A DNA stretch of 64,000 nucleotides, taken from NCBI RefSeq assembly GCF_004526345.1, contig NZ_CP038213.1:2852001-2916000 (forward strand), given 5' to 3'. The notes under the pieces were generated by a model. It worked only from the letters and a program-made list of their open reading frames with translations. It ran no database searches and was not told the DNA's origin. Numbering within the stretch: the first letter of the stretch is position 1; each line of letters begins with the position of its first letter. The stretch comes from Ornithinimicrobium flavum. GTDB lineage: Bacteria; Actinomycetota; Actinomycetes; Actinomycetales; Dermatophilaceae. A program made the translations under genes and the position numbers. Of this stretch, positions 1 through 64,000 are shown piece after piece.

Positions 1-4
1 GCCG

Positions 5-589
5 TCAGCGGGCTCCGTTGGCCCACAGGTCACGCAGGAGGGCGGCCTCGGCGAGGTGGTGGATCGTCTCGCGGTTGATGTGCAGCACCAGGGTGAGCAT
101 CGGGGCCTGCGCCCAGGCACCCTCGGCCGGGCCCACCGCGGCGGCGAGCGTCTCCGGCGTCAACGAGCGCACCCCGGCCGACCACGCGGCATACGCCTCG
201 TCGAGCTGGCGGAGGGCCTCGTCGGCGCTGCCGGCGTAGGCGAACGACTCGTCGCTCGCCTCCGGGCCCCCGAAGTGGCTGTGCGCCCGCGCGCCGAGGA
301 CGCCGACGCCCACGTGGGCCACGCGCCACGCGATGGTGGTGACGGGGACCGGCTGCGGTTCCGGGATCCCGACGTCGACGAGCCAGTCGCCGGACCCCAC
401 CCGGTGGGTGACCGTCGACGGGCTCGGCTCGTCGCGCCGGCGCACGCCCCAGGCGCCGGGGGTCGGCTCCCAGTGCAGCTCCTCGTCGGTGAGGCCGTGC
501 AGCCGCGGCCGGGCCTGCCCCTGCCAGTGCCAGTCGAGCTGCTCGTGCAGGGCGCGGACGAGATCGAGGGTGTCGCGTGCGTTCTCCAT
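5..589 (-). CDS. DinB-family protein
   Basis: About 194 residues with the layout of the DinB/YfiT four-helix metal-binding superfamily. Three histidines fit the metal triad: one in the first helix (HEQLDWH), one in the middle (WRVAHV), one near the C terminus (INRETIHH). Such proteins often act as thiol-dependent transferases or hydrolases; the substrate cannot be read from the sequence. I start at ATG 589. An in-frame GTG at 619 would add ten residues but lies inside a dyad better explained as an operator. The gene diverges from a WYL regulator, a common pairing that suggests local control. Confidence 0.82.
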   Translation of the reverse strand: MENARDTLDLVRALHEQLDWHWQGQARPRLHGLTDEELHWEPTPGAWGVRRRDEPSPSTVTHRVGSGDWLVDVGIPEPQPVPVTTIAWRVAHVGVGVLGARAHSHFGGPEASDESFAYAGSADEALRQLDEAYAAWSAGVRSLTPETLAAAVGPAEGAWAQAPMLTLVLHINRETIHHLAEAALLRDLWANGAR

Positions 590-612
590 GGTCGCCAGCG
601 AACCACCCTCGA

Positions 613-629
613 CGGACACATCCTGTCCG
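613..629. promoter_or_regulatory. Dyad between divergent dinB-like and WYL genes
   Basis: CGGACA and TGTCCG arms separated by five bases form a perfect inverted repeat in the 62-bp gap between the two divergent starts. The position suits an operator for the adjacent WYL regulator. Binding is inferred. Confidence 0.4.
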
Positions 630-651
630 CGGTGCGTGCCAGAGTGACGTC

Positions 652-1605
652 ATGACGGACCCGACGACGCGTGCCCTGCGCCTCCTGGGCCTCTTCCAGA
701 CCCGGGCCCTGTGGACCTCGGAGGAGCTCGCCGCGCGCCTGGGGGTGACGACCCGCAGCATCCGCCGGGACGTGGAGCGCCTGCGCGAGCTCGGATACCC
801 GGTCCGGGCCAGCAGCGGCGTCGGCGGTGGCTACCAGCTGGGAGCCGGTGGGTCGCTCCCCCCGTTGCTGCTCGCGCAGGACGAGGCGGTCGCGATCGCG
901 GTCTGCCTGCGGCTGGCGGCCGGCGGGACCGTGGCCGGGGTGAGCGAGTCCGCCGTGCGCACCCTCGCCAAGCTGGACCAGGTCCTGCCGGCGGGGGCAC
1001 GCGAGCAGGTGGCGGCCATCCACAGCACGACGGTCACGGTGGGTGCTGCCCGTGCCGTCGTCGACCCGGAGGTCCTCATGGCCACCTCCCGGGCCTGCCG
1101 CGACCGGGTGCACGCCACGATCGACTACGTCGACCGGCAGGGTCGAGGGTCGCAGCGGCGGGTCGAGCCCCACGCCCTGGTGGCGGTGACCGACCGGTGG
1201 TACCTCCTGGCCTTCGACCTCGACAGGGACGACTGGCGCAGCTTCCGCCTGGACCGGGTGCGCCGGGTCACCGTCGGCACCCTGCGCAACCAGCCCCGCG
1301 AGGTCCCCGACCCAGCGTCGTACATCACCCGCTCGGTCTCCCAGTCGCCCTACCGCTACGTGGCGACCGCTCGCGTCCGCGCCTCGGGCGACCGGGTGCG
1401 GGAGCGGGTCCCACCCCTCGCCGGGGACGTCACCGACCTGGGGGACGGATGGTGCCGCCTGGTGACGGGCGGGGAGACCCTGGACCACCTCGCGGCGGAG
1501 CTGGTGATGCTGGGCACCGACGTCGAGGTGCTCGACCCGCCGGAGCTGGTCGAGCACCTCGAGGTGGTGAAGCGGCGGCTGCTCAGCCCTGCCGGGCCTC
1601 GCTGA
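652..1605 (+). CDS. YafY-type HTH and WYL-domain transcriptional regulator
   Basis: 317 residues. Residues about 5-60 form an HTH_11/DeoR-like winged helix (TTRSIRRDVERLRELG), followed by GGYQLG at the wing. A WYL domain follows at about 145-220 (DRWYLLAFDLDRDDWRSFRLDRV), then a C-terminal WCX-like extension. WYL domains sense ligands, often nucleic acid or nucleotide-like. The ATG at 652 was preferred over an upstream in-frame ATG at 577 because the HTH begins at once and the longer start would run into the neighbour. It overlaps rocD tail to tail by 23 bp. It probably regulates itself and the divergent DinB gene. Confidence 0.88.
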   Translation: MTDPTTRALRLLGLFQTRALWTSEELAARLGVTTRSIRRDVERLRELGYPVRASSGVGGGYQLGAGGSLPPLLLAQDEAVAIAVCLRLAAGGTVAGVSESAVRTLAKLDQVLPAGAREQVAAIHSTTVTVGAARAVVDPEVLMATSRACRDRVHATIDYVDRQGRGSQRRVEPHALVAVTDRWYLLAFDLDRDDWRSFRLDRVRRVTVGTLRNQPREVPDPASYITRSVSQSPYRYVATARVRASGDRVRERVPPLAGDVTDLGDGWCRLVTGGETLDHLAAELVMLGTDVEVLDPPELVEHLEVVKRRLLSPAGPR

Positions 1606-2806
1606 CGACCTCGCTGAGCGCGTCGGTGATGATCTTCAGCTCCTCGGCGGTGATGGTCAGCGGCGGGGCCAGGCGGATGGTCGAGCCGTGCGTGTCCTTG
1701 GCCAGCACGCCCTTCTTCGCGAGCTGCTTGCACGCCTCCTTGCCCGTCATCAGGTCCGGGGAGATGTCGACCCCTGCCCACAGGCCCCGCACCCGCACCT
1801 CGTCCACGCCCTGGCCGACGAGCGCCTCGAGCGCCTCCCGGAACTGACCCTCGAGGTTCGCGGCGTTCGCCTGGTACTCCCCGCCCTCCAGCAGCTCGCA
1901 CACCGCCAGCCCGACGGCGGCCGCCAGCGGGTTACCGCCGAAGGTGGACCCGTGGGTGCCGGGGGTGATGACCCCCATGACCTGGGCGTCGGCCGCGACG
2001 GCCGAGACCGGGACGATCCCTCCTCCGAGCGCCTTGCCCAGGGTGTAGATGTCGGCCTCGACACCTTCGTACTGGCAGGCCAGGGTCGTGCCGACCCGAC
2101 CCAGACCGGCCTGGATCTCGTCGGCGATCATCAGCACGTTCCTGCTGGTGCACAGCTCCCGCAGCCCGGGCAGGAAGCCCTCCTTCGGGATCTTCACGCC
2201 CTGCTCGCCCTGGATCGGCTCGACCAGGACGGCCACGGTGTTCTCGTGGATCGCGTCCTCGATCGCGGCCAGGTCGCCGTACGGCACCGACACGAAGCCC
2301 GAGGTGTACGGGCCGTAGTGGTCGCGAGCCTCCGCGTCGTCGGAGAAGGAGATGATCGTGGTGGTGCGGCCGTGGAAGTTGCCGTCCATGACGATGATCT
2401 CGGCCCGGTCCTGCTCCACCCCCTTGACGAGGTAGCCCCACTTGCGCGCGATCTTCAGCGCGGTCTCGACCGCCTCGGCGCCGGTGTTCATCGGCAGGAT
2501 CATGTCCTTGCCCACCAGCCCGGCCAGCTTGGCGCAGAAGGGGCCGAGCTGGTCGTTGTGGAAGGCCCGGCTGGTCAGCGTCGCCTTGTCCAGCTGGTCC
2601 TTGGCGGCCTGGACCAGACCCGGGTGGCGGTGCCCGAAGTTGAGGGCTGAGTAGCCCGAGAGCGCGTCGAGGTAGCGATGCCCCTCGACGTCGGTCACCC
2701 AGATGCCCTCGGCGTGCTCGACGACGACCGGCAGCGGGCTGTAGTTGTGCGCGGCGACCTTGTCCTCGAGGTCGATGAAGTCCTGGTTGGTGGACAGCTC
2801 AGTCAT
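1583..2806 (-). CDS. rocD: Ornithine aminotransferase
   Basis: Class-III PLP aminotransferase of about 407 residues, matching RocD over its full length. It converts ornithine plus 2-oxoglutarate to glutamate-5-semialdehyde plus glutamate in cytosolic arginine/ornithine catabolism. The PLP lysine is in YTLGKALGGG (about K258), with the upstream Asp in MIADEIQAG and the phosphate-binding NTGAEAVETA. ATG 2806 is chosen because AGGA lies eight bases upstream; an ATG nine bases further upstream overlaps that site. A 16-bp dyad sits 58 bp upstream. The MFS gene precedes it on the same strand. Confidence 0.92.
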   Translation of the reverse strand: MTELSTNQDFIDLEDKVAAHNYSPLPVVVEHAEGIWVTDVEGHRYLDALSGYSALNFGHRHPGLVQAAKDQLDKATLTSRAFHNDQLGPFCAKLAGLVGKDMILPMNTGAEAVETALKIARKWGYLVKGVEQDRAEIIVMDGNFHGRTTTIISFSDDAEARDHYGPYTSGFVSVPYGDLAAIEDAIHENTVAVLVEPIQGEQGVKIPKEGFLPGLRELCTSRNVLMIADEIQAGLGRVGTTLACQYEGVEADIYTLGKALGGGIVPVSAVAADAQVMGVITPGTHGSTFGGNPLAAAVGLAVCELLEGGEYQANAANLEGQFREALEALVGQGVDEVRVRGLWAGVDISPDLMTGKEACKQLAKKGVLAKDTHGSTIRLAPPLTITAEELKIITDALSEVVSEARQG

Positions 2807-2863
2807 GCAGGTCATCCTAGGGGTGAGGGGGTCCAGGGTCGGCGACGGGAGGTCCGGCTACTC

Positions 2864-2879
2864 ATGCAGTCGACAGCAT
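2864..2879. promoter_or_regulatory. 16-bp dyad upstream of rocD
   Basis: ATGCAGTCGACAGCAT is a near-perfect palindrome (only the A/A pair flanking GTCGAC fails), in a locally AT-richer patch between the MFS gene and rocD. It is a candidate operator for a catabolic regulator such as an Lrp/AsnC type; the regulator is not identified. Confidence 0.35.
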
Positions 2880-2898
2880 AAGTATGCAGCATCCTCGG

Positions 2899-4236
2899 TC
2901 AGGTCGTGTCCAGCGCGTCCCCCGCCTGCTCGGGCAGGAGCAGCAGGGCCGCGACGGCACCGACTCCGAAGGCGAGGGCGAAGAGGACGAACAGGGCCGG
3001 GCTGCCCCACGCGGCCAGGACCACGGGCACCAGCAGCGGCGCGACGATGGAGGCGATGCGGCCGAAACCGGCCGCCGCCCCCGCCCCCGAGGCCCGCACC
3101 GACGTGGGGTAGATCTCCGGGGTGAGGGCGTAGAGGGCTCCCCAGGCGCCGAGGTTGAAGAAGCTCATGGCGCAGCCGGCCGCGATGATCTGCCACACCT
3201 CCCCCGACAGGCCGAAGAGCACGGCGGAGGCGGCCGAGCCGAGCAGGAAGGTCGCGAGCGTGGGCCGGCGTCCCCACGTCTCGACCAGGACGGCGGCCAC
3301 GGCATACCCCGGCAGCTGGGCCAGGGTGATGATCAGGGTGTAGCCGAAGGACCGGACCAGGTCGAAGCCCTGGGCGAAGAGCAGGGTGGGCAGCCAGATG
3401 AAGGCGCCGTAGTAGGAGAAGTTGACCATGAACCACACGAGCCAGATGCCGAGGGTCCGCCTCCGGTAGGTGGGCGACCACAGCTGGCCGGGGGTCCGCG
3501 GCCGGCTCGGCGGCAGCGGCCCGCTCACCGGGGAGGGGACCCCCGCCGAGCGCTCGAAGGAGCGCACGACCTCCTCGGCCTCCTCGGTGCGCCCCCGACG
3601 CTCGAGGAAGAGGGGCGACTCGGGCAGGCCCCACCGGACGACCACGGCGTAGACGGCCGGGACCATGCCCAGGGCGAAGGCCCAGCGCCAGCCCTGCTCC
3701 GAGGCCGGCACGACGAAGTAGCCCACGAGGGCGGCCAGGATCCCCCACCGCCCAGAACGACTCGAGGACGACGACCAGCCGCCCCCGGATCCGGGTGGGT
3801 GACAGCTCGCTCACCAGGGTGGAGGCCACCGGCAGCTCGGCCCCAGGCCCAGGCCCACGAGGAAGCGCAGCACGAGCAGCGCCGCCAGCCCGGTGACCAG
3901 GGCCGACGCGCCGGTGGCCAGCCCGTAGACCAGGAGCGTGAGCGCGAAGACGGTGCGCCGGCCGTACCGGTCGGCCAGCATCCCGCCGAAGGTCGCCCCG
4001 ATCGCCATACCGACGAAACCGATCGACAGCAGCCAGGACTGCTCGGTGCGGGACAGCTCCCACTGCTGGGCGATCGCCAGCCCGACGAAGCTGATCAGCC
4101 CGACGTCCATGGCGTCCAGGGCCCAGCCGGTGCCGGACCCGAGCAGGACGCGGGTGTGCTTGCGGGTGTACGGCAGCCGACCCATCCGCTCCGGACGGGT
4201 CGGCAGCGCCGGTGCGACGCTCTCCTCGGTCGGCAT
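2899..4236 (-). pseudogene. MFS transporter, NiaP/sugar-porter-like, two frameshifts
   Basis: Joining three frames gives about 445 residues of a 12-helix major facilitator. The N-terminal part (from ATG 4236) has GGMLADRYGRRT, the canonical loop 2-3 motif. The middle part reads ELPVASTLVSELSPTRIRGR, and the C-terminal half ends at 2899. A base is missing in the C run near 3841-3844. A second shift (one extra or two missing) lies near 3745 in ATCCCCCACC. It resembles NiaP/SVOP-like symporters of organic acids or niacin; the substrate is unknown. A TAGCAT hexamer eight bases before the ATG suggests a leaderless start. It may be intact in the organism if the indels are sequence errors. Confidence 0.72.
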
Positions 4237-4273
4237 GACCAGCGATGCTATGCGGTCCGACCGGGGGCCTGCG

Positions 4274-4771
4274 TCAGCGGTAGTTCGTGAACTGGATGGC
4301 GAAGTCCAGATCCTTGGTCTTGAGCAGCCGCTGGACCTCCTGCAGGTCGTCGCGGGACTTGGAGGTCACCCGCAGCTCGTCGCCCTGGATCTGGGGCTTG
4401 ACGCTCTTGGGCCCCTCGTCCCGGATGATCTTGGAGATCTTCTTGGCGTTCTCGCTGGAGATGCCCTCGGTCAGGGCGGCGTCGAGCTTGTACTCCTTGC
4501 CCGAGGCGCGGGGCTCACCGTCGTTGCTGTAGTCGAGGTGCTTGAGGGAGACGCCCCGCTTGACGAGCTTGGTCTGGAGCACGTCCAGGACGGCCTTGCA
4601 GCGCTCCTCGCTGTTCGCGGTCATCCTGATCGTGTCGCCGCTCAGCTCGACCGAGGCGCCGATGTTCTTGAAGTCGTAGCGCTGGCTGATCTCCTTGGCG
4701 GCCTGGTTGACGGCGTTGGCGACCTCCTGGCGGTCGACCTTGCTGACGATGTCGAAGGACGAGTCGGCCAT
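4274..4771 (-). CDS. yajQ: YajQ-family nucleotide-binding protein
   Basis: 165 residues, full length for YajQ/DUF520 ([20 protein letters not shown] at the start; [12 protein letters not shown] and the FTNYR end). The family has two ferredoxin-like folds and binds nucleotides; some members bind cyclic di-GMP. Its role here is unproven. AGGAGG lies nine bases before the ATG. It diverges from the tRNA-Tyr gene. Confidence 0.93.
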
Positions 4772-4795
4772 GGCGGCATACCTCCTGTGCTCGGG

Positions 4796-4825
4796 TTCGG
4801 TCCTGCATGTCTCGGCTGTTATCCT
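4796..4825 (+). promoter_or_regulatory. Putative promoter of tRNA-Tyr
   Basis: TTCGGT (4796-4801) and TATCCT (4820-4825) are separated by 18 bp, about 33 bp before the mature tRNA 5' end. This is a plausible vegetative promoter in an AT-richer stretch. Confidence 0.45.
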
Positions 4826-4858
4826 TTCATCCGCGCACGGCCCCGTGCCGCGCGCACC

Positions 4859-4941
4859 GGCAGGTTGTCCGAGCGGCCAATGGAAGCGGACTGTAAATCC
4901 GTCGGCGTATGCCTACGCAGGTTCGAATCCTGCACCTGCCA
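4859..4941 (+). tRNA. tRNA-Tyr (GTA)
   Basis: 83 nt. Acceptor strands GGCAGGT and ACCTGCC pair over seven bases, with A at the discriminator position. The anticodon loop CTGTAAA gives anticodon GTA. A long variable arm (class II, as expected for bacterial tRNA-Tyr) and a GTTCGAATC T-loop are present. CCA is not encoded. Confidence 0.97.
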
Positions 4942-4949
4942 CCGGCGAG

Positions 4950-4982
4950 AACGGCTGGTCACCCACCGGGTGACCAGCCGTT
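4950..4982 (+). terminator. Strong hairpin after tRNA-Tyr
   Basis: A perfect 15-bp stem (4950-4964 with 4968-4982) with a three-base loop lies nine bases after the tRNA. It has no T tract, which is common for terminators in high-GC actinobacteria. Confidence 0.7.
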
Positions 4983-5088
4983 CGTCGTGTGCGGCGCGAC
5001 GCGTCGCTGCAACACCGGGGCGGGGAGGACATAGTGCCGGTATGACGCCGCACAGGTCGTCACACTCACCGCAGGAGAGGGAGGGGCG

Positions 5089-5631
5089 ATGACACTTCGT
5101 CTCGCCGGCAGCGACGCCGGCACCGGGACCGTGGCGGACCCGCGCGACGCCAGCTGGTTCGACGCGTTCTTCGCGCAGCACGCGACCTCGATCCACCGCT
5201 ACTTCGTCCGCCGGGCCGCCCACGTGGACGTGGAGGACCTGACGGCCGAGGTCTTCGCCACCGCCTGGCGACGCCGCGAGAAGGTGCCGGACGGGTTCGA
5301 GCTGCCGTGGTTGTACAAGACGGCCTCCTACGTCCTGGCCAACCACCGCCGCAAGCCGACCCTGACGCTGATGTCGGACTACGGGAGCGGCGAGCAGCAG
5401 CAGCCCGCCCGCAGCGTCGACCCGGCCGACCTGGTCATGGCCGACGACGAGGTCCGCCGGGCGCTGGCCCGGCTCAGCACGCGCGACCGCTCGGTGCTCA
5501 TGCTCCACGCCTGGGAGGGCCTGGACGGCGAGGGCATGGCCCAGGCGCTCGGTCTCACCCGCGGCGGCGCGGCCGCCGCCCTGTCCCGGGCCCGGGCCCG
5601 GCTCCGCGACGCCTGGGACGAGGACCACTGA
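5089..5631 (+). CDS. ECF-type RNA polymerase sigma factor
   Basis: 180 residues with only regions 2 and 4. Region 2 spans about 22-90 (SIHRYFVRRAAHVDVEDLTAEVF and TASYVLANHRRK). Region 4 spans about 120-175 (LARLSTRDRSVLMLHAWEGL followed by an HTH). A GGAGAGGGAGGGG ribosome site precedes ATG 5089. The next gene, 74 bp downstream, encodes a single-span membrane protein, as expected for an ECF/anti-sigma operon. The target promoters and inducing signal are unknown. Confidence 0.9.
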   Translation: MTLRLAGSDAGTGTVADPRDASWFDAFFAQHATSIHRYFVRRAAHVDVEDLTAEVFATAWRRREKVPDGFELPWLYKTASYVLANHRRKPTLTLMSDYGSGEQQQPARSVDPADLVMADDEVRRALARLSTRDRSVLMLHAWEGLDGEGMAQALGLTRGGAAAALSRARARLRDAWDEDH

Positions 5632-5705
5632 GCCGATCGGCCCGGTCCCTCCCGCGTCCACCACGACCTCCCCGACCCACGCTCAGCACAAGGAGACGAA
5701 CGACC

Positions 5706-7205
5706 ATGGTCGAGCACGACGACGAAGCCATCCACCGCCTGCGCGCCAGCGACCCCGCCACCGGGTCGCACCCCGACCTGCACCGGCTGCGCAGCCTCAT
5801 CGCGCAGAAGGCCCCGGCCAGCCAGGGCGCCGACCGCGCCACCGCCGTGGACGACGAGCTGCTGCGCGGGCCACGCCTGCGCACCCCGTGGATCGCGGCG
5901 GCGGCTGTCGCGGCCCTCGGCCTCGGGGCGGGGGGCTACGCCCTGGGTGCGCAGCAGGCCGACACCGTCCCGCCGACGGCGGACGGCACCACCCGGCAGG
6001 TGGGACCTGCCGCCCAGGGTGATGACTCCGCCCCCGGCGCGGACGCGTCCGGCCCGGCGTCCGACCTCTCCGAGGAGGGCGTGTCCGAGCAGGGGCTGGC
6101 CGAGCCCGGCCTTCAGGACCCCGGCGTCATGACGGGGGTCGGCGACACGGACGCCGCCATGGGTGGGAGCGCAGGGTACTCCGGCCCCTCCTGGGACCCC
6201 GGCCCGGTCCGACTCACCGCGGGCGAGGGCCTGCCCGGCTCCCCGGGGACCGCCGAGGTGCGGGTCCGGCAGAGCGAGCAGACCCCGCAGGAGTTCATCG
6301 ACGCGTATGCCGCCGCCACCGGGTTCGAGGGTCAGCCGCTGCCGGACACGGCGGGCGAGTACGGACCCGGTTACGTCGGCACGGGCCTGATCGACACCGA
6401 CGACGGTCTGGTCATCTCGGCCAACGCCGAGGGCGGGGCGCTGTACTTCAACTACGAGGACATCTACGGCAACCAGTACTGCGCCCAGATGTACGAGGGC
6501 GTCCCGGACGAAGACCTCCAGACGATGCGCGAGGACTGGGCCCGCAGCTACGGCCCGGACCTGCCCTTCCCCACCCCGGAGAACTGCCGGGAGGTCACCG
6601 GTGAGGCCCCGACCGAGGAGGCGGCCAAGGCGGTCGCCAGCGAGTTCTTCGTCCAGGCCGGGGTGGACGTCAGCGAGTTCACCTTCTCCGCCTGGACCGA
6701 CGAGTACGACGGGGCGGCGATGGTCATGATCGACGCCCAGCCCACCGACATGGCCGGCGCAGGCGACATGATGCTCTCGGCCACCGTCGGCCCGGAGGGG
6801 CTCGTCAACGCCTACGGCAGCATCGGCGAGCTGGTCTCGCTCGGCGACTACCCCGTCATCTCGGCGGCGGAGGCGGTCGAGCGGTTCGGCACCCGCGAGT
6901 TCAGCATGGAGTACGGCGTGAGCATCGCCGACGACACCGCGCTGATGAGCCCCGAGGACTGGGAGACCTTCGAGATGCCGGAGTGGACCCTGCCGGAGTC
7001 CCGGCCCCTCCAGGCCGGTGACAGGATCCCCATGCTCCTCAAGGACAAGCTCGTGACCGGCGCCGAGCTGGTGCGCGGGACCCTCTGGTCCCAGACGGCC
7101 GGCTCGGTCGAGGTCCCGGTGTGGAAGCTGACGACCGAGGACGGCATGTACTACCCGGTCCTGGCCCTGGCCGAGGAGGCCATCGAGTTCCAGACCTGGG
7201 AGTAG
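5706..7205 (+). CDS. Single-span membrane protein partnered with ECF sigma factor
   Basis: 499 residues. The cytosolic N terminus (about 1-57) has the DEAIHRLRASDP opening seen in proteins encoded after actinobacterial ECF sigma genes. One transmembrane helix follows at about 59-82 (TPWIAAAAVAALGLGAGGYALG). Next come a low-complexity acidic, Gly/Pro-rich linker and a large exported domain to 499 with no family I recognise. AAGGAGA lies upstream of ATG 5706. It is a likely anti-sigma factor or surface sensor by context only; no ZAS zinc motif is visible. Confidence 0.8.
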   Translation: MVEHDDEAIHRLRASDPATGSHPDLHRLRSLIAQKAPASQGADRATAVDDELLRGPRLRTPWIAAAAVAALGLGAGGYALGAQQADTVPPTADGTTRQVGPAAQGDDSAPGADASGPASDLSEEGVSEQGLAEPGLQDPGVMTGVGDTDAAMGGSAGYSGPSWDPGPVRLTAGEGLPGSPGTAEVRVRQSEQTPQEFIDAYAAATGFEGQPLPDTAGEYGPGYVGTGLIDTDDGLVISANAEGGALYFNYEDIYGNQYCAQMYEGVPDEDLQTMREDWARSYGPDLPFPTPENCREVTGEAPTEEAAKAVASEFFVQAGVDVSEFTFSAWTDEYDGAAMVMIDAQPTDMAGAGDMMLSATVGPEGLVNAYGSIGELVSLGDYPVISAAEAVERFGTREFSMEYGVSIADDTALMSPEDWETFEMPEWTLPESRPLQAGDRIPMLLKDKLVTGAELVRGTLWSQTAGSVEVPVWKLTTEDGMYYPVLALAEEAIEFQTWE

Positions 7206-7225
7206 GTCGACCGGCCCCGGCCGAC
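7206..7225. terminator. Hairpin between convergent genes
   Basis: Arms 7206-7213 and 7218-7225 pair at seven of eight positions around a GC-rich loop. It lies in the 22-bp gap between the convergent ECF-partner gene and htpX and could terminate both. Confidence 0.35.
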
Positions 7226-7227
7226 GG

Positions 7228-8102
7228 TCAGTAGCGGGTGATCCCCGGCTGCTGACCGTCGGCCATCCGCTGCAGCCGGGCGATCCGCTGGTCCATCGGG
7301 GGGTGGGTGGCGAACATCCGGGTCACGTCCTTGGCCCGGAACGGGTTGGCGATCATCATGTGGCTCGCGTTGACGACGTTCGGCTCGGGCGCGAGGGGGG
7401 CGCGGGCGGTGCCCACCTCCAGCTTGCGCAGGGCGGAGGCGAGGGCGAGCGGGTCCTCGGTCAGCCGGGCCCCGTCCTCGTCCGCGTCGTACTCCCGGGT
7501 CCTGCTGATCGCCAGCTGGATCACCGAGGCGGCGAACGGCGCCAGGAGAGCCATCGCGAGCAGGACGAGGGGGTTGGCGCCCTGGCCCCGGTTGCCCCCG
7601 CCGAAGAAGAGCATCATCTGGGCCACGGAGGTGATGACGCCGGCGATGGCCGCCGCCACCGAGCTGAGCAGGATGTCCCGGTTGTAGACGTGCATGAGCT
7701 CGTGGCCCAGCACCCCCCGCAGCTCGCGCTCGTCGAGCAGGTGCAGGATCCCCTCGGTGCAGCACACGGCCGCGTTCTTCGGGTTGCGGCCGGTCGCGAA
7801 GGCGTTGGGCGCCGCCGTCGGGCTGACGTAGAGGCGCGGCATCGGCTTGCCGGCCTTCTCGGAGAGCTCGTGCACGATGCGGTACATCGCCGGCTGCTCC
7901 TGCGGCGTCACGGGCCGGGCCCGCATGGCGCGGATCGCGAGCTTGTCGGAGTTCCAGTAGCTCCAGAAGGTGGTGCCGACACGATCAGTGCGAAGACCCA
8001 GATGAACCGTCCACCCTGGACCAGCGCGCCCATCCCGAGGAAGAGGGCCCAGATGGCGCCGAAGAGCAGCGTCGTCTTGAGCCCGTTGAAGTGCGAGTGC
8101 AT
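7228..8102 (-). CDS. htpX: HtpX-type membrane zinc metalloprotease (frameshifted in this sequence)
   Basis: Reconstructed length is 291 residues, normal for HtpX, the M48B inner-membrane protease that degrades misfolded membrane proteins. The N-terminal 40 residues ([20 protein letters not shown]) are in one frame. The rest, from [20 protein letters not shown] on, is in another. One base is missing near 7978-7984. The catalytic zinc motif HELMH and the downstream [10 protein letters not shown] glutamate region are intact. It lies just downstream of nuoN2 on the same strand. I think the gene is functional and the shift is a sequence error. Confidence 0.85.
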
Positions 8103-8158
8103 GCCCCGTCAACGACGACCTGTCGTGCCGATGTTCCCACCGGCACGGGGGCGGGGGC

Positions 8159-9676
8159 TCAGACGATCCCCAGGGGCATGACGCTGCCCGCCACGAGCAC
8201 GGCCGTGAGCAGGCCCACGAGCACGGCCACCGGGACCGGGGTATGCCGTGCCTCCCCGGCGTCGGGGTCCCCCTGCGTGTCCCCGTCACCCCGGCGGCCG
8301 ACCGCCGCGGGGGCACCGACGACGACGGCGAGCCAGCGCAGGTAGACGGCGATGCCGAGGGCGATGTTGCCGGCGGCGACCAGGGCCAGCCACAGCCACT
8401 CCGACCCACCACCGAGGACCGGCCGGAGCGCGACGATCTTGGCGACCACCCCGGCGATGCCGGGCGGCAGGCCCGCCAGGGTCAGCAGGGCCAGGGCCAG
8501 CGGGAGGGCCAGCAGCGGGCGCGACCGCAGCAGGCCGCGGTGCTCCTCCAGGGCCGTGCCGCCGCTCCCGCGGGACCGTGCGACCGCCGCGACGACCACG
8601 AAGGCCAGCAACGTCGCCACGACGTAGACCAGCAGGTAGGACCCGGCGGCGTGCGCGGCCCGGGAGGACAGCGAGACCAGCGGGAGCAGCACCCACCCGG
8701 CCTGCGCCACCGTCGACCAGGCCAGCAGCCGGACGGTGTCGCTCTGGGTGAGGGCGACCAGGTTGCCGAGCGTCATCGAGGCGGCTGCCAGGACGGCCAC
8801 GGCGACCAGGGTCGTCCCGTCGACGGCGCCCAGCGCCCGGACCACGACCACCAGGGCCCCGAGCGCCGCCACCTTGGACACGGTCGCGAGGTAGGCGGTG
8901 ACGGGCAGCGGCGCGGCCGCATACGTCACCGGGGTCCAGGCGTGGAACGGGACGGCCGAGACCTTGAAGGCCAGCCCGGCGACGAGCAGGACCGCGGCCA
9001 GGACCAGCAGGGGCGGGTGGTCGACGGACCCGGCGGCCCCTCCGGCGGCACCGAGGAGGGCGGTGCCCGTGGCGGCGACCCAGAGCGCCGCGCCGAGGGC
9101 GAGAAGGGCGAAGGACACCAGGGAGGTCGTCAGCAGGGCGACCGCACCCTCCACCGCCCGGGCCCGGCGTTCGTCGGCCCACGTGGTGCGGACCAGGGCG
9201 ACCAGCGCCACGGTCGGCAGGGTCGCCAGCTCGAGGGAGACCAGCAGCGTCCCGAGGTCCCCGGCCGCGGGGACGGCGACGACGCCGCCCGTGGCCCCCA
9301 GCAGCAGCGCGGCCACGACCGGGGTGCGTCCGGTCCGGTCCGACCCGTCCCCGGGGTCCGCCCAGTCGCGCCAGGTGAGGACCAGGACGACGAGCGCGGC
9401 CAGCAGCGCCGCCAGCTGGAGCGTGGAGGTCAGCCGGTCCGCGACGTAGAGGCACGGGCCGCCGTCCGGCAGGCACAGGGCGCCGCGGACGTCGCCGGCT
9501 CCGAGGCCCAGACCGGGAACCGTGCCCAGGGCCCCTGCCACCAGGCCGCCGGCGGCGACGGTGAGGTGACCGTCGCGGCCGCCGGGGACGGCGGCATCGA
9601 GCAGCAGCACCAGCACCGCCGCGACGAGGGGGGCCAGGACGGGCAGCACCGCCACGAGGTTCAGATCGAGAGTCAC
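8159..9676 (-). CDS. nuoN: NADH-quinone oxidoreductase subunit N, second set
   Basis: 505 residues from GTG 9676 ([18 protein letters not shown]), which overlaps the nuoM2 stop. It is an antiporter-like proton-channel subunit with many helices. Family signatures include [18 protein letters not shown] and [20 protein letters not shown] (lysine and histidine of the proton path). It is more divergent and richer in Ala/Val than the nuoN at 42 kb. It is the last gene of the nuoH-N2 run, followed by htpX after 56 bp. Confidence 0.88.
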
Positions 9677-11275
9677 CGGGCGATCACCGCCTCGGTCCAC
9701 GGGGCCGTCACGGTGAGCAGGAGTGCGGGGTGGACCCCGACCGCAAGGATGAGGGTGCTCAGCACGCCGAGCGCGACCCGCTCGGTCCGGATCGCGTCGG
9801 GGGTGCGCGGCTCCGCCCGGTCCCCCGACCAGACCTCGTGCAGGACCCGGGCCGCGTAGGCGACGGCGAGCACGGCGCCCAGGGCCCCCGCGACGACGAA
9901 CGCCCGGAACCATTCCTCCGGCCGGTCCGGGGCCGGGGTCCACGCGCCCAGCAGCGCACCGGTCTCGCCCCAGAAGCCGGCCAGGCCCGGCAGCCCCATG
10001 GACGCCGCCATCCCGAGCACGAGGGCCGCGCCGAGCCGGGGGTTGACCTCGCGCAGGGCGGCCCGCGCGACCGAGAGGTCGGCGGAGCCCCAGCGGTGCT
10101 TGAGCCCGCCGACGACGACGAAGAGCAGGGCGGAGATCAGGCCGTGCGCAACGTTGCCGAACAGCGCCGCCTGCATCCCGGTCGCCGTGCCCGAGGCCAG
10201 GCCGAGCACGACGAAACCCAGGTGCGCGATCGAGGACCACGCGACGAGGCGCTTCAGGTCCCGCTCGACCAGGCACGCCAGACCGGCCCAGACCACCCCG
10301 ACCACCCCCAGCCCGCCCAGCAGGGGGGCCCAGGTGGCGAACCCCTCGGGCACCACCGGCACGACCAGCCTGGCGATGCCGTAGGTCCCCAGCTTCAGCA
10401 GCACCGCGGCCAGCAGGACCGAGCCGGCGGTGGGGGCCGTCGCGTGGACCCAGGGAGCCAGGTGTGCAGCGGGAACACCGGGATCTTGAGGGCCAGACCG
10501 AGCAGCAGGACGGCGGCGACGACCACCTGGGTGCTCCGGTCCAGCCCGGTGGCGCCGGTGGCCGCCCACCGGGCCAGGTCGGTGGTGCCGGTGGCGGTGG
10601 CGAGCAGGAGCAGGCCGACCAGCAGGAGCGAGGAGCCGACCACGGTGACGACGAGAAAGCGCAGGGCCGCACCCTCACGGTCGCTGCCGGGGTCGCCGTA
10701 CCGCCCCACGAGCACCCACATCGGGACCAGGACCAGCTCGAAGCCGATGAAGAACAGGAGCGCGTCCCCCGCGAGGAAGGTGATGAGCGCCCCGAGCAGG
10801 ACCAGCAGGAGGCACGCGTGGTAGGTCGCCAGGCCGGGGACGTCGGTGCCCCGCAGGACGGGGATGGGCGCGGTCGGGCTCGTGCCCTGCAGGTCGGGCT
10901 CGGCAGGTCGCGGCGGCGGGGGGACGTGCAGGTGCAGTGACACGGCGACGACCCCGACGACGGCGGTGAGCAGCAGCAGCGGGGCGCTGAGGTCGTCCGG
11001 GACCAGACGCAGCCAGACGCCGAGGCTCGGGATCCAGGGCGCCTCGAGCTCCGGCCGGTGCAGGGCGACCCCGAGCACCGCGACGGCCGAGACGACCGCC
11101 GCGGCCAGCGACGTCAGGTGGACGGTCCGCCGGCCCGGCGGGGTCGGCCACCGCCCGGCGGCGAGCAGGGTCACCGCCGCCAGCAGCAGCGGGGCGAGGG
11201 CCAGCACGAGCCAGCCCGTGCCCAGGTCGGGCACCAGTGCGGTGGCGTCGTCGACGACCGAACGGAGGGTGGAGC

Positions 11276-11279
<4 letters not shown>
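9673..11279 (-). CDS. nuoM: NADH-quinone oxidoreductase subunit M, second set (frameshifted)
   Basis: Reconstructed length is about 535 residues from GTG 11279, which overlaps the nuoL2 stop. The first part contains FFIGFELVLVPMWVLVG and LKIPVFPLHTWLP. The rest continues in the next frame as WVHATAPTAGSVLLAAVLLKLGTYG, the universally conserved NuoM lysine segment. One base is missing near 10453, between the Pro codon and TGG. It is a proton-pumping membrane subunit. Because the shift falls inside a core motif and both sides are conserved, a sequence error is likelier than a pseudogene. Confidence 0.85.
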
Positions 11280-13308
<2,029 letters not shown>

Positions 13309-13312
<4 letters not shown>

Positions 13313-13688
13313 GCGACCTCCCCGTCCTGCGCCGGCGGGCGGTCCCGGTCCCGCGGGCGGTCCCGGTCCCGCGGATGCTCGGCGAGCGGCGCGTGCAGGT
13401 CGACGTGACCCCGGGCTCGGAAGAGGGCGAGCAGGATCGCCAGGGCGAGGACCACCTCGGCGGCGGCGATCGTGATGACGAAGAGGGTCAGGACCTGGGC
13501 GGAGGCGTGCGGGTCGGTCGCGGCGAGGCCGGTCTGCCCGACGGTGACCAGCAGCAGCCCGGCCGCCCCGAGGAGCAGCTCGACGCCGACGAGGACGAGC
13601 ACCGCGTGCCGACGGGCCAGGATGCCGTAGACACCCAGACCGGCCAGCGCCGCCACGAGGAAGAGTAGGGCAGGGCGGGGCGGATCAC
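13309..13688 (-). CDS. nuoK: NADH-quinone oxidoreductase subunit K, second set (frameshifted near start)
   Basis: Reconstructed length is about 126 residues from GTG 13688 (VIRPAL). It then shifts to the frame that reads LLFLVAALAGLGVYGILARR and VLVLVGVELLLGAAGLLLV, the NuoK signature with its membrane glutamate. One base is missing in the C run near 13668-13672. A start at an internal GTG in the second frame is possible but would remove part of helix 1. The C terminus has a charged Arg/Asp-Pro tail (PRDRDRPRDRDRP) beyond the usual length of about 100 residues. It overlaps nuoJ2 and nuoL2. Confidence 0.78.
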
Positions 13689-14268
13689 GACGCTCCGCCC
13701 GCGTCGCCGCCGTCGCCCTGGACCGCCTCGACCTCGGCGGGGGCGTCCGGTCGCCGGCTGGCGTCGTCGGCACCACCGACGGGCGCCCGCGCCACCGCGA
13801 CGCGACCGCGGCCACCAGGGCCAGGAGCAGCAGCGCGGACAGCAGCTCGAAGGGCCACACGTAGGTGCCGAAGATCCCGGTCGCCACCTCGGCGTTGTCA
13901 GGACCGGCGACCTCCACCGAGCCCCACCCGAAGGCGGCGAGGAGCGCACCGCCGAGCACCACGGTGGTGCCGGCGCCGACGAGCGCGGACGCCACGCGCT
14001 GCGGCACCGAGGTCACCACCGGCACCCCGCCCTGCCGCGTCAGCATGAGCGCGAAGAGCACGAGGACCACGACCGCCCCGACGTAGACGAGCAGCTGGAC
14101 CAGGGCCACCAGCTCCGCGCCCAGCACCAGGTAGCAACCGGCAAGCCCGCCGAGGGCCACGACGAGCCACAGCGCGGCATGCAGGACGTGCCGGGAGGTC
14201 ACCGCGAGAAGGCCGGCCCCACCCGTGAGGAGGCCGACCGCGACGAAGAGCACGTCAAGACCGCTCAT
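13685..14268 (-). CDS. nuoJ: NADH-quinone oxidoreductase subunit J, second set (frameshifted near end)
   Basis: About 194 residues after correction. It starts at ATG 14268 ([20 protein letters not shown]), with [21 protein letters not shown] as the conserved NuoJ helix 3. The visible frame runs on without a stop into nuoK2. A one-base change near 13780-13800 restores an acidic tail ending in GDAGGAS and a TGA at 13685-13687 that overlaps the nuoK2 GTG, the normal arrangement. The apparent NuoJ-NuoK fusion is therefore an artefact. It forms part of the proton-translocating membrane arm. Confidence 0.78.
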
Positions 14269-14887
14269 CGGGCTCCTCCCCCGCAGTCGCCTCGTCCTTC
14301 GTCTCCGCCTCGTCCTTCGTCTCCGCCGCCACGGCCGAGTCGCCCGGCACCGCCGCCGCGGCCCGGGCCTCGACCTGCTCGCTCGCGAGCTGCCCCGCCG
14401 GCGCGACCGGGGTGTCCTGCTGCCCCTCATACCCCTCCGGCCACGTCGACTCCGGCACCCGTCGCATCCAGGTGCCCAGCCGCTCCTTGTCGTGGAGCAG
14501 GTTGCGGATGTCACCCTCGGCGTAGGCGAAGTCGGGGGCCCAGAAGAGCGCGTCGAAGGGGCAGACCTCCACGCAGATGCCGCAGTACATGCACAGCGAG
14601 TAGTCGATGTCGAAGCGGTCCAGGACGTTCTTCTGCCGCGCGCGACCACCGCTGCCCGGTGGCGGTTCCACGGTCTCCTTGTGCGAGTCGATCGTGATGC
14701 ACCAGTCGGGGCACTCCCGCGCGCAGAGCATGCAGGACGTGCAGTTCTCCTCCAGCAGGGCGATCACGCCCCGGCTGCGCTCGGGCAGGTCCGGGGAGGT
14801 ATGGGGGTACTGCGCCGTGTGCGCACCCGCCCGGAGGGTGCGGGCCGTGGTGCGCAGCCCCGCGAGCAGACCCTTGACCGACCTCAT
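14255..14887 (-). CDS. nuoI: NADH-quinone oxidoreductase subunit I, second set
   Basis: 210 residues from ATG 14887. Two 4Fe-4S clusters are supported by [12 protein letters not shown] and [12 protein letters not shown]. The subunit relays electrons to the quinone site. The last 60 residues or so are an Ala/Glu/Asp-rich tail containing two copies of a six-residue ETKDEA unit, from an 18-bp tandem repeat. It overlaps nuoH2 by four bases and nuoJ2 by fourteen. With no nuoE/F/G alongside, this subunit could be an entry point for a ferredoxin electron donor (inference). Confidence 0.9.
14288..14323. repeat. Two tandem 18-bp units inside nuoI2
   Basis: Two identical 18-bp copies (14288-14305 and 14306-14323) encode the duplicated ETKDEA segment in the NuoI2 tail. 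Confidence 0.8.
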
Positions 14888-15858
14888 CCGAGCATCACCA
14901 CCACGACGCCGGTGAGGGCCAGCTGGGCCAGCGCGACGGGGAGGAGCACCAGCCAGGCGAAGCGCTGCAGCTGGTCCTCCCTCACGCGCGGCCAGGCCAC
15001 CCGCAGCCACAGCAGCAGGACGCCGACCAGCGAGGCCTTGAGCAGGGTCCAGAGGACCCCGACCACCGCGACGTCCCCGAAGGGGCCCCGCCAGCCGCCG
15101 AGGAAGAGCACGGCGAAGAGCAGGGACATCACGACCATGCCGGCGTACTCGGCGAGCAGGAAGAAGGCGAAGCGGAGGCCGGTGTACTCGGTCAGCGGGC
15201 CGAAGACGATCTCACCGTCGGCGACCGGCGCGTCGAACGGCGTCCGCTGCAGCTCGGCCACGGCCGCGGTCAGGAAGACGAAGGCCGCGGGCGCCTGCCA
15301 CAGCAGCCACCACCACGACCACTCCTGGACGATGCCGGTGAGCGACAGGGTGCCGGCCGCCATCGCGACGCTCGCCGCCGCGAGCAGCAGGGGCAGCTCG
15401 TAGGAGACGAGCTGGGCGCCCGCACGCAGACCCCCCAGGAGGGAGTACTTGTTGCCGGACCCCCAGCCGGCCATGAGGGTGCCGATCACCCCGACGCTCG
15501 TGGCGGCCAGCACGAGCAGCAGGCTGGCCGGCACGTCGGCGGCGACCCAGGTCGCGCCCCAGGGGATCGCGGCCAGCGCGACGAGGTAGGGGACGAGGGC
15601 GACGGCGGGCGCGAGGCGGAAGACCGGCCGGTCCGCCGCCGCCGGGGTCACGTCCTCCTTCTGCGCGAACTTGATGCCGTCGGCGACCAGCTGGAGGATG
15701 CCGTGCGGCCCGGCCTCCATCGGGCCGAGCCGGCCCTGCATGTGCCCCATCATCTTGTGCTCGAGCTGACCCAGGGCCAGGGGCAGCGTGAGGAAGGCCG
15801 CCATCACGACGACGGCCTTCAGCGCGACCTCGAGGGCCAGCGGGAGTTCAGCGAGCAT
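14884..15858 (-). CDS. nuoH: NADH-quinone oxidoreductase subunit H, second set
   Basis: 324 residues and about eight helices. It has [25 protein letters not shown], the quinone-tunnel loop, followed by [16 protein letters not shown]. NuoH anchors the peripheral arm and helps form the quinone chamber. It is the first gene of the nuoH-N2 run. A TAGGGT hexamer eight bases before the ATG suggests its own leaderless promoter. It is shorter than the 473-residue NuoH at 49 kb, which has a long C-terminal tail. Confidence 0.92.
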
Positions 15859-15866
15859 CGCCCGCC

Positions 15867-15872
15867 ACCCTA
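15867..15872 (-). promoter_or_regulatory. -10-like TAGGGT before nuoH2
   Basis: On the minus strand GGCTAGGGTG places TAGGGT eight bases before the nuoH2 ATG, implying a leaderless transcript. The same core and spacing precede nuoA2. No clear -35 is seen. Confidence 0.4.
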
Positions 15873-15921
15873 GCCAAGACCGCCCCCTTGCCGTGGCCCC
15901 CGCGCCGGACGCCCCCTGGCC

Positions 15922-16332
15922 TCACCCGGTGAACAGGCAGAACGGGTGCCCGTCCGGGTCGACCATGACCCGGACGTCCTGCTGCGGCTGGTGGGGGTGG
16001 GTCGAGGCGCCGCACGCGAGCGCCCAGGCCTGCGCCTGCTCCAGGTCGTCCACCGCGAGGTCCAGGTGCGCCTGCGGCTGCTGCTCCCCCGGCGTGCTGG
16101 GCCAGACCGGCCGCACGAAGTGGGGGTCCCACTCCAGGTTGATGGTCATCCCGGTGGCGCCCGCCGCCGCTCGCAGCTGGGCCCAGCCGGCCTCGGCCGG
16201 CTCACCCTCGCGCGGGCCCTCGCTGCGCGCCACCTCCACCCCGAGCAGGTCGGCGTAGAACCGCGCGAGCCGCCGCGGGTGCGGCGTGCTGAGGCTGACC
16301 GAGGTGGCCTGGATCCGGGGGCGAGACGGCAT
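15922..16332 (-). CDS. VOC/glyoxalase-like domain protein
   Basis: 136 residues with two beta-alpha-beta-beta-beta units typical of the vicinal oxygen chelate superfamily: RLARFYADLLGVEVARSEG near the start and VMVDPDGHPFCLFTG at the end. Metal ligands and substrate are not certain; many such actinobacterial proteins are resistance-like or of unknown role. It lies between nuoH2 and the divergent SDR gene and is not obviously part of the complex I operon. Confidence 0.85.
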   Translation of the reverse strand: MPSRPRIQATSVSLSTPHPRRLARFYADLLGVEVARSEGPREGEPAEAGWAQLRAAAGATGMTINLEWDPHFVRPVWPSTPGEQQPQAHLDLAVDDLEQAQAWALACGASTHPHQPQQDVRVMVDPDGHPFCLFTG

Positions 16333-16467
16333 ACCCCATCCTCACCCGACGCACGACCCTCAGCCACCCCCGTCGCCGGCGCGGCCGCGGTGTGAACTCT
16401 CCCGGCCCCTCGCGCAACGTCGACCCACTCGCTTGCGCCCCATGGGGAGGCGGGGCACGATCCGCGT

Positions 16468-17274
16468 ATGCCGCTGCCCTCCCCCTCCGCCCTGTTCTCC
16501 CTCCAGGGCCGCCGTGCCCTGGTCACCGGCGCCGGCCGGGGGATCGGCCGTGCGATCGCCCTCGGGCTGGCCGGTGCGGGCGCCCAGGTGGCCCTGGTCG
16601 CCCGCTCCGCGTCCGAGCTGGACGAGGTCGCGGCGCGGGTGCGGGAAGGTGGCTCGCCGGGGAGGACAGCCGCTACCCCCGGCGTCGTCACCGTGCCCGC
16701 CGACCTCGCCGACACGGCGGCGCTCGAGGACCTCGCCGAGACGGTGAGCCGCCGTCTCGGTGGCGTCATCGACGTGGTGGTGCACGCGGCCGGCGTCCAG
16801 GCCCGCGGTCGGGCCACCGAGCTGACCGACGCCGACTTCGCCCGGGTGCTCACGGTGAACCTCACCGCGCCGTGGCGGCTGAGCACCGAGGTCGCGCGTC
16901 GGCAGCTGGCCGCGGGCGTCGGGGGCAGCCACGTGATGGTCGCCTCCATGCTGGCGGTGACGTCGCGCCCCGAGGTCTCCCCCTATGTCGCCAGCAAGAC
17001 CGGGCTCCTGGGCACCGTGAGGGCGCTGAGCACCGAGTGGGCGCCGCACGGCATCCGCGTCAACGCCCTGGCACCGGGGTACGTCGCGACGGCTCTGACG
17101 AGCCCGATGTTCGAGCAGCCGGACTGGCGGCAGGAGACGCTGCGGCGGGTGCCGCTGGGACGCTTCGGCCAGCCGGAGGACCTGGTCGGTCCGGCACTCC
17201 TGCTGGCCTCCGACGCCGGCAGCTACATCACCGGCCACCTGCTGACGGTCGACGGGGGCTGGACCTCGTCCTGA
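16468..17274 (+). CDS. Short-chain dehydrogenase/reductase
   Basis: 268 residues of a classical SDR. The NAD(P)-binding TGAGRGIG is at 20-27, and the catalytic Ser160, Tyr173 and Lys177 (YVASK) are all present. The end ITGHLLTVDGGWTSS is typical of gluconate 5-dehydrogenase/3-oxoacyl reductase-like members. It oxidises or reduces a small alcohol/ketone, identity unknown. It is convergent with the BKACE gene (32-bp gap) and divergent from the VOC gene. It sits inside the scattered second complex I region. Confidence 0.88.
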   Translation: MPLPSPSALFSLQGRRALVTGAGRGIGRAIALGLAGAGAQVALVARSASELDEVAARVREGGSPGRTAATPGVVTVPADLADTAALEDLAETVSRRLGGVIDVVVHAAGVQARGRATELTDADFARVLTVNLTAPWRLSTEVARRQLAAGVGGSHVMVASMLAVTSRPEVSPYVASKTGLLGTVRALSTEWAPHGIRVNALAPGYVATALTSPMFEQPDWRQETLRRVPLGRFGQPEDLVGPALLLASDAGSYITGHLLTVDGGWTSS

Positions 17275-17306
17275 CCCCGCCGACCCTGGCCTGCGGCGAG
17301 CTCCTC

Positions 17307-18239
17307 CTAGAACCCGACCTTGTCCCGACCCTTGAGACCGAGCATCTCGCGGGCCTCGTCGGGGGTCGCGATCTCGTAGCTGAGGTCCTCCAGCGCGGAC
17401 CGGATCTTGGCGACCTGGGCCGCGTTGGAGGTGGCGAGCTCCTTGGGCTCGATCCACAGCGAGTCCTCGAGCCCGACCCGGACGTGCGAGCCCATCTGCG
17501 CCCCCATGACGGCCAGCGGCATCTGGTTCCGGCCGGCGCCCAGGATCGACCACTCGTAGTCGTCCCCGAGGAGACGGTTCGCGGTGCGGCGCATGTGCAT
17601 GAGGTCCTCTGGGTGGCCCCCGATGCCGCCGAGGATGCCGAAGACGGACTGGACGAAGAGCCTGCCGCGGGTGAGACCGCGGGCATGCATGTGCTGCAGG
17701 TTGTAAAGGTGGGAGATGTCGTAGCACTCGAACTCGAAACGGGTGTCGTTCTGCGCCCCGATCTCCAGGACGGTCTCGATGTCCTTGAAGGTGTTGCGGA
17801 AGACGACGTCGCGGGTCGCCTCGAGCACCTGCGGCTCCCAGTCGTGCTGGAAGTCGGTGAACCGGTCGAGCATCGGGTAGAGGCCGAAGTTCATCGAGCC
17901 CATGTTGAGCGAGGCCAGCTCGGGCTTGAACTCGCGCACCGGGCGCAGCCGCTCCTCGACGGTCATCGTGGGGTTGCCCCCGGTCGTGATGTTGAGGACG
18001 GCGTCGGTGTTGCCGCTCACCTTCTCCAGGATGGGTGCGAAGTGGGCGGGGTCCTGCGAGGGACGACCGTCCTTCGGATCGCGGGTGTGCAGGTGCACGA
18101 TCGCCGCGCCCGCCTCCGCGGCGCCGATCGCCGCGTCGGCGATCTCGTCGGGGTTGGCGGGCAGGTGGGGCGACATGGACGGGGTGTGGATACCGCCGGT
18201 GACGGCAGCGGTGATGATGACCTTGCGGATCGTGGCCAC
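17307..18239 (-). CDS. BKACE-family beta-keto acid cleavage enzyme (DUF849)
   Basis: 310 residues of a TIM-barrel zinc enzyme homologous to 3-keto-5-aminohexanoate cleavage enzyme. These enzymes condense a beta-keto acid with acetyl-CoA, giving acetoacetate plus a new CoA ester. HLHTRDPKDGRPS (His49, His51) supplies zinc ligands; MGSMNFG and GGIGGHPEDLMHM are family segments. AGAGGAGAG precedes the ATG. It is 18 bp downstream of DUF427 on the same strand. The specific keto acid cannot be assigned. It occupies, with neighbours, the place between nuoC2 and nuoH2 where nuoD would normally be. Confidence 0.87.
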   Translation of the reverse strand: MATIRKVIITAAVTGGIHTPSMSPHLPANPDEIADAAIGAAEAGAAIVHLHTRDPKDGRPSQDPAHFAPILEKVSGNTDAVLNITTGGNPTMTVEERLRPVREFKPELASLNMGSMNFGLYPMLDRFTDFQHDWEPQVLEATRDVVFRNTFKDIETVLEIGAQNDTRFEFECYDISHLYNLQHMHARGLTRGRLFVQSVFGILGGIGGHPEDLMHMRRTANRLLGDDYEWSILGAGRNQMPLAVMGAQMGSHVRVGLEDSLWIEPKELATSNAAQVAKIRSALEDLSYEIATPDEAREMLGLKGRDKVGF

Positions 18240-18257
18240 GGACTCTCCTCTGTCGGG

Positions 18258-18758
18258 TTACCAGCCCATCGTCCCAGGCTCACCCTTGAACGGACCCACC
18301 ACCCGGGAGGTGATCCAGCCGCCGTAGAAGCCGCCCGGCTGGGGCAGCACCTCCTCCCCGTCGACCAGGCAGCGGTCCATGCGCCCGGGGTAGAGCGCCA
18401 CGTGGCCCTTGAGCTCGGCGAACGGTCGGGTCGGCTTCGGGTAGTGCCAGGCTGCCCGCTCCTCGACGCGGTCCCCCGCCACGACGTCGAGGTAGGACGC
18501 GCGGCCCTTCCACTCGCAGAACGAGCTGCCGGCGGCCGGACGCAGCACACCGGGCGCGACGTCCTCCACCGGTAGGTAGTAGGTCGGGGGGTGACTGGTC
18601 TCCAGCACCCGCAGGGCCCGGGTCGTCCGCACGATGGTGCGCCCGCCCAGCTCGACCTCGACGAGCTCGTCGGTCCGCTCCAGCCGCGGGGGCCGGGGGT
18701 AGTCCCACACCGACTCCTGGCCGGGGCCGGGCTCCTGACGTCTCGGGCGCGCGCGCAT
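18258..18758 (-). CDS. DUF427 domain protein
   Basis: 166 residues from ATG 18758. The opening PGPGQESVWDYPRPPRLE and the WHYPKPTRPFAELKGHVALY segment are typical of stand-alone DUF427 proteins, whose function is unknown. The visible frame is open upstream into nuoC2, but that is due to an extra base in a nine-C run (see nuoC2). A normal nuoC2 stop would lie 11 bp before this ATG. Probably co-transcribed with nuoC2 and the BKACE gene. Confidence 0.82.
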   Translation of the reverse strand: MRARPRRQEPGPGQESVWDYPRPPRLERTDELVEVELGGRTIVRTTRALRVLETSHPPTYYLPVEDVAPGVLRPAAGSSFCEWKGRASYLDVVAGDRVEERAAWHYPKPTRPFAELKGHVALYPGRMDRCLVDGEEVLPQPGGFYGGWITSRVVGPFKGEPGTMGW

Positions 18759-18769
18759 CCTGCCGGCTC

Positions 18770-19343
18770 CTACCGCGGTCCCCAGGACGGGTCCGGGACG
18801 CCCGGGGGCAGCAGCCGTCGGCGGGACGGGGACCGGCGTGCCGACGCCCCCCCCCTCACCCGGCTCCTTGGCGCCGGGCCACGGCTTGGACGCCCTGGCC
18901 CCCAGCACGAACTCCTTGCGCAGGGGCGTCCCCTCGAAGCCGTCGGGCAGCAGGAGGGGCCGGAGCCCCATACCCGTCCCGTCGTCGAAGTCCTCGAAGC
19001 CGATGCCGAACATCTCGGCGGTCTCCCGCTCGTGCCAGGCAGCGCCCGCGAAGACGTCGGTCACCGAGCGCACGCCCTGACCGTCCGGCACCCTCGTCAG
19101 CAGCAGGACGCGCCGCAGGCCGGAGCCCCCGCCCGCACCGCGCACGTCGATGAGGTGGCAGACGATGTCGAAGCCCGGCTCGGGCAGGCTGTCCTCCGCC
19201 ACCACCCCGGACGCCTCGGCCCCACCGTCGGTCTGGTCGACGGCGGACAACCAGTCGAAGTAGGCGTAGCCCTCGTCACGGGCGGCACGGACCGCGTCGT
19301 GCCACCCCTGGCGCTCGACCCGGCGCTGCTCCACCTGAGACAT
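18770..19343 (-). CDS. nuoC: NADH-quinone oxidoreductase subunit C, second set (frameshifted near end)
   Basis: About 190 residues after correction. The 30-kDa subunit motif WHERETAEMFGIGFED is present, then LRPLLLPDGFEGTPLRKEF. In the visible frame the gene reads on into DUF427. If one C is removed from the nine-C run at 18847-18855, the tail becomes RRRLLPPGVPDPSWGPR and ends at a TAG (18770-18772) just before the DUF427 ATG. A TAGGCT hexamer seven bases before ATG 19343 suggests its own leaderless promoter. It is separated from nuoA2-B2 by a DUF222 gene and from nuoH2 by three or more genes. Confidence 0.85.
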
Positions 19344-19350
19344 GGACCTC

Positions 19351-19356
19351 AGCCTA
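19351..19356 (-). promoter_or_regulatory. -10-like TAGGCT before nuoC2
   Basis: TAGGCT on the minus strand lies seven bases before the nuoC2 ATG, the spacing expected for a leaderless transcript. No convincing -35 is seen. Confidence 0.35.
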
Positions 19357-19434
19357 CCCACGCGTCGCAGGCGGGGGACGATCTTCCTCGCCCCGCCTCT
19401 TGCGGCGTGCGTGCAGGCCTGCTAGCGTGAGTTT

Positions 19435-19450
19435 ACGAACACATGTTCGA
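19435..19450 (+). promoter_or_regulatory. LexA/SOS-like box
   Basis: ACGAACACATGTTCGA matches the actinobacterial LexA consensus TCGAAC-N4-GTTCGA at 11 of 12 fixed positions. It lies just after a TAGCGT hexamer (19423-19428), so it would cover the likely start point. This implies DNA-damage control of the DUF222-HNH gene and possibly of the divergent nuoC2 unit. Confidence 0.7.
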
Positions 19451-19484
19451 ACCATCAGGTGGGGCTGAGGGGAGGGGGAGGCTC

Positions 19485-21692
19485 GTGGACGCGGTCGGGA
19501 CGGAACCCGTGGGACAGGGCTCGGACCCTGCTCCCGCCCCGGTGCTGGGGGTGGTGCGAACCCTCGCGACCGCCCGAGGCGGGCTGGAGGCGAGGTTGCT
19601 CGAGGCCGCCCGTGTCGTCGTCGCGGCCTGCTGCGACGAGCTGCTGGTCCGCAAGGGGTTCACCAGCGTGGAGGAGCTCACTCCCGCCCAGCGGCGTCGC
19701 TGGCGGGCGGAGGGCAAGGCGGCCGCCGTGGACGAGCTGGTGAGCTGCCTGGGTGTCACGACGAGCGAGGCCCGCGATCTCGTGGGCGTCTCGCTGGCGG
19801 GCGGCCGGGTGCCGGCCCTGGTGATCCGCGCCCTGGAGGAGGGCCGGGCCAGCTGGTGGCAGGTGCGCATGTTCTGGTCGCGGTGCAGGGCCATGGAGCT
19901 GGAGTCGGCGGAGCTGGTGGCGCTCGCGCTCCTCGGCACAGACCCTTCCCTGGCCCACCCCGACCGGCTCGATCCCGACGGCGGCCTGGCCGACGGTCCG
20001 TGGGAGCACCATGGCTACCGGGCCGCCCTGGCCGCGGAGGCGACCCGGGTCGACGGCAAGGACCCCGCTGCCGAGCGTGCGCGACGGCGAGCGGCGCACG
20101 AGGCTCGCCACGCCATGCTGGTCGCCCACGATGACGGGACCGCCTCGCTGACCCTCACGGGCGATCTCATCGCGCTGGTCGGTGCCTACACACGCATCGA
20201 CACGATCTCGCGGTTGATGCGCAAGCACGGGGACGGTCGGACCCTGAGCCAGCTGTCCTTCGACGTGGCGGCAGCCTTCCTGGTGCACGGCATCATCCCC
20301 GTCCTCGACAAGGACCCGGACGATCTGACCACCGAGGACCTGGAGCTGCTCGCCCGCGTCGCCACCGCGCAGCCCCAGGTGTCCCTGGAGGTCGTCGTCC
20401 CGTTCGACACCCTCACCGGGTCCCCCGCCTGCCCCTCGTGCGGCCACGGCTACCCCGGACCTCACGACGACGGGCAGACGAGCGAGACGGTAGGACGTGG
20501 GTCGGACGCCCACGAGCCGGAAGGACCTGGGTCGGACGAGCACGAGAGGGAGGGACACGGGTCGGAGGACCAAGGGACGGAACGACGCAGGTCGGACGAC
20601 CACGAGACGGAGGTCCAGCAGGGCGCCGCGCACCACGGCTGGGCACCACCCCGTCCTGGGGGCGTGGCACAACTTGCCGGGGCGCACCCCACCTTCCTGA
20701 CGGGTGCACACGCACGCGAGCTGGCCTGCCGTCCCGGCACCACGATCCATCGCCTACTCACCGACGTCCACGACGGCCGGCTCGTCGAGCGGACGCAGAC
20801 GACCTACCGCCCGGACGCGGCCATGCGTGCTCAGGTGCGGGCCGCTGATCGTCACTGCCGAGGGCCCGGCATCGCGTCCCGGCGGCCGGCGCCGGCCTGC
20901 GAGATCGATCACGTCGTCCCCTACGCCGTCGGTGACGACGGAAAGCCGGCCGGAGGCCCCACGGCGCTGCGCAACCTCGTCCTGCTGGCTCAGCACCCGC
21001 ACCACCGCAAGACGCGGGACGAGCTCGTGGTCGCGATCAACGCGCGCCGGGACCTCACCTGGACCACGTTGCTGGCCCGGACGGTCAGCACCCGGTCCTT
21101 CGACTACCGACAGTTCTACGACGCAGTGCGGGCTGAGCTGGGCCCGGACGACGTGAGCGACGGCACACTGGTCCGGCGCTTTCGTTCCGAGATCGCCAGC
21201 ACGTGTCGCGCCGCCGCCGTCGAGCGCCTGCGCGAGCACCGCGGGAGGCCACCCCGGGACGGGATCCCGTCGGGCGAGGAACGGAGCGAGGGCGAGGGTG
21301 ATCGGGACTTCCTGCAGGACCTCGCCGCGCGGGCCCTCTACGCCGCGCTGGTCCACCGCGGCCCTGACGCCCTGCTGGCCGATCCGGACGACGAGCCCGG
21401 CGCGACCGAGCATGGCGGACCGCTGGCCGGATGGATGTACGTGAGCCGGGCAGGGACGGTCACCGGGCGCAGCGACGGCCAGCCGACACCGGAGCAGGTC
21501 CTGAACCTTCCGGAAGGGGAGATCCTCGGGCGGACCGGCCCCGACGACGAGCACCGGCAGGAGCAGGACCGGTACTCCGACCAAGGCCCCCACCGGCATC
21601 GCGACGAGCGCCAGGATCTGGCCCAGCGCGATGACGGGGGGCCGCGCGATGACCGGGGCTGGGGCCATGACAGCTCGCCGCCGCCGTTCTGA
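19485..21692 (+). CDS. DUF222 and HNH endonuclease protein (13E12-repeat family)
   Basis: 735 residues. An N-terminal DUF222 helical region (about 40-340) is followed by a Gly/Asp/Glu/His repeat linker. The HNH nuclease motif is CEIDHVVPYAVGDDG with TALRNLVLLAQHPHHRKT near 480-520. The C-terminal tail is charged and low-complexity. GTG 19485 follows a strong GGGGAGGGGGAGG site. The in-frame ATG 19443 lies inside the SOS box and lacks a ribosome site, so it is less likely. The 13E12 family is abundant in actinobacteria, and Mycobacterium tuberculosis members are LexA-controlled. It splits nuoA2-B2 from nuoC2. No transposase or terminal repeats are seen. Confidence 0.88.
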   Translation: MDAVGTEPVGQGSDPAPAPVLGVVRTLATARGGLEARLLEAARVVVAACCDELLVRKGFTSVEELTPAQRRRWRAEGKAAAVDELVSCLGVTTSEARDLVGVSLAGGRVPALVIRALEEGRASWWQVRMFWSRCRAMELESAELVALALLGTDPSLAHPDRLDPDGGLADGPWEHHGYRAALAAEATRVDGKDPAAERARRRAAHEARHAMLVAHDDGTASLTLTGDLIALVGAYTRIDTISRLMRKHGDGRTLSQLSFDVAAAFLVHGIIPVLDKDPDDLTTEDLELLARVATAQPQVSLEVVVPFDTLTGSPACPSCGHGYPGPHDDGQTSETVGRGSDAHEPEGPGSDEHEREGHGSEDQGTERRRSDDHETEVQQGAAHHGWAPPRPGGVAQLAGAHPTFLTGAHARELACRPGTTIHRLLTDVHDGRLVERTQTTYRPDAAMRAQVRAADRHCRGPGIASRRPAPACEIDHVVPYAVGDDGKPAGGPTALRNLVLLAQHPHHRKTRDELVVAINARRDLTWTTLLARTVSTRSFDYRQFYDAVRAELGPDDVSDGTLVRRFRSEIASTCRAAAVERLREHRGRPPRDGIPSGEERSEGEGDRDFLQDLAARALYAALVHRGPDALLADPDDEPGATEHGGPLAGWMYVSRAGTVTGRSDGQPTPEQVLNLPEGEILGRTGPDDEHRQEQDRYSDQGPHRHRDERQDLAQRDDGGPRDDRGWGHDSSPPPF
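20481..20620. repeat. 30-bp tandem repeat in the DUF222-HNH gene
   Basis: Four 30-bp units start at 20501, 20531, 20561 and 20591, with a partial unit before them. They encode ten-residue repeats of the form GSDxHExEGx. The third and fourth copies are degenerate. Confidence 0.8.
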
Positions 21693-21700
21693 GCACCGGC

Positions 21701-21712
21701 GGTCACGTGACC
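21701..21712. other. Perfect 12-bp palindrome
   Basis: GGTCACGTGACC lies in the 52-bp gap between the convergent ends of the DUF222 gene and nuoB2. It could be a protein site or part of a terminator; nothing further can be said. Confidence 0.3.
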
Positions 21713-21728
21713 TCTCCCGCCAGGAGCC

Positions 21729-21760
21729 CTACTGCGTCGTGGAGCTACTGCGTCGTGGAG
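21729..21760. repeat. 16-bp tandem duplication at the 3' end of nuoB2
   Basis: Two identical 16-bp copies abut (21729-21744 and 21745-21760). The second supplies the last codons and stop of nuoB2; the first lies just outside the gene. Confidence 0.8.
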
Positions 21761-22341
21761 CTCGGACCCGTCGCAGGCGGCGCGACCAGGCCCCGGGTGA
21801 CCTCAGCGGCGGTGACCGGCCGGTCGGCATACCTGGCGCCGTGCCGGCCTCGCGCCCGCCCTGGCACCTCGGCGGCGATCTGGTCCTGCAGCTGGACGAT
21901 CCCGGCGAGCAGCGCCTCGGGCCGGGGCGGGCAGCCGGGCACGTAGACGTCGACGGGGATGAGCTGGTCCACGCCCTTGGTCACGCAGTAGGAGTCCCAG
22001 TAGGGGCCACCGGAGTTGGCGCAGGCGCCGAAGGAGATGACGTACTTGGGCTCGGGCATCTGGTCGTAGAGCCGCCGGATCGACGGCGCCATCTTGTCCG
22101 TCACCGTGCCGGACACGACCATGAGGTCCGACTGGCGAGGGCCCGGGGCGAAGGGGATGACCCCCAGCCGGATGAAGTCGTGGCGGGCCATGGAGGCACT
22201 GATGAACTCGATGGCGCAGCAGGCCAGGCCGAAGTTGAAGACCCACAGGGAGTATTTGCGCCCCCAGTTGAGCACGACCTGGACGGCGCGTGGGGCCCGC
22301 TCGACAGGGGCACCGACCCGGGGGGTGGGCAGGTCGGTCAT
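21745..22341 (-). CDS. nuoB: NADH-quinone oxidoreductase subunit B, second set
   Basis: 198 residues from ATG 22339-22341, which overlaps the nuoA2 stop by one base. Four N2-cluster cysteines are present: the CC pair in GLACCAIE (41-42), GACANSGG and VPGCPPRPE. This is the last iron-sulfur centre before quinone. The C-terminal tail ([20 protein letters not shown]) is longer than in the main NuoB. An ATG nine bases upstream is also possible. Its usual partners C and D are displaced or absent. Confidence 0.93.
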
Positions 22342-22697
22342 CACCACCACCTCAGCAGGCCACGACGCCAGACGTGCAGCAGGGCCACCACCAGGACGCC
22401 CAGGAAGATCGCCATCTCGACGAGAGAGGCCAGGCCCAGCTCGGTCCGCAGGACCAGGGCCCAGGGGTAGAGGTAGACCGCGTCCACGGCGAAGATGACG
22501 TAGAGCAGCGTGTAGACCAGATAGCGGACGCTCCCCTGCTCCCAGCCGGTGCCCACCGGGTCCACCCCGGACTCGTAGGTCGTGAGCTTGGCCGGGTGGG
22601 GGTCGGCCGGCGCGAGCAGGCGGCGAGCGCCCATGGCCGCGGCCACCAGGGCCACGCCGGCCAGGACGACCGCGGCGACGACGAGGTACTCACGCAT
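22341..22697 (-). CDS. nuoA: NADH-quinone oxidoreductase subunit A, second set
   Basis: 118 residues and three helices. [39 protein letters not shown] carries the conserved acidic loop and helix-2 motif of NuoA. It is the first gene of the nuoA2-B2 pair. A TAGGGT hexamer eight bases before the ATG suggests a leaderless transcript; the same core sequence and spacing precede nuoH2. Confidence 0.92.
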
Positions 22698-22705
22698 CGT
22701 CGATC

Positions 22706-22711
22706 ACCCTA
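22706..22711 (-). promoter_or_regulatory. -10-like TAGGGT before nuoA2
   Basis: GGCTAGGGTG on the minus strand sets TAGGGT eight bases before the ATG, exactly as at nuoH2. This suggests a shared leaderless promoter type for the two separated blocks. Confidence 0.4.
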
Positions 22712-22751
22712 GCCCTCCCCCGCCCGCCGGCGGGGACCCGAGGGGCGCCGG

Positions 22752-24023
22752 TCAGGCAAAGGTCGGACGCAGGGGGTAGCCCGCCTCCCCCTCCACGCTC
22801 GTCCGGGTGGCCAGCACCTGGTGCAGCTGGATGGCGTTGCGCTCGAAGTTGTAGCGCGACCCGGCCAGGTAGAGACCCCAGACCCGTGCCGTGGGCAGGC
22901 CCGTCTCGGCGACACACTCCTCCCAGTGGCGGGAGAGGTTCTCGGACCACGCGGCACAGGTGCGCGCGTAGTGCTGACGGAGGTTCTCGTGATGGTGCAC
23001 CTCCAGACCCACCCGCTCCATCTCGGTGACGATCCGGCCCGAGGAGGCCAGCTCGCCGTCGGGAAAGACGTACCGCGCGATGAAGTCGGTGCGGCGCATC
23101 GGGACGTGGTCGGGGCTGCGCCAGGTGATGCAGTGGTTCAGCAGCCGGCCGCCGTCGCGGAGCCGGTCCCGCAGGAAGGTGAAGTAGGCCCCGTAGCGGC
23201 GCACCCCGATGTGCTCGGTCAGCCCGATCGAGGACACCGCGTCGAAGCCGCGCTCGGTCACGTCGCGGTAGTCGGCGTGCCGGACCTCCGCGCCGGTCAG
23301 GCCCTCGGCCGCGATCCGCTCCTGCGCCCAGGTCGCCTGGGCGCGGGACAGGGTCACGCCGAGAGCACTCACCCCGTGGTGACGGACGGCGTGACGCACC
23401 ATCCCGCCCCACCCGCAGCCGACGTCGAGGAGCCGCATACCGGGCTGCAGACCCAGCTTGCGGCACACCAGCTCGTACTTCTCCTCCTGCGCCTCCTCGA
23501 GGCTGGCGTCCGGGCGCGGGTAGACGGCGCAGGTGTAGGTCATCGACGGACCGAGCAACAGCTCGTAGAACCGGTTGGAGACGTCGTAGTGGTGCTGGAC
23601 GGCCTCGGCGTCCCGTCGCCGACCGTGCCGTATGCCGTGCGCCAGCTTGCGCAGCTCGCCCGGGGTCTCCAGGTCGGGCAGCGGCGGCGGCGCCAGGCTC
23701 ACCCCGGAACGGCGCACGGCCTGCACCAGCTCGGGCAGCTCGCGCAGCGGGGGCATCCGGACGGTGAACCCCTCCATGAGGCGGAGCTCGTCGTAGGGGC
23801 AGGCCTCGTCCATGCCGTCGATCGACAGGTCCCCCTGGAGGTAGGCGCGGGCGAACCCGAGCTGGCCGGGGTGGCCGGCGATGTAGCTGAGCGCCCGCGG
23901 GGTGCGCAGCCGCATCACCGTGCCGGTGAGGTCCCCCGCCGTCGACCCGTCGTGCGCCACCACCCCCACCCCCGGCGCATCCCCCAGCAGGGAGTGGATG
24001 GCCTGGGCCACGCTGCGTGTCAT
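22752..24023 (-). CDS. tmsB: Cfa-family SAM methyltransferase, TmsB/BfaB-like
   Basis: 423 residues. The N-terminal Cfa-type region precedes a class I SAM fold with LLDVGCGWGGMVRHAV (about 205-220) and the Cfa segment HHYDVSNRFYELLLGPSMTYTCA. It overlaps the upstream FAD oxidoreductase gene by four bases. This pair matches the actinobacterial system that methylates oleoyl phospholipid to a 10-methylene intermediate (TmsB) and reduces it to 10-methylstearate (TmsA). A plain cyclopropane synthase is the alternative. The pair, not the methyltransferase alone, supports the assignment. Confidence 0.83.
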   Translation of the reverse strand: MTRSVAQAIHSLLGDAPGVGVVAHDGSTAGDLTGTVMRLRTPRALSYIAGHPGQLGFARAYLQGDLSIDGMDEACPYDELRLMEGFTVRMPPLRELPELVQAVRRSGVSLAPPPLPDLETPGELRKLAHGIRHGRRRDAEAVQHHYDVSNRFYELLLGPSMTYTCAVYPRPDASLEEAQEEKYELVCRKLGLQPGMRLLDVGCGWGGMVRHAVRHHGVSALGVTLSRAQATWAQERIAAEGLTGAEVRHADYRDVTERGFDAVSSIGLTEHIGVRRYGAYFTFLRDRLRDGGRLLNHCITWRSPDHVPMRRTDFIARYVFPDGELASSGRIVTEMERVGLEVHHHENLRQHYARTCAAWSENLSRHWEECVAETGLPTARVWGLYLAGSRYNFERNAIQLHQVLATRTSVEGEAGYPLRPTFA

Positions 24024-25426
24024 CGTGCTCGCACCGCCTTGTCGTAGAGGGTGGGGAAACGACCGTCGGGGTCGTACCGGCGCTTGACGGCGTCCAGGTG
24101 CTCACCGCCGTAGAGCTCGCGGAAGGTCGGCTCATCGTAGAAGGCCTCGGAGTAGAGGCCCTTGTGCCCGCCCAGCTCGGTGACCGTCGCCTCGATCGCC
24201 CGGTTGGTGTCACCGGGGCGGCCGTCGGGCGGGATGTCCACGGCCGACCAGAAACCGAGGTTGACGTAGTCCTCACCGATGCGCATCGGGTAGAGCGGCC
24301 ACGGCGGCCCGCCGTCCGGTGCGGGTGCGTCCGCCCGGAGCCGGACCGGGCAGAGCCACACCGGCTCGATCGGGACCTCCCGCAGAAACCAGCGCAGGAA
24401 GTCGCCGGTCCGCCCCAGCGGGATCTCCACGTCCTGGACGACCCGCTCCTGGGGCGGCCGACCGCGGCGGCGCTGGAGTGCGGCATACCAACCCCGCTGC
24501 TGCTCCAGCCGCATGATCCGCCAGTAGACGTCGCTGCGCAGCAGGCGACGCGGCCAGACCCTGCGGACGAGGGGGTGCTGGGCGCCGAACGCGCGTGAGC
24601 ACCAGAACCAGTCAGTGTCCCAGCGCCACAGGTAGTCCTCGGCGGTCAGCACGTCCCGTCGACGGTGCTGGAGGGAGCGGTAGTAGGGCTCGGGACCGGT
24701 GTAGTCGCCCGGCACCAGACCCTCGGTCGTGCCCGACCACCGGCCCAGCGTGAGGTAAGCCTCGTCCGCGGAGAAGACGACCCCGTCGAGGAAGTCGACC
24801 TCCCGGCCACCGTGGGCCCGGTGCGCCATCACCTCGCCGATCGTCGCCACCAGCTCGTCGAGGTCGCCGAAGCGGTGGTGCTCCACCACGACCCACCGGC
24901 TGGTGCGCTCGAGCTCGACGACGAGGCCGAGGGTGTAGCCGAGGGTGCCGTAGGAGTTGGGCAGCGAACGGAAGAGGTCCGCGTGCTCGCCGTCCGGGGT
25001 GGCGGTCACGACCTCCCCGGTCCCGGTCAGCACGTCGACCTCGACGACCGACTCGTGCGGGAGCCCGCTGCGGAAGGAGGTGGACTCGATCCCCAGACCG
25101 ACGACGGCCCCGCCCACGGTGATGGTCCGCAGCTGCGGGACCACCAGGGGCATCACCCCGTGCGGCAGCAGCTCGTCGACGGCCCGCTCGTAGGTCGTGA
25201 GGCCGCCAACGCGCGCCAGGCCCGCGCCGAGGTCGACGTCGAAGACCCCCTGGCACGCGGAGAGGTCGAGTCCCGGCCCCCCGGTCCCCGGTCGGTTGCG
25301 GAAGAGGTTGGAGGTCCGTTTGGCCAGCCGGACCGGCGCGCGCAGGGCGAGCGCGGCGAAGGACTCCCTCGCGGAGCTCACCGCCGCCTCGTAGGCGGGC
25401 GTGGGGGCCGGACCCATGACCCTCAT
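24020..25426 (-). CDS. tmsA: FAD-binding oxidoreductase, TmsA/UfaA-like
   Basis: 468 residues from ATG 25426, or 465 from ATG 25417. The FAD_binding_4 (vanillyl-alcohol-oxidase-type) domain is at about 40-190 (VVPQLRTITVGGAVVGLGIESTSF, SYGTLGYTLGLVVELE). A C-terminal half with NLGFWSAVDIPPDG and a KRRYDPDGRFPTLYDKA end follows, typical of this family. It is predicted to reduce the methylene intermediate made by the overlapping methyltransferase, giving 10-methyl branched membrane lipids. Neither start has a strong ribosome site. Confidence 0.83.
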   Translation of the reverse strand: MRVMGPAPTPAYEAAVSSARESFAALALRAPVRLAKRTSNLFRNRPGTGGPGLDLSACQGVFDVDLGAGLARVGGLTTYERAVDELLPHGVMPLVVPQLRTITVGGAVVGLGIESTSFRSGLPHESVVEVDVLTGTGEVVTATPDGEHADLFRSLPNSYGTLGYTLGLVVELERTSRWVVVEHHRFGDLDELVATIGEVMAHRAHGGREVDFLDGVVFSADEAYLTLGRWSGTTEGLVPGDYTGPEPYYRSLQHRRRDVLTAEDYLWRWDTDWFWCSRAFGAQHPLVRRVWPRRLLRSDVYWRIMRLEQQRGWYAALQRRRGRPPQERVVQDVEIPLGRTGDFLRWFLREVPIEPVWLCPVRLRADAPAPDGGPPWPLYPMRIGEDYVNLGFWSAVDIPPDGRPGDTNRAIEATVTELGGHKGLYSEAFYDEPTFRELYGGEHLDAVKRRYDPDGRFPTLYDKAVRAR

Positions 25427-25463
25427 TCTGGCCGAGGGCCGGCCCGGTGCGCATCCGTCCGGG

Positions 25464-26381
25464 TCAGCCGGGCGCGACCCTCTCGGCGAGCAGCCGCTGC
25501 CCGTTGTGCCACAGGACGTCCCGCAGCCAGTCCGCGCCCAGACCCCAGCGGTCCAGGGCCTGGAGCTGGTGGGCGTAGGGGTAAGGGATGTTGGGGAAGT
25601 CCGAGCCCAGCACCACCCGCTCGCGCAGCTCGCCGAGACGCCCCACGTGGGCGGGAGGCATCGGCGCCAGCCGCTCCATGAAGTCGGTGCCGGCCATGGT
25701 CGTGTCCAGGTGCACCCGCGGGTACCGCTCGACGAGGTCGGCGAACGCGGCATACTCCGGCAGGCCCAGGTGCGCGACGACCAGCGTGAGGTCGGGGTGG
25801 GTGGCCAGCAGGCGCCCCACCGCCTCCGGGCCGGTGTGAGCGGCGCTGCGACCCACGACCCGCGGTCCCGACCCGGCGTGGATGACGACGGGGATGCGGG
25901 CCGCGGCCAGCAGCTCCCAGGACCCGCCGAGGAGGTCGTCGTCCGGGGCGAGGTCGCTCACCGACACGTGCACCTTCACCAGCTGCAGCCCGTCGTCGAT
26001 CGCGGCCCGCACCTGCTCGGTCATGCCCGGCTCCGGGTAGAGCGTGGCGCAGCGCAACACCTGGGGGTGCCGCTCGGCGAAGTCGGCGCACCACGCGTTG
26101 AGCGAGGCGACCATCCCCGCCTTGTGGGCATAGGTCAGCGCGGGCACCCGGTGCACCCCGATCGCCGCGAGGGTGTCGAGCCGCTCCTGGGTCGAGGTGC
26201 GGTAGTGGATCGGCCAGGCGGTGCCGTAGTGATGCTCGCCCTCGTCGAAGAAGGACCAGATCCGCTCCATCAGGCGGTCGGGGTGGAAGTGCACGTGCAG
26301 GTCGGCGAGGCCGGGCAGGCCCAGGGCGGCCAGGTAGGCGGGGATCTCGGCATCGGTGCGCGGCGCCCGCGGGGTGCTCAT
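25464..26381 (-). CDS. Amidohydrolase-family protein (amidohydrolase_2)
   Basis: 305 residues of a TIM-barrel metal hydrolase. LADLHVHFHPD holds the HxH metal motif (H29/H31), with HAGSG and VVLGSDFPNIPYPY as the later His and Asp ligands. The fold includes decarboxylases and lactonases (ACMSD-like). The substrate is unknown. It overlaps the upstream fructosamine kinase by four bases, so both lie in an operon with the phosphatase. Confidence 0.85.
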   Translation of the reverse strand: MSTPRAPRTDAEIPAYLAALGLPGLADLHVHFHPDRLMERIWSFFDEGEHHYGTAWPIHYRTSTQERLDTLAAIGVHRVPALTYAHKAGMVASLNAWCADFAERHPQVLRCATLYPEPGMTEQVRAAIDDGLQLVKVHVSVSDLAPDDDLLGGSWELLAAARIPVVIHAGSGPRVVGRSAAHTGPEAVGRLLATHPDLTLVVAHLGLPEYAAFADLVERYPRVHLDTTMAGTDFMERLAPMPPAHVGRLGELRERVVLGSDFPNIPYPYAHQLQALDRWGLGADWLRDVLWHNGQRLLAERVAPG

Positions 26382-27187
26382 CGGACCGCCGCCCGGAGGG
26401 CGTCCCCGGCCTGCACGCCGTAGGCGCCGCCGAAGAGGATCGCGTGGACCAGCAGGGGGACGCTCTGGTAGACGGCGACCCGGTCCTGCCACCCGGGCGC
26501 GAGCGGGTGCGCCTCCACGTAGGCGGCCAGGGCCCGGCCGCTGAACCCCCCGAAGAGCTGCATCATCGCCAGGTCCACCTCCCGGTGGCCGCGGTGCGCG
26601 CACGGGTCGACCAGCCAGCTGCGACCGCGGTCATCGACGAGCCGGTTGCCGCCCCACAGGTCTCCGTGCACGAGGGTCGGCGGCTCCACCGGCCCCAGCC
26701 GGTCGGCGTCGACCTGCTCGGCGAGGGCGGCGGTCCGCGCGTCCAGGCGCCCCTCGTCGCAGGCGCGCCGGGCGAGCGGTGCGAGCCGACGCTCGACCCA
26801 GGACTCGTGCCAGGTGCGGGTCGGGGTGAGGTCGACCGGGCAGGCGCCGAGGTATGCCGTGGGCTCGCCGTCCACGGCGCCGTACCTGACACCGGGGCCC
26901 GGCCCGGCCTCCTGCGCGGTGCTGCGGTGCAGGTCGGCGAGCTCCTGCCCGAAGCGCTCCTCCGAGGCGGCGGTGCGGTGGCCGCCCTGCTCCACGAAGC
27001 CGAGGACGATCGAGGTGTCGGACACCTCCACGACCTCCGGGACGCGGGCACCGGCCGCCCGCAGCGCCCGGAGTCCGACGGCCTCGCGGGAGAAGAACAG
27101 GGGTGGGGCGTCCGGCAGGGACTTGGTGAAGACCTTCCGCCCGTCGGCCCGGACGCCGGTGGCTGTGGTGCTGGTGGGTCCCGTCAC
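26378..27187 (-). CDS. Fructosamine kinase family protein
   Basis: 269 residues from GTG 27187, overlapping the upstream phosphatase stop. It is an APH-like kinase with the catalytic loop LVHGDLWGGNRLVDDRG and metal segment WLVDPCAHRGHREVDLAM, diagnostic for fructosamine-3-kinase/ketosamine kinase proteins. It likely phosphorylates ketoamines on glycated molecules. Its pairing with a low-molecular-weight phosphatase is recurrent in bacteria and would fit deglycation repair (inference). Confidence 0.88.
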   Translation of the reverse strand: MTGPTSTTATGVRADGRKVFTKSLPDAPPLFFSREAVGLRALRAAGARVPEVVEVSDTSIVLGFVEQGGHRTAASEERFGQELADLHRSTAQEAGPGPGVRYGAVDGEPTAYLGACPVDLTPTRTWHESWVERRLAPLARRACDEGRLDARTAALAEQVDADRLGPVEPPTLVHGDLWGGNRLVDDRGRSWLVDPCAHRGHREVDLAMMQLFGGFSGRALAAYVEAHPLAPGWQDRVAVYQSVPLLVHAILFGGAYGVQAGDALRAAVR

Positions 27188-27690
27188 CGGGCCGCACCGT
27201 GCCGGGCCAGCACCTCGTCGACGGTCCCGTCCTGCAGGGCCCGCACCAGCCCGTCCACCGCGTCCTCGATCTGGTCGTACATCGCGGTGTAGGCCTCGGC
27301 CGGATGCCCCCAGGGGTCCGGGACGTCCCGGACACCGTCCTCCGCGTCCGGGGCGAACGCCCCGAGCCGGACGACCTTGGCGCGGTCCTCCGGCGAGCGC
27401 ACCAGGGCCAGGAGGTCGGCCTCGTTGTCGGCGTCCATCGCCAGGACGAGGTCGGCGTCGTCGAAGTGGACGTCCTCGAACTGGATGCCCCGCGTGCTGA
27501 AGGCATACCCCCGGCGCTCCCCCTCGGCGACCGACAGCTCGTGCGGTCGCTCCCCGACGTGGTAGTCGGCCGTCCCGGCGGAGCTCACCCGCACGTGGTG
27601 CAGGCCCGCCTCCGCGAGCCTCTGCTGCAGCACCGACTCGGCCGCGGGTGACCGGCAGATGTTGCCCAGGCAGACCGTCATGATGCGCAT
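27184..27690 (-). CDS. Low-molecular-weight protein-tyrosine phosphatase
   Basis: 168 residues. The CX5R loop is C7-LGNIC-R13-S14, followed by SSAGT. The general acid is Asp125 in DVPDPWG, so the active site is complete. It is the first gene of a three-gene overlapping operon with fructosamine kinase and amidohydrolase, and diverges from the DksA-like gene. Targets could be phosphotyrosine proteins or phosphorylated ketoamines. Confidence 0.92.
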   Translation of the reverse strand: MRIMTVCLGNICRSPAAESVLQQRLAEAGLHHVRVSSAGTADYHVGERPHELSVAEGERRGYAFSTRGIQFEDVHFDDADLVLAMDADNEADLLALVRSPEDRAKVVRLGAFAPDAEDGVRDVPDPWGHPAEAYTAMYDQIEDAVDGLVRALQDGTVDEVLARHGAAR

Positions 27691-27776
27691 GACCCCACTG
27701 TGTCAGAGGACGGTGCCGCGCCGGTCCGCGGTGCCGCTGCACCAACCGGGCCCGGGGCGGGTGCCATGCTGGGCGG

Positions 27777-28100
27777 ATGCAGGACGAGACGATCAGGGCG
27801 ACGCTCGAGGCCAGGGAGGCCGAGCTCGTCGAGCAGATGGCCGTGCTGACCCGCCCGATCCAGGACCAGGGGAGCATCTCCTTCGGCAAGCGGGTGGGTG
27901 ACGGCACGGCGATGGCGGTGGACCGTCTCACCGCCGTCACCGCGCACGACAACCTCCAGGGCCTGCTCGACGACGTCCGTTCGGCGCTCGCGGCGATGGA
28001 CGCGGGGACCTACGGCCGGTGCGCGGTGTGCGGCGAGCCGATCCCCGCCGGCCGGCTCGAGGCCCGGCCGTGGGCCACGACCTGCGTCCGGCACGGGTAG
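27777..28100 (+). CDS. TraR/DksA-type zinc finger protein
   Basis: 107 residues. A helical N terminus precedes a C4-type finger with CAVC (C82, C85). The second pair is Cys103 and His106 (CVRH) rather than the usual two cysteines, so zinc binding may be CCCH. The N-terminal coiled coil lacks the DksA tip acidic motif, so ppGpp-type RNA polymerase control is not assured. It diverges from the phosphatase operon and precedes korA in the same direction. Confidence 0.82.
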   Translation: MQDETIRATLEAREAELVEQMAVLTRPIQDQGSISFGKRVGDGTAMAVDRLTAVTAHDNLQGLLDDVRSALAAMDAGTYGRCAVCGEPIPAGRLEARPWATTCVRHG

Positions 28101-28157
28101 CCGCGCGCTGCATACCGCTGCGACCTCGACGTGTGCGGAGTTCCCGGACGACAGGCG

Positions 28158-28163
28158 TAGGCT
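28158..28163 (+). promoter_or_regulatory. -10-like TAGGCT before korA
   Basis: TAGGCT ends ten bases before the korA ATG, giving at most a very short leader. No clear -35 was found. Confidence 0.35.
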
Positions 28164-28173
28164 GGTCCGTGAC

Positions 28174-30068
<1,895 letters not shown>

Positions 30069-30072
<4 letters not shown>

Positions 30073-31268
30073 GCGTCGATCTCGGTCTCCCCTCCCCCCT
30101 GGGCACCGCCGGTGTGCCCCGGCTGCCCGAGGGGCAGACCCAGGGCAAGAAGGACTTCACCTCCGACCAGGAGGTGCGCTGGTGCCCCGGCTGCGGCGAC
30201 TACGCCGTGCTGGCCGCCGTGCAGGGCTTCCTGCCCGACCTCGGTCTGCGGCGCGAGAACATCGTCTTCGTGTCGGGGATCGGCTGCTCCAGCCGGTTCC
30301 CCTACTACCTGGACACCTACGGGATGCACTCCATCCACGGACGCGCCCCCGCGATCGCCACCGGTCTGGCCACGGCCCGCGAGGACCTGTCGGTCTGGGT
30401 GATCACCGGTGACGGCGACGCCCTGTCGATCGGCGGCAACCACCTCATCCACGCGATGCGGCGCAACGTCAACCTGACGATCCTGCTCTTCAACAACAAG
30501 ATCTACGGTCTGACCAAGGGGCAGTACTCCCCCACCTCGGACGTCGGTGCGGTCACCAAGTCCACCCCCGCCGGCTCGGTGGACCACCCGTTCAACCCGG
30601 TCTCGCTGGCCCTGGGCGCCGAGGCGAGCTTCGTGGCCCGGACCATGGACAGCGACCGCAAGCACCTCACCGAGGTGCTCTCGGCCGCCGCCGCCCACCG
30701 GGGCACCTCGCTGGTCGAGATCTACCAGAACTGCCCGATCTTCAACGACGGCGCCTTCCAGCTGCTCAAGGACCGGGACGAGGCCACCGCCCGGATCGCC
30801 CACCTGCGTGCGGGCGAGCCCGTCCGCATAGGGGCCGAGGGCAGCCCGGAGGCCCGCGTGGTGGTGCGGGACGACCAGGGCCGGCTGCGCGTCGTGCCCG
30901 AGGGGGAGGCGGACCCCGCCTCCGTGCTCGTCCACGACCCGGGCCAGGAGGACCCCTCGGTCGCCTTCGCGCTGTCCCGGCTGGACGACCCGTCGATGCA
31001 GCAGGTGCCCATGGGCATCTTCCGCCAGGTGCAGCGCCCGACCTACGACGACGCCGTCCGCGCGCAGGTGCGGGAGGCCGTCGAGGAGGGCGGGAGCGCA
31101 GGACCGGAGGGGCTGGACGCGCTGCTGCGCGGACGCGACACGTGGACGGTGGACGGCACCGTCCCGGGCCAGGTCGAGCAGACCCTGGAGGGCGAGCAGA
31201 CCGAGGGTCCGACCCCGGCGGCGGGCGACGCGCTCGTCGACGAGGGTGCCGAGGTCTTCGAGGAGTGA
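30069..31268 (+). CDS. korB: 2-oxoglutarate:ferredoxin oxidoreductase beta subunit
   Basis: 399 residues. The ThDP motif is GDGDALSIGGNH to ILLFNN. Iron-sulfur cysteines are in WCPGCGDY (C39, C42), GIGCSSRFPYY and YQNCPIFNDG. The last 50 residues or so (GGSAGPEGLDALLRG onward) form an acidic extension beyond the usual length of about 345. Coupled to korA through ATGA. It works in the cytosol with a ferredoxin partner that is not encoded in this window. Confidence 0.93.
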
Positions 31269-31281
31269 CCGGAGCGCACGG

Positions 31282-32313
31282 GTGAGCCCCCTGGAGGCGC
31301 GGCGGCGCCGGGAGGGCACGGTCTACGGGTTCTTCGCCTACCTGATCTGGGGAGCCTTCCCGCTCTACTTCACCACGCTGCGCCCCGCCGGCCCCTGGGA
31401 GGTCGTGGCGCACCGGATCGTGTGGACGCTGCTGATCTGCGCGGCGGTGCTGCTGCTGACCCGCGACGTGCGCTGGCTGGTGGACCTCGCCCGACGGCCC
31501 CGCCGGCTCACGGGCGTGGCGCTGGCCGGGGTCCTCATCGCGACCAACTGGGGGATCTACACCTACGCCGTCCTGTCGGGGCACGTCACCGAGGCGGCCC
31601 TCGGCTACTTCCTCAACCCGCTGGTGACCGTCGCGCTCGGGGTGGTCGTGCTGCGCGAGAAGCTGCGCCGGATGCAGTGGGTCGCCGTCGCCATCGGTGC
31701 CGTGGCCGGTCTCTACCTGACGATCGACTACGGCTCCCCGCCGTGGATCTCCCTGGCGCTGGCGGTGTCCTTCGCCCTCTACGGCCTGCTCAAGAACCGG
31801 CTGGGCGTCTCGCTCACCCCGCTGCGCTCGCTCACCGGGGAGAGCCTGACCATCCTGCCGATCGCCGTGGTCCTGCTGCTCTGGCTGGACCGCACGGGCG
31901 CCACCACCTTCGGCGGGCACGGCACCGGCCACGCGCTGCTGCTCATGTCCACCGGCGTCGCGACGGCGGTGCCGCTCCTGCTCTTCGCGGCCGCGGCCAG
32001 CCGGGTCCCGCTGTCGACGATCGGCCTGCTGCAGTTCCTCACCCCGTTCCTGCAGCTCGGGGCCGGTCTGCTCCTCGGCGAGACGATGCCCGCCTCGCGC
32101 TGGCTCGGCTTCGCCCTGGTGTGGGTCGCCCTCGTCGTCCTCAGCGTCGACATGGTGCGCCAGGTCCGACGCAGCCGACGCCCGCCTGCGCAGCGACCTC
32201 GAGGACCCCGCCCCCTGACCCCTCCCCGACCGGACGTGCGTTCCTGCCGCACCGGACGGGCGTTCCTGCCGCACCGGACGCGCGTTCCTGCCGCACCGGA
32301 CGCGCGTTCGTGA
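31282..32313 (+). CDS. rarD: RarD-type EamA transporter
   Basis: About 343 residues and ten helices with two EamA repeats. GTVYGFFAYLIWGAFPLYF at the start and GYFLNPLVTVALGVVVLREK are RarD signatures. GTG 31282 is the first start after the korB stop. Substrates of RarD are not settled (drug/metabolite exporters). The last 28 residues or so are not conserved-looking and come from four 22-bp DNA repeats that run through the stop codon. Confidence 0.85.
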   Translation: MSPLEARRRREGTVYGFFAYLIWGAFPLYFTTLRPAGPWEVVAHRIVWTLLICAAVLLLTRDVRWLVDLARRPRRLTGVALAGVLIATNWGIYTYAVLSGHVTEAALGYFLNPLVTVALGVVVLREKLRRMQWVAVAIGAVAGLYLTIDYGSPPWISLALAVSFALYGLLKNRLGVSLTPLRSLTGESLTILPIAVVLLLWLDRTGATTFGGHGTGHALLLMSTGVATAVPLLLFAAAASRVPLSTIGLLQFLTPFLQLGAGLLLGETMPASRWLGFALVWVALVVLSVDMVRQVRRSRRPPAQRPRGPRPLTPPRPDVRSCRTGRAFLPHRTRVPAAPDARS

Positions 32314-32316
32314 CAG
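32231..32316. repeat. 22-bp direct repeats at the rarD 3' end
   Basis: Units start at 32231, 32253, 32275 and 32297. The first three are 22 bp and differ at one position; the fourth diverges at its end. They lie inside rarD and across its stop codon. No spacers are present, so this is not a CRISPR array. Confidence 0.85.
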
Positions 32317-32358
32317 TTGTCCACAGGCTCGGTGCGGGTATGCGGTCAGGCAGGCCGC

Positions 32359-32415
32359 GGGTCCGTGGTCGGGATCGCCGTGGGTCCGTGTCGGGATCGC
32401 CGTGGGTCCGTGGTC
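32359..32415. repeat. 22/23-bp direct repeats, 2.5 copies
   Basis: Units at 32359-32381 (23 bp), 32382-32403 (22 bp) and a partial at 32404-32415. Each begins GGGTCCGTG. The family differs from the repeats at the rarD end. Confidence 0.75.
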
Positions 32416-32572
32416 CCCGCACGGGCGAGGCCCGGCGAGGGTCTCGTGCCCCGCCCGGCGTCGTCGGCACTGGTGGCAGACAGGGGCCATGTCGACTCCT
32501 TCGTCGGTGTGGGGCGACCCTAGCGGACCGTGGCAACGGGTGGCGTGACCTACGCCACTGTCCGTGCACGCT

Positions 32573-32586
32573 ATGCAATTTTGCAT
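32573..32586. promoter_or_regulatory. Likely TetR operator
   Basis: ATGCAATTTTGCAT: perfect 6-bp arms around TT, with a further TGCAA half-site at 32591-32595. It overlaps the -35 of the TetR promoter, as expected for autorepression. Confidence 0.6.
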
Positions 32587-32610
32587 GGCGTGCAAGCTCG
32601 GGCGTACCGT
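32581..32610 (+). promoter_or_regulatory. Promoter of TetR-MMPL unit, probably leaderless
   Basis: TTGCAT (32581-32586) and TACCGT (32605-32610) lie 18 bp apart. The expected start point coincides with GTG 32617, suggesting a leaderless mRNA. Confidence 0.5.
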
Positions 32611-32616
32611 GGAGCG

Positions 32617-33252
32617 GTGAGCGTCTCCACCGCCCTCGGCCGCCGAGAGGCCAACAAGGTCCGCACCCGCGAGGCGGTCGTGGAGGCGCTGCACGCCCTC
32701 GTGCGCACCACCCCGGTGGAGGAGATCACCGTGGACCGGCTCGCCGAGGACGCGGGCATCTCGCGGCGCACCTTCTTCAACTACTACGCCGGCATCCCGG
32801 CCGTCCTGGTCGAGGTCTTCTCCGCGCACGCGGAGCAGATGGTGGGCGGGATCGACACGGACCTGCTGCCGCGCGACCCGCTGCAGGCGCTGCGCCGGCT
32901 CGTGGCCGAGGGCGGCGTCGACCGGGACTTCCTGGGCTGGATGGCCGCCCTCAACGGCCACGGCACCACCGGAGAGGGTGCCGTCCTCATCGAGCGGGCG
33001 GTCTGGACCGAGCTGGGTGCGTGGCTGGAGACCCGGCTGCGCGACCTCTTCCCGCAGGGCACCGACACGCTCTACCTCACCACCCTGGCCGCCAGCGTCA
33101 TGCACGCCTTCGCCGCCGCCGAGCAGGAGTGGATCGCCAGCCTCACCGACCCCTCCCGCCTGACCGACGCGGACCTGACCTCCTTCGCCGACCACCTCGA
33201 CCGCGCCCTGGGCCACCTGGCCCGCGGGTGGCGGCCGACCCCCCGCTCCTGA
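32617..33252 (+). CDS. TetR/AcrR-family regulator
   Basis: 211 residues from GTG 32617. An N-terminal HTH spans about 12-58 (TREAVVEALHALVR, then GISRRTFFNYYAG). The C-terminal helical ligand domain is unassigned. It sits 17 bp before an MMPL transporter and is expected to repress both genes through the AT-rich palindrome at its promoter. Confidence 0.9.
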   Translation: MSVSTALGRREANKVRTREAVVEALHALVRTTPVEEITVDRLAEDAGISRRTFFNYYAGIPAVLVEVFSAHAEQMVGGIDTDLLPRDPLQALRRLVAEGGVDRDFLGWMAALNGHGTTGEGAVLIERAVWTELGAWLETRLRDLFPQGTDTLYLTTLAASVMHAFAAAEQEWIASLTDPSRLTDADLTSFADHLDRALGHLARGWRPTPRS

Positions 33253-33269
33253 CCGAAAGGACCACGACC

Positions 33270-36117
33270 GTGGCCGTCCTTCTCAACCGTCTTGGCCGTT
33301 GGTGCGCCCGTCACCGGTGGGGCGTCGTCGCCGCCTGGGTGGCGCTGCTGGCGATCGTCGCCACCGGCGCCCTCACCCTGATGAAGCCGCTCAACAACAA
33401 CATCTCCATCCCGGGCAGCCGGTTCGAGACCGTGCTCGAGACGTTGCGCGAGGAGATCCCCGAGGCGTCCGGCACGACCGGCACCGTCGTCTTCACGGCG
33501 GACGAGCCGTTCACCGACGCGCAGCGCGAGGCGGTCGCCGGGGTCGTCGAGCAGTGGAACGCGATGTCCGGGGTCGAGGCCATCGACCCCTTCGCGAGCC
33601 AGGCCCAGGTGGACGCCACCTCCGGCGACCTGGCCGCGGGCCGCGCCGAGCTCGAGGAGGGTCGGGCGGAGCTGGAGCAGGGGGAGGCGGACCTCGCCGA
33701 CGCCCGTGAGCAGGTGGAGACCGGGCGCACGGAGCTGGAGGACGGGCGGGAGCAGCTCGAGGCCGGCCGCGCCGAGCTGGAGGCCGGGCGGACCGAGCTG
33801 GAGGCCGGCCAGGCCGAGCTCGACGCGCAGGCCCAGCAGCTGGACGCCGCGCAGGCCGAGCTCGACGCGCGCAGCGCCGAGCTCGAGGGTGGGGTCGCCG
33901 CGGGTCTCGTGCCGCCGGCGCAGGCCGAGGCCGCCCGCGCCGAGATCGCCGCGGGCCAGGCCCAGATCGACGGCGGGCGCCAGCAGCTGGCCGCCGGGCA
34001 GCAGCAGATCGACGCCGGGCTCGCGGAGATCGAGGCCGGCGAGGCCCAGCTGACCGCCGGCGAGGCCGAGCTGGTGGCGGCCGAGGAGCAGCTCGACGAG
34101 GCGCGCAGCAGATCGTCGACGGGGAGGCCGAGCTCGAGGCGGGACGCGCCGAGCTCGCGGACGGCGAGGCCCAGCTGGAGGCCGGCGAGCGCCTGGCCGC
34201 GCTCACCGACGGGCTGCGGGTCGTCAACGAGGCCGGCACCGTGGCGATGACCCAGGTGTCGGTGACCGGCGGCTCGGCCCAGGCCATCACGCCCGAGGTG
34301 GCCGACGAGATCCAGCGGATCGGCGACGCCATCGAGGACGGAAGCGGGGTGGAGGTGGACTTCTCCGCCGAGTTCGCGCTGGATCTCAACAGCGTCTTCG
34401 GCCCGGGCGAGGCGGTCGGCCTGGCCGTGGCCGGCCTGGTGCTGATCGTCATGCTGGGCAGCCTGGTCGCAGCGGGTCTCCCGATCCTCATGGCGCTGGT
34501 CGGGGTGGGGGTCGGGGTCGCCGGCTCCCTCGCGCTCTCGCCGCTCATCGAGATGCAGTCGATCACCCCGGTCCTGGCGCTCATGCTCGGCCTGGCCGTC
34601 GGGATCGACTACTCGCTCTTCCTCATCAACCGGCACCGCCAGCAGCTCCGGCACGGCATGCCGGTCCAGGAGTCGATCGCGCTGGCCGTGGGCACCTCGG
34701 GCAACGCCGTGACCTTCGCCGGGCTGACCGTCATCATCGCGCTGTCGGCCCTGGTGCTGACCGGTATGCCGTTCCTCGGCACCATGGGCCTCGTCGCCGC
34801 GGCCACCGTGGCCCTGTCGGTGCTCGTGGCCATCACCCTGACCCCGGCGCTGCTGTCCGTGATGGGCCTGCGGGTCCTGCCGAAGAAGGAGCGGGGGGCG
34901 ATCGCGGCCGGCGACCACGATCTCGCCGACGCCGACGACGCGCGGGAGGCCGACACCACCCGCGGCTGGGCCGCGGTGGTGCAGCGCCGTCCCTGGTTGG
35001 CCATCCTGGGCGTGATCGCGATCGTGGCGGCCCTGGGCTACCCCACGGGCCAGCTGCGGCTCGGCCTGCCGGACAGCAGCTCGGAGCCGCTGGGCTCGAC
35101 CGCCTACACCACCTACGACACCGTGCGCAGCGAGTTCGGCGCCGGGCCGCCGGGCCCATCCTGGCCGTCGCCGAGCTCGACGAGCCGATCGCCGAGGGTG
35201 AGGTCGCGCTGATCGACAAGCAGGCCGACATCGCCGAGGACCTGGCCGCCGTGGAAGGCGTGGAGCGGGTGCTGCCCGCAGGCGTCAACGACGCCCGCGA
35301 CGTGCTCGCCTTCCAGTTGCAGCCGGCCGGTGGACCCACGGAGGAGTCGACGGTCGCGCTGGTCGACCGCCTCGACGCCGACCTGGGCTCCCTCGGCGAG
35401 GAGCACGGCGCCAGCATCGACATCACGGGCCAGACCGTCGCGAACATCGACATCTCGGAGCAGCTCTCCGACGCGCTGCCGATCTACCTGCTGGTCGTCG
35501 TGGGCCTGTCGCTGATCCTCATGATGCTGGTCTTCCGGTCCATCTGGGTGCCGCTGCTGGCCACCGCCGGCTTCCTGCTGTCGATCGTCGCCGCCTTCGG
35601 CGCGGTCGTGGCCGTCTACCAGCTGGGGCACCTCGGCCCGGTCTTCGGGGTGCACGAGCCGGGGCCGGTGCTGTCCTTCCTGCCCATCCTGCTCATCGGC
35701 ATCCTCTTCGGGCTGGCGATGGACTACCAGGTCTTCCTCGTCTCGGCGATGCGCGAGGATCACGTGCACGGACGCGACGCGCGGACCGCGGTCGTCACCG
35801 GCTTCAACCACAGCGCCCGGGTCGTCACCGCGGCGGCGATCATCATGATCTCCGTCTTCGCCGGCTTCGTGTGGGCCCACCTGACGATGGTCCGGCCCAT
35901 CGGCCTGGGCCTGGCCCTGGGTGTGCTGGTCGACGCCTTCCTGGTCCGGATGACCCTCACCCCCGCGGTGCTGTCGCTGCTGGGCGAGCGCGCCTGGTGG
36001 CTGCCCCGCTGGCTGGACCGGATCCTGCCGGACGTCGACGTCGAGGGTGCCAAGCTCGAGCGGGCGCTCGGCGGGCCGTCCGCGGCTCAGGAGCCGGAGG
36101 TCGTCGCCAGCCGCTGA
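33270..36117 (+). pseudogene. MMPL/RND-family exporter with heptad-repeat coiled coil, two frameshifts
   Basis: Reconstruction gives 949 residues from GTG 33270 (AAAGGA site upstream). It has an N-terminal helix, then about 24 near-perfect seven-residue units (pattern GxAELEA, 33640-34197) forming two coiled-coil arms around a GLVPPAQ turn. Two MMPL blocks of six helices follow, with GLAVGIDYSLFLINRHR and ILFGLAMDYQVFLVSAMRED carrying the proton-relay Asp-Tyr pairs. A base is missing near 34110 and another near 35142. Both sides are well conserved, so it may be intact in the organism. Likely exports lipids or drugs under the adjacent TetR regulator. Confidence 0.75.
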
Positions 36118-37034
36118 CCGGCCGCCTGCAGCAGCTCGCGGGCGCCGTCCCGCGCGACAGCGTCACCCTCGGTGACCTGGAGCGCGAGGCGGCGCCCGTC
36201 GCGTCGGTAGACCACCAGGCCGGGCCCGCCCTCGTCGACGATGAAGGAGGTGCGGTCCGGCGAGGGCCGCAGACCGATGCCGCCCCAGCGCATCGGGTCG
36301 AGGTCCTGCACGGCCACCCCCGCGACCTCCTCGGCCGGCACCCGGACCAGTCGGACCGGGGCGACGCGCGAGCGCACCTCCAGCCCGTCGACGTCGACCT
36401 CCACCCGCACGGCGCTCCACGCCAGGGCCAGCGCCCAGGTGCCGGCACCCACCAGGACGAGCACCAGGGCGGCCACCCATCCCTGCCCGCCCACCAGGAC
36501 GACGACGAGGGCCACCGCGAAGACGGCCAGGACCCCCCAGCCGATGACCCGCATCGTGCGCGAGTCCAGGTCTGTGCTCCACGGCCGCACCTCCCGCACC
36601 TGCCGACCGCGCAGGGCCTGCACCCGGGACCGCTCCGGCACCAGGGCCCGGAGCTGGGCGGGGGTCGGCCGCCGGCGGCCGTGCACGGCATACCCGACGG
36701 CGCCCGCCACCACGGCGCCGAGCAGCGCGGCGAGCAGCACCGGCTGGCTCACTCCCCCGTCCTGGCTCCCGCCCCGCGACGCGGTGAGCAGGTGCAGCAG
36801 CCAGGCCCCCCACCCCACCCCGGCGAGCGCGGCCAGGGCCCACCTCGACCACGACTGGGGCACGACCCGCTGGAGCACGGCCATCACGGCCGCCCCGAGC
36901 GCGCACAGCACGACGACCGCCATCAGCCGCGCGGTGAGCGCGGGGTCCACGGTGGGCATCGTCACGGTGGTGACGAGCAGCGCGGCCAGGGGCAGGATCG
37001 CCCACACGCCGGCGGCGACGCGGCGCCAGTTCAT
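36087..37034 (-). CDS. Multi-helix membrane protein with C-terminal PH-like region
   Basis: 315 residues. Four hydrophobic segments lie in the first 120 residues, then a basic loop, a helix pair at about 165-210, and a soluble C-terminal part (EVDVDGLEVRSRVAPVRLVRVPAEEVAGVAV) that looks like a bacterial PH domain. I do not recognise a named family. It overlaps the MMPL gene tail to tail by 31 bp and diverges from the histidine kinase across a repeat-bearing gap. Confidence 0.75.
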   Translation of the reverse strand: MNWRRVAAGVWAILPLAALLVTTVTMPTVDPALTARLMAVVVLCALGAAVMAVLQRVVPQSWSRWALAALAGVGWGAWLLHLLTASRGGSQDGGVSQPVLLAALLGAVVAGAVGYAVHGRRRPTPAQLRALVPERSRVQALRGRQVREVRPWSTDLDSRTMRVIGWGVLAVFAVALVVVLVGGQGWVAALVLVLVGAGTWALALAWSAVRVEVDVDGLEVRSRVAPVRLVRVPAEEVAGVAVQDLDPMRWGGIGLRPSPDRTSFIVDEGGPGLVVYRRDGRRLALQVTEGDAVARDGARELLQAAGQRLATTSGS

Positions 37035-37086
37035 CGACAGGTCCTCTCGGGGTGGGGATCCCCAGGGTATGCGGTGCGGACCGGGC

Positions 37087-37170
37087 GGCGACCGCGTCCG
37101 GCGAGGTGACGACCGCGTCCGGCGGGGTGGCCACCACGTCCGGTGGATTGACGGCCGCGTCCGGCGAGGT
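37087..37170. repeat. Four 21-bp direct repeats
   Basis: Units start at 37087, 37108, 37129 and 37150 and share a central CGCGTCCGGCG-like core (ACGTCCGGTGG in unit 3). They occupy much of the 195-bp gap between the divergent membrane-protein and histidine-kinase genes and end 60 bp before the kinase ATG. Confidence 0.75.
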
Positions 37171-37229
37171 GACGACGTGCCGCCGGGTGGGTCGATCCGT
37201 GACCGCCGGGCCGGTAGCGTGGTCCGACG

Positions 37230-38795
37230 ATGAGCACCCCCGACCGGACCACCGACGGTCCCAGCGAGTCCACCCTCGCCCTGCTGGCCGCGCTGCGGGA
37301 GATCGGCAGCGCCGAGGACGCCTCGTCGCTGGCCCGGCACGGCCTGCGTCTGGCCCGCAGCCTCACCGGGGCCGGGGCGGCCCTGCTCGCGGTCGCGGAC
37401 GACCGTCACCCCGACGACCTGCTCGTCGTCGCCCGCGACGGCAGCGCGCTCACCGACGAGGAGGTCGAGCGCTGGTTGCTGGCGGGCGACGGGCAGGGTG
37501 CGGACGGCGAGGGGCGGCGGGCGGGCGGCGACGGCGAGCGGGCGGTGGGGGGTCCGGTGCTGTCGGCCGAGGTGACCGTCGAGTCCGGCCGGTTCGGCGT
37601 GCTCCGGCTCGGGCAGCTCCCCGGCCCCGTCGGGGCGCGCAGCCGGGCGGCCCTGGACGCCGTGGCCTTCGCGCTGGGCTCGCGCGTGGAGACCCTGCGC
37701 CAGCGCGAGGTGAGCGACCTGCACGAGCGCATCACCGACGCCGTGTGGGAGCTGGACCGCACGCTGGCCGACGGCGTCGACCTGGAGGTCACCCTGCCGC
37801 TGCTCGTGACCCGGACCCGGGAGCTGACCAGGGCCGACGCCGTGGCTCTCGTGGCCCGTCCCGGCTCCGGACCCCACCGCGTCCTCGCCGCCGACGGCGA
37901 ACGGTCCGCCGCCGTGCTCGTCGAGCTGCAGCCCGACCTGGAGGAGGTCCTCGGCGCCGGGACCGCCCACCACTGGTCGGCCCGGGGCACGGTGCCCCGG
38001 CCGGACGGGGTCCACCGGCGGTGGACCTCGTTGGTGCCGCTGGAGACCCGGGGCGAGCAGCACGTCGTGCTCGTCGTCCACGCCTGGTCACCGCCGCGGG
38101 GCGTGCCGCCCCACCAGGTGCAGGACGTCATCAGCGCCCTGGCGCTGCACGCGGCCCTCATCCTCGACCGGGCCCACGGCGAGCGGGAGCACGACCTGGT
38201 CACCCGGCTGGAGGACCGCGACCGCATCGCCCGGGACCTGCACGACCTGGTGATCCAGCGGCTCTTCGCCGTCGGGCTGACCCTCCAGGGCGCGACGCGC
38301 CGTGCCGGGTCGCCCGAGCTCGTCGAGCGCCTCGAGGGGGCCGTGGCCGAGCTGGACCAGACGATCCGGGACATCCGGGCCACCATCTTCGAGCTGCGCC
38401 ACCACCCGGGGCAGGGGTCCTTCCGGGCCGACCTGCGCGCCCTCGTGGACAGCTACGCCCCCACCCTGGGCTTCGCGCCGGTGCTGCACGTCCACGGGCC
38501 GCTGGACTCCGTGCCGGACGAGGAGCTGCACTCCCAGGTCCTCATGGTGGTCCGGGAGGCCCTGTCCAACGTCACCCGGCACGCGCGCGCGTCCAGCGTG
38601 CAGGTCACCGCGAGGATCGACCCCGGCACGCTGTCGCTCACCGTGCAGGACGACGGCGTGGGGGTGGCCGGTGGCGCCGTGGAGAGCGGCCTGTCCAACG
38701 TCCGGGCCCGGGCAGCGGACCGGGGAGGCCGGGTCCGGCTGGACCCGGCCTCCCCGCGGGGCACCCGGCTGCAGTGGTCGGTGCCGCTGCCCTGA
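37230..38795 (+). CDS. DevS-like sensor histidine kinase with two GAF-like domains
   Basis: 521 residues and no membrane helix. Two GAF-like regions (about 20-155 and 165-315) precede a HisKA_3 domain with phospho-acceptor His338 in RIARDLHDLVIQRLFAVG. A HATPase domain follows (Asn447 in REALSNVTRHA, DDGVGV at 474-479). The architecture matches DevS/DosT-type kinases. No heme-binding histidine can be proven by eye, so the signal (O2, NO, redox) is inferred. Its partner is probably the DevR-like regulator at 40.3 kb, with which it converges across usp and doxX. Confidence 0.87.
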   Translation: MSTPDRTTDGPSESTLALLAALREIGSAEDASSLARHGLRLARSLTGAGAALLAVADDRHPDDLLVVARDGSALTDEEVERWLLAGDGQGADGEGRRAGGDGERAVGGPVLSAEVTVESGRFGVLRLGQLPGPVGARSRAALDAVAFALGSRVETLRQREVSDLHERITDAVWELDRTLADGVDLEVTLPLLVTRTRELTRADAVALVARPGSGPHRVLAADGERSAAVLVELQPDLEEVLGAGTAHHWSARGTVPRPDGVHRRWTSLVPLETRGEQHVVLVVHAWSPPRGVPPHQVQDVISALALHAALILDRAHGEREHDLVTRLEDRDRIARDLHDLVIQRLFAVGLTLQGATRRAGSPELVERLEGAVAELDQTIRDIRATIFELRHHPGQGSFRADLRALVDSYAPTLGFAPVLHVHGPLDSVPDEELHSQVLMVVREALSNVTRHARASSVQVTARIDPGTLSLTVQDDGVGVAGGAVESGLSNVRARAADRGGRVRLDPASPRGTRLQWSVPLP

Positions 38796-38834
38796 CCCGA
38801 CGCCCGTGACGTCGCGACCGTCGTCGCCGCAGCC

Positions 38835-39686
38835 TCAGACCACCGCCACCGGGCCCTCGGCGTACTCCACCACCGCGCAGCCCCGGTCACCGCGGGGCAC
38901 GACGAGCAGCTCGGCCCCCTCGGCGTGGTCCAGCAGGGCGGCCACCGCGTGCCGGTCGGTCGTGACGCCGTCCAGCACCACCTCCGGGTAGGCCTGCCGC
39001 CAGGGCCGCAGGAACGTCTCCAGGGCGCGCTCGGCCCGGTCCGCGTGGTCGGCCCAGACCTCACCGATCGGCCGGTCCGGAGGGTCGAGCGGTGGCGCGG
39101 CGGACCAGACGAGGACGGCCAGGACCCGCCGGCCCTCGCGGGCCGCCCGGTCCATCGCCACGCCCAGCGTCCGCATACCCTCCTGCTCGTCCTCCCCGAC
39201 GTCCACGACGACCGGGGCGTCGACCGGGGTCGTGCCCGGGGCCCAGACCTCGGGGACGACCACCACGGCCGGCCCGGCCTCGTGCACCAGGCGTCGGGCG
39301 GTCATGCCCAGCCGCACCCGGCGCGAGGGTCCGTGGCCCCGCCGGCCCAGGACGAGCAGGGCGGGGACGGGGGCCGGGCAGGGGGCCGACCACGTGGTGG
39401 CTGCGCTCCTCAGGGCCGCCTGCACCCCGCCGTGCCGCACCTCGGTCACCACGTCCAGCCCGGGGGCCTGCCGGGCGACGTCGGCCAGGGCCCGCTCGAG
39501 GATGGCGCGACCGATCGACGACGACTCCTCCGGGCCCTCGCTGCCGTGCACCAGCACGAGCGGGGGTTTGTCGGGGGACGACCACGCCTCCGCGGCCGCC
39601 CAGGCGACCGCGGAGGCGTTGTGCGTCGATCCGTCGACGCCGACCAGCACCGGGCACTTCACCTGTGCCCGCACCGCGGCGTCCAC
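38835..39686 (-). CDS. Universal stress protein, two Usp domains
   Basis: 283 residues from GTG 39686. Two Usp domains span about 10-147 and 150-280. The first keeps VLVGVDGSTHNASAV and LGRRGHGPSRRVRLGMTARRLVHEAGPAVVVVP, the G2xG9xG(S/T) ATP-binding pattern. The second is degenerate. Usp genes are typical DosR-regulon members in mycobacteria. Its ribosome site (GGTAGGA) lies in a hairpin with the end of doxX, so expression is probably coupled to doxX translation. Confidence 0.87.
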   Translation of the reverse strand: MDAAVRAQVKCPVLVGVDGSTHNASAVAWAAAEAWSSPDKPPLVLVHGSEGPEESSSIGRAILERALADVARQAPGLDVVTEVRHGGVQAALRSAATTWSAPCPAPVPALLVLGRRGHGPSRRVRLGMTARRLVHEAGPAVVVVPEVWAPGTTPVDAPVVVDVGEDEQEGMRTLGVAMDRAAREGRRVLAVLVWSAAPPLDPPDRPIGEVWADHADRAERALETFLRPWRQAYPEVVLDGVTTDRHAVAALLDHAEGAELLVVPRGDRGCAVVEYAEGPVAVV

Positions 39687-39688
39687 GG

Positions 39689-39710
39689 TCCTACCTCAGC
39701 GGAGGTAGGA
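39689..39710 (-). promoter_or_regulatory. Hairpin over the doxX stop and the usp ribosome site
   Basis: A perfect 9-bp stem (39689-39697 with 39702-39710) and four-base loop. The doxX stop codon lies in and beside the loop, and the 3' arm holds the usp Shine-Dalgarno. The geometry suits translational coupling. Confidence 0.5.
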
Positions 39711-40238
39711 GGGAGCCAGCCGACGCCACATCGAGCCCAGGCCCAGGTAGCTCCAGGCCGCGGGGATGGTGGCGATGACCAGCATGACGATGGCACCGGT
39801 GAGGTGGTCGTCGAGGAAGGGGTTGGTGACGGTGGGGAGGGAGGCGCCGTACATGAACAGGTACATGGCCGCGCCGGCGAGAGCGCCGACCCGGGCACCC
39901 ATGCCCGTCATGAGGGTCAGGCCGATGCCCAGCAGGCCGAGCATGAACAGCCAGTCGATGACGGCGATGCCCGCCATCCCGTTGTAGAAGCCGGCCAGGG
40001 GGCCCTCGACGCCGGACAGGTAGCCGGTGGTCGGGCTGCCGCCGTTGAGCCAGGCGCGCTCGGCCGGGGTGGCGAAGCCGAAGCCGAAGAGCTTGTCGAC
40101 GAACGCCCAGAGGAAGTAGAAGCCGAACGCGATGCGCAGGACGCCCAGGGCGTAGCCCCCGGCCTCGGGCAGCAGGTGACGCTCACCGTCCAGCGTGGCG
40201 AGCTCGGGGTGGGTGTCGTGCTGGGTCTTGGTGCTCAT
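39696..40238 (-). CDS. DoxX-like membrane protein
   Basis: 180 residues from ATG 40238, which has AAGGAG nine bases upstream; an ATG at 40247 directly abuts that site and is unlikely. About four helices; the first has LRIAFGFYFLWAFVDKLFG, typical of DoxX/thiosulfate:quinone oxidoreductase-type proteins. A role in sulfur or redox metabolism is possible but unproven. It is preceded by a DosR-type box and followed by usp. Confidence 0.82.
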   Translation of the reverse strand: MSTKTQHDTHPELATLDGERHLLPEAGGYALGVLRIAFGFYFLWAFVDKLFGFGFATPAERAWLNGGSPTTGYLSGVEGPLAGFYNGMAGIAVIDWLFMLGLLGIGLTLMTGMGARVGALAGAAMYLFMYGASLPTVTNPFLDDHLTGAIVMLVIATIPAAWSYLGLGSMWRRLAPSYLR

Positions 40239-40309
40239 GTCAGCCATCTCCTTCGTGGTGGTGTCTTGGTGGCTGACTCCAGAGTCGCATCATCCGACAG
40301 CACGTAGTA

Positions 40310-40323
40310 GAGGCGGAGGTCCC
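40310..40323 (-). promoter_or_regulatory. Secondary, degenerate DosR-type box
   Basis: On the minus strand GGGAC-CTCC-GCCTC keeps one full half-site and three of five bases of the other. Its centre is 24 bp from the strong box, a spacing compatible with paired DevR sites. Confidence 0.35.
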
Positions 40324-40333
40324 CACTTCCCGC

Positions 40334-40347
40334 GGGACCTTGGTCCC
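40334..40347 (-). promoter_or_regulatory. DosR/DevR-type box
   Basis: GGGACCAAGGTCCC (minus strand) matches the GGGAC-N4-GTCCC core of the mycobacterial Dos box TTSGGGACTWWAGTCCCSAA. The flanking TT/AA are not kept. It lies between the response regulator stop and doxX, about 96 bp before the doxX ATG. Confidence 0.6.
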
Positions 40348-40993
40348 TCACTTCTCGAAGAGCTTGGCCCCCAGCACGGCCGCCTGGGTGCGCCGCTCCA
40401 TCCCCAGCTTGGCCAGGAGCGAGGAGACGTAGTTCTTCACCGTCTTCTCGGCCAGGAACAGCTCCTGGCCGATCTGCCGGTTGGTGAGCCCGTCGGTGAT
40501 GAGCTCGAGGATGCGCTGCTCCCGGTCGGTCAGCAGGGCGAGCTTCTCGGCCTGGGGGTCGCGTCGGGGCTCGCGCAGCCGCTGGACCACCTTGCTCACC
40601 AGGGCCGGGTCGATGAGGGAGCGCCCGGAGGCGACGCTGCGGATCCCGTCGACGAGGTCGGTGCCGGCGATCTGCTTCAGGACGTAACCGTCGGCGCCGG
40701 CCATGATGGCGGCGAAGAGCGCGTCGTCGTCGTCGTAGCTGGTGAGGATGACCGCACGGATCCGCGGGTCGGCCGCACGCACGTCCCGGCACACCTCGAT
40801 CCCCGACCCGTCGGGCAGCCGACCGTCGAGCACCGCGACGTCGGGCACCAGGTCGACGATCTCGGCGGTCGCCCGCACGGCGCTGCCCGACCCCCACGAT
40901 CTCGATGTCGGGCTCGGCCGACAGCAGGTCGTGCAACCCCCGACGCACCAGCTCGTGGTCGTCGAGCAGGTAGACGCGGATGGGTGTCGCCAT
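40348..40993 (-). CDS. DevR/NarL-type response regulator (frameshifted)
   Basis: 214 residues after removing one base. The receiver domain has D11-D12, phospho-acceptor Asp56 (VAVLDGRLPDG) and the conserved Lys in GYVLKQ. The LuxR-type HTH (LTDREQRILELITDGLTNRQIG) ends in KTVKNYVSSLLAKLGMERRTQAAV, very close to mycobacterial DevR. One extra G in the run near 40892 breaks the frame after IVG. It lies 12 bp downstream of the polyprenyl synthase that ends the nuo operon, so it may be partly co-transcribed with nuo. Cognate kinase: probably the one at 37.2 kb. Confidence 0.86.
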
Positions 40994-41005
40994 GGGGGCA
41001 GTCTG

Positions 41006-42048
41006 TCAGCCCGCGCGGTGCGACACACCGTCGACGAGCGCCCGCAGCGCCTCGACGGCGGGGCCGGGCGGCAGGTCGACGAGGAGGTCGAGCGCCTCCT
41101 GCGCCACCCGGTCGGTGTGCCGGCGGGCCTGGTCCATGGCCGGGTGGGCCCGCAGCAGCGCCAGCGCCTCCGCCAGCTCCTCCGGGTCCTCGACCGCCCG
41201 CCGGGTCAGCTCCAGCAGCCTGGCGTCCGCGGGGTCGGTGGAGGTGCGCGCGTAGAGCACCGGCAGGGTGGCCTTGCCCTCGCGCAGGTCGGCACCGGGC
41301 GTCTTGCCCGAGTCGCTGGACTCCGAGGCGATGTCGAGCAGGTCGTCGGCGAGCTGGAAGACCACGCCCAGCTTCTCCCCGAAGGCGGTGAGGGTCACGA
41401 CCGTGGCGGGCTCGCACCCGCCGAACATCGCGCCGTAGCGGGCCGCCGTGGAGATGAGGGAGCCCGTCTTGTCCGCCAGGATGGACAGGTATGCCGTCAC
41501 CGCCGCCGGGTCGTCCGCGGCCCCGGCGAGGGTGTCCCCCGCCCCGGAGGTGCCGGCCCGCTCACCCTCGGCGACCTGCCGGTCGTCCCGGATCTGCCCG
41601 GCGCACAGCCGCACGAAGGTGTCGGCCTGGATGCGCACCGCCTCGGCGCCCAGCCCGGCCACGACCCTGGAGGCCGTCCCGAAGAGCAGGTCGCCGATGA
41701 GGATCGCCGTGGAGTTGCCGTAGCGGGAGTTCGCGCTCTCGACCCCCGCCGCAGCTCGGCCTCGTCCATGACGTCGTCGTGGTAGAGGGAGGCCAGGTGG
41801 GTCAGCTCGACCCCGACGGCCGCGTCGACGACGTGCTCGTCCCACCCCCGGCCGACCTCGCTCGCCAGCAGGGTGAGCAGCGGGCGGAAGCGCTTGCCCC
41901 CGGCAGCCACGAGGTGCCCCGACGCCTCGGCGATGAAGGGGTCGTCGTGGTCGACGACCTCCTCCAGCCGACGCGCGACCGCCGCCATGCCGTCGGCCAC
42001 GCGGGCCTGCAGCGCCTCGTCGACCCCCGGGAGCGTGGGGACGCTCAC
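41006..42048 (-). CDS. grcC: Long-chain polyprenyl diphosphate synthase (frameshifted)
   Basis: 347 residues after restoring one base near 41747. The first Asp-rich motif is DDVMD (SLYHDDVMDEA) and the second is DDLLD (QLADDLLDI). The fifth residue before the first motif is Ala, consistent with a long product such as the octa- or nonaprenyl chain of menaquinone. It overlaps nuoN by ATGA and is probably the last gene of the nuo operon, a common actinobacterial arrangement. It supplies the side chain for MenA. Confidence 0.87.
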
Positions 42049-43586
42049 CGGACGAAGGCCGCGGCGCTCTGGGCGAGGTCGAGGACGGGCGCGGGCATCA
42101 CGCCCAGGGCCAGGGTGACCACGACGCCGACGACGATCGCGAAGGTCGTCATCCAGGACGGGTCGGCCACGGCGGTGTCGCCGGCCTCGTCACCCAGCCA
42201 CATGGCCACGACCAGCTTGAAGTAGATGTAGGCCGTCACCGCGCTGGCCAGGACACCCAGGACCGCCAGCCACGCCCAGCCCTGGCTGACCGCGGCCGAG
42301 AAGACCGCGAACTTGCCGGTGAACCCCGAGGTCAGGGGGATGCCGGCGAAGGCCATGAGCAGGAAGGTGAAGGCGGCGGCCAGCCAGGGTGCCCGTCGGC
42401 CCAGACCCCGCCACTGCTCGACCAGGGTCGCCTCGGTGCCCGAGGAGCGGACCAGGGCCACGACGGCGAAGGCCGGGATGGTCATGAAGCCGTAGGTCAT
42501 GAGGTAGAAGATCGTGCTCGAGATGCCGACCTCGTCCAGGGCGATGACCCCGGTGAGGATGAACCCCGCGTGCGCGATCGAGGAGTAGGCGAGGATCCGC
42601 TTGACGTCGGTCTGGACGACCGCGAGCAGCGCACCGACGACCATGGACAGCGCGGCCACCACGGCGATCACCGGCTGCCAGTCCAGGGCGGCGCCCTCGA
42701 CGGCGACGTAGAGGACCCGCAGCATCGCCCCGAAGGCCGCGACCTTGGTGCAGGCGGCCATGAAGCCGGTGACGGGGGTCGGGGCACCCTGGTAGACGTC
42801 GGGCGTCCAGGAGTGGAACGGCACCGCACCCACCTTGAAGAGCAGGCCCACGGCGACCAGCAGCACACCGGGGACCAGCAGGCCGTTCATCCCCACCTCG
42901 GTGCCGATCGCGGCCGCGATGTCGGCGAACCGCATCGACCCGGCGAAGCCGTAGAGCAGCACGGCCCCGAAGAGGAAGAAGGCCGAGGCGAAGCTGCCGA
43001 GCAGGAAGTACTTGAGCGATGCCTCCTGGGAGAGCATCCGCCGGCGACGGGCCAGGCCGGTGAGGATGTAGAGCGGCAGGGACAGCACCTCGAGGGCGAT
43101 GAAGAGCAGCAGCAGGTCGTTGGCGGCGACGAAGAGCATCATGCCGCCGACGGAGAACAGCGTGAGCGGGAAGACCTCGGTGGTCGTCGCCCCCAGGCGC
43201 ACGGCCTGTGTCTCCGCGGCGGACCCCGGGCTGGAGGCGCCGGCCTGGGTGAAGGCGTCCGGCTGCGGCCCGCCGAAGCGCTCGGCCATGACCATCATGC
43301 CGAGGATCGCCAGCAGGAGGATGAGCCCCTGCAGGACCAGGGCGGCACCGTCGACGGCGACCGTGTCGGCGGCGGTCAGGCCCTGGCGGTCCCGGCCGAG
43401 CACGACCAGGGCGACGAAGGCCAGGACCAGGGTCGCGACGGCCAGCGGGACCTGCACGGCATACCGCGACCCCCGGCCGGCGAAGCCCTCGACGAGCACG
43501 CCGGCAAGACCTCCCACGAAGACGATGATCATCGGCAGGAGCGCCACGTAGTCGATCTCGGGCGCGACGAACATGGAGCCACCCAT
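42045..43586 (-). CDS. nuoN: NADH-quinone oxidoreductase subunit N
   Basis: 513 residues and about 14 helices. LLFKVGAVPFHSWTPDVYQGAPTPVTGFM and VQTDVKRILAYSSIAHAGF are the canonical proton-channel motifs. ATGA overlaps join it to nuoM and to the polyprenyl synthase. It is part of the main 14-gene nuo operon. Frame intact. Confidence 0.96.
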   Translation of the reverse strand: MGGSMFVAPEIDYVALLPMIIVFVGGLAGVLVEGFAGRGSRYAVQVPLAVATLVLAFVALVVLGRDRQGLTAADTVAVDGAALVLQGLILLLAILGMMVMAERFGGPQPDAFTQAGASSPGSAAETQAVRLGATTTEVFPLTLFSVGGMMLFVAANDLLLLFIALEVLSLPLYILTGLARRRRMLSQEASLKYFLLGSFASAFFLFGAVLLYGFAGSMRFADIAAAIGTEVGMNGLLVPGVLLVAVGLLFKVGAVPFHSWTPDVYQGAPTPVTGFMAACTKVAAFGAMLRVLYVAVEGAALDWQPVIAVVAALSMVVGALLAVVQTDVKRILAYSSIAHAGFILTGVIALDEVGISSTIFYLMTYGFMTIPAFAVVALVRSSGTEATLVEQWRGLGRRAPWLAAAFTFLLMAFAGIPLTSGFTGKFAVFSAAVSQGWAWLAVLGVLASAVTAYIYFKLVVAMWLGDEAGDTAVADPSWMTTFAIVVGVVVTLALGVMPAPVLDLAQSAAAFVR

Positions 43587-45118
43587 CAGCGGCCACTCCC
43601 CTCAGCGGTGGTGTCGACAGCCGGGGCGGGATCGGTGACCCCCACGGTCTGCATGGTCTGCTGCACGGCGGGCTCGAGCACGTCGAGCACCGGCTGCGGG
43701 AAGAAGCCGAGCACCAGGAAGGCGACGATGAGCGGGGCCACGACCCACTTCTCCCGGCCGGTCATGTCCGGGACGACCCGGTCGCCCAGCTCGGGCCGGG
43801 GGCCCGTGGCGATCTTCTGGTACATGACCAGGATGTAGATCGCGGCGACGATGACGCCCAGGGCGGCGATGAGGCCGACCCACCAGGTGCGCTGGAAGGT
43901 GCCGATGATGACGAGGAACTCGCTGACGAAGGAGTTCAGCCCCGGCAGGGCCAGGCCCGACAGACCCGAGACGAGCAGGGCCCCGGCGATGAGCGGGGTG
44001 ACCCGCTGCCAGCCGCCGAAGTCGCTCATGGAGCGCGAGCCGCGCCGCATGATGAGCATGCCCGCCACGAGGAACAGCCCGGCGGCGGTGAAGCCGTGGT
44101 TGACCATGTAGAGGGTGGCACCGGTCTGGCTGACGGTCGTGAAGGCGAAGATGCCCAGGACGATGAAGCCGAAGTGGCTGACCGAGGTGTAGGCGATGAG
44201 CCGCAGGATGTCGTCCTGACCGATCGCCAGGAAGGCACCGACGAAGAGCGAGACCAGCGCCAGCGTGATGATGACCGGGGTCGCCCACTGGCTGGCCTCC
44301 GGGAAGAGCGTGAGGCAGAAGCGGATCATGCCGTAGGTGCCGACCTTGTCCAGCACCCCGACCAGCAGGACCGAGGTCGCCGGGCGAGCCTGCTCGGCGG
44401 CCAGCGGCAGCCAGGTGTGGACCGGCCACATCGGCGCCTTGATCGCGAAGGCGATGAAGAAGCCCAGGAAGAGCCAGCGCCCGGCCTCCACCGACAGGTC
44501 CAGACCGGTCAGGTTGGTGACGAGGAAGCCGTCGGTGCCGCGGGGGCCGGCCAGGTAGACCCCGATGACGGCGACCAGCATGATGAGCCCGCCGGCCAGG
44601 GAGTAGAGCAGGAAGGTGGTCGCCGCACGGGCCCGCCGGGCCCCGCCGAACATCCCGATGAGGAAGTAGACCGGGACGAGCATCGCCTCGAAGAAGACGT
44701 AGAAGAGGAAGACGTCCATCGCCGCGAAGACACCGACCATCATCGGGGCCAGCGAGAGCATGAGGGCGAAGTAGGTGTGCTGACGGCGGCCGACGGCCGG
44801 GACGTCGTCCCAGGCCGCGACGATGCAGATCGGCAGCAGGACCAGGCTCAGCAGGATCATCGTCAGCGAGATGCCGTCGATGCCCAGGGCGTAGGAGACG
44901 CCGAACTGCGGGATCCACGAGTAGATCTCGGTGAGCTGGAACTGCTCGGTGCCGCCGACCTGGAACTGGGTGGCCATCGCGACGCCGACCGCCAGGGTCA
45001 GCAGCGAGACGCCGAGCGCGACCGGGCGCACCGCCGTGCTGCCCTTGGGCAGCAGCGCCACGACCAGGGCGCCGAGTGCCGGCAGCACCAGCAGCGTGGT
45101 CAACCAGGGGAAGTTCAT
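43586..45118 (-). CDS. nuoM: NADH-quinone oxidoreductase subunit M
   Basis: 510 residues from ATG 45118 (MNFPWLTTLLVLPALGALV). Antiporter-like subunit with FFEAMLVPVYFLIG, IKAPMWPVHTWLP and LDKVGTYGMIRFCL. In this sequence the frame also continues upstream into nuoL because of an indel there, giving a false 1159-residue protein. The overlapping nuoL stop and this ATG mark the true boundary. Confidence 0.95.
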   Translation of the reverse strand: MNFPWLTTLLVLPALGALVVALLPKGSTAVRPVALGVSLLTLAVGVAMATQFQVGGTEQFQLTEIYSWIPQFGVSYALGIDGISLTMILLSLVLLPICIVAAWDDVPAVGRRQHTYFALMLSLAPMMVGVFAAMDVFLFYVFFEAMLVPVYFLIGMFGGARRARAATTFLLYSLAGGLIMLVAVIGVYLAGPRGTDGFLVTNLTGLDLSVEAGRWLFLGFFIAFAIKAPMWPVHTWLPLAAEQARPATSVLLVGVLDKVGTYGMIRFCLTLFPEASQWATPVIITLALVSLFVGAFLAIGQDDILRLIAYTSVSHFGFIVLGIFAFTTVSQTGATLYMVNHGFTAAGLFLVAGMLIMRRGSRSMSDFGGWQRVTPLIAGALLVSGLSGLALPGLNSFVSEFLVIIGTFQRTWWVGLIAALGVIVAAIYILVMYQKIATGPRPELGDRVVPDMTGREKWVVAPLIVAFLVLGFFPQPVLDVLEPAVQQTMQTVGVTDPAPAVDTTAEGSGR

Positions 45119-47065
45119 CACTGCATCACCCACACGACACCGAGGATGGCGACGACACCGAGCAGCATCGTCATGGCATAGGAGCGGACGAACCCGTTCT
45201 GGGCCCGCCGCAGGACGGACGCGAGCCCGCCCACGGCCGAGACGGCACCACCGGTGGTGGCACCCTCGACGATCACCCGGTCGGCCTCCACCATGGTGGC
45301 GGCGCCGGTGATGGTCGGGCCGACGAACAGCGCGTCGTTGACCTCGTCCTGGTAGAGGTCCTTCCGGGCGGCCCGGGTGAGGGCGCTGCCCTCCGGCGCG
45401 ACCACGGGGACCTCCCGGGCCGTACATCATCCAGGCCAGGCCGACGCCGATCGCCATGAGCACGAAGACCGAGACCTGGATGCCGATCAGCGGGATCAGC
45501 GGCTCGGCCTCGGCCACGTGACCGAACACCGGGTCCAGCCAGTTCGGGAGGATGCCCGTGGGGTAGAGGACCGCGCCGAGCACGAGCGATCCGAGCGCCA
45601 GGATCATCATCGGGACCGTCATGGTCAGCGGCGACTCGTGCGGGTGCTGGTCGTCCTCCCAGCGGGCCTTGCCGTGGAAGGTCATGAAGAACAGGCGCGA
45701 CATGTAGAAGGCCGTGATCCCGGCGCCCAGCAGAGCGACCAGGCCGAAGACCCAGCCCTGCCAGCCCGGCGCGGAGAAGGCGGACTCGATGATGTGGTCC
45801 TTGGAGAACCAGCCCGCGGTGAACGGGAAGCCGATGATGGCCAGCCACCCCGCCGCGAAGGTGATCCAGGTGATCTTCACCTCGCGGGACAGCGCGCCGA
45901 AACGTCGCATGTCGACGCGGTTGTTCATCGCGTGCATGACCGACCCGGCGCCCAGGAACATGTTGGCCTTGAAGAACCCCTGCGTGATGAGGTGGAAGAT
46001 CGCGTACGTGTAACCGATCGGGCCCAGCCCGACGGCGAGCATCATGTAGCCGATCTGGGACATCGTCGAGGCCGCCAGGGCCTTCTTGATGTCGTCCTTC
46101 GCGCAGCCGACGATCGCGCCGTAGAGCAGGCTGACCGCACCGACGACGGCGACCGCGAGCCGGGCGTCCGGCGTGAGGTCGTAGATCGCCTGGCTGCGGG
46201 CCACCAGGTAGACGCCGGCGGTGACCATCGTCGCGGCGTGGATGAGCGCCGAGACGGGGGTCGGGCCGGCCATCGCGTCGCCCAGCCAGCTCTGCAGGGG
46301 GAACTGCGCGGACTTGCCGCAGGCCGCGAGCAGCAGGGCCAGGCCCATGAGGGTGAGGGTCAGGGGGCTGGCGCCCTCGGCGTTGCCGTGCACCGTGGCG
46401 AAGTCGAGCGCGCCGAAGGTGGCGAGCATCATCGCCATGGCGGTGATGAGCCCGACGTCACCGACCCGGTTGACGATGAACGCCTTGTTGGCGGCGGCCG
46501 CGTAGTCCGGGTTGGAGTTCCAGAAGCCGATGAGCAGGTAGGAGGCCAGACCGACACCCTCCCAGCCCAGGAAGAGCAGGAGGTAGGAGTCGGCCAGGAC
46601 CAGGATGAGCATGGCTGCCACGAAGAGGTTCAGGTAGGCGAAGAACCGGCGCTTGTCCGGGTCGTGCTCCATGTAGCCCAGGGAGTAGACGTGGATGAGC
46701 GAGCCCACGAACGTGATGAGCATGACGAAGGCCATGGACAGCGGGTCCATGAGCAGCCCGGCCCGCAGGGTGAGGTCACCGACCGCCACCCACTCCCACA
46801 GCGGCAGCTGCAGGGCGCGGTCCCCGGGGGCGAACCCGGTCATCTGGACGATGACGAGCGCGCCGACCACGAACGAGCCCCAGGAGAGCACGGTGGCCAG
46901 CAGCGGCCCGAACGAGTCGGTGGCGCGACCGCCGACGAGCAGCAGGGCGGCGCCCAGCAGCGGCAGGGCGATCATGAGCCACCCGACCTGCGCCATACCC
47001 CCGGAGACAGCGTCGTAGGCCATGGGCTCGCTGGCCGCCAGAGCGAGCGACGAGAGCGGAATCAC
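45118..47065 (-). CDS. nuoL: NADH-quinone oxidoreductase subunit L (frameshifted)
   Basis: 648 residues after correction. GWEGVGLASYLLIGFW, KSAQFPLQSWLGDAMAGPTPVSALIHAATMV and the C-terminal lateral helix are present. An extra C near 45423 breaks the frame after AWMMYG. The remaining 100 residues or so (VAPEGSALTRAARKDLYQDE to VWVMQ) are in another frame and end at 45118. It is the largest proton-pumping subunit and essential for function, so a sequence error is likely. An upstream alternative ATG at MAYDAV is possible. Confidence 0.9.
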
Positions 47066-47077
47066 CTCGGTGCCTCC

Positions 47078-47377
47078 TTACAGCTTCAGCAGGTTGGCGT
47101 CGTCGACCGAGGCCGAGCGACGCGCACGGAAGATGGACATGATGATGGCCAGCCCGACCACGACCTCGGCGGCGGCGACGACCATGACGAACAGGGCGTA
47201 GACCTGCCCGTCCACGCTGCCGTGCATGCGCGCGAAGGTGACCAGGGCCAGGTTGCTGGCGTTGAGCATGAGCTCGATGCCCATGAAGACCATGATGTTG
47301 TTGCGCCGGGTCAGCACCGTCATGGCACCGAGCGCGAAGAGCACCACCGAGAGGTAGACGTAGGCCTCCAGACCCAT
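47078..47377 (-). CDS. nuoK: NADH-quinone oxidoreductase subunit K
   Basis: 99 residues, three helices, with [21 protein letters not shown] carrying the membrane glutamate and [21 protein letters not shown] the second. Full length for NuoK. It overlaps the nuoJ stop by three bases; nuoL follows after 12 bp. Confidence 0.96.
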
Positions 47378-48267
47378 CAGCGGCTCTCCTCCTCGTGCGC
47401 AGCCGTGTCGTCCAGGTGCAGCCGCCGGCCCTCGTCGTCGGTGGTGGCCACCTGACCCTCGGGGAGGTCACCCGGGAGGATGTCGCCCGGGGGCTCGCCC
47501 GCGGCGGTGCCGGTGGTCAGCCGGTAGTCGGCGGGGTTGGTGACCTGACCGCGCGCGACGAGCACGCGCGGGACGGACTCCTCCACGGGCGTGCCGTCAG
47601 GCCGCAGACCGGGGGTGTCGGCCGCGTTGTGGCGGGCGTAGACACCAGGGTTGGGCTTCCCCGCGAGCCAGGTGCCGCGGCGCAGGGCCTCGGTCGACAT
47701 CTCGCGCTGGCCGCGGCTCGGGGTGAGCCGCTCGCGGTGGGCCAGCACCATCGCCCCCATGACCGCGATGACCAGCAGGGCGCCGAGCACCTCGAAGGGC
47801 AGCACCTGGCGCTCGAAGATCTCGCGCGCCAGGGCGGTGACGGTGCCCTCGCTCTGCGCGCCGTCCTCCAGGGTGACGTCCGGGGTGGGCCAGCGGACGG
47901 ACGTCAGCGCCATCACCGCGCCGACGATGAGCAGCAGCCCGAGCAGTGCGGCCCAGAGGCGCTGGCCGCGCAGGGTCTCCACCATCGAGTCCGAGGCGTC
48001 CACGCCGATGAGCATGACCACGAAGAGGAAGAGCATCATCACCGCGCCGGAGTAGACGAACACCTGGATGATGCCGACGAACTCCGCACGCTGTGCGATG
48101 TAGATGACGCCCAGGCTGACCATGACCATGGCCATGGCCATGGCGGCGTGGACCGCCTTGCGCGCGAAGAGGAGCCCCAGCGCACCGACCACGGCGATGG
48201 CGGCCATCACCCAGAACAGGGTGACCTCCATCCCGGTGATCATCTCGGGGGCGGGGGTTGGGTTCAC
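47377..48267 (-). CDS. nuoJ: NADH-quinone oxidoreductase subunit J
   Basis: 296 residues from GTG 48267. Five helices include [23 protein letters not shown], the pi-bulge helix. A hydrophilic C-terminal tail of about 110 residues follows, longer than in proteobacteria but usual in actinobacteria. An internal ATG (MITGMEV) is an alternative start. Its overlap with the nuoI stop is hidden here because the nuoI indel puts both genes in one frame. Confidence 0.93.
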
Positions 48268-48954
48268 CGCGGGACCTCCTGCTGCTCCGCCTGCTCGCGC
48301 TCGGCGACGTAGTCCTTCTGGGCCTGGGTGGCACCGGTGACCTGGCCGCGGTAGTAGTCGCGCTCCTCCATACCCTCCGCCATCGGGAACGGCGGGGGGC
48401 ATGTCGGGACCGACGGGAGCCAGCAGCTGGTGCTTCTCGTAGATGAGGGGCTGGCGCGCGGTGTCGGCCATCTCGTACTCGTTGGTCATGGTGAGGGCGC
48501 GGGTCGGGCAGGCCTCGATGCACAGGCCGCAGAAGATGCAGCGCAGGTAGTTGATCTGGTAGACGCGGCCGTAGCGCTCACCGGGCGAGAAGCGGGCCCC
48601 GGGGATGTTGTCGGCACCCTCGACGTAGATGGCGTCGGCCGGGCAGGCCCAGGCGCACAGCTCGCACCCCACGCACTTCTCCAGCCCGTCGGGGTGACGG
48701 TTGAGCTGGTGCCGGCCGTGGAAGCGCTTGGCGGTGGGGCGCTTGACCTCGGGGTACTCCTGCGTGGGCACCTTGCGGAACATCGTCGCGAAGGTGACGC
48801 CGAAGCCGGCGACGGGGGCGAAGAACTGGCCCAGGATCCCGGGCTCCTTCTTGCCGCCGGTGGGGTCGACGGACGGCTGCGCCGGCGGGGGCGCGCTCGG
48901 ACGCCGCTGCGGGCTGGTGCTGCCCTCCGGGGTCGGGTCGGTCTGGTCAGCCAC
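48264..48954 (-). CDS. nuoI: NADH-quinone oxidoreductase subunit I (frameshifted)
   Basis: 229 residues after correction, from GTG 48954. Two 4Fe-4S motifs are present: [12 protein letters not shown] and [12 protein letters not shown]. An extra base near 48397, in or next to the CCCCCC run after GPDM, shifts the frame. The restored tail reads [20 protein letters not shown] and ends at TGA 48264-48266, overlapping nuoJ. The N terminus has a Pro/Ser-rich extension. It carries electrons from NuoG towards NuoB. Confidence 0.9.
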
Positions 48955-50367
48955 GGCTCTCCTCCGGGTCGTCGGTGGTGGTCGTGCTCGCCGGGACGGC
49001 GCTGGCCTGCTCCAGCCGGCGGCCGGCGCCGGGCTCGACGAGCGTCTGGCCCGGCAGCGGGGGCACGGGGTAGCCCTCCGCGAAGGGGTCGACCTCGTCG
49101 GGGACGGCCTCGCGCTCCTCCCGCTCGGCCGCGCGCCGTTGCGCGCTGCGGTCCCAGGCGAAGATCCCCAGGAGCACCACCAGGCCGATGCCCAGCAGGG
49201 TGAGGACGAGGTCGAAGCGGCCGCCGCCGAAGAAGCCCTCCTGGGCGGCACGGATGAGGATGACAGCGACCACCCACACCAGCGACAGCGGGATCAGCAG
49301 CTTCCACCCAGGTGCATGAACTGGTCGTAACGCACCCGCGGCAGGGAGCCGCGGAGCCAGACGTAGAAGAAGATGAAGCCCCACATCTTCAGGGTGAACC
49401 ACAGCAGACCCCACCAGCCCTCGGAGAGCATGCCGTCCCCGATGAGGTTGAGCGGCCACGGGGCGTGGTAGCCGCCGAGGAAGAGCGTGGTCGCCAGGGC
49501 CGAGACGGTGAACATGTTGACGTACTCGCCCAGGAAGAACATGCCGAACTTCATCGAGGAGTACTCGGTGTGGAAGCCACCACCGAGCTCACCCTCACCC
49601 TCGGCGAGGTCGAAGGGCAGCCGGTTTGTCTCCCCGACCAAACCCATGGTGATGAGGTAGACGACGAAGGAGAAGAACAGCGGCACGACATACCACATCG
49701 GGATGCCGAGCCAGGTCTGCTGCGCCTGCGCGGCCACGATCTGGCTGGTGGACATCGACCCCGAGAACAGGAAGACCGCGACCAGGGACAGCCCCATCGC
49801 GATCTCGTAGGAGATGACCTGGGCCGTGGAGCGGATGCCGCCGAGCAGGGGGTAGGTCGAGCCCGAGGACCAGCCGGCGAGCACGAACCCGTAGGCACCG
49901 ACCCCGGCGACCGCCAGCACGAGCAGCACCGCGACGGGGGTGTCGGTGAGCTGCAGCGGGGTGGTGTGTCCGAACATGCGCACCTCCCCCGCCATCGGGA
50001 TGATCGCGAAGGAGACGAACGCCAGCGACCCCACCATGAGCGGCGCCGCGATGAACATCAGCTTGTCCGCGGCCTTGGGGGTGACGTCCTCCTTGAAGAA
50101 CAGCTTGATGCCGTCCGCGGCCGTCTGGAGCAGGCCCAGGGGGCCGAACCGGTTGGGGCCGGGACGCTGCTGCATCCGGCCGATCACGCGGCGCTCGAAC
50201 CAGATGACGATGACCACGGAGAGCATGAGGTAGACGAAGACCAGCGCGGCCTTGATGAGCGACAACCACCAGGGGGTGTCGCTGAAGTCGGCGGCCGGGA
50301 AGTCGCTGCGCGAGCCCAGCTCGGCACCGGCCGCGAGGATCTGCGGGTATGCGGTCACGACGCTCAT
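48947..50367 (-). CDS. nuoH: NADH-quinone oxidoreductase subunit H (frameshifted)
   Basis: 473 residues after restoring one base near 49310. The first 353 residues or so include [27 protein letters not shown] and the quinone-site [21 protein letters not shown]. The shift falls in [18 protein letters not shown], a strictly conserved segment. The final helix and a long charged C-terminal tail (about 100 residues, actinobacterial feature) follow in the second frame. Overlaps nuoG by ATGA. Confidence 0.91.
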
Positions 50368-52879
50368 GCCTCACCTCGGGACTCGGAGTGGTCGGCGGCG
50401 GTCAGCCGGACCACCGCGCCGGCGTCGACCCCCAGGGTCGCCCGGACCGCGGAGCCGGCGGAGTTGGTCGGGATCCAGACGACCCGGTCGTGCATGGGCG
50501 TCAGGGTGACCGGCAGGGTGAGCGACCCGCGGTCGGTGGCGACCGTGACCGCACCGTGCTCGTCGATGCCCAGGGCCGCGGCGGTGCCGGCGGAGATCCG
50601 GGCCCGCGCCTGCGGGGCGGTGCCGGCCAGGAACGGCTCGCCGTCCTGCAGACGGCCGGCGTCCAGCAGGTGGTGCCAGGTCGCCAGGACCGCCTCGCCC
50701 TCGCCCGGCGAGGCCGGGCCGGCGGGCGGGGTCCGCGGGGCCGCGGGCCGGGCCACGGACGACTCGTCCAGACCGCTGAGCTCGTGACGCAGCGCGGCCA
50801 CCGAGCCGGCACCGAGCACCACGCCCATGACCTCGGCCAGGCGGTCGAGGACGACGTGGTCCGGGCTCGCCTGCGAGGCGAGCGCCTGGTCGAAGGGACG
50901 CAGCCGCCCCTCCCACGTGGCGTAGGCGCCGGCCTTCTCCTGCTGCGGGGCGACCGGAAGGATCACGTCGGCGAACTCGTGCACGTCGCTCTCGCGGATC
51001 TCCAGCGAGACCACGAAGGCCCGGGCGAGGGCCTCGCGGGCCAGCTGCGGGTCCGGCAGGTCGTCGATCTCGACGCCGCCGACCACGAGCGCACCGATCT
51101 CGCCGCGGGCGGCCGCGGCCAGGATCTCGGAGGTGTCCCGCCCCGGCTGCACCGGGACCGCACCGCCGTCGATGCCCCAGCGCGCGGCGACCTCGTCGCG
51201 CGCCGAGGGGTCTCCCACCGGGCGTCCGCCGGGCAGCAGGTTGGGCAGAGCGCCGACCTCGACGGCACCGCGCTCCCCCGCCCGACGGGGCACCCAGGCC
51301 AGGGCCGCCCCCGTGGAGCGGGCCAGCTCGGCGGCCGCGGACAACGCCCCGGGCACGGTGGCCAGACGCTCGCCCACGAGGATGACCGAGCCGTCGCCGA
51401 GGGCGTCGGAGGCCGCGTGGTAGGGGTTGGCGTCGCCGATGGGCTCCACCGCCCCGTCGACCGGTCGGGCCGCAGCGCCGGCGCGGTGCTCGGCCAGCGC
51501 CTGCAGCACCTCCGCCTCGGTCCCGGGCGCCGACGCCAGGAGGGTGCCACCGAGCTTGGTCAGGCCGCGGGTCTCGAAGGGGGCCACGGCGTAGACCGCG
51601 GTCCTGCTGCGGCGCATCGCCTTGCGCAGCCGCAGGAAGACGATGGGGCTCTCCTCCTCCGGCTCCAGCCCCACGAGGAGCACCGAGGTGGCCTCCTCGA
51701 GCGTGGCGTAGCTGACGTCGTGGTTGCCGGCGACGACCGCGGCCAGGAAGTCGGCCTCCTCGGCGCTGTGCGGGCGGGCGCGGTGGTCGACGTCGTTGGT
51801 GCCGAGCGCCAGCCGGGCGAACTTGGCGTAGGCGTAGGCGTCCTCGACGGTGACGCGGCCGCCGGGCAGCACCCCGGCCCGGCCGCGGGCCTGGGCCAGG
51901 CCGCGGGCGGCGGCGGCGTAGGCGTCCCGCCAGGAGGCGACGGCATACTCCCCGTCCGCGCCGCGGACGACCGGGTCGTGCAGCCGGTCACCCAGGGTCG
52001 GGTAGGGGAAGGCCCAGCGGCCCTTGTCGCAGTTCCACTCCTCGTTGACCTCCGGGTCGTTGATCGCCATCCGGCGCAGGACGACACCGCGACGGTGGTC
52101 GGTGCGGATCGCGCAGCCCGAGGCGCAGTGCTCGCAGACGCTCTCGGTGGACACCAGGTCGAAGGGGCGGGAGCGGAACCGGTAGGCGGCGCCGGTCAGG
52201 GCCCCCACGGGGCAGATCTGGACGGTGTTGCCGGAGAAGTAGGACTCGAACGGCTTCTCCTCGTAGATGCCCACCTGCTGCAGGGCACCGCGCTCGATGA
52301 GGGCGATGAAGGGGTCACCGGCGACCTGGTCGGAGAAGCGGGTGCACCGGGCGCACAGGACACAGCGCTCGCGGTCCAGGAGGACCTGGGAGGAGATGTT
52401 GACCGGCTTGGGGAAGGTGCGCTTGACGTCGTCGAAGCGGGAGGTAGGCCGGCCGTCGGACATGGCCTGGTTCTGCAGCGGGCACTCCCCGCCCTTGTCG
52501 CAGACGGGGCAGTCCAGCGGGTGGTTGATGAGCAGCAGCTCCATGACGCCGTGCTGCGCCTTGTCGGCGACCGGGCTGGTGTGCTGGGTGTTGACGACCA
52601 TGCCCGGGGTGGCCACGATCGTGCACGACGCCTGCGGCTTGGGCATCGGCTTGACGTTGCCCTCGCGGTCGGGGGTGGCGACGTCGACCAGGCACTGCCG
52701 GCAGGCCCCCACCGGGTCCAGGAGCGGGTGGTCGCAGAAGCGGGGGATGTGGATCCCGGCCTGCTCCGCCGCCCGGATCACCAGGGTCCCCTCCGGCACG
52801 GAGACGGGGACGTCGTCGATGGTCAGCTCGACCATCTTCACGTCCGTCGCGGTCTGCTCGGCCGCCTTGTCGGTGATGC

Positions 52880-52883
<4 letters not shown>
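50364..52883 (-). CDS. nuoG: NADH-quinone oxidoreductase subunit G
   Basis: 839 residues. The N-terminal 2Fe-2S ferredoxin fold has [15 protein letters not shown]. The His-Cys and 4Fe-4S motifs follow ([34 protein letters not shown]), then [15 protein letters not shown] and a long molybdopterin-oxidoreductase-like domain without evident catalysis. It conducts electrons from NuoF towards NuoI. The frame is intact over 2.5 kb. ATGA overlaps with nuoF and nuoH. Confidence 0.96.
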
Positions 52884-54189
<1,306 letters not shown>

Positions 54190-54193
<4 letters not shown>

Positions 54194-55167
54194 GTGTCCT
54201 TGCCCTCCTCGCTCGTCTGCGTGTCCGTGGCGTCCCCGGCGTCCGGGGGGCTGTCCTGCACCCCGGTCGCGGGCACGGGGCCCTCGGCGGTCGGCTTCTC
54301 GTCCGGCTCGTTGGCCGCCTCGTTCACCGACAGGTGGCGACCGGCGGCGAGCCCCTCCTGCTGAGCGGCCTCGCTGGCCTCGGCGGCTCCCGCGTCGCCA
54401 CCCCGGGGGGCGGTCCAGCCCTTCTCCTTGGCCAGGACCGTGCCCCGCAGCGAGGCCTCCCCGGCGCCGACGCCCTCGTCCGCGAGGCCGTCGGGGAAGC
54501 CGGCCAGGACGCGGGAGACCTGCTTGAACGTGCAGACCCGGGAGGGCCCGCGGGTCGGGGTCACCGACTCGCCGCTGCGCAGCCGGTCGACGACCTCCTT
54601 GGTGGACTCCGGGGTCTGGTGGTCGAAGAACTCCCAGTTGACCATCACCACCGGGGCGAAGTCGCAGGCGGCGTTGCACTCGACCCGCTCGAGGGTGATC
54701 CGGCCGTCCTCGGTGGTCTCGTCGTGACCGATGCCGAGGTGCTCGCTGACCTCGTCGAAGATCTGGTCGCCGCCCATGATCGCGCAGAGGGTGTTGGTGC
54801 AGACGCCGACGGTGTACTCGCCGTTCGGGTGGCGCTTGTACTGGGTGTAGAAGGTGGCCACCCCGCTGACCTCGGCCGTGGTGAGGTCCAGCTCCTCGGC
54901 GCAGAACTGCACGCCGCGGCCGGTGACGTACCCGTCCACGGACTGGATGAGGTGCAGCATCGGCAGCAGGGCCGAACGCTTCTGCGGGTAGCGGGCGATG
55001 ATGGCGGCCGCGTCCGTCCGCAGCTGCTCCAGCACCTGGTCGTCGTAGGGCTCGTCCGAGGCGTGCAACGGTGCCTGCGGGTGCAGCGGCGACTCCGCGA
55101 ACATGTGGTCGGAGCGGGCGACGCCCCGCTGCTGCTCCTGGGTGCTCCGGGTGTGGTCGGTGCTCAC
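54190..55167 (-). CDS. nuoE: NADH-quinone oxidoreductase subunit E
   Basis: 325 residues. The thioredoxin-like 2Fe-2S domain uses Cys123, Cys128, Cys164 and Cys168 (CTNTLC and CNAAC). The C-terminal 90 residues or so form a Glu/Asp/Ala-rich disordered tail ([20 protein letters not shown]) that many NuoE proteins lack. Overlaps nuoD and nuoF by four bases each. Confidence 0.95.
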
Positions 55168-56537
55168 CGGTCCACGCCTCCCATCACGGGGTCGATCGAG
55201 GCGACGGCGACGATGACGTCGGCGACGAGGCCGCCCTCGGCCAGCGCCGAGGCCGCCTGCAGGTTGTTGAAGCTGGGGTCACGGAAGTGCGCACGGTAGG
55301 GGCGGGTGCCGCCGTCGGACACCAGGTGGCAGCCCAGCTCGCCCTTCGGGGACTCCACCGTGGCGTAGGCCTGACCCGGCGGGACCCGGAACCCCTCGGT
55401 CACCAGCTTGAAGTGGTGGATGAGGGACTCCATGGACTCGCCCATGATCTCGCGGATGTGGTCCAGGCTGTTGCCCTGGCCGTCGGCCCCGACGGACAGC
55501 TGGGCGGGCCAGGCGATCTTGCGGTCGGCCACCATGACCGGCTCGCCCTGGCTGGCGCGCAGCCGGGCGATGGCCTGCTCGACGATGCGGATCGACTGCC
55601 AGATCTCCTCCAGCCGGATGACCGTGCGCGCGTAGGCGTCGTGGTCGCGGCGGGTGATGACGTCGAAGTCGTACGTCTCGTACCCGCAATACGGCTCGGC
55701 CTTGCGCAGGTCGTGCGGGAGGCCGGTGGAGCGCAGGATCGGGCCGGTGATGCCCAGGGCCATGCAGTGCGCCAGCGACAGGTAGCCGACGTCGACGGTG
55801 CGGCCCTTGTAGATGGGGTTCTCCAGCAGCAGGAGCTCCAGCTCGTGCACCCCGTCGCGCAGCCCGGGCAGCTCGGCCTCCAGCAGGTCCAGGTGCTCAG
55901 GGAGCACGTCCTGGGCCACGCCTCCCGGGCGGACAAAGGCGTTGTTCATCCGCAGGCCCGAGACGGCCTCGATGAAGCGCAGGGTCCGCTCGCGCTCGCG
56001 GAAGCCGATCGTCATGATCGTGGTCGCGCCGAGCTCCATGCCACCGGTGGCGAGGGCGATCAGGTGCGAGCCGATGCGGTTGAGCTCCATCATCAGGACG
56101 CGGATGTCGTTGACGCGCTGCGGGATCTGGTCGGTGATGCCCAGGAGCTTCTCAACGCTCAGGCAGTAGGCCGTCTCGTTGAAGATCGGCGTGAGGTAGT
56201 CCATCCGGGTGCAGAACGTGGTGCCCTGCACCCAGGTGCGGTACTCCATGTTCTTCTCGATGCCGGTGTGCAGGAAGCCGATGCCGGCGCGGGCCTCCCG
56301 GACCGTCTCGCCGTCCAGCTCGAGGACCAGCCGGAGCACGCCGTGCGTCGAGGGGTGCTGCGGGCCCATGTTGACCACGATGCGCTCGGCACCGATCGCC
56401 GCGGCCTCGGCCGCGACGTCGTCCCAGTCGCCGCCGCCCGCGGTGAGGACCGGCCCCTCGTCGGGGTCCGTGGTGGGGCCGCCCTCGGCGTAGTAGTCCG
56501 TGGTCGGGCCCTGGGTCTCGTCGTGCGTGGTGGCCAT
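55164..56537 (-). CDS. nuoD: NADH-quinone oxidoreductase subunit D
   Basis: 457 residues of the 49-kDa quinone-site subunit. [22 protein letters not shown] and the quinone-site region [17 protein letters not shown] are present, with a [18 protein letters not shown] terminus. It is the only nuoD in the window; the second set has none. Shares the nuoC stop/start base at 56537. Confidence 0.97.
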
Positions 56538-57361
56538 CAGGTGTAGCTCCTCCGCTGGTCGGGGGCGGGGATGGTGGCGCCCTTGTACTCCACCGGGATG
56601 CCGCCGAGCGGGTAGTCCTTGCGCTGCGGGTGACCGGGCCAGTCGTCCGGCATGAGGATGCGGGTCAGGCCGGGGTGGCCCTCGAAGTCGATCCCGAACA
56701 TGTCGAAGACCTCGCGCTCGTGCCAGTCGGTCGCGGGGTAGACGGTGACGATCGAGGGGACGCGGGCGTCGGACTCGGGGGCGGTGACCTCGAACCGGAC
56801 GCGACGCATGCCGTGGGTGATCGACAGGAAGTGGTAGACGGCGTGCAGCTCGGCGCCGGTCTGCTCGGGCCAGTGGACGCCCGAGACGCCGGTGCAGATC
56901 TCGAACCGCAGCCGCGCGTCGTCCCGCAGCGGGCGGACCAGCTCGAGCAGCTGGTCGCGGTGGACGTGGATGGTGAGCTCGCCGCGGTCGACGACGACCA
57001 TCTCGACGCCGGCCGCGAAGGCCTCGGGGGCCGCGGCCTCCAGGGCGTCGACGACATCGTCGAAGTAGGAGCCGTAGGGGCGCTCGGCCTGGCCCGGGAA
57101 GAGCACGGGCGCCTCGAGCCCGCCGTAGCCAGAGGTGTCACCGCTGACCGATCCGCCGAACATGCCCTGCCGGTGCGCCATCCGCACCGGCTCGCCGGGC
57201 ACGGCGCGTCGCACCGCTCCCGCGCCGCCCTGCACCCACGCCTGGGCCGTGTCGACGACCTGCTCGGGGGTCTGCGGGGGGTGGTTGGCCGGGTCGTGCG
57301 TGGTCTCCTGGGCCGGGGCGTTCTTGTCCGGCGTCTCCGGTCCGGTGGGAGTGGTCGTCAC
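56537..57361 (-). CDS. nuoC: NADH-quinone oxidoreductase subunit C
   Basis: 274 residues from GTG 57361, overlapping the nuoB stop. The 30-kDa motif is [24 protein letters not shown]. The N-terminal 60 residues or so are a Pro/Thr/Ala-rich extension. It is longer than the second-set NuoC (about 190), which lacks this extension. Confidence 0.95.
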
Positions 57362-57912
57362 GCCAGCAGCCCCTTCATCTCGCGCGTCGGCACAGCCCGC
57401 ATCGCCGCCTCCTCGGCGGCGCGCGCCGCGGCGACCCGGTCCACGCCGAACTTGAACTCGCGGATCTGCTTGTGCAGCTCCAGAAGGGCGTTGAGCAGCA
57501 TCTCCGGTCGCGGCGGACACCCCGGGAGGTAGATGTCGACGGGGACGATGTGGTCCACGCCCTGGACGATCGCGTAGTTGTTGAACATGCCGCCGGAGCT
57601 GGCGCACACGCCCATGGAGACGACCCACTTCGGGTTCGGCATCTGGTCGTAGACCTGGCGCACGACGGGGGCCATCTTCTGGGAGACCCGGCCGGCGACG
57701 ATCATCAGGTCGGCCTGGCGCGGGGTCGCGGCGAAGCGCTCCATGCCGAAGCGGGCGATGTCGTAGTCGGGCGTGCCGACGGCCATCATCTCGATGGCGC
57801 AGCAGGCCAGGCCGAAGGTCGCCGGCCACACGGAGTACTGGCGCAGCTGACCGACCAGCCCCTCGACGGTGCCCAGCATGATCCCGCCAGGAATCTTGTC
57901 CTCAAGACCCAT
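57358..57912 (-). CDS. nuoB: NADH-quinone oxidoreductase subunit B
   Basis: 184 residues from ATG 57912. N2-cluster cysteines are in [10 protein letters not shown] (37-38), GVCASSGG and [11 protein letters not shown] longer in-frame start at 57954 is disfavoured because [11 protein letters not shown] is the normal family start. The 63-bp gap to nuoA holds a hairpin. Confidence 0.96.
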
Positions 57913-57937
57913 TCTCAACACCCATCTGCGTGAAGGA

Positions 57938-57957
57938 GCGGTGCGCGTGCGCACCGC
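57938..57957 (-). terminator. Intercistronic hairpin between nuoA and nuoB
   Basis: A perfect 8-bp GC stem (57938-57945 with 57950-57957) and four-base loop, followed on the transcript by TCCTTC. It could be a weak terminator or a processing site that sets the nuoA to nuoB ratio. Confidence 0.4.
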
Positions 57958-57975
57958 CTGACGTCATACCCGGGA

Positions 57976-58341
57976 TCAGTCCCACTCGAGCCCACCCCGG
58001 CTCCACTCGTAGACGAACGGGACCGAGACCACCACGAGGAACAGGAGCATCGCCAGCACCGAGAAGAGCCCGACCTGGTCGAAGGCCACCGCGAAGGGGT
58101 AGAGGAAGAGGACCTCGACGTCGAAGACGATGAACAGCATGGCGGTCAGGTAGTACTTGACCGGGACCCGGCCGCCCTCGTGAGCCTGGGGCGTCGGCTG
58201 GATGCCGCACTCGTAGGCCTCGGCCTTGGCCCGGTTGTAGCTCACCCGGCCCAGCAGGCCACCGCCGAAGACGGACCCGAAGGCGAAGAGGAGACCGAAG
58301 AAGAGGAAGAAGACGACCGGAAGATACGGGTGGTAGTCCAT
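57976..58341 (-). CDS. nuoA: NADH-quinone oxidoreductase subunit A
   Basis: 121 residues from ATG 58341, with AAAGGAG eleven bases upstream. Three helices; AEAYECGIQPTPQAHEGGRVPVKYY and MLFIVFDVEVLFLYPFAV are NuoA signatures. First gene of the main operon, 91 bp after the geranylgeranyl reductase stop. An in-frame ATG at 58383 is not supported by a ribosome site. Confidence 0.96.
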   Translation of the reverse strand: MDYHPYLPVVFFLFFGLLFAFGSVFGGGLLGRVSYNRAKAEAYECGIQPTPQAHEGGRVPVKYYLTAMLFIVFDVEVLFLYPFAVAFDQVGLFSVLAMLLFLVVVSVPFVYEWSRGGLEWD

Positions 58342-58410
58342 CAGAGCCTGGACTCCTTTCGGGACTCGCTCGGCGTCGGGCACGCCTTGGTCAGGGTCGG
58401 ACGCAGTGCA

Positions 58411-58416
58411 ATCCTA
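58411..58416 (-). promoter_or_regulatory. -10-like TAGGAT before nuoA
   Basis: TAGGAT on the minus strand inside the 91-bp gap would give a leader of about 60 bases before nuoA. No clear -35. The operon may also be read from the upstream reductase promoter. Confidence 0.35.
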
Positions 58417-58432
58417 AGCGCACGCGTGCCGA

Positions 58433-59728
58433 TCATGCGGCAGGGGTCATCCGGCTCAGCGCGTTGATGACGTGGTCGTCGAGGCGGCCGCCCCGCTCCT
58501 GCGGGAGGTTGGCCATGATCTTGAGCAGCAGGCGCATGAGGGCCTTGCGGGGCAGGCCGTAGCGGACGGCCAGACGCATGATCTCGGGCTTGCCGATGAG
58601 GGTGGCGAACTGCTTGCCGAGCATGTAGTAGCCGCCCAGGGCGTCCTTCATCACCGCCGGGTAGGACTGGAGCACCGCCTCGCGCTCGCCCGGGGTGGCG
58701 CGGGCCAGCGCGGAGGCGATGACCTCGGCCGCGTGCCGGCCGGCCTCCATCGCCTCGGCGATGCCCTCCCCGTTGAAGGGGTTGACCATCCCGCCCGAGT
58801 CGCCGACCAGGAGCAGGCCGCGGTCGTAGAGGGGCTGCCGGTTGAAGCACATCGGCAGCGCGGCACCGCGGATCGGACCCAGCTGGGTCTCCTCGGAGAA
58901 GCCCCACTCCGGCGGCATGGTCGCGACCCAGCGCCGCATGACGTCGCGGGAGTCGAAGGTGCCGAACTCCTTCGCGGTGTCGAGGATGCCCAGCCCCACG
59001 TTGGCGGTGCCGTCCCCCAGGGGGAAGATCCAGCCGTAGCCGGGCATGAGCACGTCCTGCCCGCCGTCCTCGCCCCTGGCCCACAGCTCCAGCCAGGACT
59101 CGAGGTAGTCGTCGTCGTGCCGAGGGGTCGTGAAGTAGGTGCGGACCGCCACCCCCATCGGGCGGTCGTCCCGCTTGGGGCGGTCCATGGCGAGCGAGAG
59201 CCGGCTCGAGACGCCGTCCGCGGCCACGACGACCGGCGCGCGGAACTCGCGGGTCTCCCCCGTGGCGCGGCCCCGCTCGTCCATGACCTTGGCGGTGACG
59301 CCGCAGACATCACCCCGGCGGTCGAGGATCGGCTCGGAGACGTTGGTGCGCTCGTGCAGGCGTGCACCCCGCGACTGCGCGTGACGGGCCAGGACCTCGT
59401 CCAGGTCGGTCCGCCTGCGGACCAGGCCGTACCCGGGGAAGCTCGCGTTGCCGGGCCAGTCCAGCTCCATCCGGACACCACCGCCGAGGATCCGCAGACC
59501 CTTGGTCCGGTGCCAGCCGTCCTCCTCGCGGTGCGGCACCCCGAGGCTGATGAGCTCCCGGACCGCACGGGGCGTCAGCCCGTCCCCGCAGATCTTGTCG
59601 CGCGGGAAGGACCCCTTCTCCAGCAGCAGCACGTCCAGCCCGTGCTGCGCCAGGTAGGCGGCCGTCGCCGACCCGCCGGGGCCCGCCCCGACGACGATGA
59701 CGTCTGCCGTCTCGACCTGCTCACTCAC
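58433..59728 (-). CDS. menJ: Geranylgeranyl reductase-family flavoprotein, MenJ-like
   Basis: 431 residues from GTG 59728. The Rossmann FAD motif is VIVVGAGPGGSATAAYLAQHG (about 10-30), with EKGSFPRDKICGDGLTPRAV and the second FAD motif LLVGDSGGMVNPFNGEGIAEAM. In mycobacteria the homologue MenJ saturates one isoprene unit of menaquinone. Its place between menG and nuo supports that role here. Archaeal-type lipid reduction is the family alternative. A Rex-like box lies 15-35 bp upstream. Confidence 0.87.
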   Translation of the reverse strand: MSEQVETADVIVVGAGPGGSATAAYLAQHGLDVLLLEKGSFPRDKICGDGLTPRAVRELISLGVPHREEDGWHRTKGLRILGGGVRMELDWPGNASFPGYGLVRRRTDLDEVLARHAQSRGARLHERTNVSEPILDRRGDVCGVTAKVMDERGRATGETREFRAPVVVAADGVSSRLSLAMDRPKRDDRPMGVAVRTYFTTPRHDDDYLESWLELWARGEDGGQDVLMPGYGWIFPLGDGTANVGLGILDTAKEFGTFDSRDVMRRWVATMPPEWGFSEETQLGPIRGAALPMCFNRQPLYDRGLLLVGDSGGMVNPFNGEGIAEAMEAGRHAAEVIASALARATPGEREAVLQSYPAVMKDALGGYYMLGKQFATLIGKPEIMRLAVRYGLPRKALMRLLLKIMANLPQERGGRLDDHVINALSRMTPAA

Positions 59729-59743
59729 GTCTGCCAGCCTCGC

Positions 59744-59761
59744 TTGTGACGACTTTCACGA
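59744..59761 (-). promoter_or_regulatory. Rex-like (or CRP/GlxR-like) operator
   Basis: TTGTGACGACTTTCACGA closely fits the Rex consensus TTGTGAANNNNTTCACAA: three of the fourteen fixed positions differ (the inner A, and A to G near the end counts once per strand). It also fits the CRP/GlxR core TGTGA-N6-TCAC. It lies 15-33 bp before the reductase GTG, where binding would block transcription of the reductase and possibly the nuo operon. Confidence 0.55.
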
Positions 59762-59857
59762 ACTCGGCCGAGTCTAGTCGCGCCTCCGGAGTGCCCCTGC
59801 CAAGCCCCTCCTGGCAGGAATTACCGACCGGCGGCGTGGCCCAAATGCCGTGCCCGG

Positions 59858-60607
59858 TCAGCGCAGGCGGCGCTCCGCGAGGTCGCCCAGCGTCGGGGGG
59901 CGCCCCCAGAGCTCCTCCAGCTCGGCGCACTGGGCCAGGAAGAGCTCGGCGCAGGCCAGGGCGTCGGTCAGTGCCGAGTGCGCGCGGTAGCGGGGCAGGC
60001 CGCGCCGGCGGCGGCACGCGTCGAGCCGGACCCGCCCCTCCCGCAGCTCCTGCACCGGGGTCCGCAGGACGAGCCGCCGCTCGACCTCCATCGTGTCCAC
60101 GACCTGCAGACCGACGGTGCCGCCGAGGACCTCGCGGGACGCCGCCGCCAGGAAGGTGGTCTCCACCTGGGCGAAGTGGGCGAGCAGCACCCGACGGTGC
60201 GGGTGGACCGGGGGTATGGCGGTGCCGGTGGACGTGCTCGGCGCCTCCGGCAGGAACGCGGCGAGGACCTGCGGGAGCACCTCCTCCACGGGTGCGGCGG
60301 TGGCGAGATCGTCGTCGGTGAGGCCGTGGAGCGTGGCGGACTGGCCGACGTCACCGCGGGGGCGGACCGGCAGGTGCCGCGCGCCGGCGAGCAGGATCTG
60401 GCGGCCGCGGACGGGCACCATCCCGATGGCGAGCATCTCGTGGCGGCGCGGGTCCAGACCGGTCGCCTCGAGGTCCATCGCCAGCAGCTCCACCTCGGCC
60501 AGGGGGGTGTCTGCAGGCACGGTGGGTGCTGCGGCCAGGTCGGCGAGGACCCCGGCCGGCGGCCGCGACGACCGCCTCGACGGACCACGGCGCCCGAAGA
60601 TCCCCAC
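59858..60607 (-). CDS. DnaQ-like 3'-5' exonuclease domain protein
   Basis: 249 residues. The DEDD-type exonuclease has Exo I AMDLEATGLD (Asp45, Glu47) and a C-terminal HSALTDALA (Exo III, His plus Asp). It lies seven bp downstream of the cNMP/CBS/DUF294 gene and in the same direction, a pairing seen in many bacteria. The role of the pair (nucleotide-signal-controlled nuclease or repair) is not established. Confidence 0.88.
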   Translation of the reverse strand: MGIFGRRGPSRRSSRPPAGVLADLAAAPTVPADTPLAEVELLAMDLEATGLDPRRHEMLAIGMVPVRGRQILLAGARHLPVRPRGDVGQSATLHGLTDDDLATAAPVEEVLPQVLAAFLPEAPSTSTGTAIPPVHPHRRVLLAHFAQVETTFLAAASREVLGGTVGLQVVDTMEVERRLVLRTPVQELREGRVRLDACRRRRGLPRYRAHSALTDALACAELFLAQCAELEELWGRPPTLGDLAERRLR

Positions 60608-60614
60608 GAGGTCC

Positions 60615-62480
60615 TCAGCCGACCTGCGGCAGCCGCGAGGTCAGCCCCTGCTGAGCCGTCCGCACGATCTGGAACGCGTCGCGCAGGTGACGGCGGTCCA
60701 GCCCGCTGAGCCGCCCCGGGTCCAGGTGGTTGTCGGGCTGCCGGCCGAGCCGGACCTGCTCGGCCTGGTGGCGCAGCCGCAGGTAGGACAGCAGCTCGAA
60801 GGCGTCCCGCAGGTCGGCGGCCCCCTCCGCGGACAGCTGCCCTCGGGTCGCCGCCACCTGCAGCCGCTCCCCGGTGCCGAGGGCGGTCGAGCCGGCGCGC
60901 AGGGTGTGGACCCGGGCGAGCTGCACGATCGCCGCGACGCCGCGCTTGAGGTCCAGCGTGTCCCGGTGCTCCCCCGCGTCCTCGAGCACGAAGTGCCGGA
61001 AGAAGCCGATCGGCGGGCGCATGCGCGAGGCCTGGCCGGTGAGGTAGGCCATGAGCAGGTCCGACCGGCCCCCCGCCGGGACCACCTCGGCCCGCAGCCG
61101 CTCCACCAGCGAGGCGTCACCGTGGACGGCCCGCATGTCGTAGAAGATGGCCGCCCACAGGACCGCCTCCGGCCTGGGCTCGTGGCTCCATCGGGCGAAC
61201 TGCGCCCGCCACTGCCCCGCCGTCATCCGCCACTGCGGGTTGGTGGCCATGACGTCCCCGTCGCAGCGGCGCCAGCCGCACGCCTCCAGGCCTGCGGTGA
61301 CCCGCTCGGCCAGCCCGGCCCACCACGGGTCGTCCGGGTCGGCGTCGTCGGCCAGCACCAGGGCGTGGTCCTGGTCGCCGCCGAGCCCGACCTCCTCGCG
61401 GGCCACCGACCCCAGCGCCGCCCAGGCGTAGCCGCCCGGTGGACCGCCGTGGCCCCCGGCCTCCAGCTCGGCGGCGGCCAGCTCCAGGAGCCTGGTCGTC
61501 ACGGCCTCGACCAGCTTCGTGGTGACCCGGCCGATGTCCTCCGCCGTCGCGTCCTCGGCCACCAGCTGCTGGACGACCGAGGGGATCCGGCGCGCCTGCT
61601 CGACCACCCCGTCCAGGTGCTCCTGGGAGGCGATGTCCGACACGAGGTAGACCGGGTTGGACCGCTCCAGCCGGACCAGGTCGGTGGTGGTGACCAGCCC
61701 CACGACGCTCCCGTCGTGCCCCAGGACGGGCAGGTGGTGGATGTTGCGGGCCGTCATCTCCAGCAGCACCTCGAGGGCGAGGGCCCCCTCCCCCACGGTG
61801 ACCGGGCCGGCGGTCATCACCTCGCTCACCGGCCGCTCCGGCGACACCCCGGCTGCCAGCACGCGGCGCCGCAGGTCGCGGTCGGTGACGATCCCCAGCA
61901 GCCGTTCCCCCTCCATGACGAGCAGGGACGACACCGAGGCCTCGGTCATCACCCGGGCCGCCTCGGCGATGCTCGTCCCCGGCCCGGTGCCCACCGGCTC
62001 GGCCCGGATGAGGTCGCGCACCGACGTCCGCAGCACCGCCGACCCCCGGCTGGAGGACTGCAGCTGCCCCAGGGCCGTGCGGATCCGCCCGTGGTGGGTC
62101 GCGGCGAAGTGGACGGCCACCGCGGGGTGCCTGCCCGCGAGCTCGTCGAAGTCGGCCTGCGGCAGGGTCAGCAGCAGCGTGTCCTCCCGGGCGTGGACGG
62201 CATACCTCGTCGGTCCGTGCTCGACGACCGCGGACATGCCGAAGGCCCCGCCCGCGCCCACCCGGTCCACCAGCTGACCGTCGTCGGTGATGTCGACCGC
62301 CCCCGAGCGGACGAGCCACAACCGGTCGCCCCGCTGGCCCTGCGGGAGGATCTCGGTGCCCCGCCGGGCGTAGGTCATGGTGAACCGTCGCGGCAGGTCG
62401 TCGAGCACCTCGGGCGGCAGCGCGTCGAAGGGAGGGTGCTGCGCGAGGAAGTCGCGGACCTCCACCAGCTCGACATCCAT
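60615..62480 (-). CDS. cNMP-binding, CBS-pair and DUF294 nucleotidyltransferase-like protein
   Basis: 621 residues. An N-terminal cyclic-nucleotide-binding domain spans about 10-130 (GTEILPQGQRGDRLWLVRSGAVDI). Two CBS domains span about 155-275 (VSSLLVMEGERLLGIVTDRDLR; LPVLGHDGSVVGLVTTTDLVR). A DUF294/GlnD-like nucleotidyltransferase domain spans about 300-430 (GSVAREEVGLGGDQDHALVLADD), and the DUF294 C-terminal domain is at about 470-615. It probably senses a nucleotide and modifies a protein target; neither is known. Operon with the exonuclease. Confidence 0.9.
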   Translation of the reverse strand: MDVELVEVRDFLAQHPPFDALPPEVLDDLPRRFTMTYARRGTEILPQGQRGDRLWLVRSGAVDITDDGQLVDRVGAGGAFGMSAVVEHGPTRYAVHAREDTLLLTLPQADFDELAGRHPAVAVHFAATHHGRIRTALGQLQSSSRGSAVLRTSVRDLIRAEPVGTGPGTSIAEAARVMTEASVSSLLVMEGERLLGIVTDRDLRRRVLAAGVSPERPVSEVMTAGPVTVGEGALALEVLLEMTARNIHHLPVLGHDGSVVGLVTTTDLVRLERSNPVYLVSDIASQEHLDGVVEQARRIPSVVQQLVAEDATAEDIGRVTTKLVEAVTTRLLELAAAELEAGGHGGPPGGYAWAALGSVAREEVGLGGDQDHALVLADDADPDDPWWAGLAERVTAGLEACGWRRCDGDVMATNPQWRMTAGQWRAQFARWSHEPRPEAVLWAAIFYDMRAVHGDASLVERLRAEVVPAGGRSDLLMAYLTGQASRMRPPIGFFRHFVLEDAGEHRDTLDLKRGVAAIVQLARVHTLRAGSTALGTGERLQVAATRGQLSAEGAADLRDAFELLSYLRLRHQAEQVRLGRQPDNHLDPGRLSGLDRRHLRDAFQIVRTAQQGLTSRLPQVG

Positions 62481-62522
62481 GTCGTTCCCTTCCTTCCCGG
62501 GGCGGCTCTGCGCCCCGACCGC

Positions 62523-63242
62523 CTAGGTCAGCCCGCCCGCCCGCCCGGGCGCGACGGCGTGGTGGAGCGCGACGATCCCGCCGGTCAGGTTGCGCCAGCG
62601 CACCTGCTCCCAGCCGGCGGCGCGGATCTGCCCGGCGAGCGCCCGCTGGTCGGGCCAGGCGCGGATCGACTCGGTGAGGTACTCGTAGGACTCCGGGTTG
62701 GAGGAGGTCGCGCGCGCGACGGCGGGCAGCACCCGCAGCGCCACCTTGTCGTAGGCGGTCGACAGGACCGGGACCGTCGGGGTGCTGAACTCCATGACGA
62801 GCAGCCGCCCGCCCGGCCGGGTCACGCGCAGGAACTCCCGCAGCGCCCGGTCGACGTCGGCGACGTTGCGCAGCCCGAAGCTCATCGTCACGGCGTCGAA
62901 GGACCCGTCGGCGAACGGCAGGGCCATCGCGTCCGCCGCGGTGAAGGGCAGGTCGGGACGCCGGCGGTGGCCCTCGCGGAGCATGCCCACCGAGAAGTCG
63001 GCGGGCACGACCTGGATCCCCCGGTCGGCGTAGGGGACCGACGAGACACCCGTGCCGGCGGCGATGTCGAGCACCCGCTCGCCGGGCCGGGCGTCGACAG
63101 CCCGCGTGGCGGTGCGGCGCCACAGCCCGTCCAGGCCGCCCGTGAGCACGGTGTTGGTGAGGTCGTAGCGCCGGGCCACGCCGTCGAACATCTCGGCGAC
63201 CTCCGAGGGCTGCTTGTCCAGGTGCGCGCGCGTGGGGCTCAT
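62523..63242 (-). CDS. menG: Demethylmenaquinone methyltransferase
   Basis: 239 residues from ATG 63242, nine bases after GGGAGG; an ATG at 63251 abuts that site. UbiE/MenG family: [22 protein letters not shown] and SAM motif [19 protein letters not shown], with [23 protein letters not shown] and [12 protein letters not shown]. It performs the last step of menaquinone synthesis. It diverges from menF, keeping menaquinone genes together. Confidence 0.95.
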
Positions 63243-63266
63243 GACGGTCATCCTCCCACCACGGCC

Positions 63267-63272
63267 TACAGT
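63267..63272 (+). promoter_or_regulatory. -10-like TACAGT before menF
   Basis: TACAGT is followed by eight bases and then GTG 63281, indicating a leaderless transcript for menF. Confidence 0.45.
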
Positions 63273-63280
63273 GGTCCGCT

Positions 63281-64000
63281 GTGTCCCCCGAGGTCCCCCG
63301 GCTGCGCGTGCGCACCGTCGCCGTCGACGCCACCGGCGACCTGCTGACCCGGGTCCCCGACGAGGTCGACCCCCGGGAGGTCGTGGCCTGGCTGCGGGAG
63401 GGTGACGGGATGGTCGGGTGGGGCCGCGTCGCGCAGGTCGAGACCTCCGGGGCGGACCGCTTCGCGCGGGCCGAGGACTGGTGGTCGGCACTGCGGTCGC
63501 ACGCGGAGGTGGAGGACGAGGTCCGGCTGCCGGGCTCCGGGCTGGTCGCCTTCGGGTCCTTCGCGTTCTCGGCCGACTCCGTGGACGCCAGCGTGCTCAC
63601 CGTCCCCCGCGTGCTCATCGGCCGGAGGGACGGCCTGGCCTGGATCACGCACGTCGTCGTCGGGGAGGAGCCCTGGCCCGCCACCCACCCCGCCGAGATC
63701 CTGTCGCGGACCAACCCCGCGCTGGGCCGGCTCGACCCCCTGGTCGAGACCGAGGGGAGCGTCGCGCCCCAGGACTGGCCGCAGGTCGTCTCCCGGGCGA
63801 TCACCCGGATCGCCGCGGGGGACGTGGACAAGGTGGTGCTCGCCCGCGACGTCGCCGTCCACCACCGGGACGGGCGACCGGTGCGGATCGCCCCGGTCCT
63901 GGAGCGGCTCGAGAAGAGGTATGCGGCCACCTGGACGTTCTCGGTCGCCGGCCTGGTCGGGGCGACCCCCGAGATGCTCGTCCGGCTCCAGGGCGGCCGG
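63281..64000 (+). CDS. menF: Isochorismate synthase, 5' part only
   Basis: 240 residues visible, cut by the window end. The chorismate-utilising enzyme has an N-terminal variable domain ([28 protein letters not shown]). The conserved core then begins: [20 protein letters not shown] and [11 protein letters not shown]. It converts chorismate to isochorismate, the first menaquinone step; a salicylate or siderophore isochorismate synthase is less likely beside menG. No ribosome site precedes GTG 63281, which fits a leaderless start. Confidence 0.9.

Follow-up and report, generated by a model that had tools for sequence, protein, structure and literature searches.

Fourteen reading-frame breaks interrupt conserved genes in a 64,000-nucleotide window (the whole stretch of the Ornithinimicrobium flavum record analysed here), and we infer from the contig that they are very probably errors of the consensus sequence rather than mutations of the organism. 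The record consists of one contig of 3.71 Mb with approximately 73% G+C, apparently from an Ornithinimicrobium-type actinomycete. It most likely derives from long reads with too little depth or too little polishing with accurate reads, and its consensus would have retained one- or two-base deletions at difficult places, short base runs included. Every such deletion would throw the downstream codons into another frame; since that frame is often open over long distances in G+C-rich DNA, genes would appear cut short or merged with adjacent ones. The pattern appears to be best explained by long-read consensus deletions that were left uncorrected, with enrichment at short base runs and a higher density far from the origin, and from this pattern we also infer the sequencing technology, its depth and the presence of intact genes in the cells. 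The apparent broken and fused genes of the record are almost certainly not to be read as biology. The type of artefact is already known, and the value of the case is as a warning.

Frame breaks in the window

The window was aligned to the ORF products of syntenic stretches from ten genomes of the same genus, using dynamic programming that permits frame changes; a site was called if at least three reference genomes shared the sign of the change and those in favour outnumbered those against. This yielded 15 calls in 54,241 covered bases. They comprise all fourteen frame switches noticed in an earlier sequence-only reading, which the relatives thus confirm to within approximately 20 bases, and a further position, 14289. 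The latter has three references in favour but sits at the start of a nuoJ-type gene, and is rejected as a gene-junction effect because reference ORFs extend beyond gene starts. Candidates at 63288 and 4772 were discarded, as their support was poor or came from one reference only. Nine relatives treated as control targets gave 0, 0, 1, 1, 4, 0, 0, 0 and 0 calls, a total of six in 507,175 summed covered bases, with the four in genome G010. Genome G003 served as a reference and not as a control target (both of its 20-kb pieces are rich in frameshifts of their own, with 6 and 3 HMM calls), and G004 and G008 were left out. A reference-free HMM recovers 11 of the 14 sites, missing 13665, 13803 and 18848; it adds 22353, which is not counted.

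Several of the breaks are supported by nearly all references. On the minus strand, nuoH (NF004743; 49304..49316) fits a one-base deletion at 49311 (10 references for, 0 against), nuoI (NF004537; 48392..48404) a two-base deletion at 48399 (10 for, 0 against) and nuoL (NF005141; 45412..45426) a two-base deletion at 45418 (8 for, 0 against). One-base deletions, each with 9 references for and 0 against, also fit the minus-strand breaks in a polyprenyl diphosphate synthase gene (PF00348; 41736..41750, at 41742), in htpX (7976..7988, at 7982), the orthologue of which scores above the HtpX cut-off of NF002839, and in a NuoM-type gene belonging to a second complex I cluster (10450..10463, at 10457), the orthologue of which passes TIGR01972. 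A NuoC-type gene (PF00329; minus strand) is broken near its end at 18842..18858, again with 9 for and 0 against, and this break (18848) adjoins a nine-base C run. An MFS transporter gene on the minus strand is broken twice, fitting a two-base deletion at 3742 (3738..3750) and a one-base deletion at 3846 (3840..3852), each with 4 for and 0 against, and a minus-strand LuxR-type response regulator gene (PF00072, PF00196; 40885..40900) fits a two-base deletion at 40891 (3 for, 0 against). An MMPL-family transporter gene on the plus strand (PF03176) likewise carries two breaks: one at 35143..35156, fitting a one-base deletion at 35150 (6 for, 0 against), and one within a repetitive coiled coil at 34098..34128 (4 for, 0 against).

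The latter break (34104, also seen by the HMM, at 34102) lies in low-complexity sequence and is among the three weakest sites, together with two on the minus strand in neighbouring genes of the second complex I cluster. A NuoK-type gene (PF00420) is broken near its start at 13660..13672, fitting +2 at 13665 (4 for, 2 against, then 5 for, 1 against in another run), and a NuoJ-type gene (PF00499) near its end at 13795..13812, fitting a net +5 at 13803 (4 for, 1 against, then 5 for, 1 against in another run). Ten of the 14 sites therefore fit deletions, one base long at six of them and two bases long at the other four, 18848 and 34104 have no assignable size, and the description of all breaks as single-base indels does not hold; the genes affected number 12 rather than the eleven first counted. 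The unusual sizes of 13665 and 13803, in adjacent genes with approximately 140 bases between them, make these the leading candidates for a mixed origin, in which most breaks are consensus errors and one or two are real mutations. This is unlikely, though it deserves more weight than the other alternatives considered below, given that the HMM finds both frame classes of break throughout the record and that consensus errors may also exceed one base.

Apparent fusions and single-frame orthologues

Two apparent fusions in the window are by-products of frame breaks, bearing out the earlier caution that fusions in this sequence should be distrusted. The nuoL break gives rise to an apparent NuoL-NuoM ORF of 1159 amino acids with two antiporter domains (43586-47065), and a 367-amino-acid ORF (18258-19361) carries a NuoC domain together with DUF427. 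Among the matches listed, truncated NuoH occurs in the O. flavum contig alone and the nearest homologue is full length and 96% identical. When the polyprenyl synthase ORF was used as a protein query, no near-identical copy appeared, the best match being 85% identical over 55% of its length.

Conserved coding sequence flanks the breaks on both sides in a manner characteristic of consensus indel errors, and the relatives lack the breaks. Conserved flanking frames would also be expected if programmed ribosomal or transcriptional frameshifting rescued the proteins. However, 29 of 31 genomes of the genus carry nuoH in one frame (the exceptions being the O. flavum record and G026), and of the 28 genomes in which rplB is matched, 27 have it in one frame over positions 1-274, indicating that there is no conserved recoding site; the break sizes vary, and 16 break contexts show no evident common motif by eye. 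Programmed frameshifting is thus extremely improbable. Even less credible is that the deletions are real and that unusually permissive decoding or frame-correcting slippage, acting in hundreds of genes, provides full-length S3, L2, ClpX and complex I.

Essential genes and break density across the record

The argument for consensus errors rests chiefly on genes outside the window. The sequence-only reading had appealed to strong selection on the broken genes, complex I among them; this part of the argument is weaker than it looks, as complex I is frequently dispensable, and the case is instead carried by ribosomal genes. Both rplB (ribosomal protein L2) and rpsC (S3) are essential genes. The single copy of rplB in the record has a match that ends at model position 252 of 275, and rpsC carries three breaks, the third of which (182) is counted because both the comparison with G002 and the HMM show it, though it falls below alignment calling. 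Also broken outside the window are clpX and a clpP (two breaks). Ten pieces flanking HMM calls were compared with NCBIfam: transketolase is broken, with matches at consecutive model positions on both sides, and the other four pairs gave non-consecutive or uninformative matches.

These findings bear most directly on real decay, whereby frameshifts would have turned many genes of the strain into genuine pseudogenes, as might follow a mutator phase. The genes of the second complex I cluster and those for the MFS transporter, MMPL-family protein and response regulator may be dispensable, the large essential genes ileS, rpoB and alaS (the first essential genes tried) are each in one frame, as is dnaA, and the +2 and +5 changes resemble replication slippage. 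Against this, decay would have had to strike rplB and rpsC, as well as clpX and a clpP. The nonsense mutations that would be expected beside frameshifts are absent at the three-reference threshold, with no premature stops in the window or in the left, right and ileS-side stretches. In addition, identity to relatives is alike before and after the 11 breaks measured, in agreement with the earlier observation that the coding signal is intact on both sides. Real decay is therefore very unlikely, and the earlier preference for consensus errors is upheld.

Breaks are spread across the genome irrespective of gene importance, yet ileS, rpoB and alaS are intact. Supported breaks number 24 in approximately 133 kb covered by at least three references: 14 in the window, six to its left, none to its right and four in the ileS-side stretch. 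The absence of calls in the 28.6 covered kb to the right indicates that density is uneven. A further call in the left stretch (17754; 3 for, 2 against) and six calls at L170:16620-17265, which trace to one ORF family antisense to neighbouring genes, are not counted. Filtered HMM calls total 77 in a 40-piece, 800-kb sample, or 9.6 per 100 kb, equivalent to the 9.4 of the window; these densities are underestimates, as the filter also loses true sites (from 12 to 6 in the window). Two relatives, G011 and G002, give 5 and 4 filtered calls in 200 kb each (13 and 11 unfiltered), and the break rate of the record is approximately four times theirs. Break density climbs the farther a piece lies from dnaA (rho 0.43, p 0.005; a trend sought after the counts were seen), as expected of depth-limited errors; the corresponding trend in 20 control pieces (rho 0.17, p 0.46) comes from too few pieces to exclude one.

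Association with base runs

Breaks are associated with homopolymer runs, though at a minority of sites. Six of 15 called positions lie within three bases of a run of at least four of any base, against a background of 13% (p 0.009), and five of 15 lie near a run of at least five, against 4% (p 0.0002); widening the run-of-four test to six bases weakens the association (p 0.066). The 15 positions include the rejected 14289, and positions given by the aligner may be off by a few bases. The proposal that C/G runs contain or adjoin most of the breaks is thus borne out as an enrichment and not as a majority. G/C runs in the window show no overall shortening, and runs of five are if anything plentiful.

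Relation to known long-read artefacts

The same pattern of frame breaks is described for several long-read assemblies (PMC12007338; PMC6325685; PMC8103633). The Kastor work reports short indels and homopolymer-tied deletions, with hundreds to about a thousand apparent frameshifted pseudogenes in one draft and completeness scores that overstate assembly quality (PMC12007338). The O. flavum record shares the short indels, the homopolymer-tied deletions, the apparent pseudogenes and the flattering completeness score; it differs in that the Kastor errors are commonest at A/T runs and can be checked against reads, whereas the O. flavum DNA is 73% G+C and is represented by contig sequence alone. In nanopore assemblies of high-G+C Pseudonocardia, homopolymer indels are described as over-represented and as decreasing with coverage, of which the high-G+C genome required more (PMC6325685). 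The O. flavum record shows a similar homopolymer-indel pattern, although the technology is nanopore in the former and only deduced in the latter. Nanopore metagenome-assembled genomes from canine feces are likewise presented as single contigs with frameshift errors that are plainer at low coverage (PMC8103633); the likeness lies in a single contig with such errors, and the O. flavum record may be either a MAG or an isolate.

Implications for use of the record

By rough extrapolation, some 600-700 false frame breaks may sit in the record, a figure derived from non-random pieces of varying density. Counts of gene loss, fusions and pseudogenes taken from it would be wrong. Its completeness score is 99.73% despite the breaks. 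A reference-free scan of reading frames is able to flag such records. Filtered HMM calls in syntenic stretches reach 6 per 100 kb in G010 and 25 and 15 per 100 kb in the two G003 pieces, indicating that other records are affected besides that of O. flavum.

Frame breaks in the window

Frame breaks were called by aligning the products of open reading frames (ORFs) in syntenic stretches from ten same-genus genomes to the window, first with tblastn and then with a frame-aware aligner; a call required at least three references agreeing on the sign of the frame change, and more references for it than against. All 14 frame-switch sites listed in the sequence-only reading were recovered in this way. 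The window gave 15 calls in 54,241 covered bases, as against 0, 0, 1, 1, 4, 0, 0, 0 and 0 in nine relatives under the same procedure (507,175 covered bases), and a reference-free reading-frame scan (HMM) found 12 sites, 11 of them on the same list. The fifteenth reference-based call, at position 14289, sits at a gene junction and was rejected. The relative with four calls, the single-contig genome G010, which may be a metagenome assembly, carries them in its window-syntenic stretch (L124-L127), one being in nuoG, which was matched in two pieces.

With the aligner also free to choose 2-base changes, six window sites are consistently -1 and four are -2, the latter each with at least two references lacking any other gap nearby, so that all ten cleanly sized 1-2-base sites are deletions. 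The site in the nuoK-type gene fits +2 and that in the nuoJ-type gene a net +5; the nuoC-type site, which adjoins a 9-base C run, and the MMPL coiled-coil site carry no size assignment. Describing every site as a single-base indel was too narrow; the reported association with C/G runs also needs correcting, being an enrichment that does not extend to most sites, and the count of affected genes rises from eleven to 12.

Affected genes

Breaks occur in nuoL, nuoI and nuoH, in the nuoM-, nuoK-, nuoJ- and nuoC-type genes of a second complex I cluster, in htpX, and in genes for a LuxR-type response regulator, a polyprenyl diphosphate synthase, an MFS transporter (two breaks) and an MMPL-family transporter (two breaks). 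Two apparent fusions result from them: a 1159-aa ORF carrying two antiporter domains and a 367-aa ORF in which NuoC is joined to DUF427. The G+C content of the window is approximately 73%, and incorrect frames stay open over long distances.

The 357-aa NuoH of the window occurs on one contig only, its own, among the 120 matches listed of 7,985; the closest other match among those 120 is a 471-aa protein from ten contigs, 96% identical over 99% of the query. Across 31 genomes of the genus, nuoH lies in a single frame in 29, the exceptions being the source genome and G026. The latter, also a single-contig genome, has nuoH in two frames (G026:C1:2607812-2609205).

The second complex I-type cluster (8159-19361, minus strand) is separated by ~30 kb from the principal nuo operon and comprises NuoM, antiporter, NuoK, NuoJ, NuoH and NuoC types, with its NuoH-type gene (14884-15858) in a single frame. 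Two ORFs with no called break match a beta-keto acid cleavage enzyme (17307-18239, minus strand) and pyruvate ferredoxin oxidoreductase domains (27898-30072, plus strand).

Essential genes and premature stops

Since natural loss of complex I and of transporters is possible, the window alone is not decisive. Elsewhere in the source genome, the sole rplB match spans model positions 1-252 of 275, compared with 1-274 in one frame in 27 other genomes of the genus (no match in three of the 31). The S3 gene has three -1 breaks relative to G002, a same-genus genome, and is otherwise almost unchanged; a ClpP gene has two -1 breaks, and in transketolase the split falls at model positions 261/264. The clpX gene falls into two overlapping pieces, split at position 173; among the 31 genomes one lacks a match, and the drafts G003 and G004 likewise have it in pieces, those of G004 in one frame. 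Conversely, ileS, rpoB and alaS each lie in a single frame, as does dnaA, whose match begins at model position 20 close to the contig start. To the right of the window, 28.6 covered kb yielded no frame-break calls.

At a threshold of three references, neither the window nor three other stretches of the same record (left, right and ileS-side) contained an in-frame stop. When the left- and right-hand stretches of relatives served as controls, eight of ten runs gave no stops, with four in G010 and two in G001; eight runs had 0-2 frame-break calls, and the two G010 runs had four and three. Identity to relatives is similar upstream and downstream of the 11 breaks measured. With rplB, the S3 gene and clpX broken, no stops at threshold and similar flanking identity, the original interpretation as consensus errors holds, and the breaks are very probably absent from the organism itself. 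The phenomenon is already known, the same pattern being described in passages of PMC12007338, PMC6325685 and PMC8103633; the practical value here is as a warning.

Genome-wide density

The genome is one contig of 3,712,913 bases with a completeness of 99.73%, of which the window spans bases 2,852,001-2,916,000. Forty 20-kb pieces sampled across the genome gave 112 HMM calls, or 77 once those attributable to a stop close by had been filtered out. In break density the window is typical of the genome: filtered calls per 100 kb were 9.6 in the sample and 9.4 in the window, compared with 2.5 and 2.0 in the control genomes G011 and G002 (ten 20-kb pieces each), and unfiltered calls were 14.0, 18.8, 6.5 and 5.5, respectively. 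Density among the sampled pieces varies beyond chance (p 0.001) and increases the farther a piece lies from dnaA (rho 0.43, p 0.005); the unfiltered controls show no significant trend with this distance (rho 0.17, p 0.46, 20 pieces). Lower read depth near the terminus would fit this rise.

The densest of the 40 pieces, on HMM evidence, has twelve breaks within 10 kb (L154:1761-11269). A further stretch has five HMM breaks in ~1 kb on one strand (L161:16751-17753), two of them also reference-supported. Many apparent frameshifts also occur in the G003 draft, with 6 and 3 HMM calls per 20 kb in its pieces L145 and L144.
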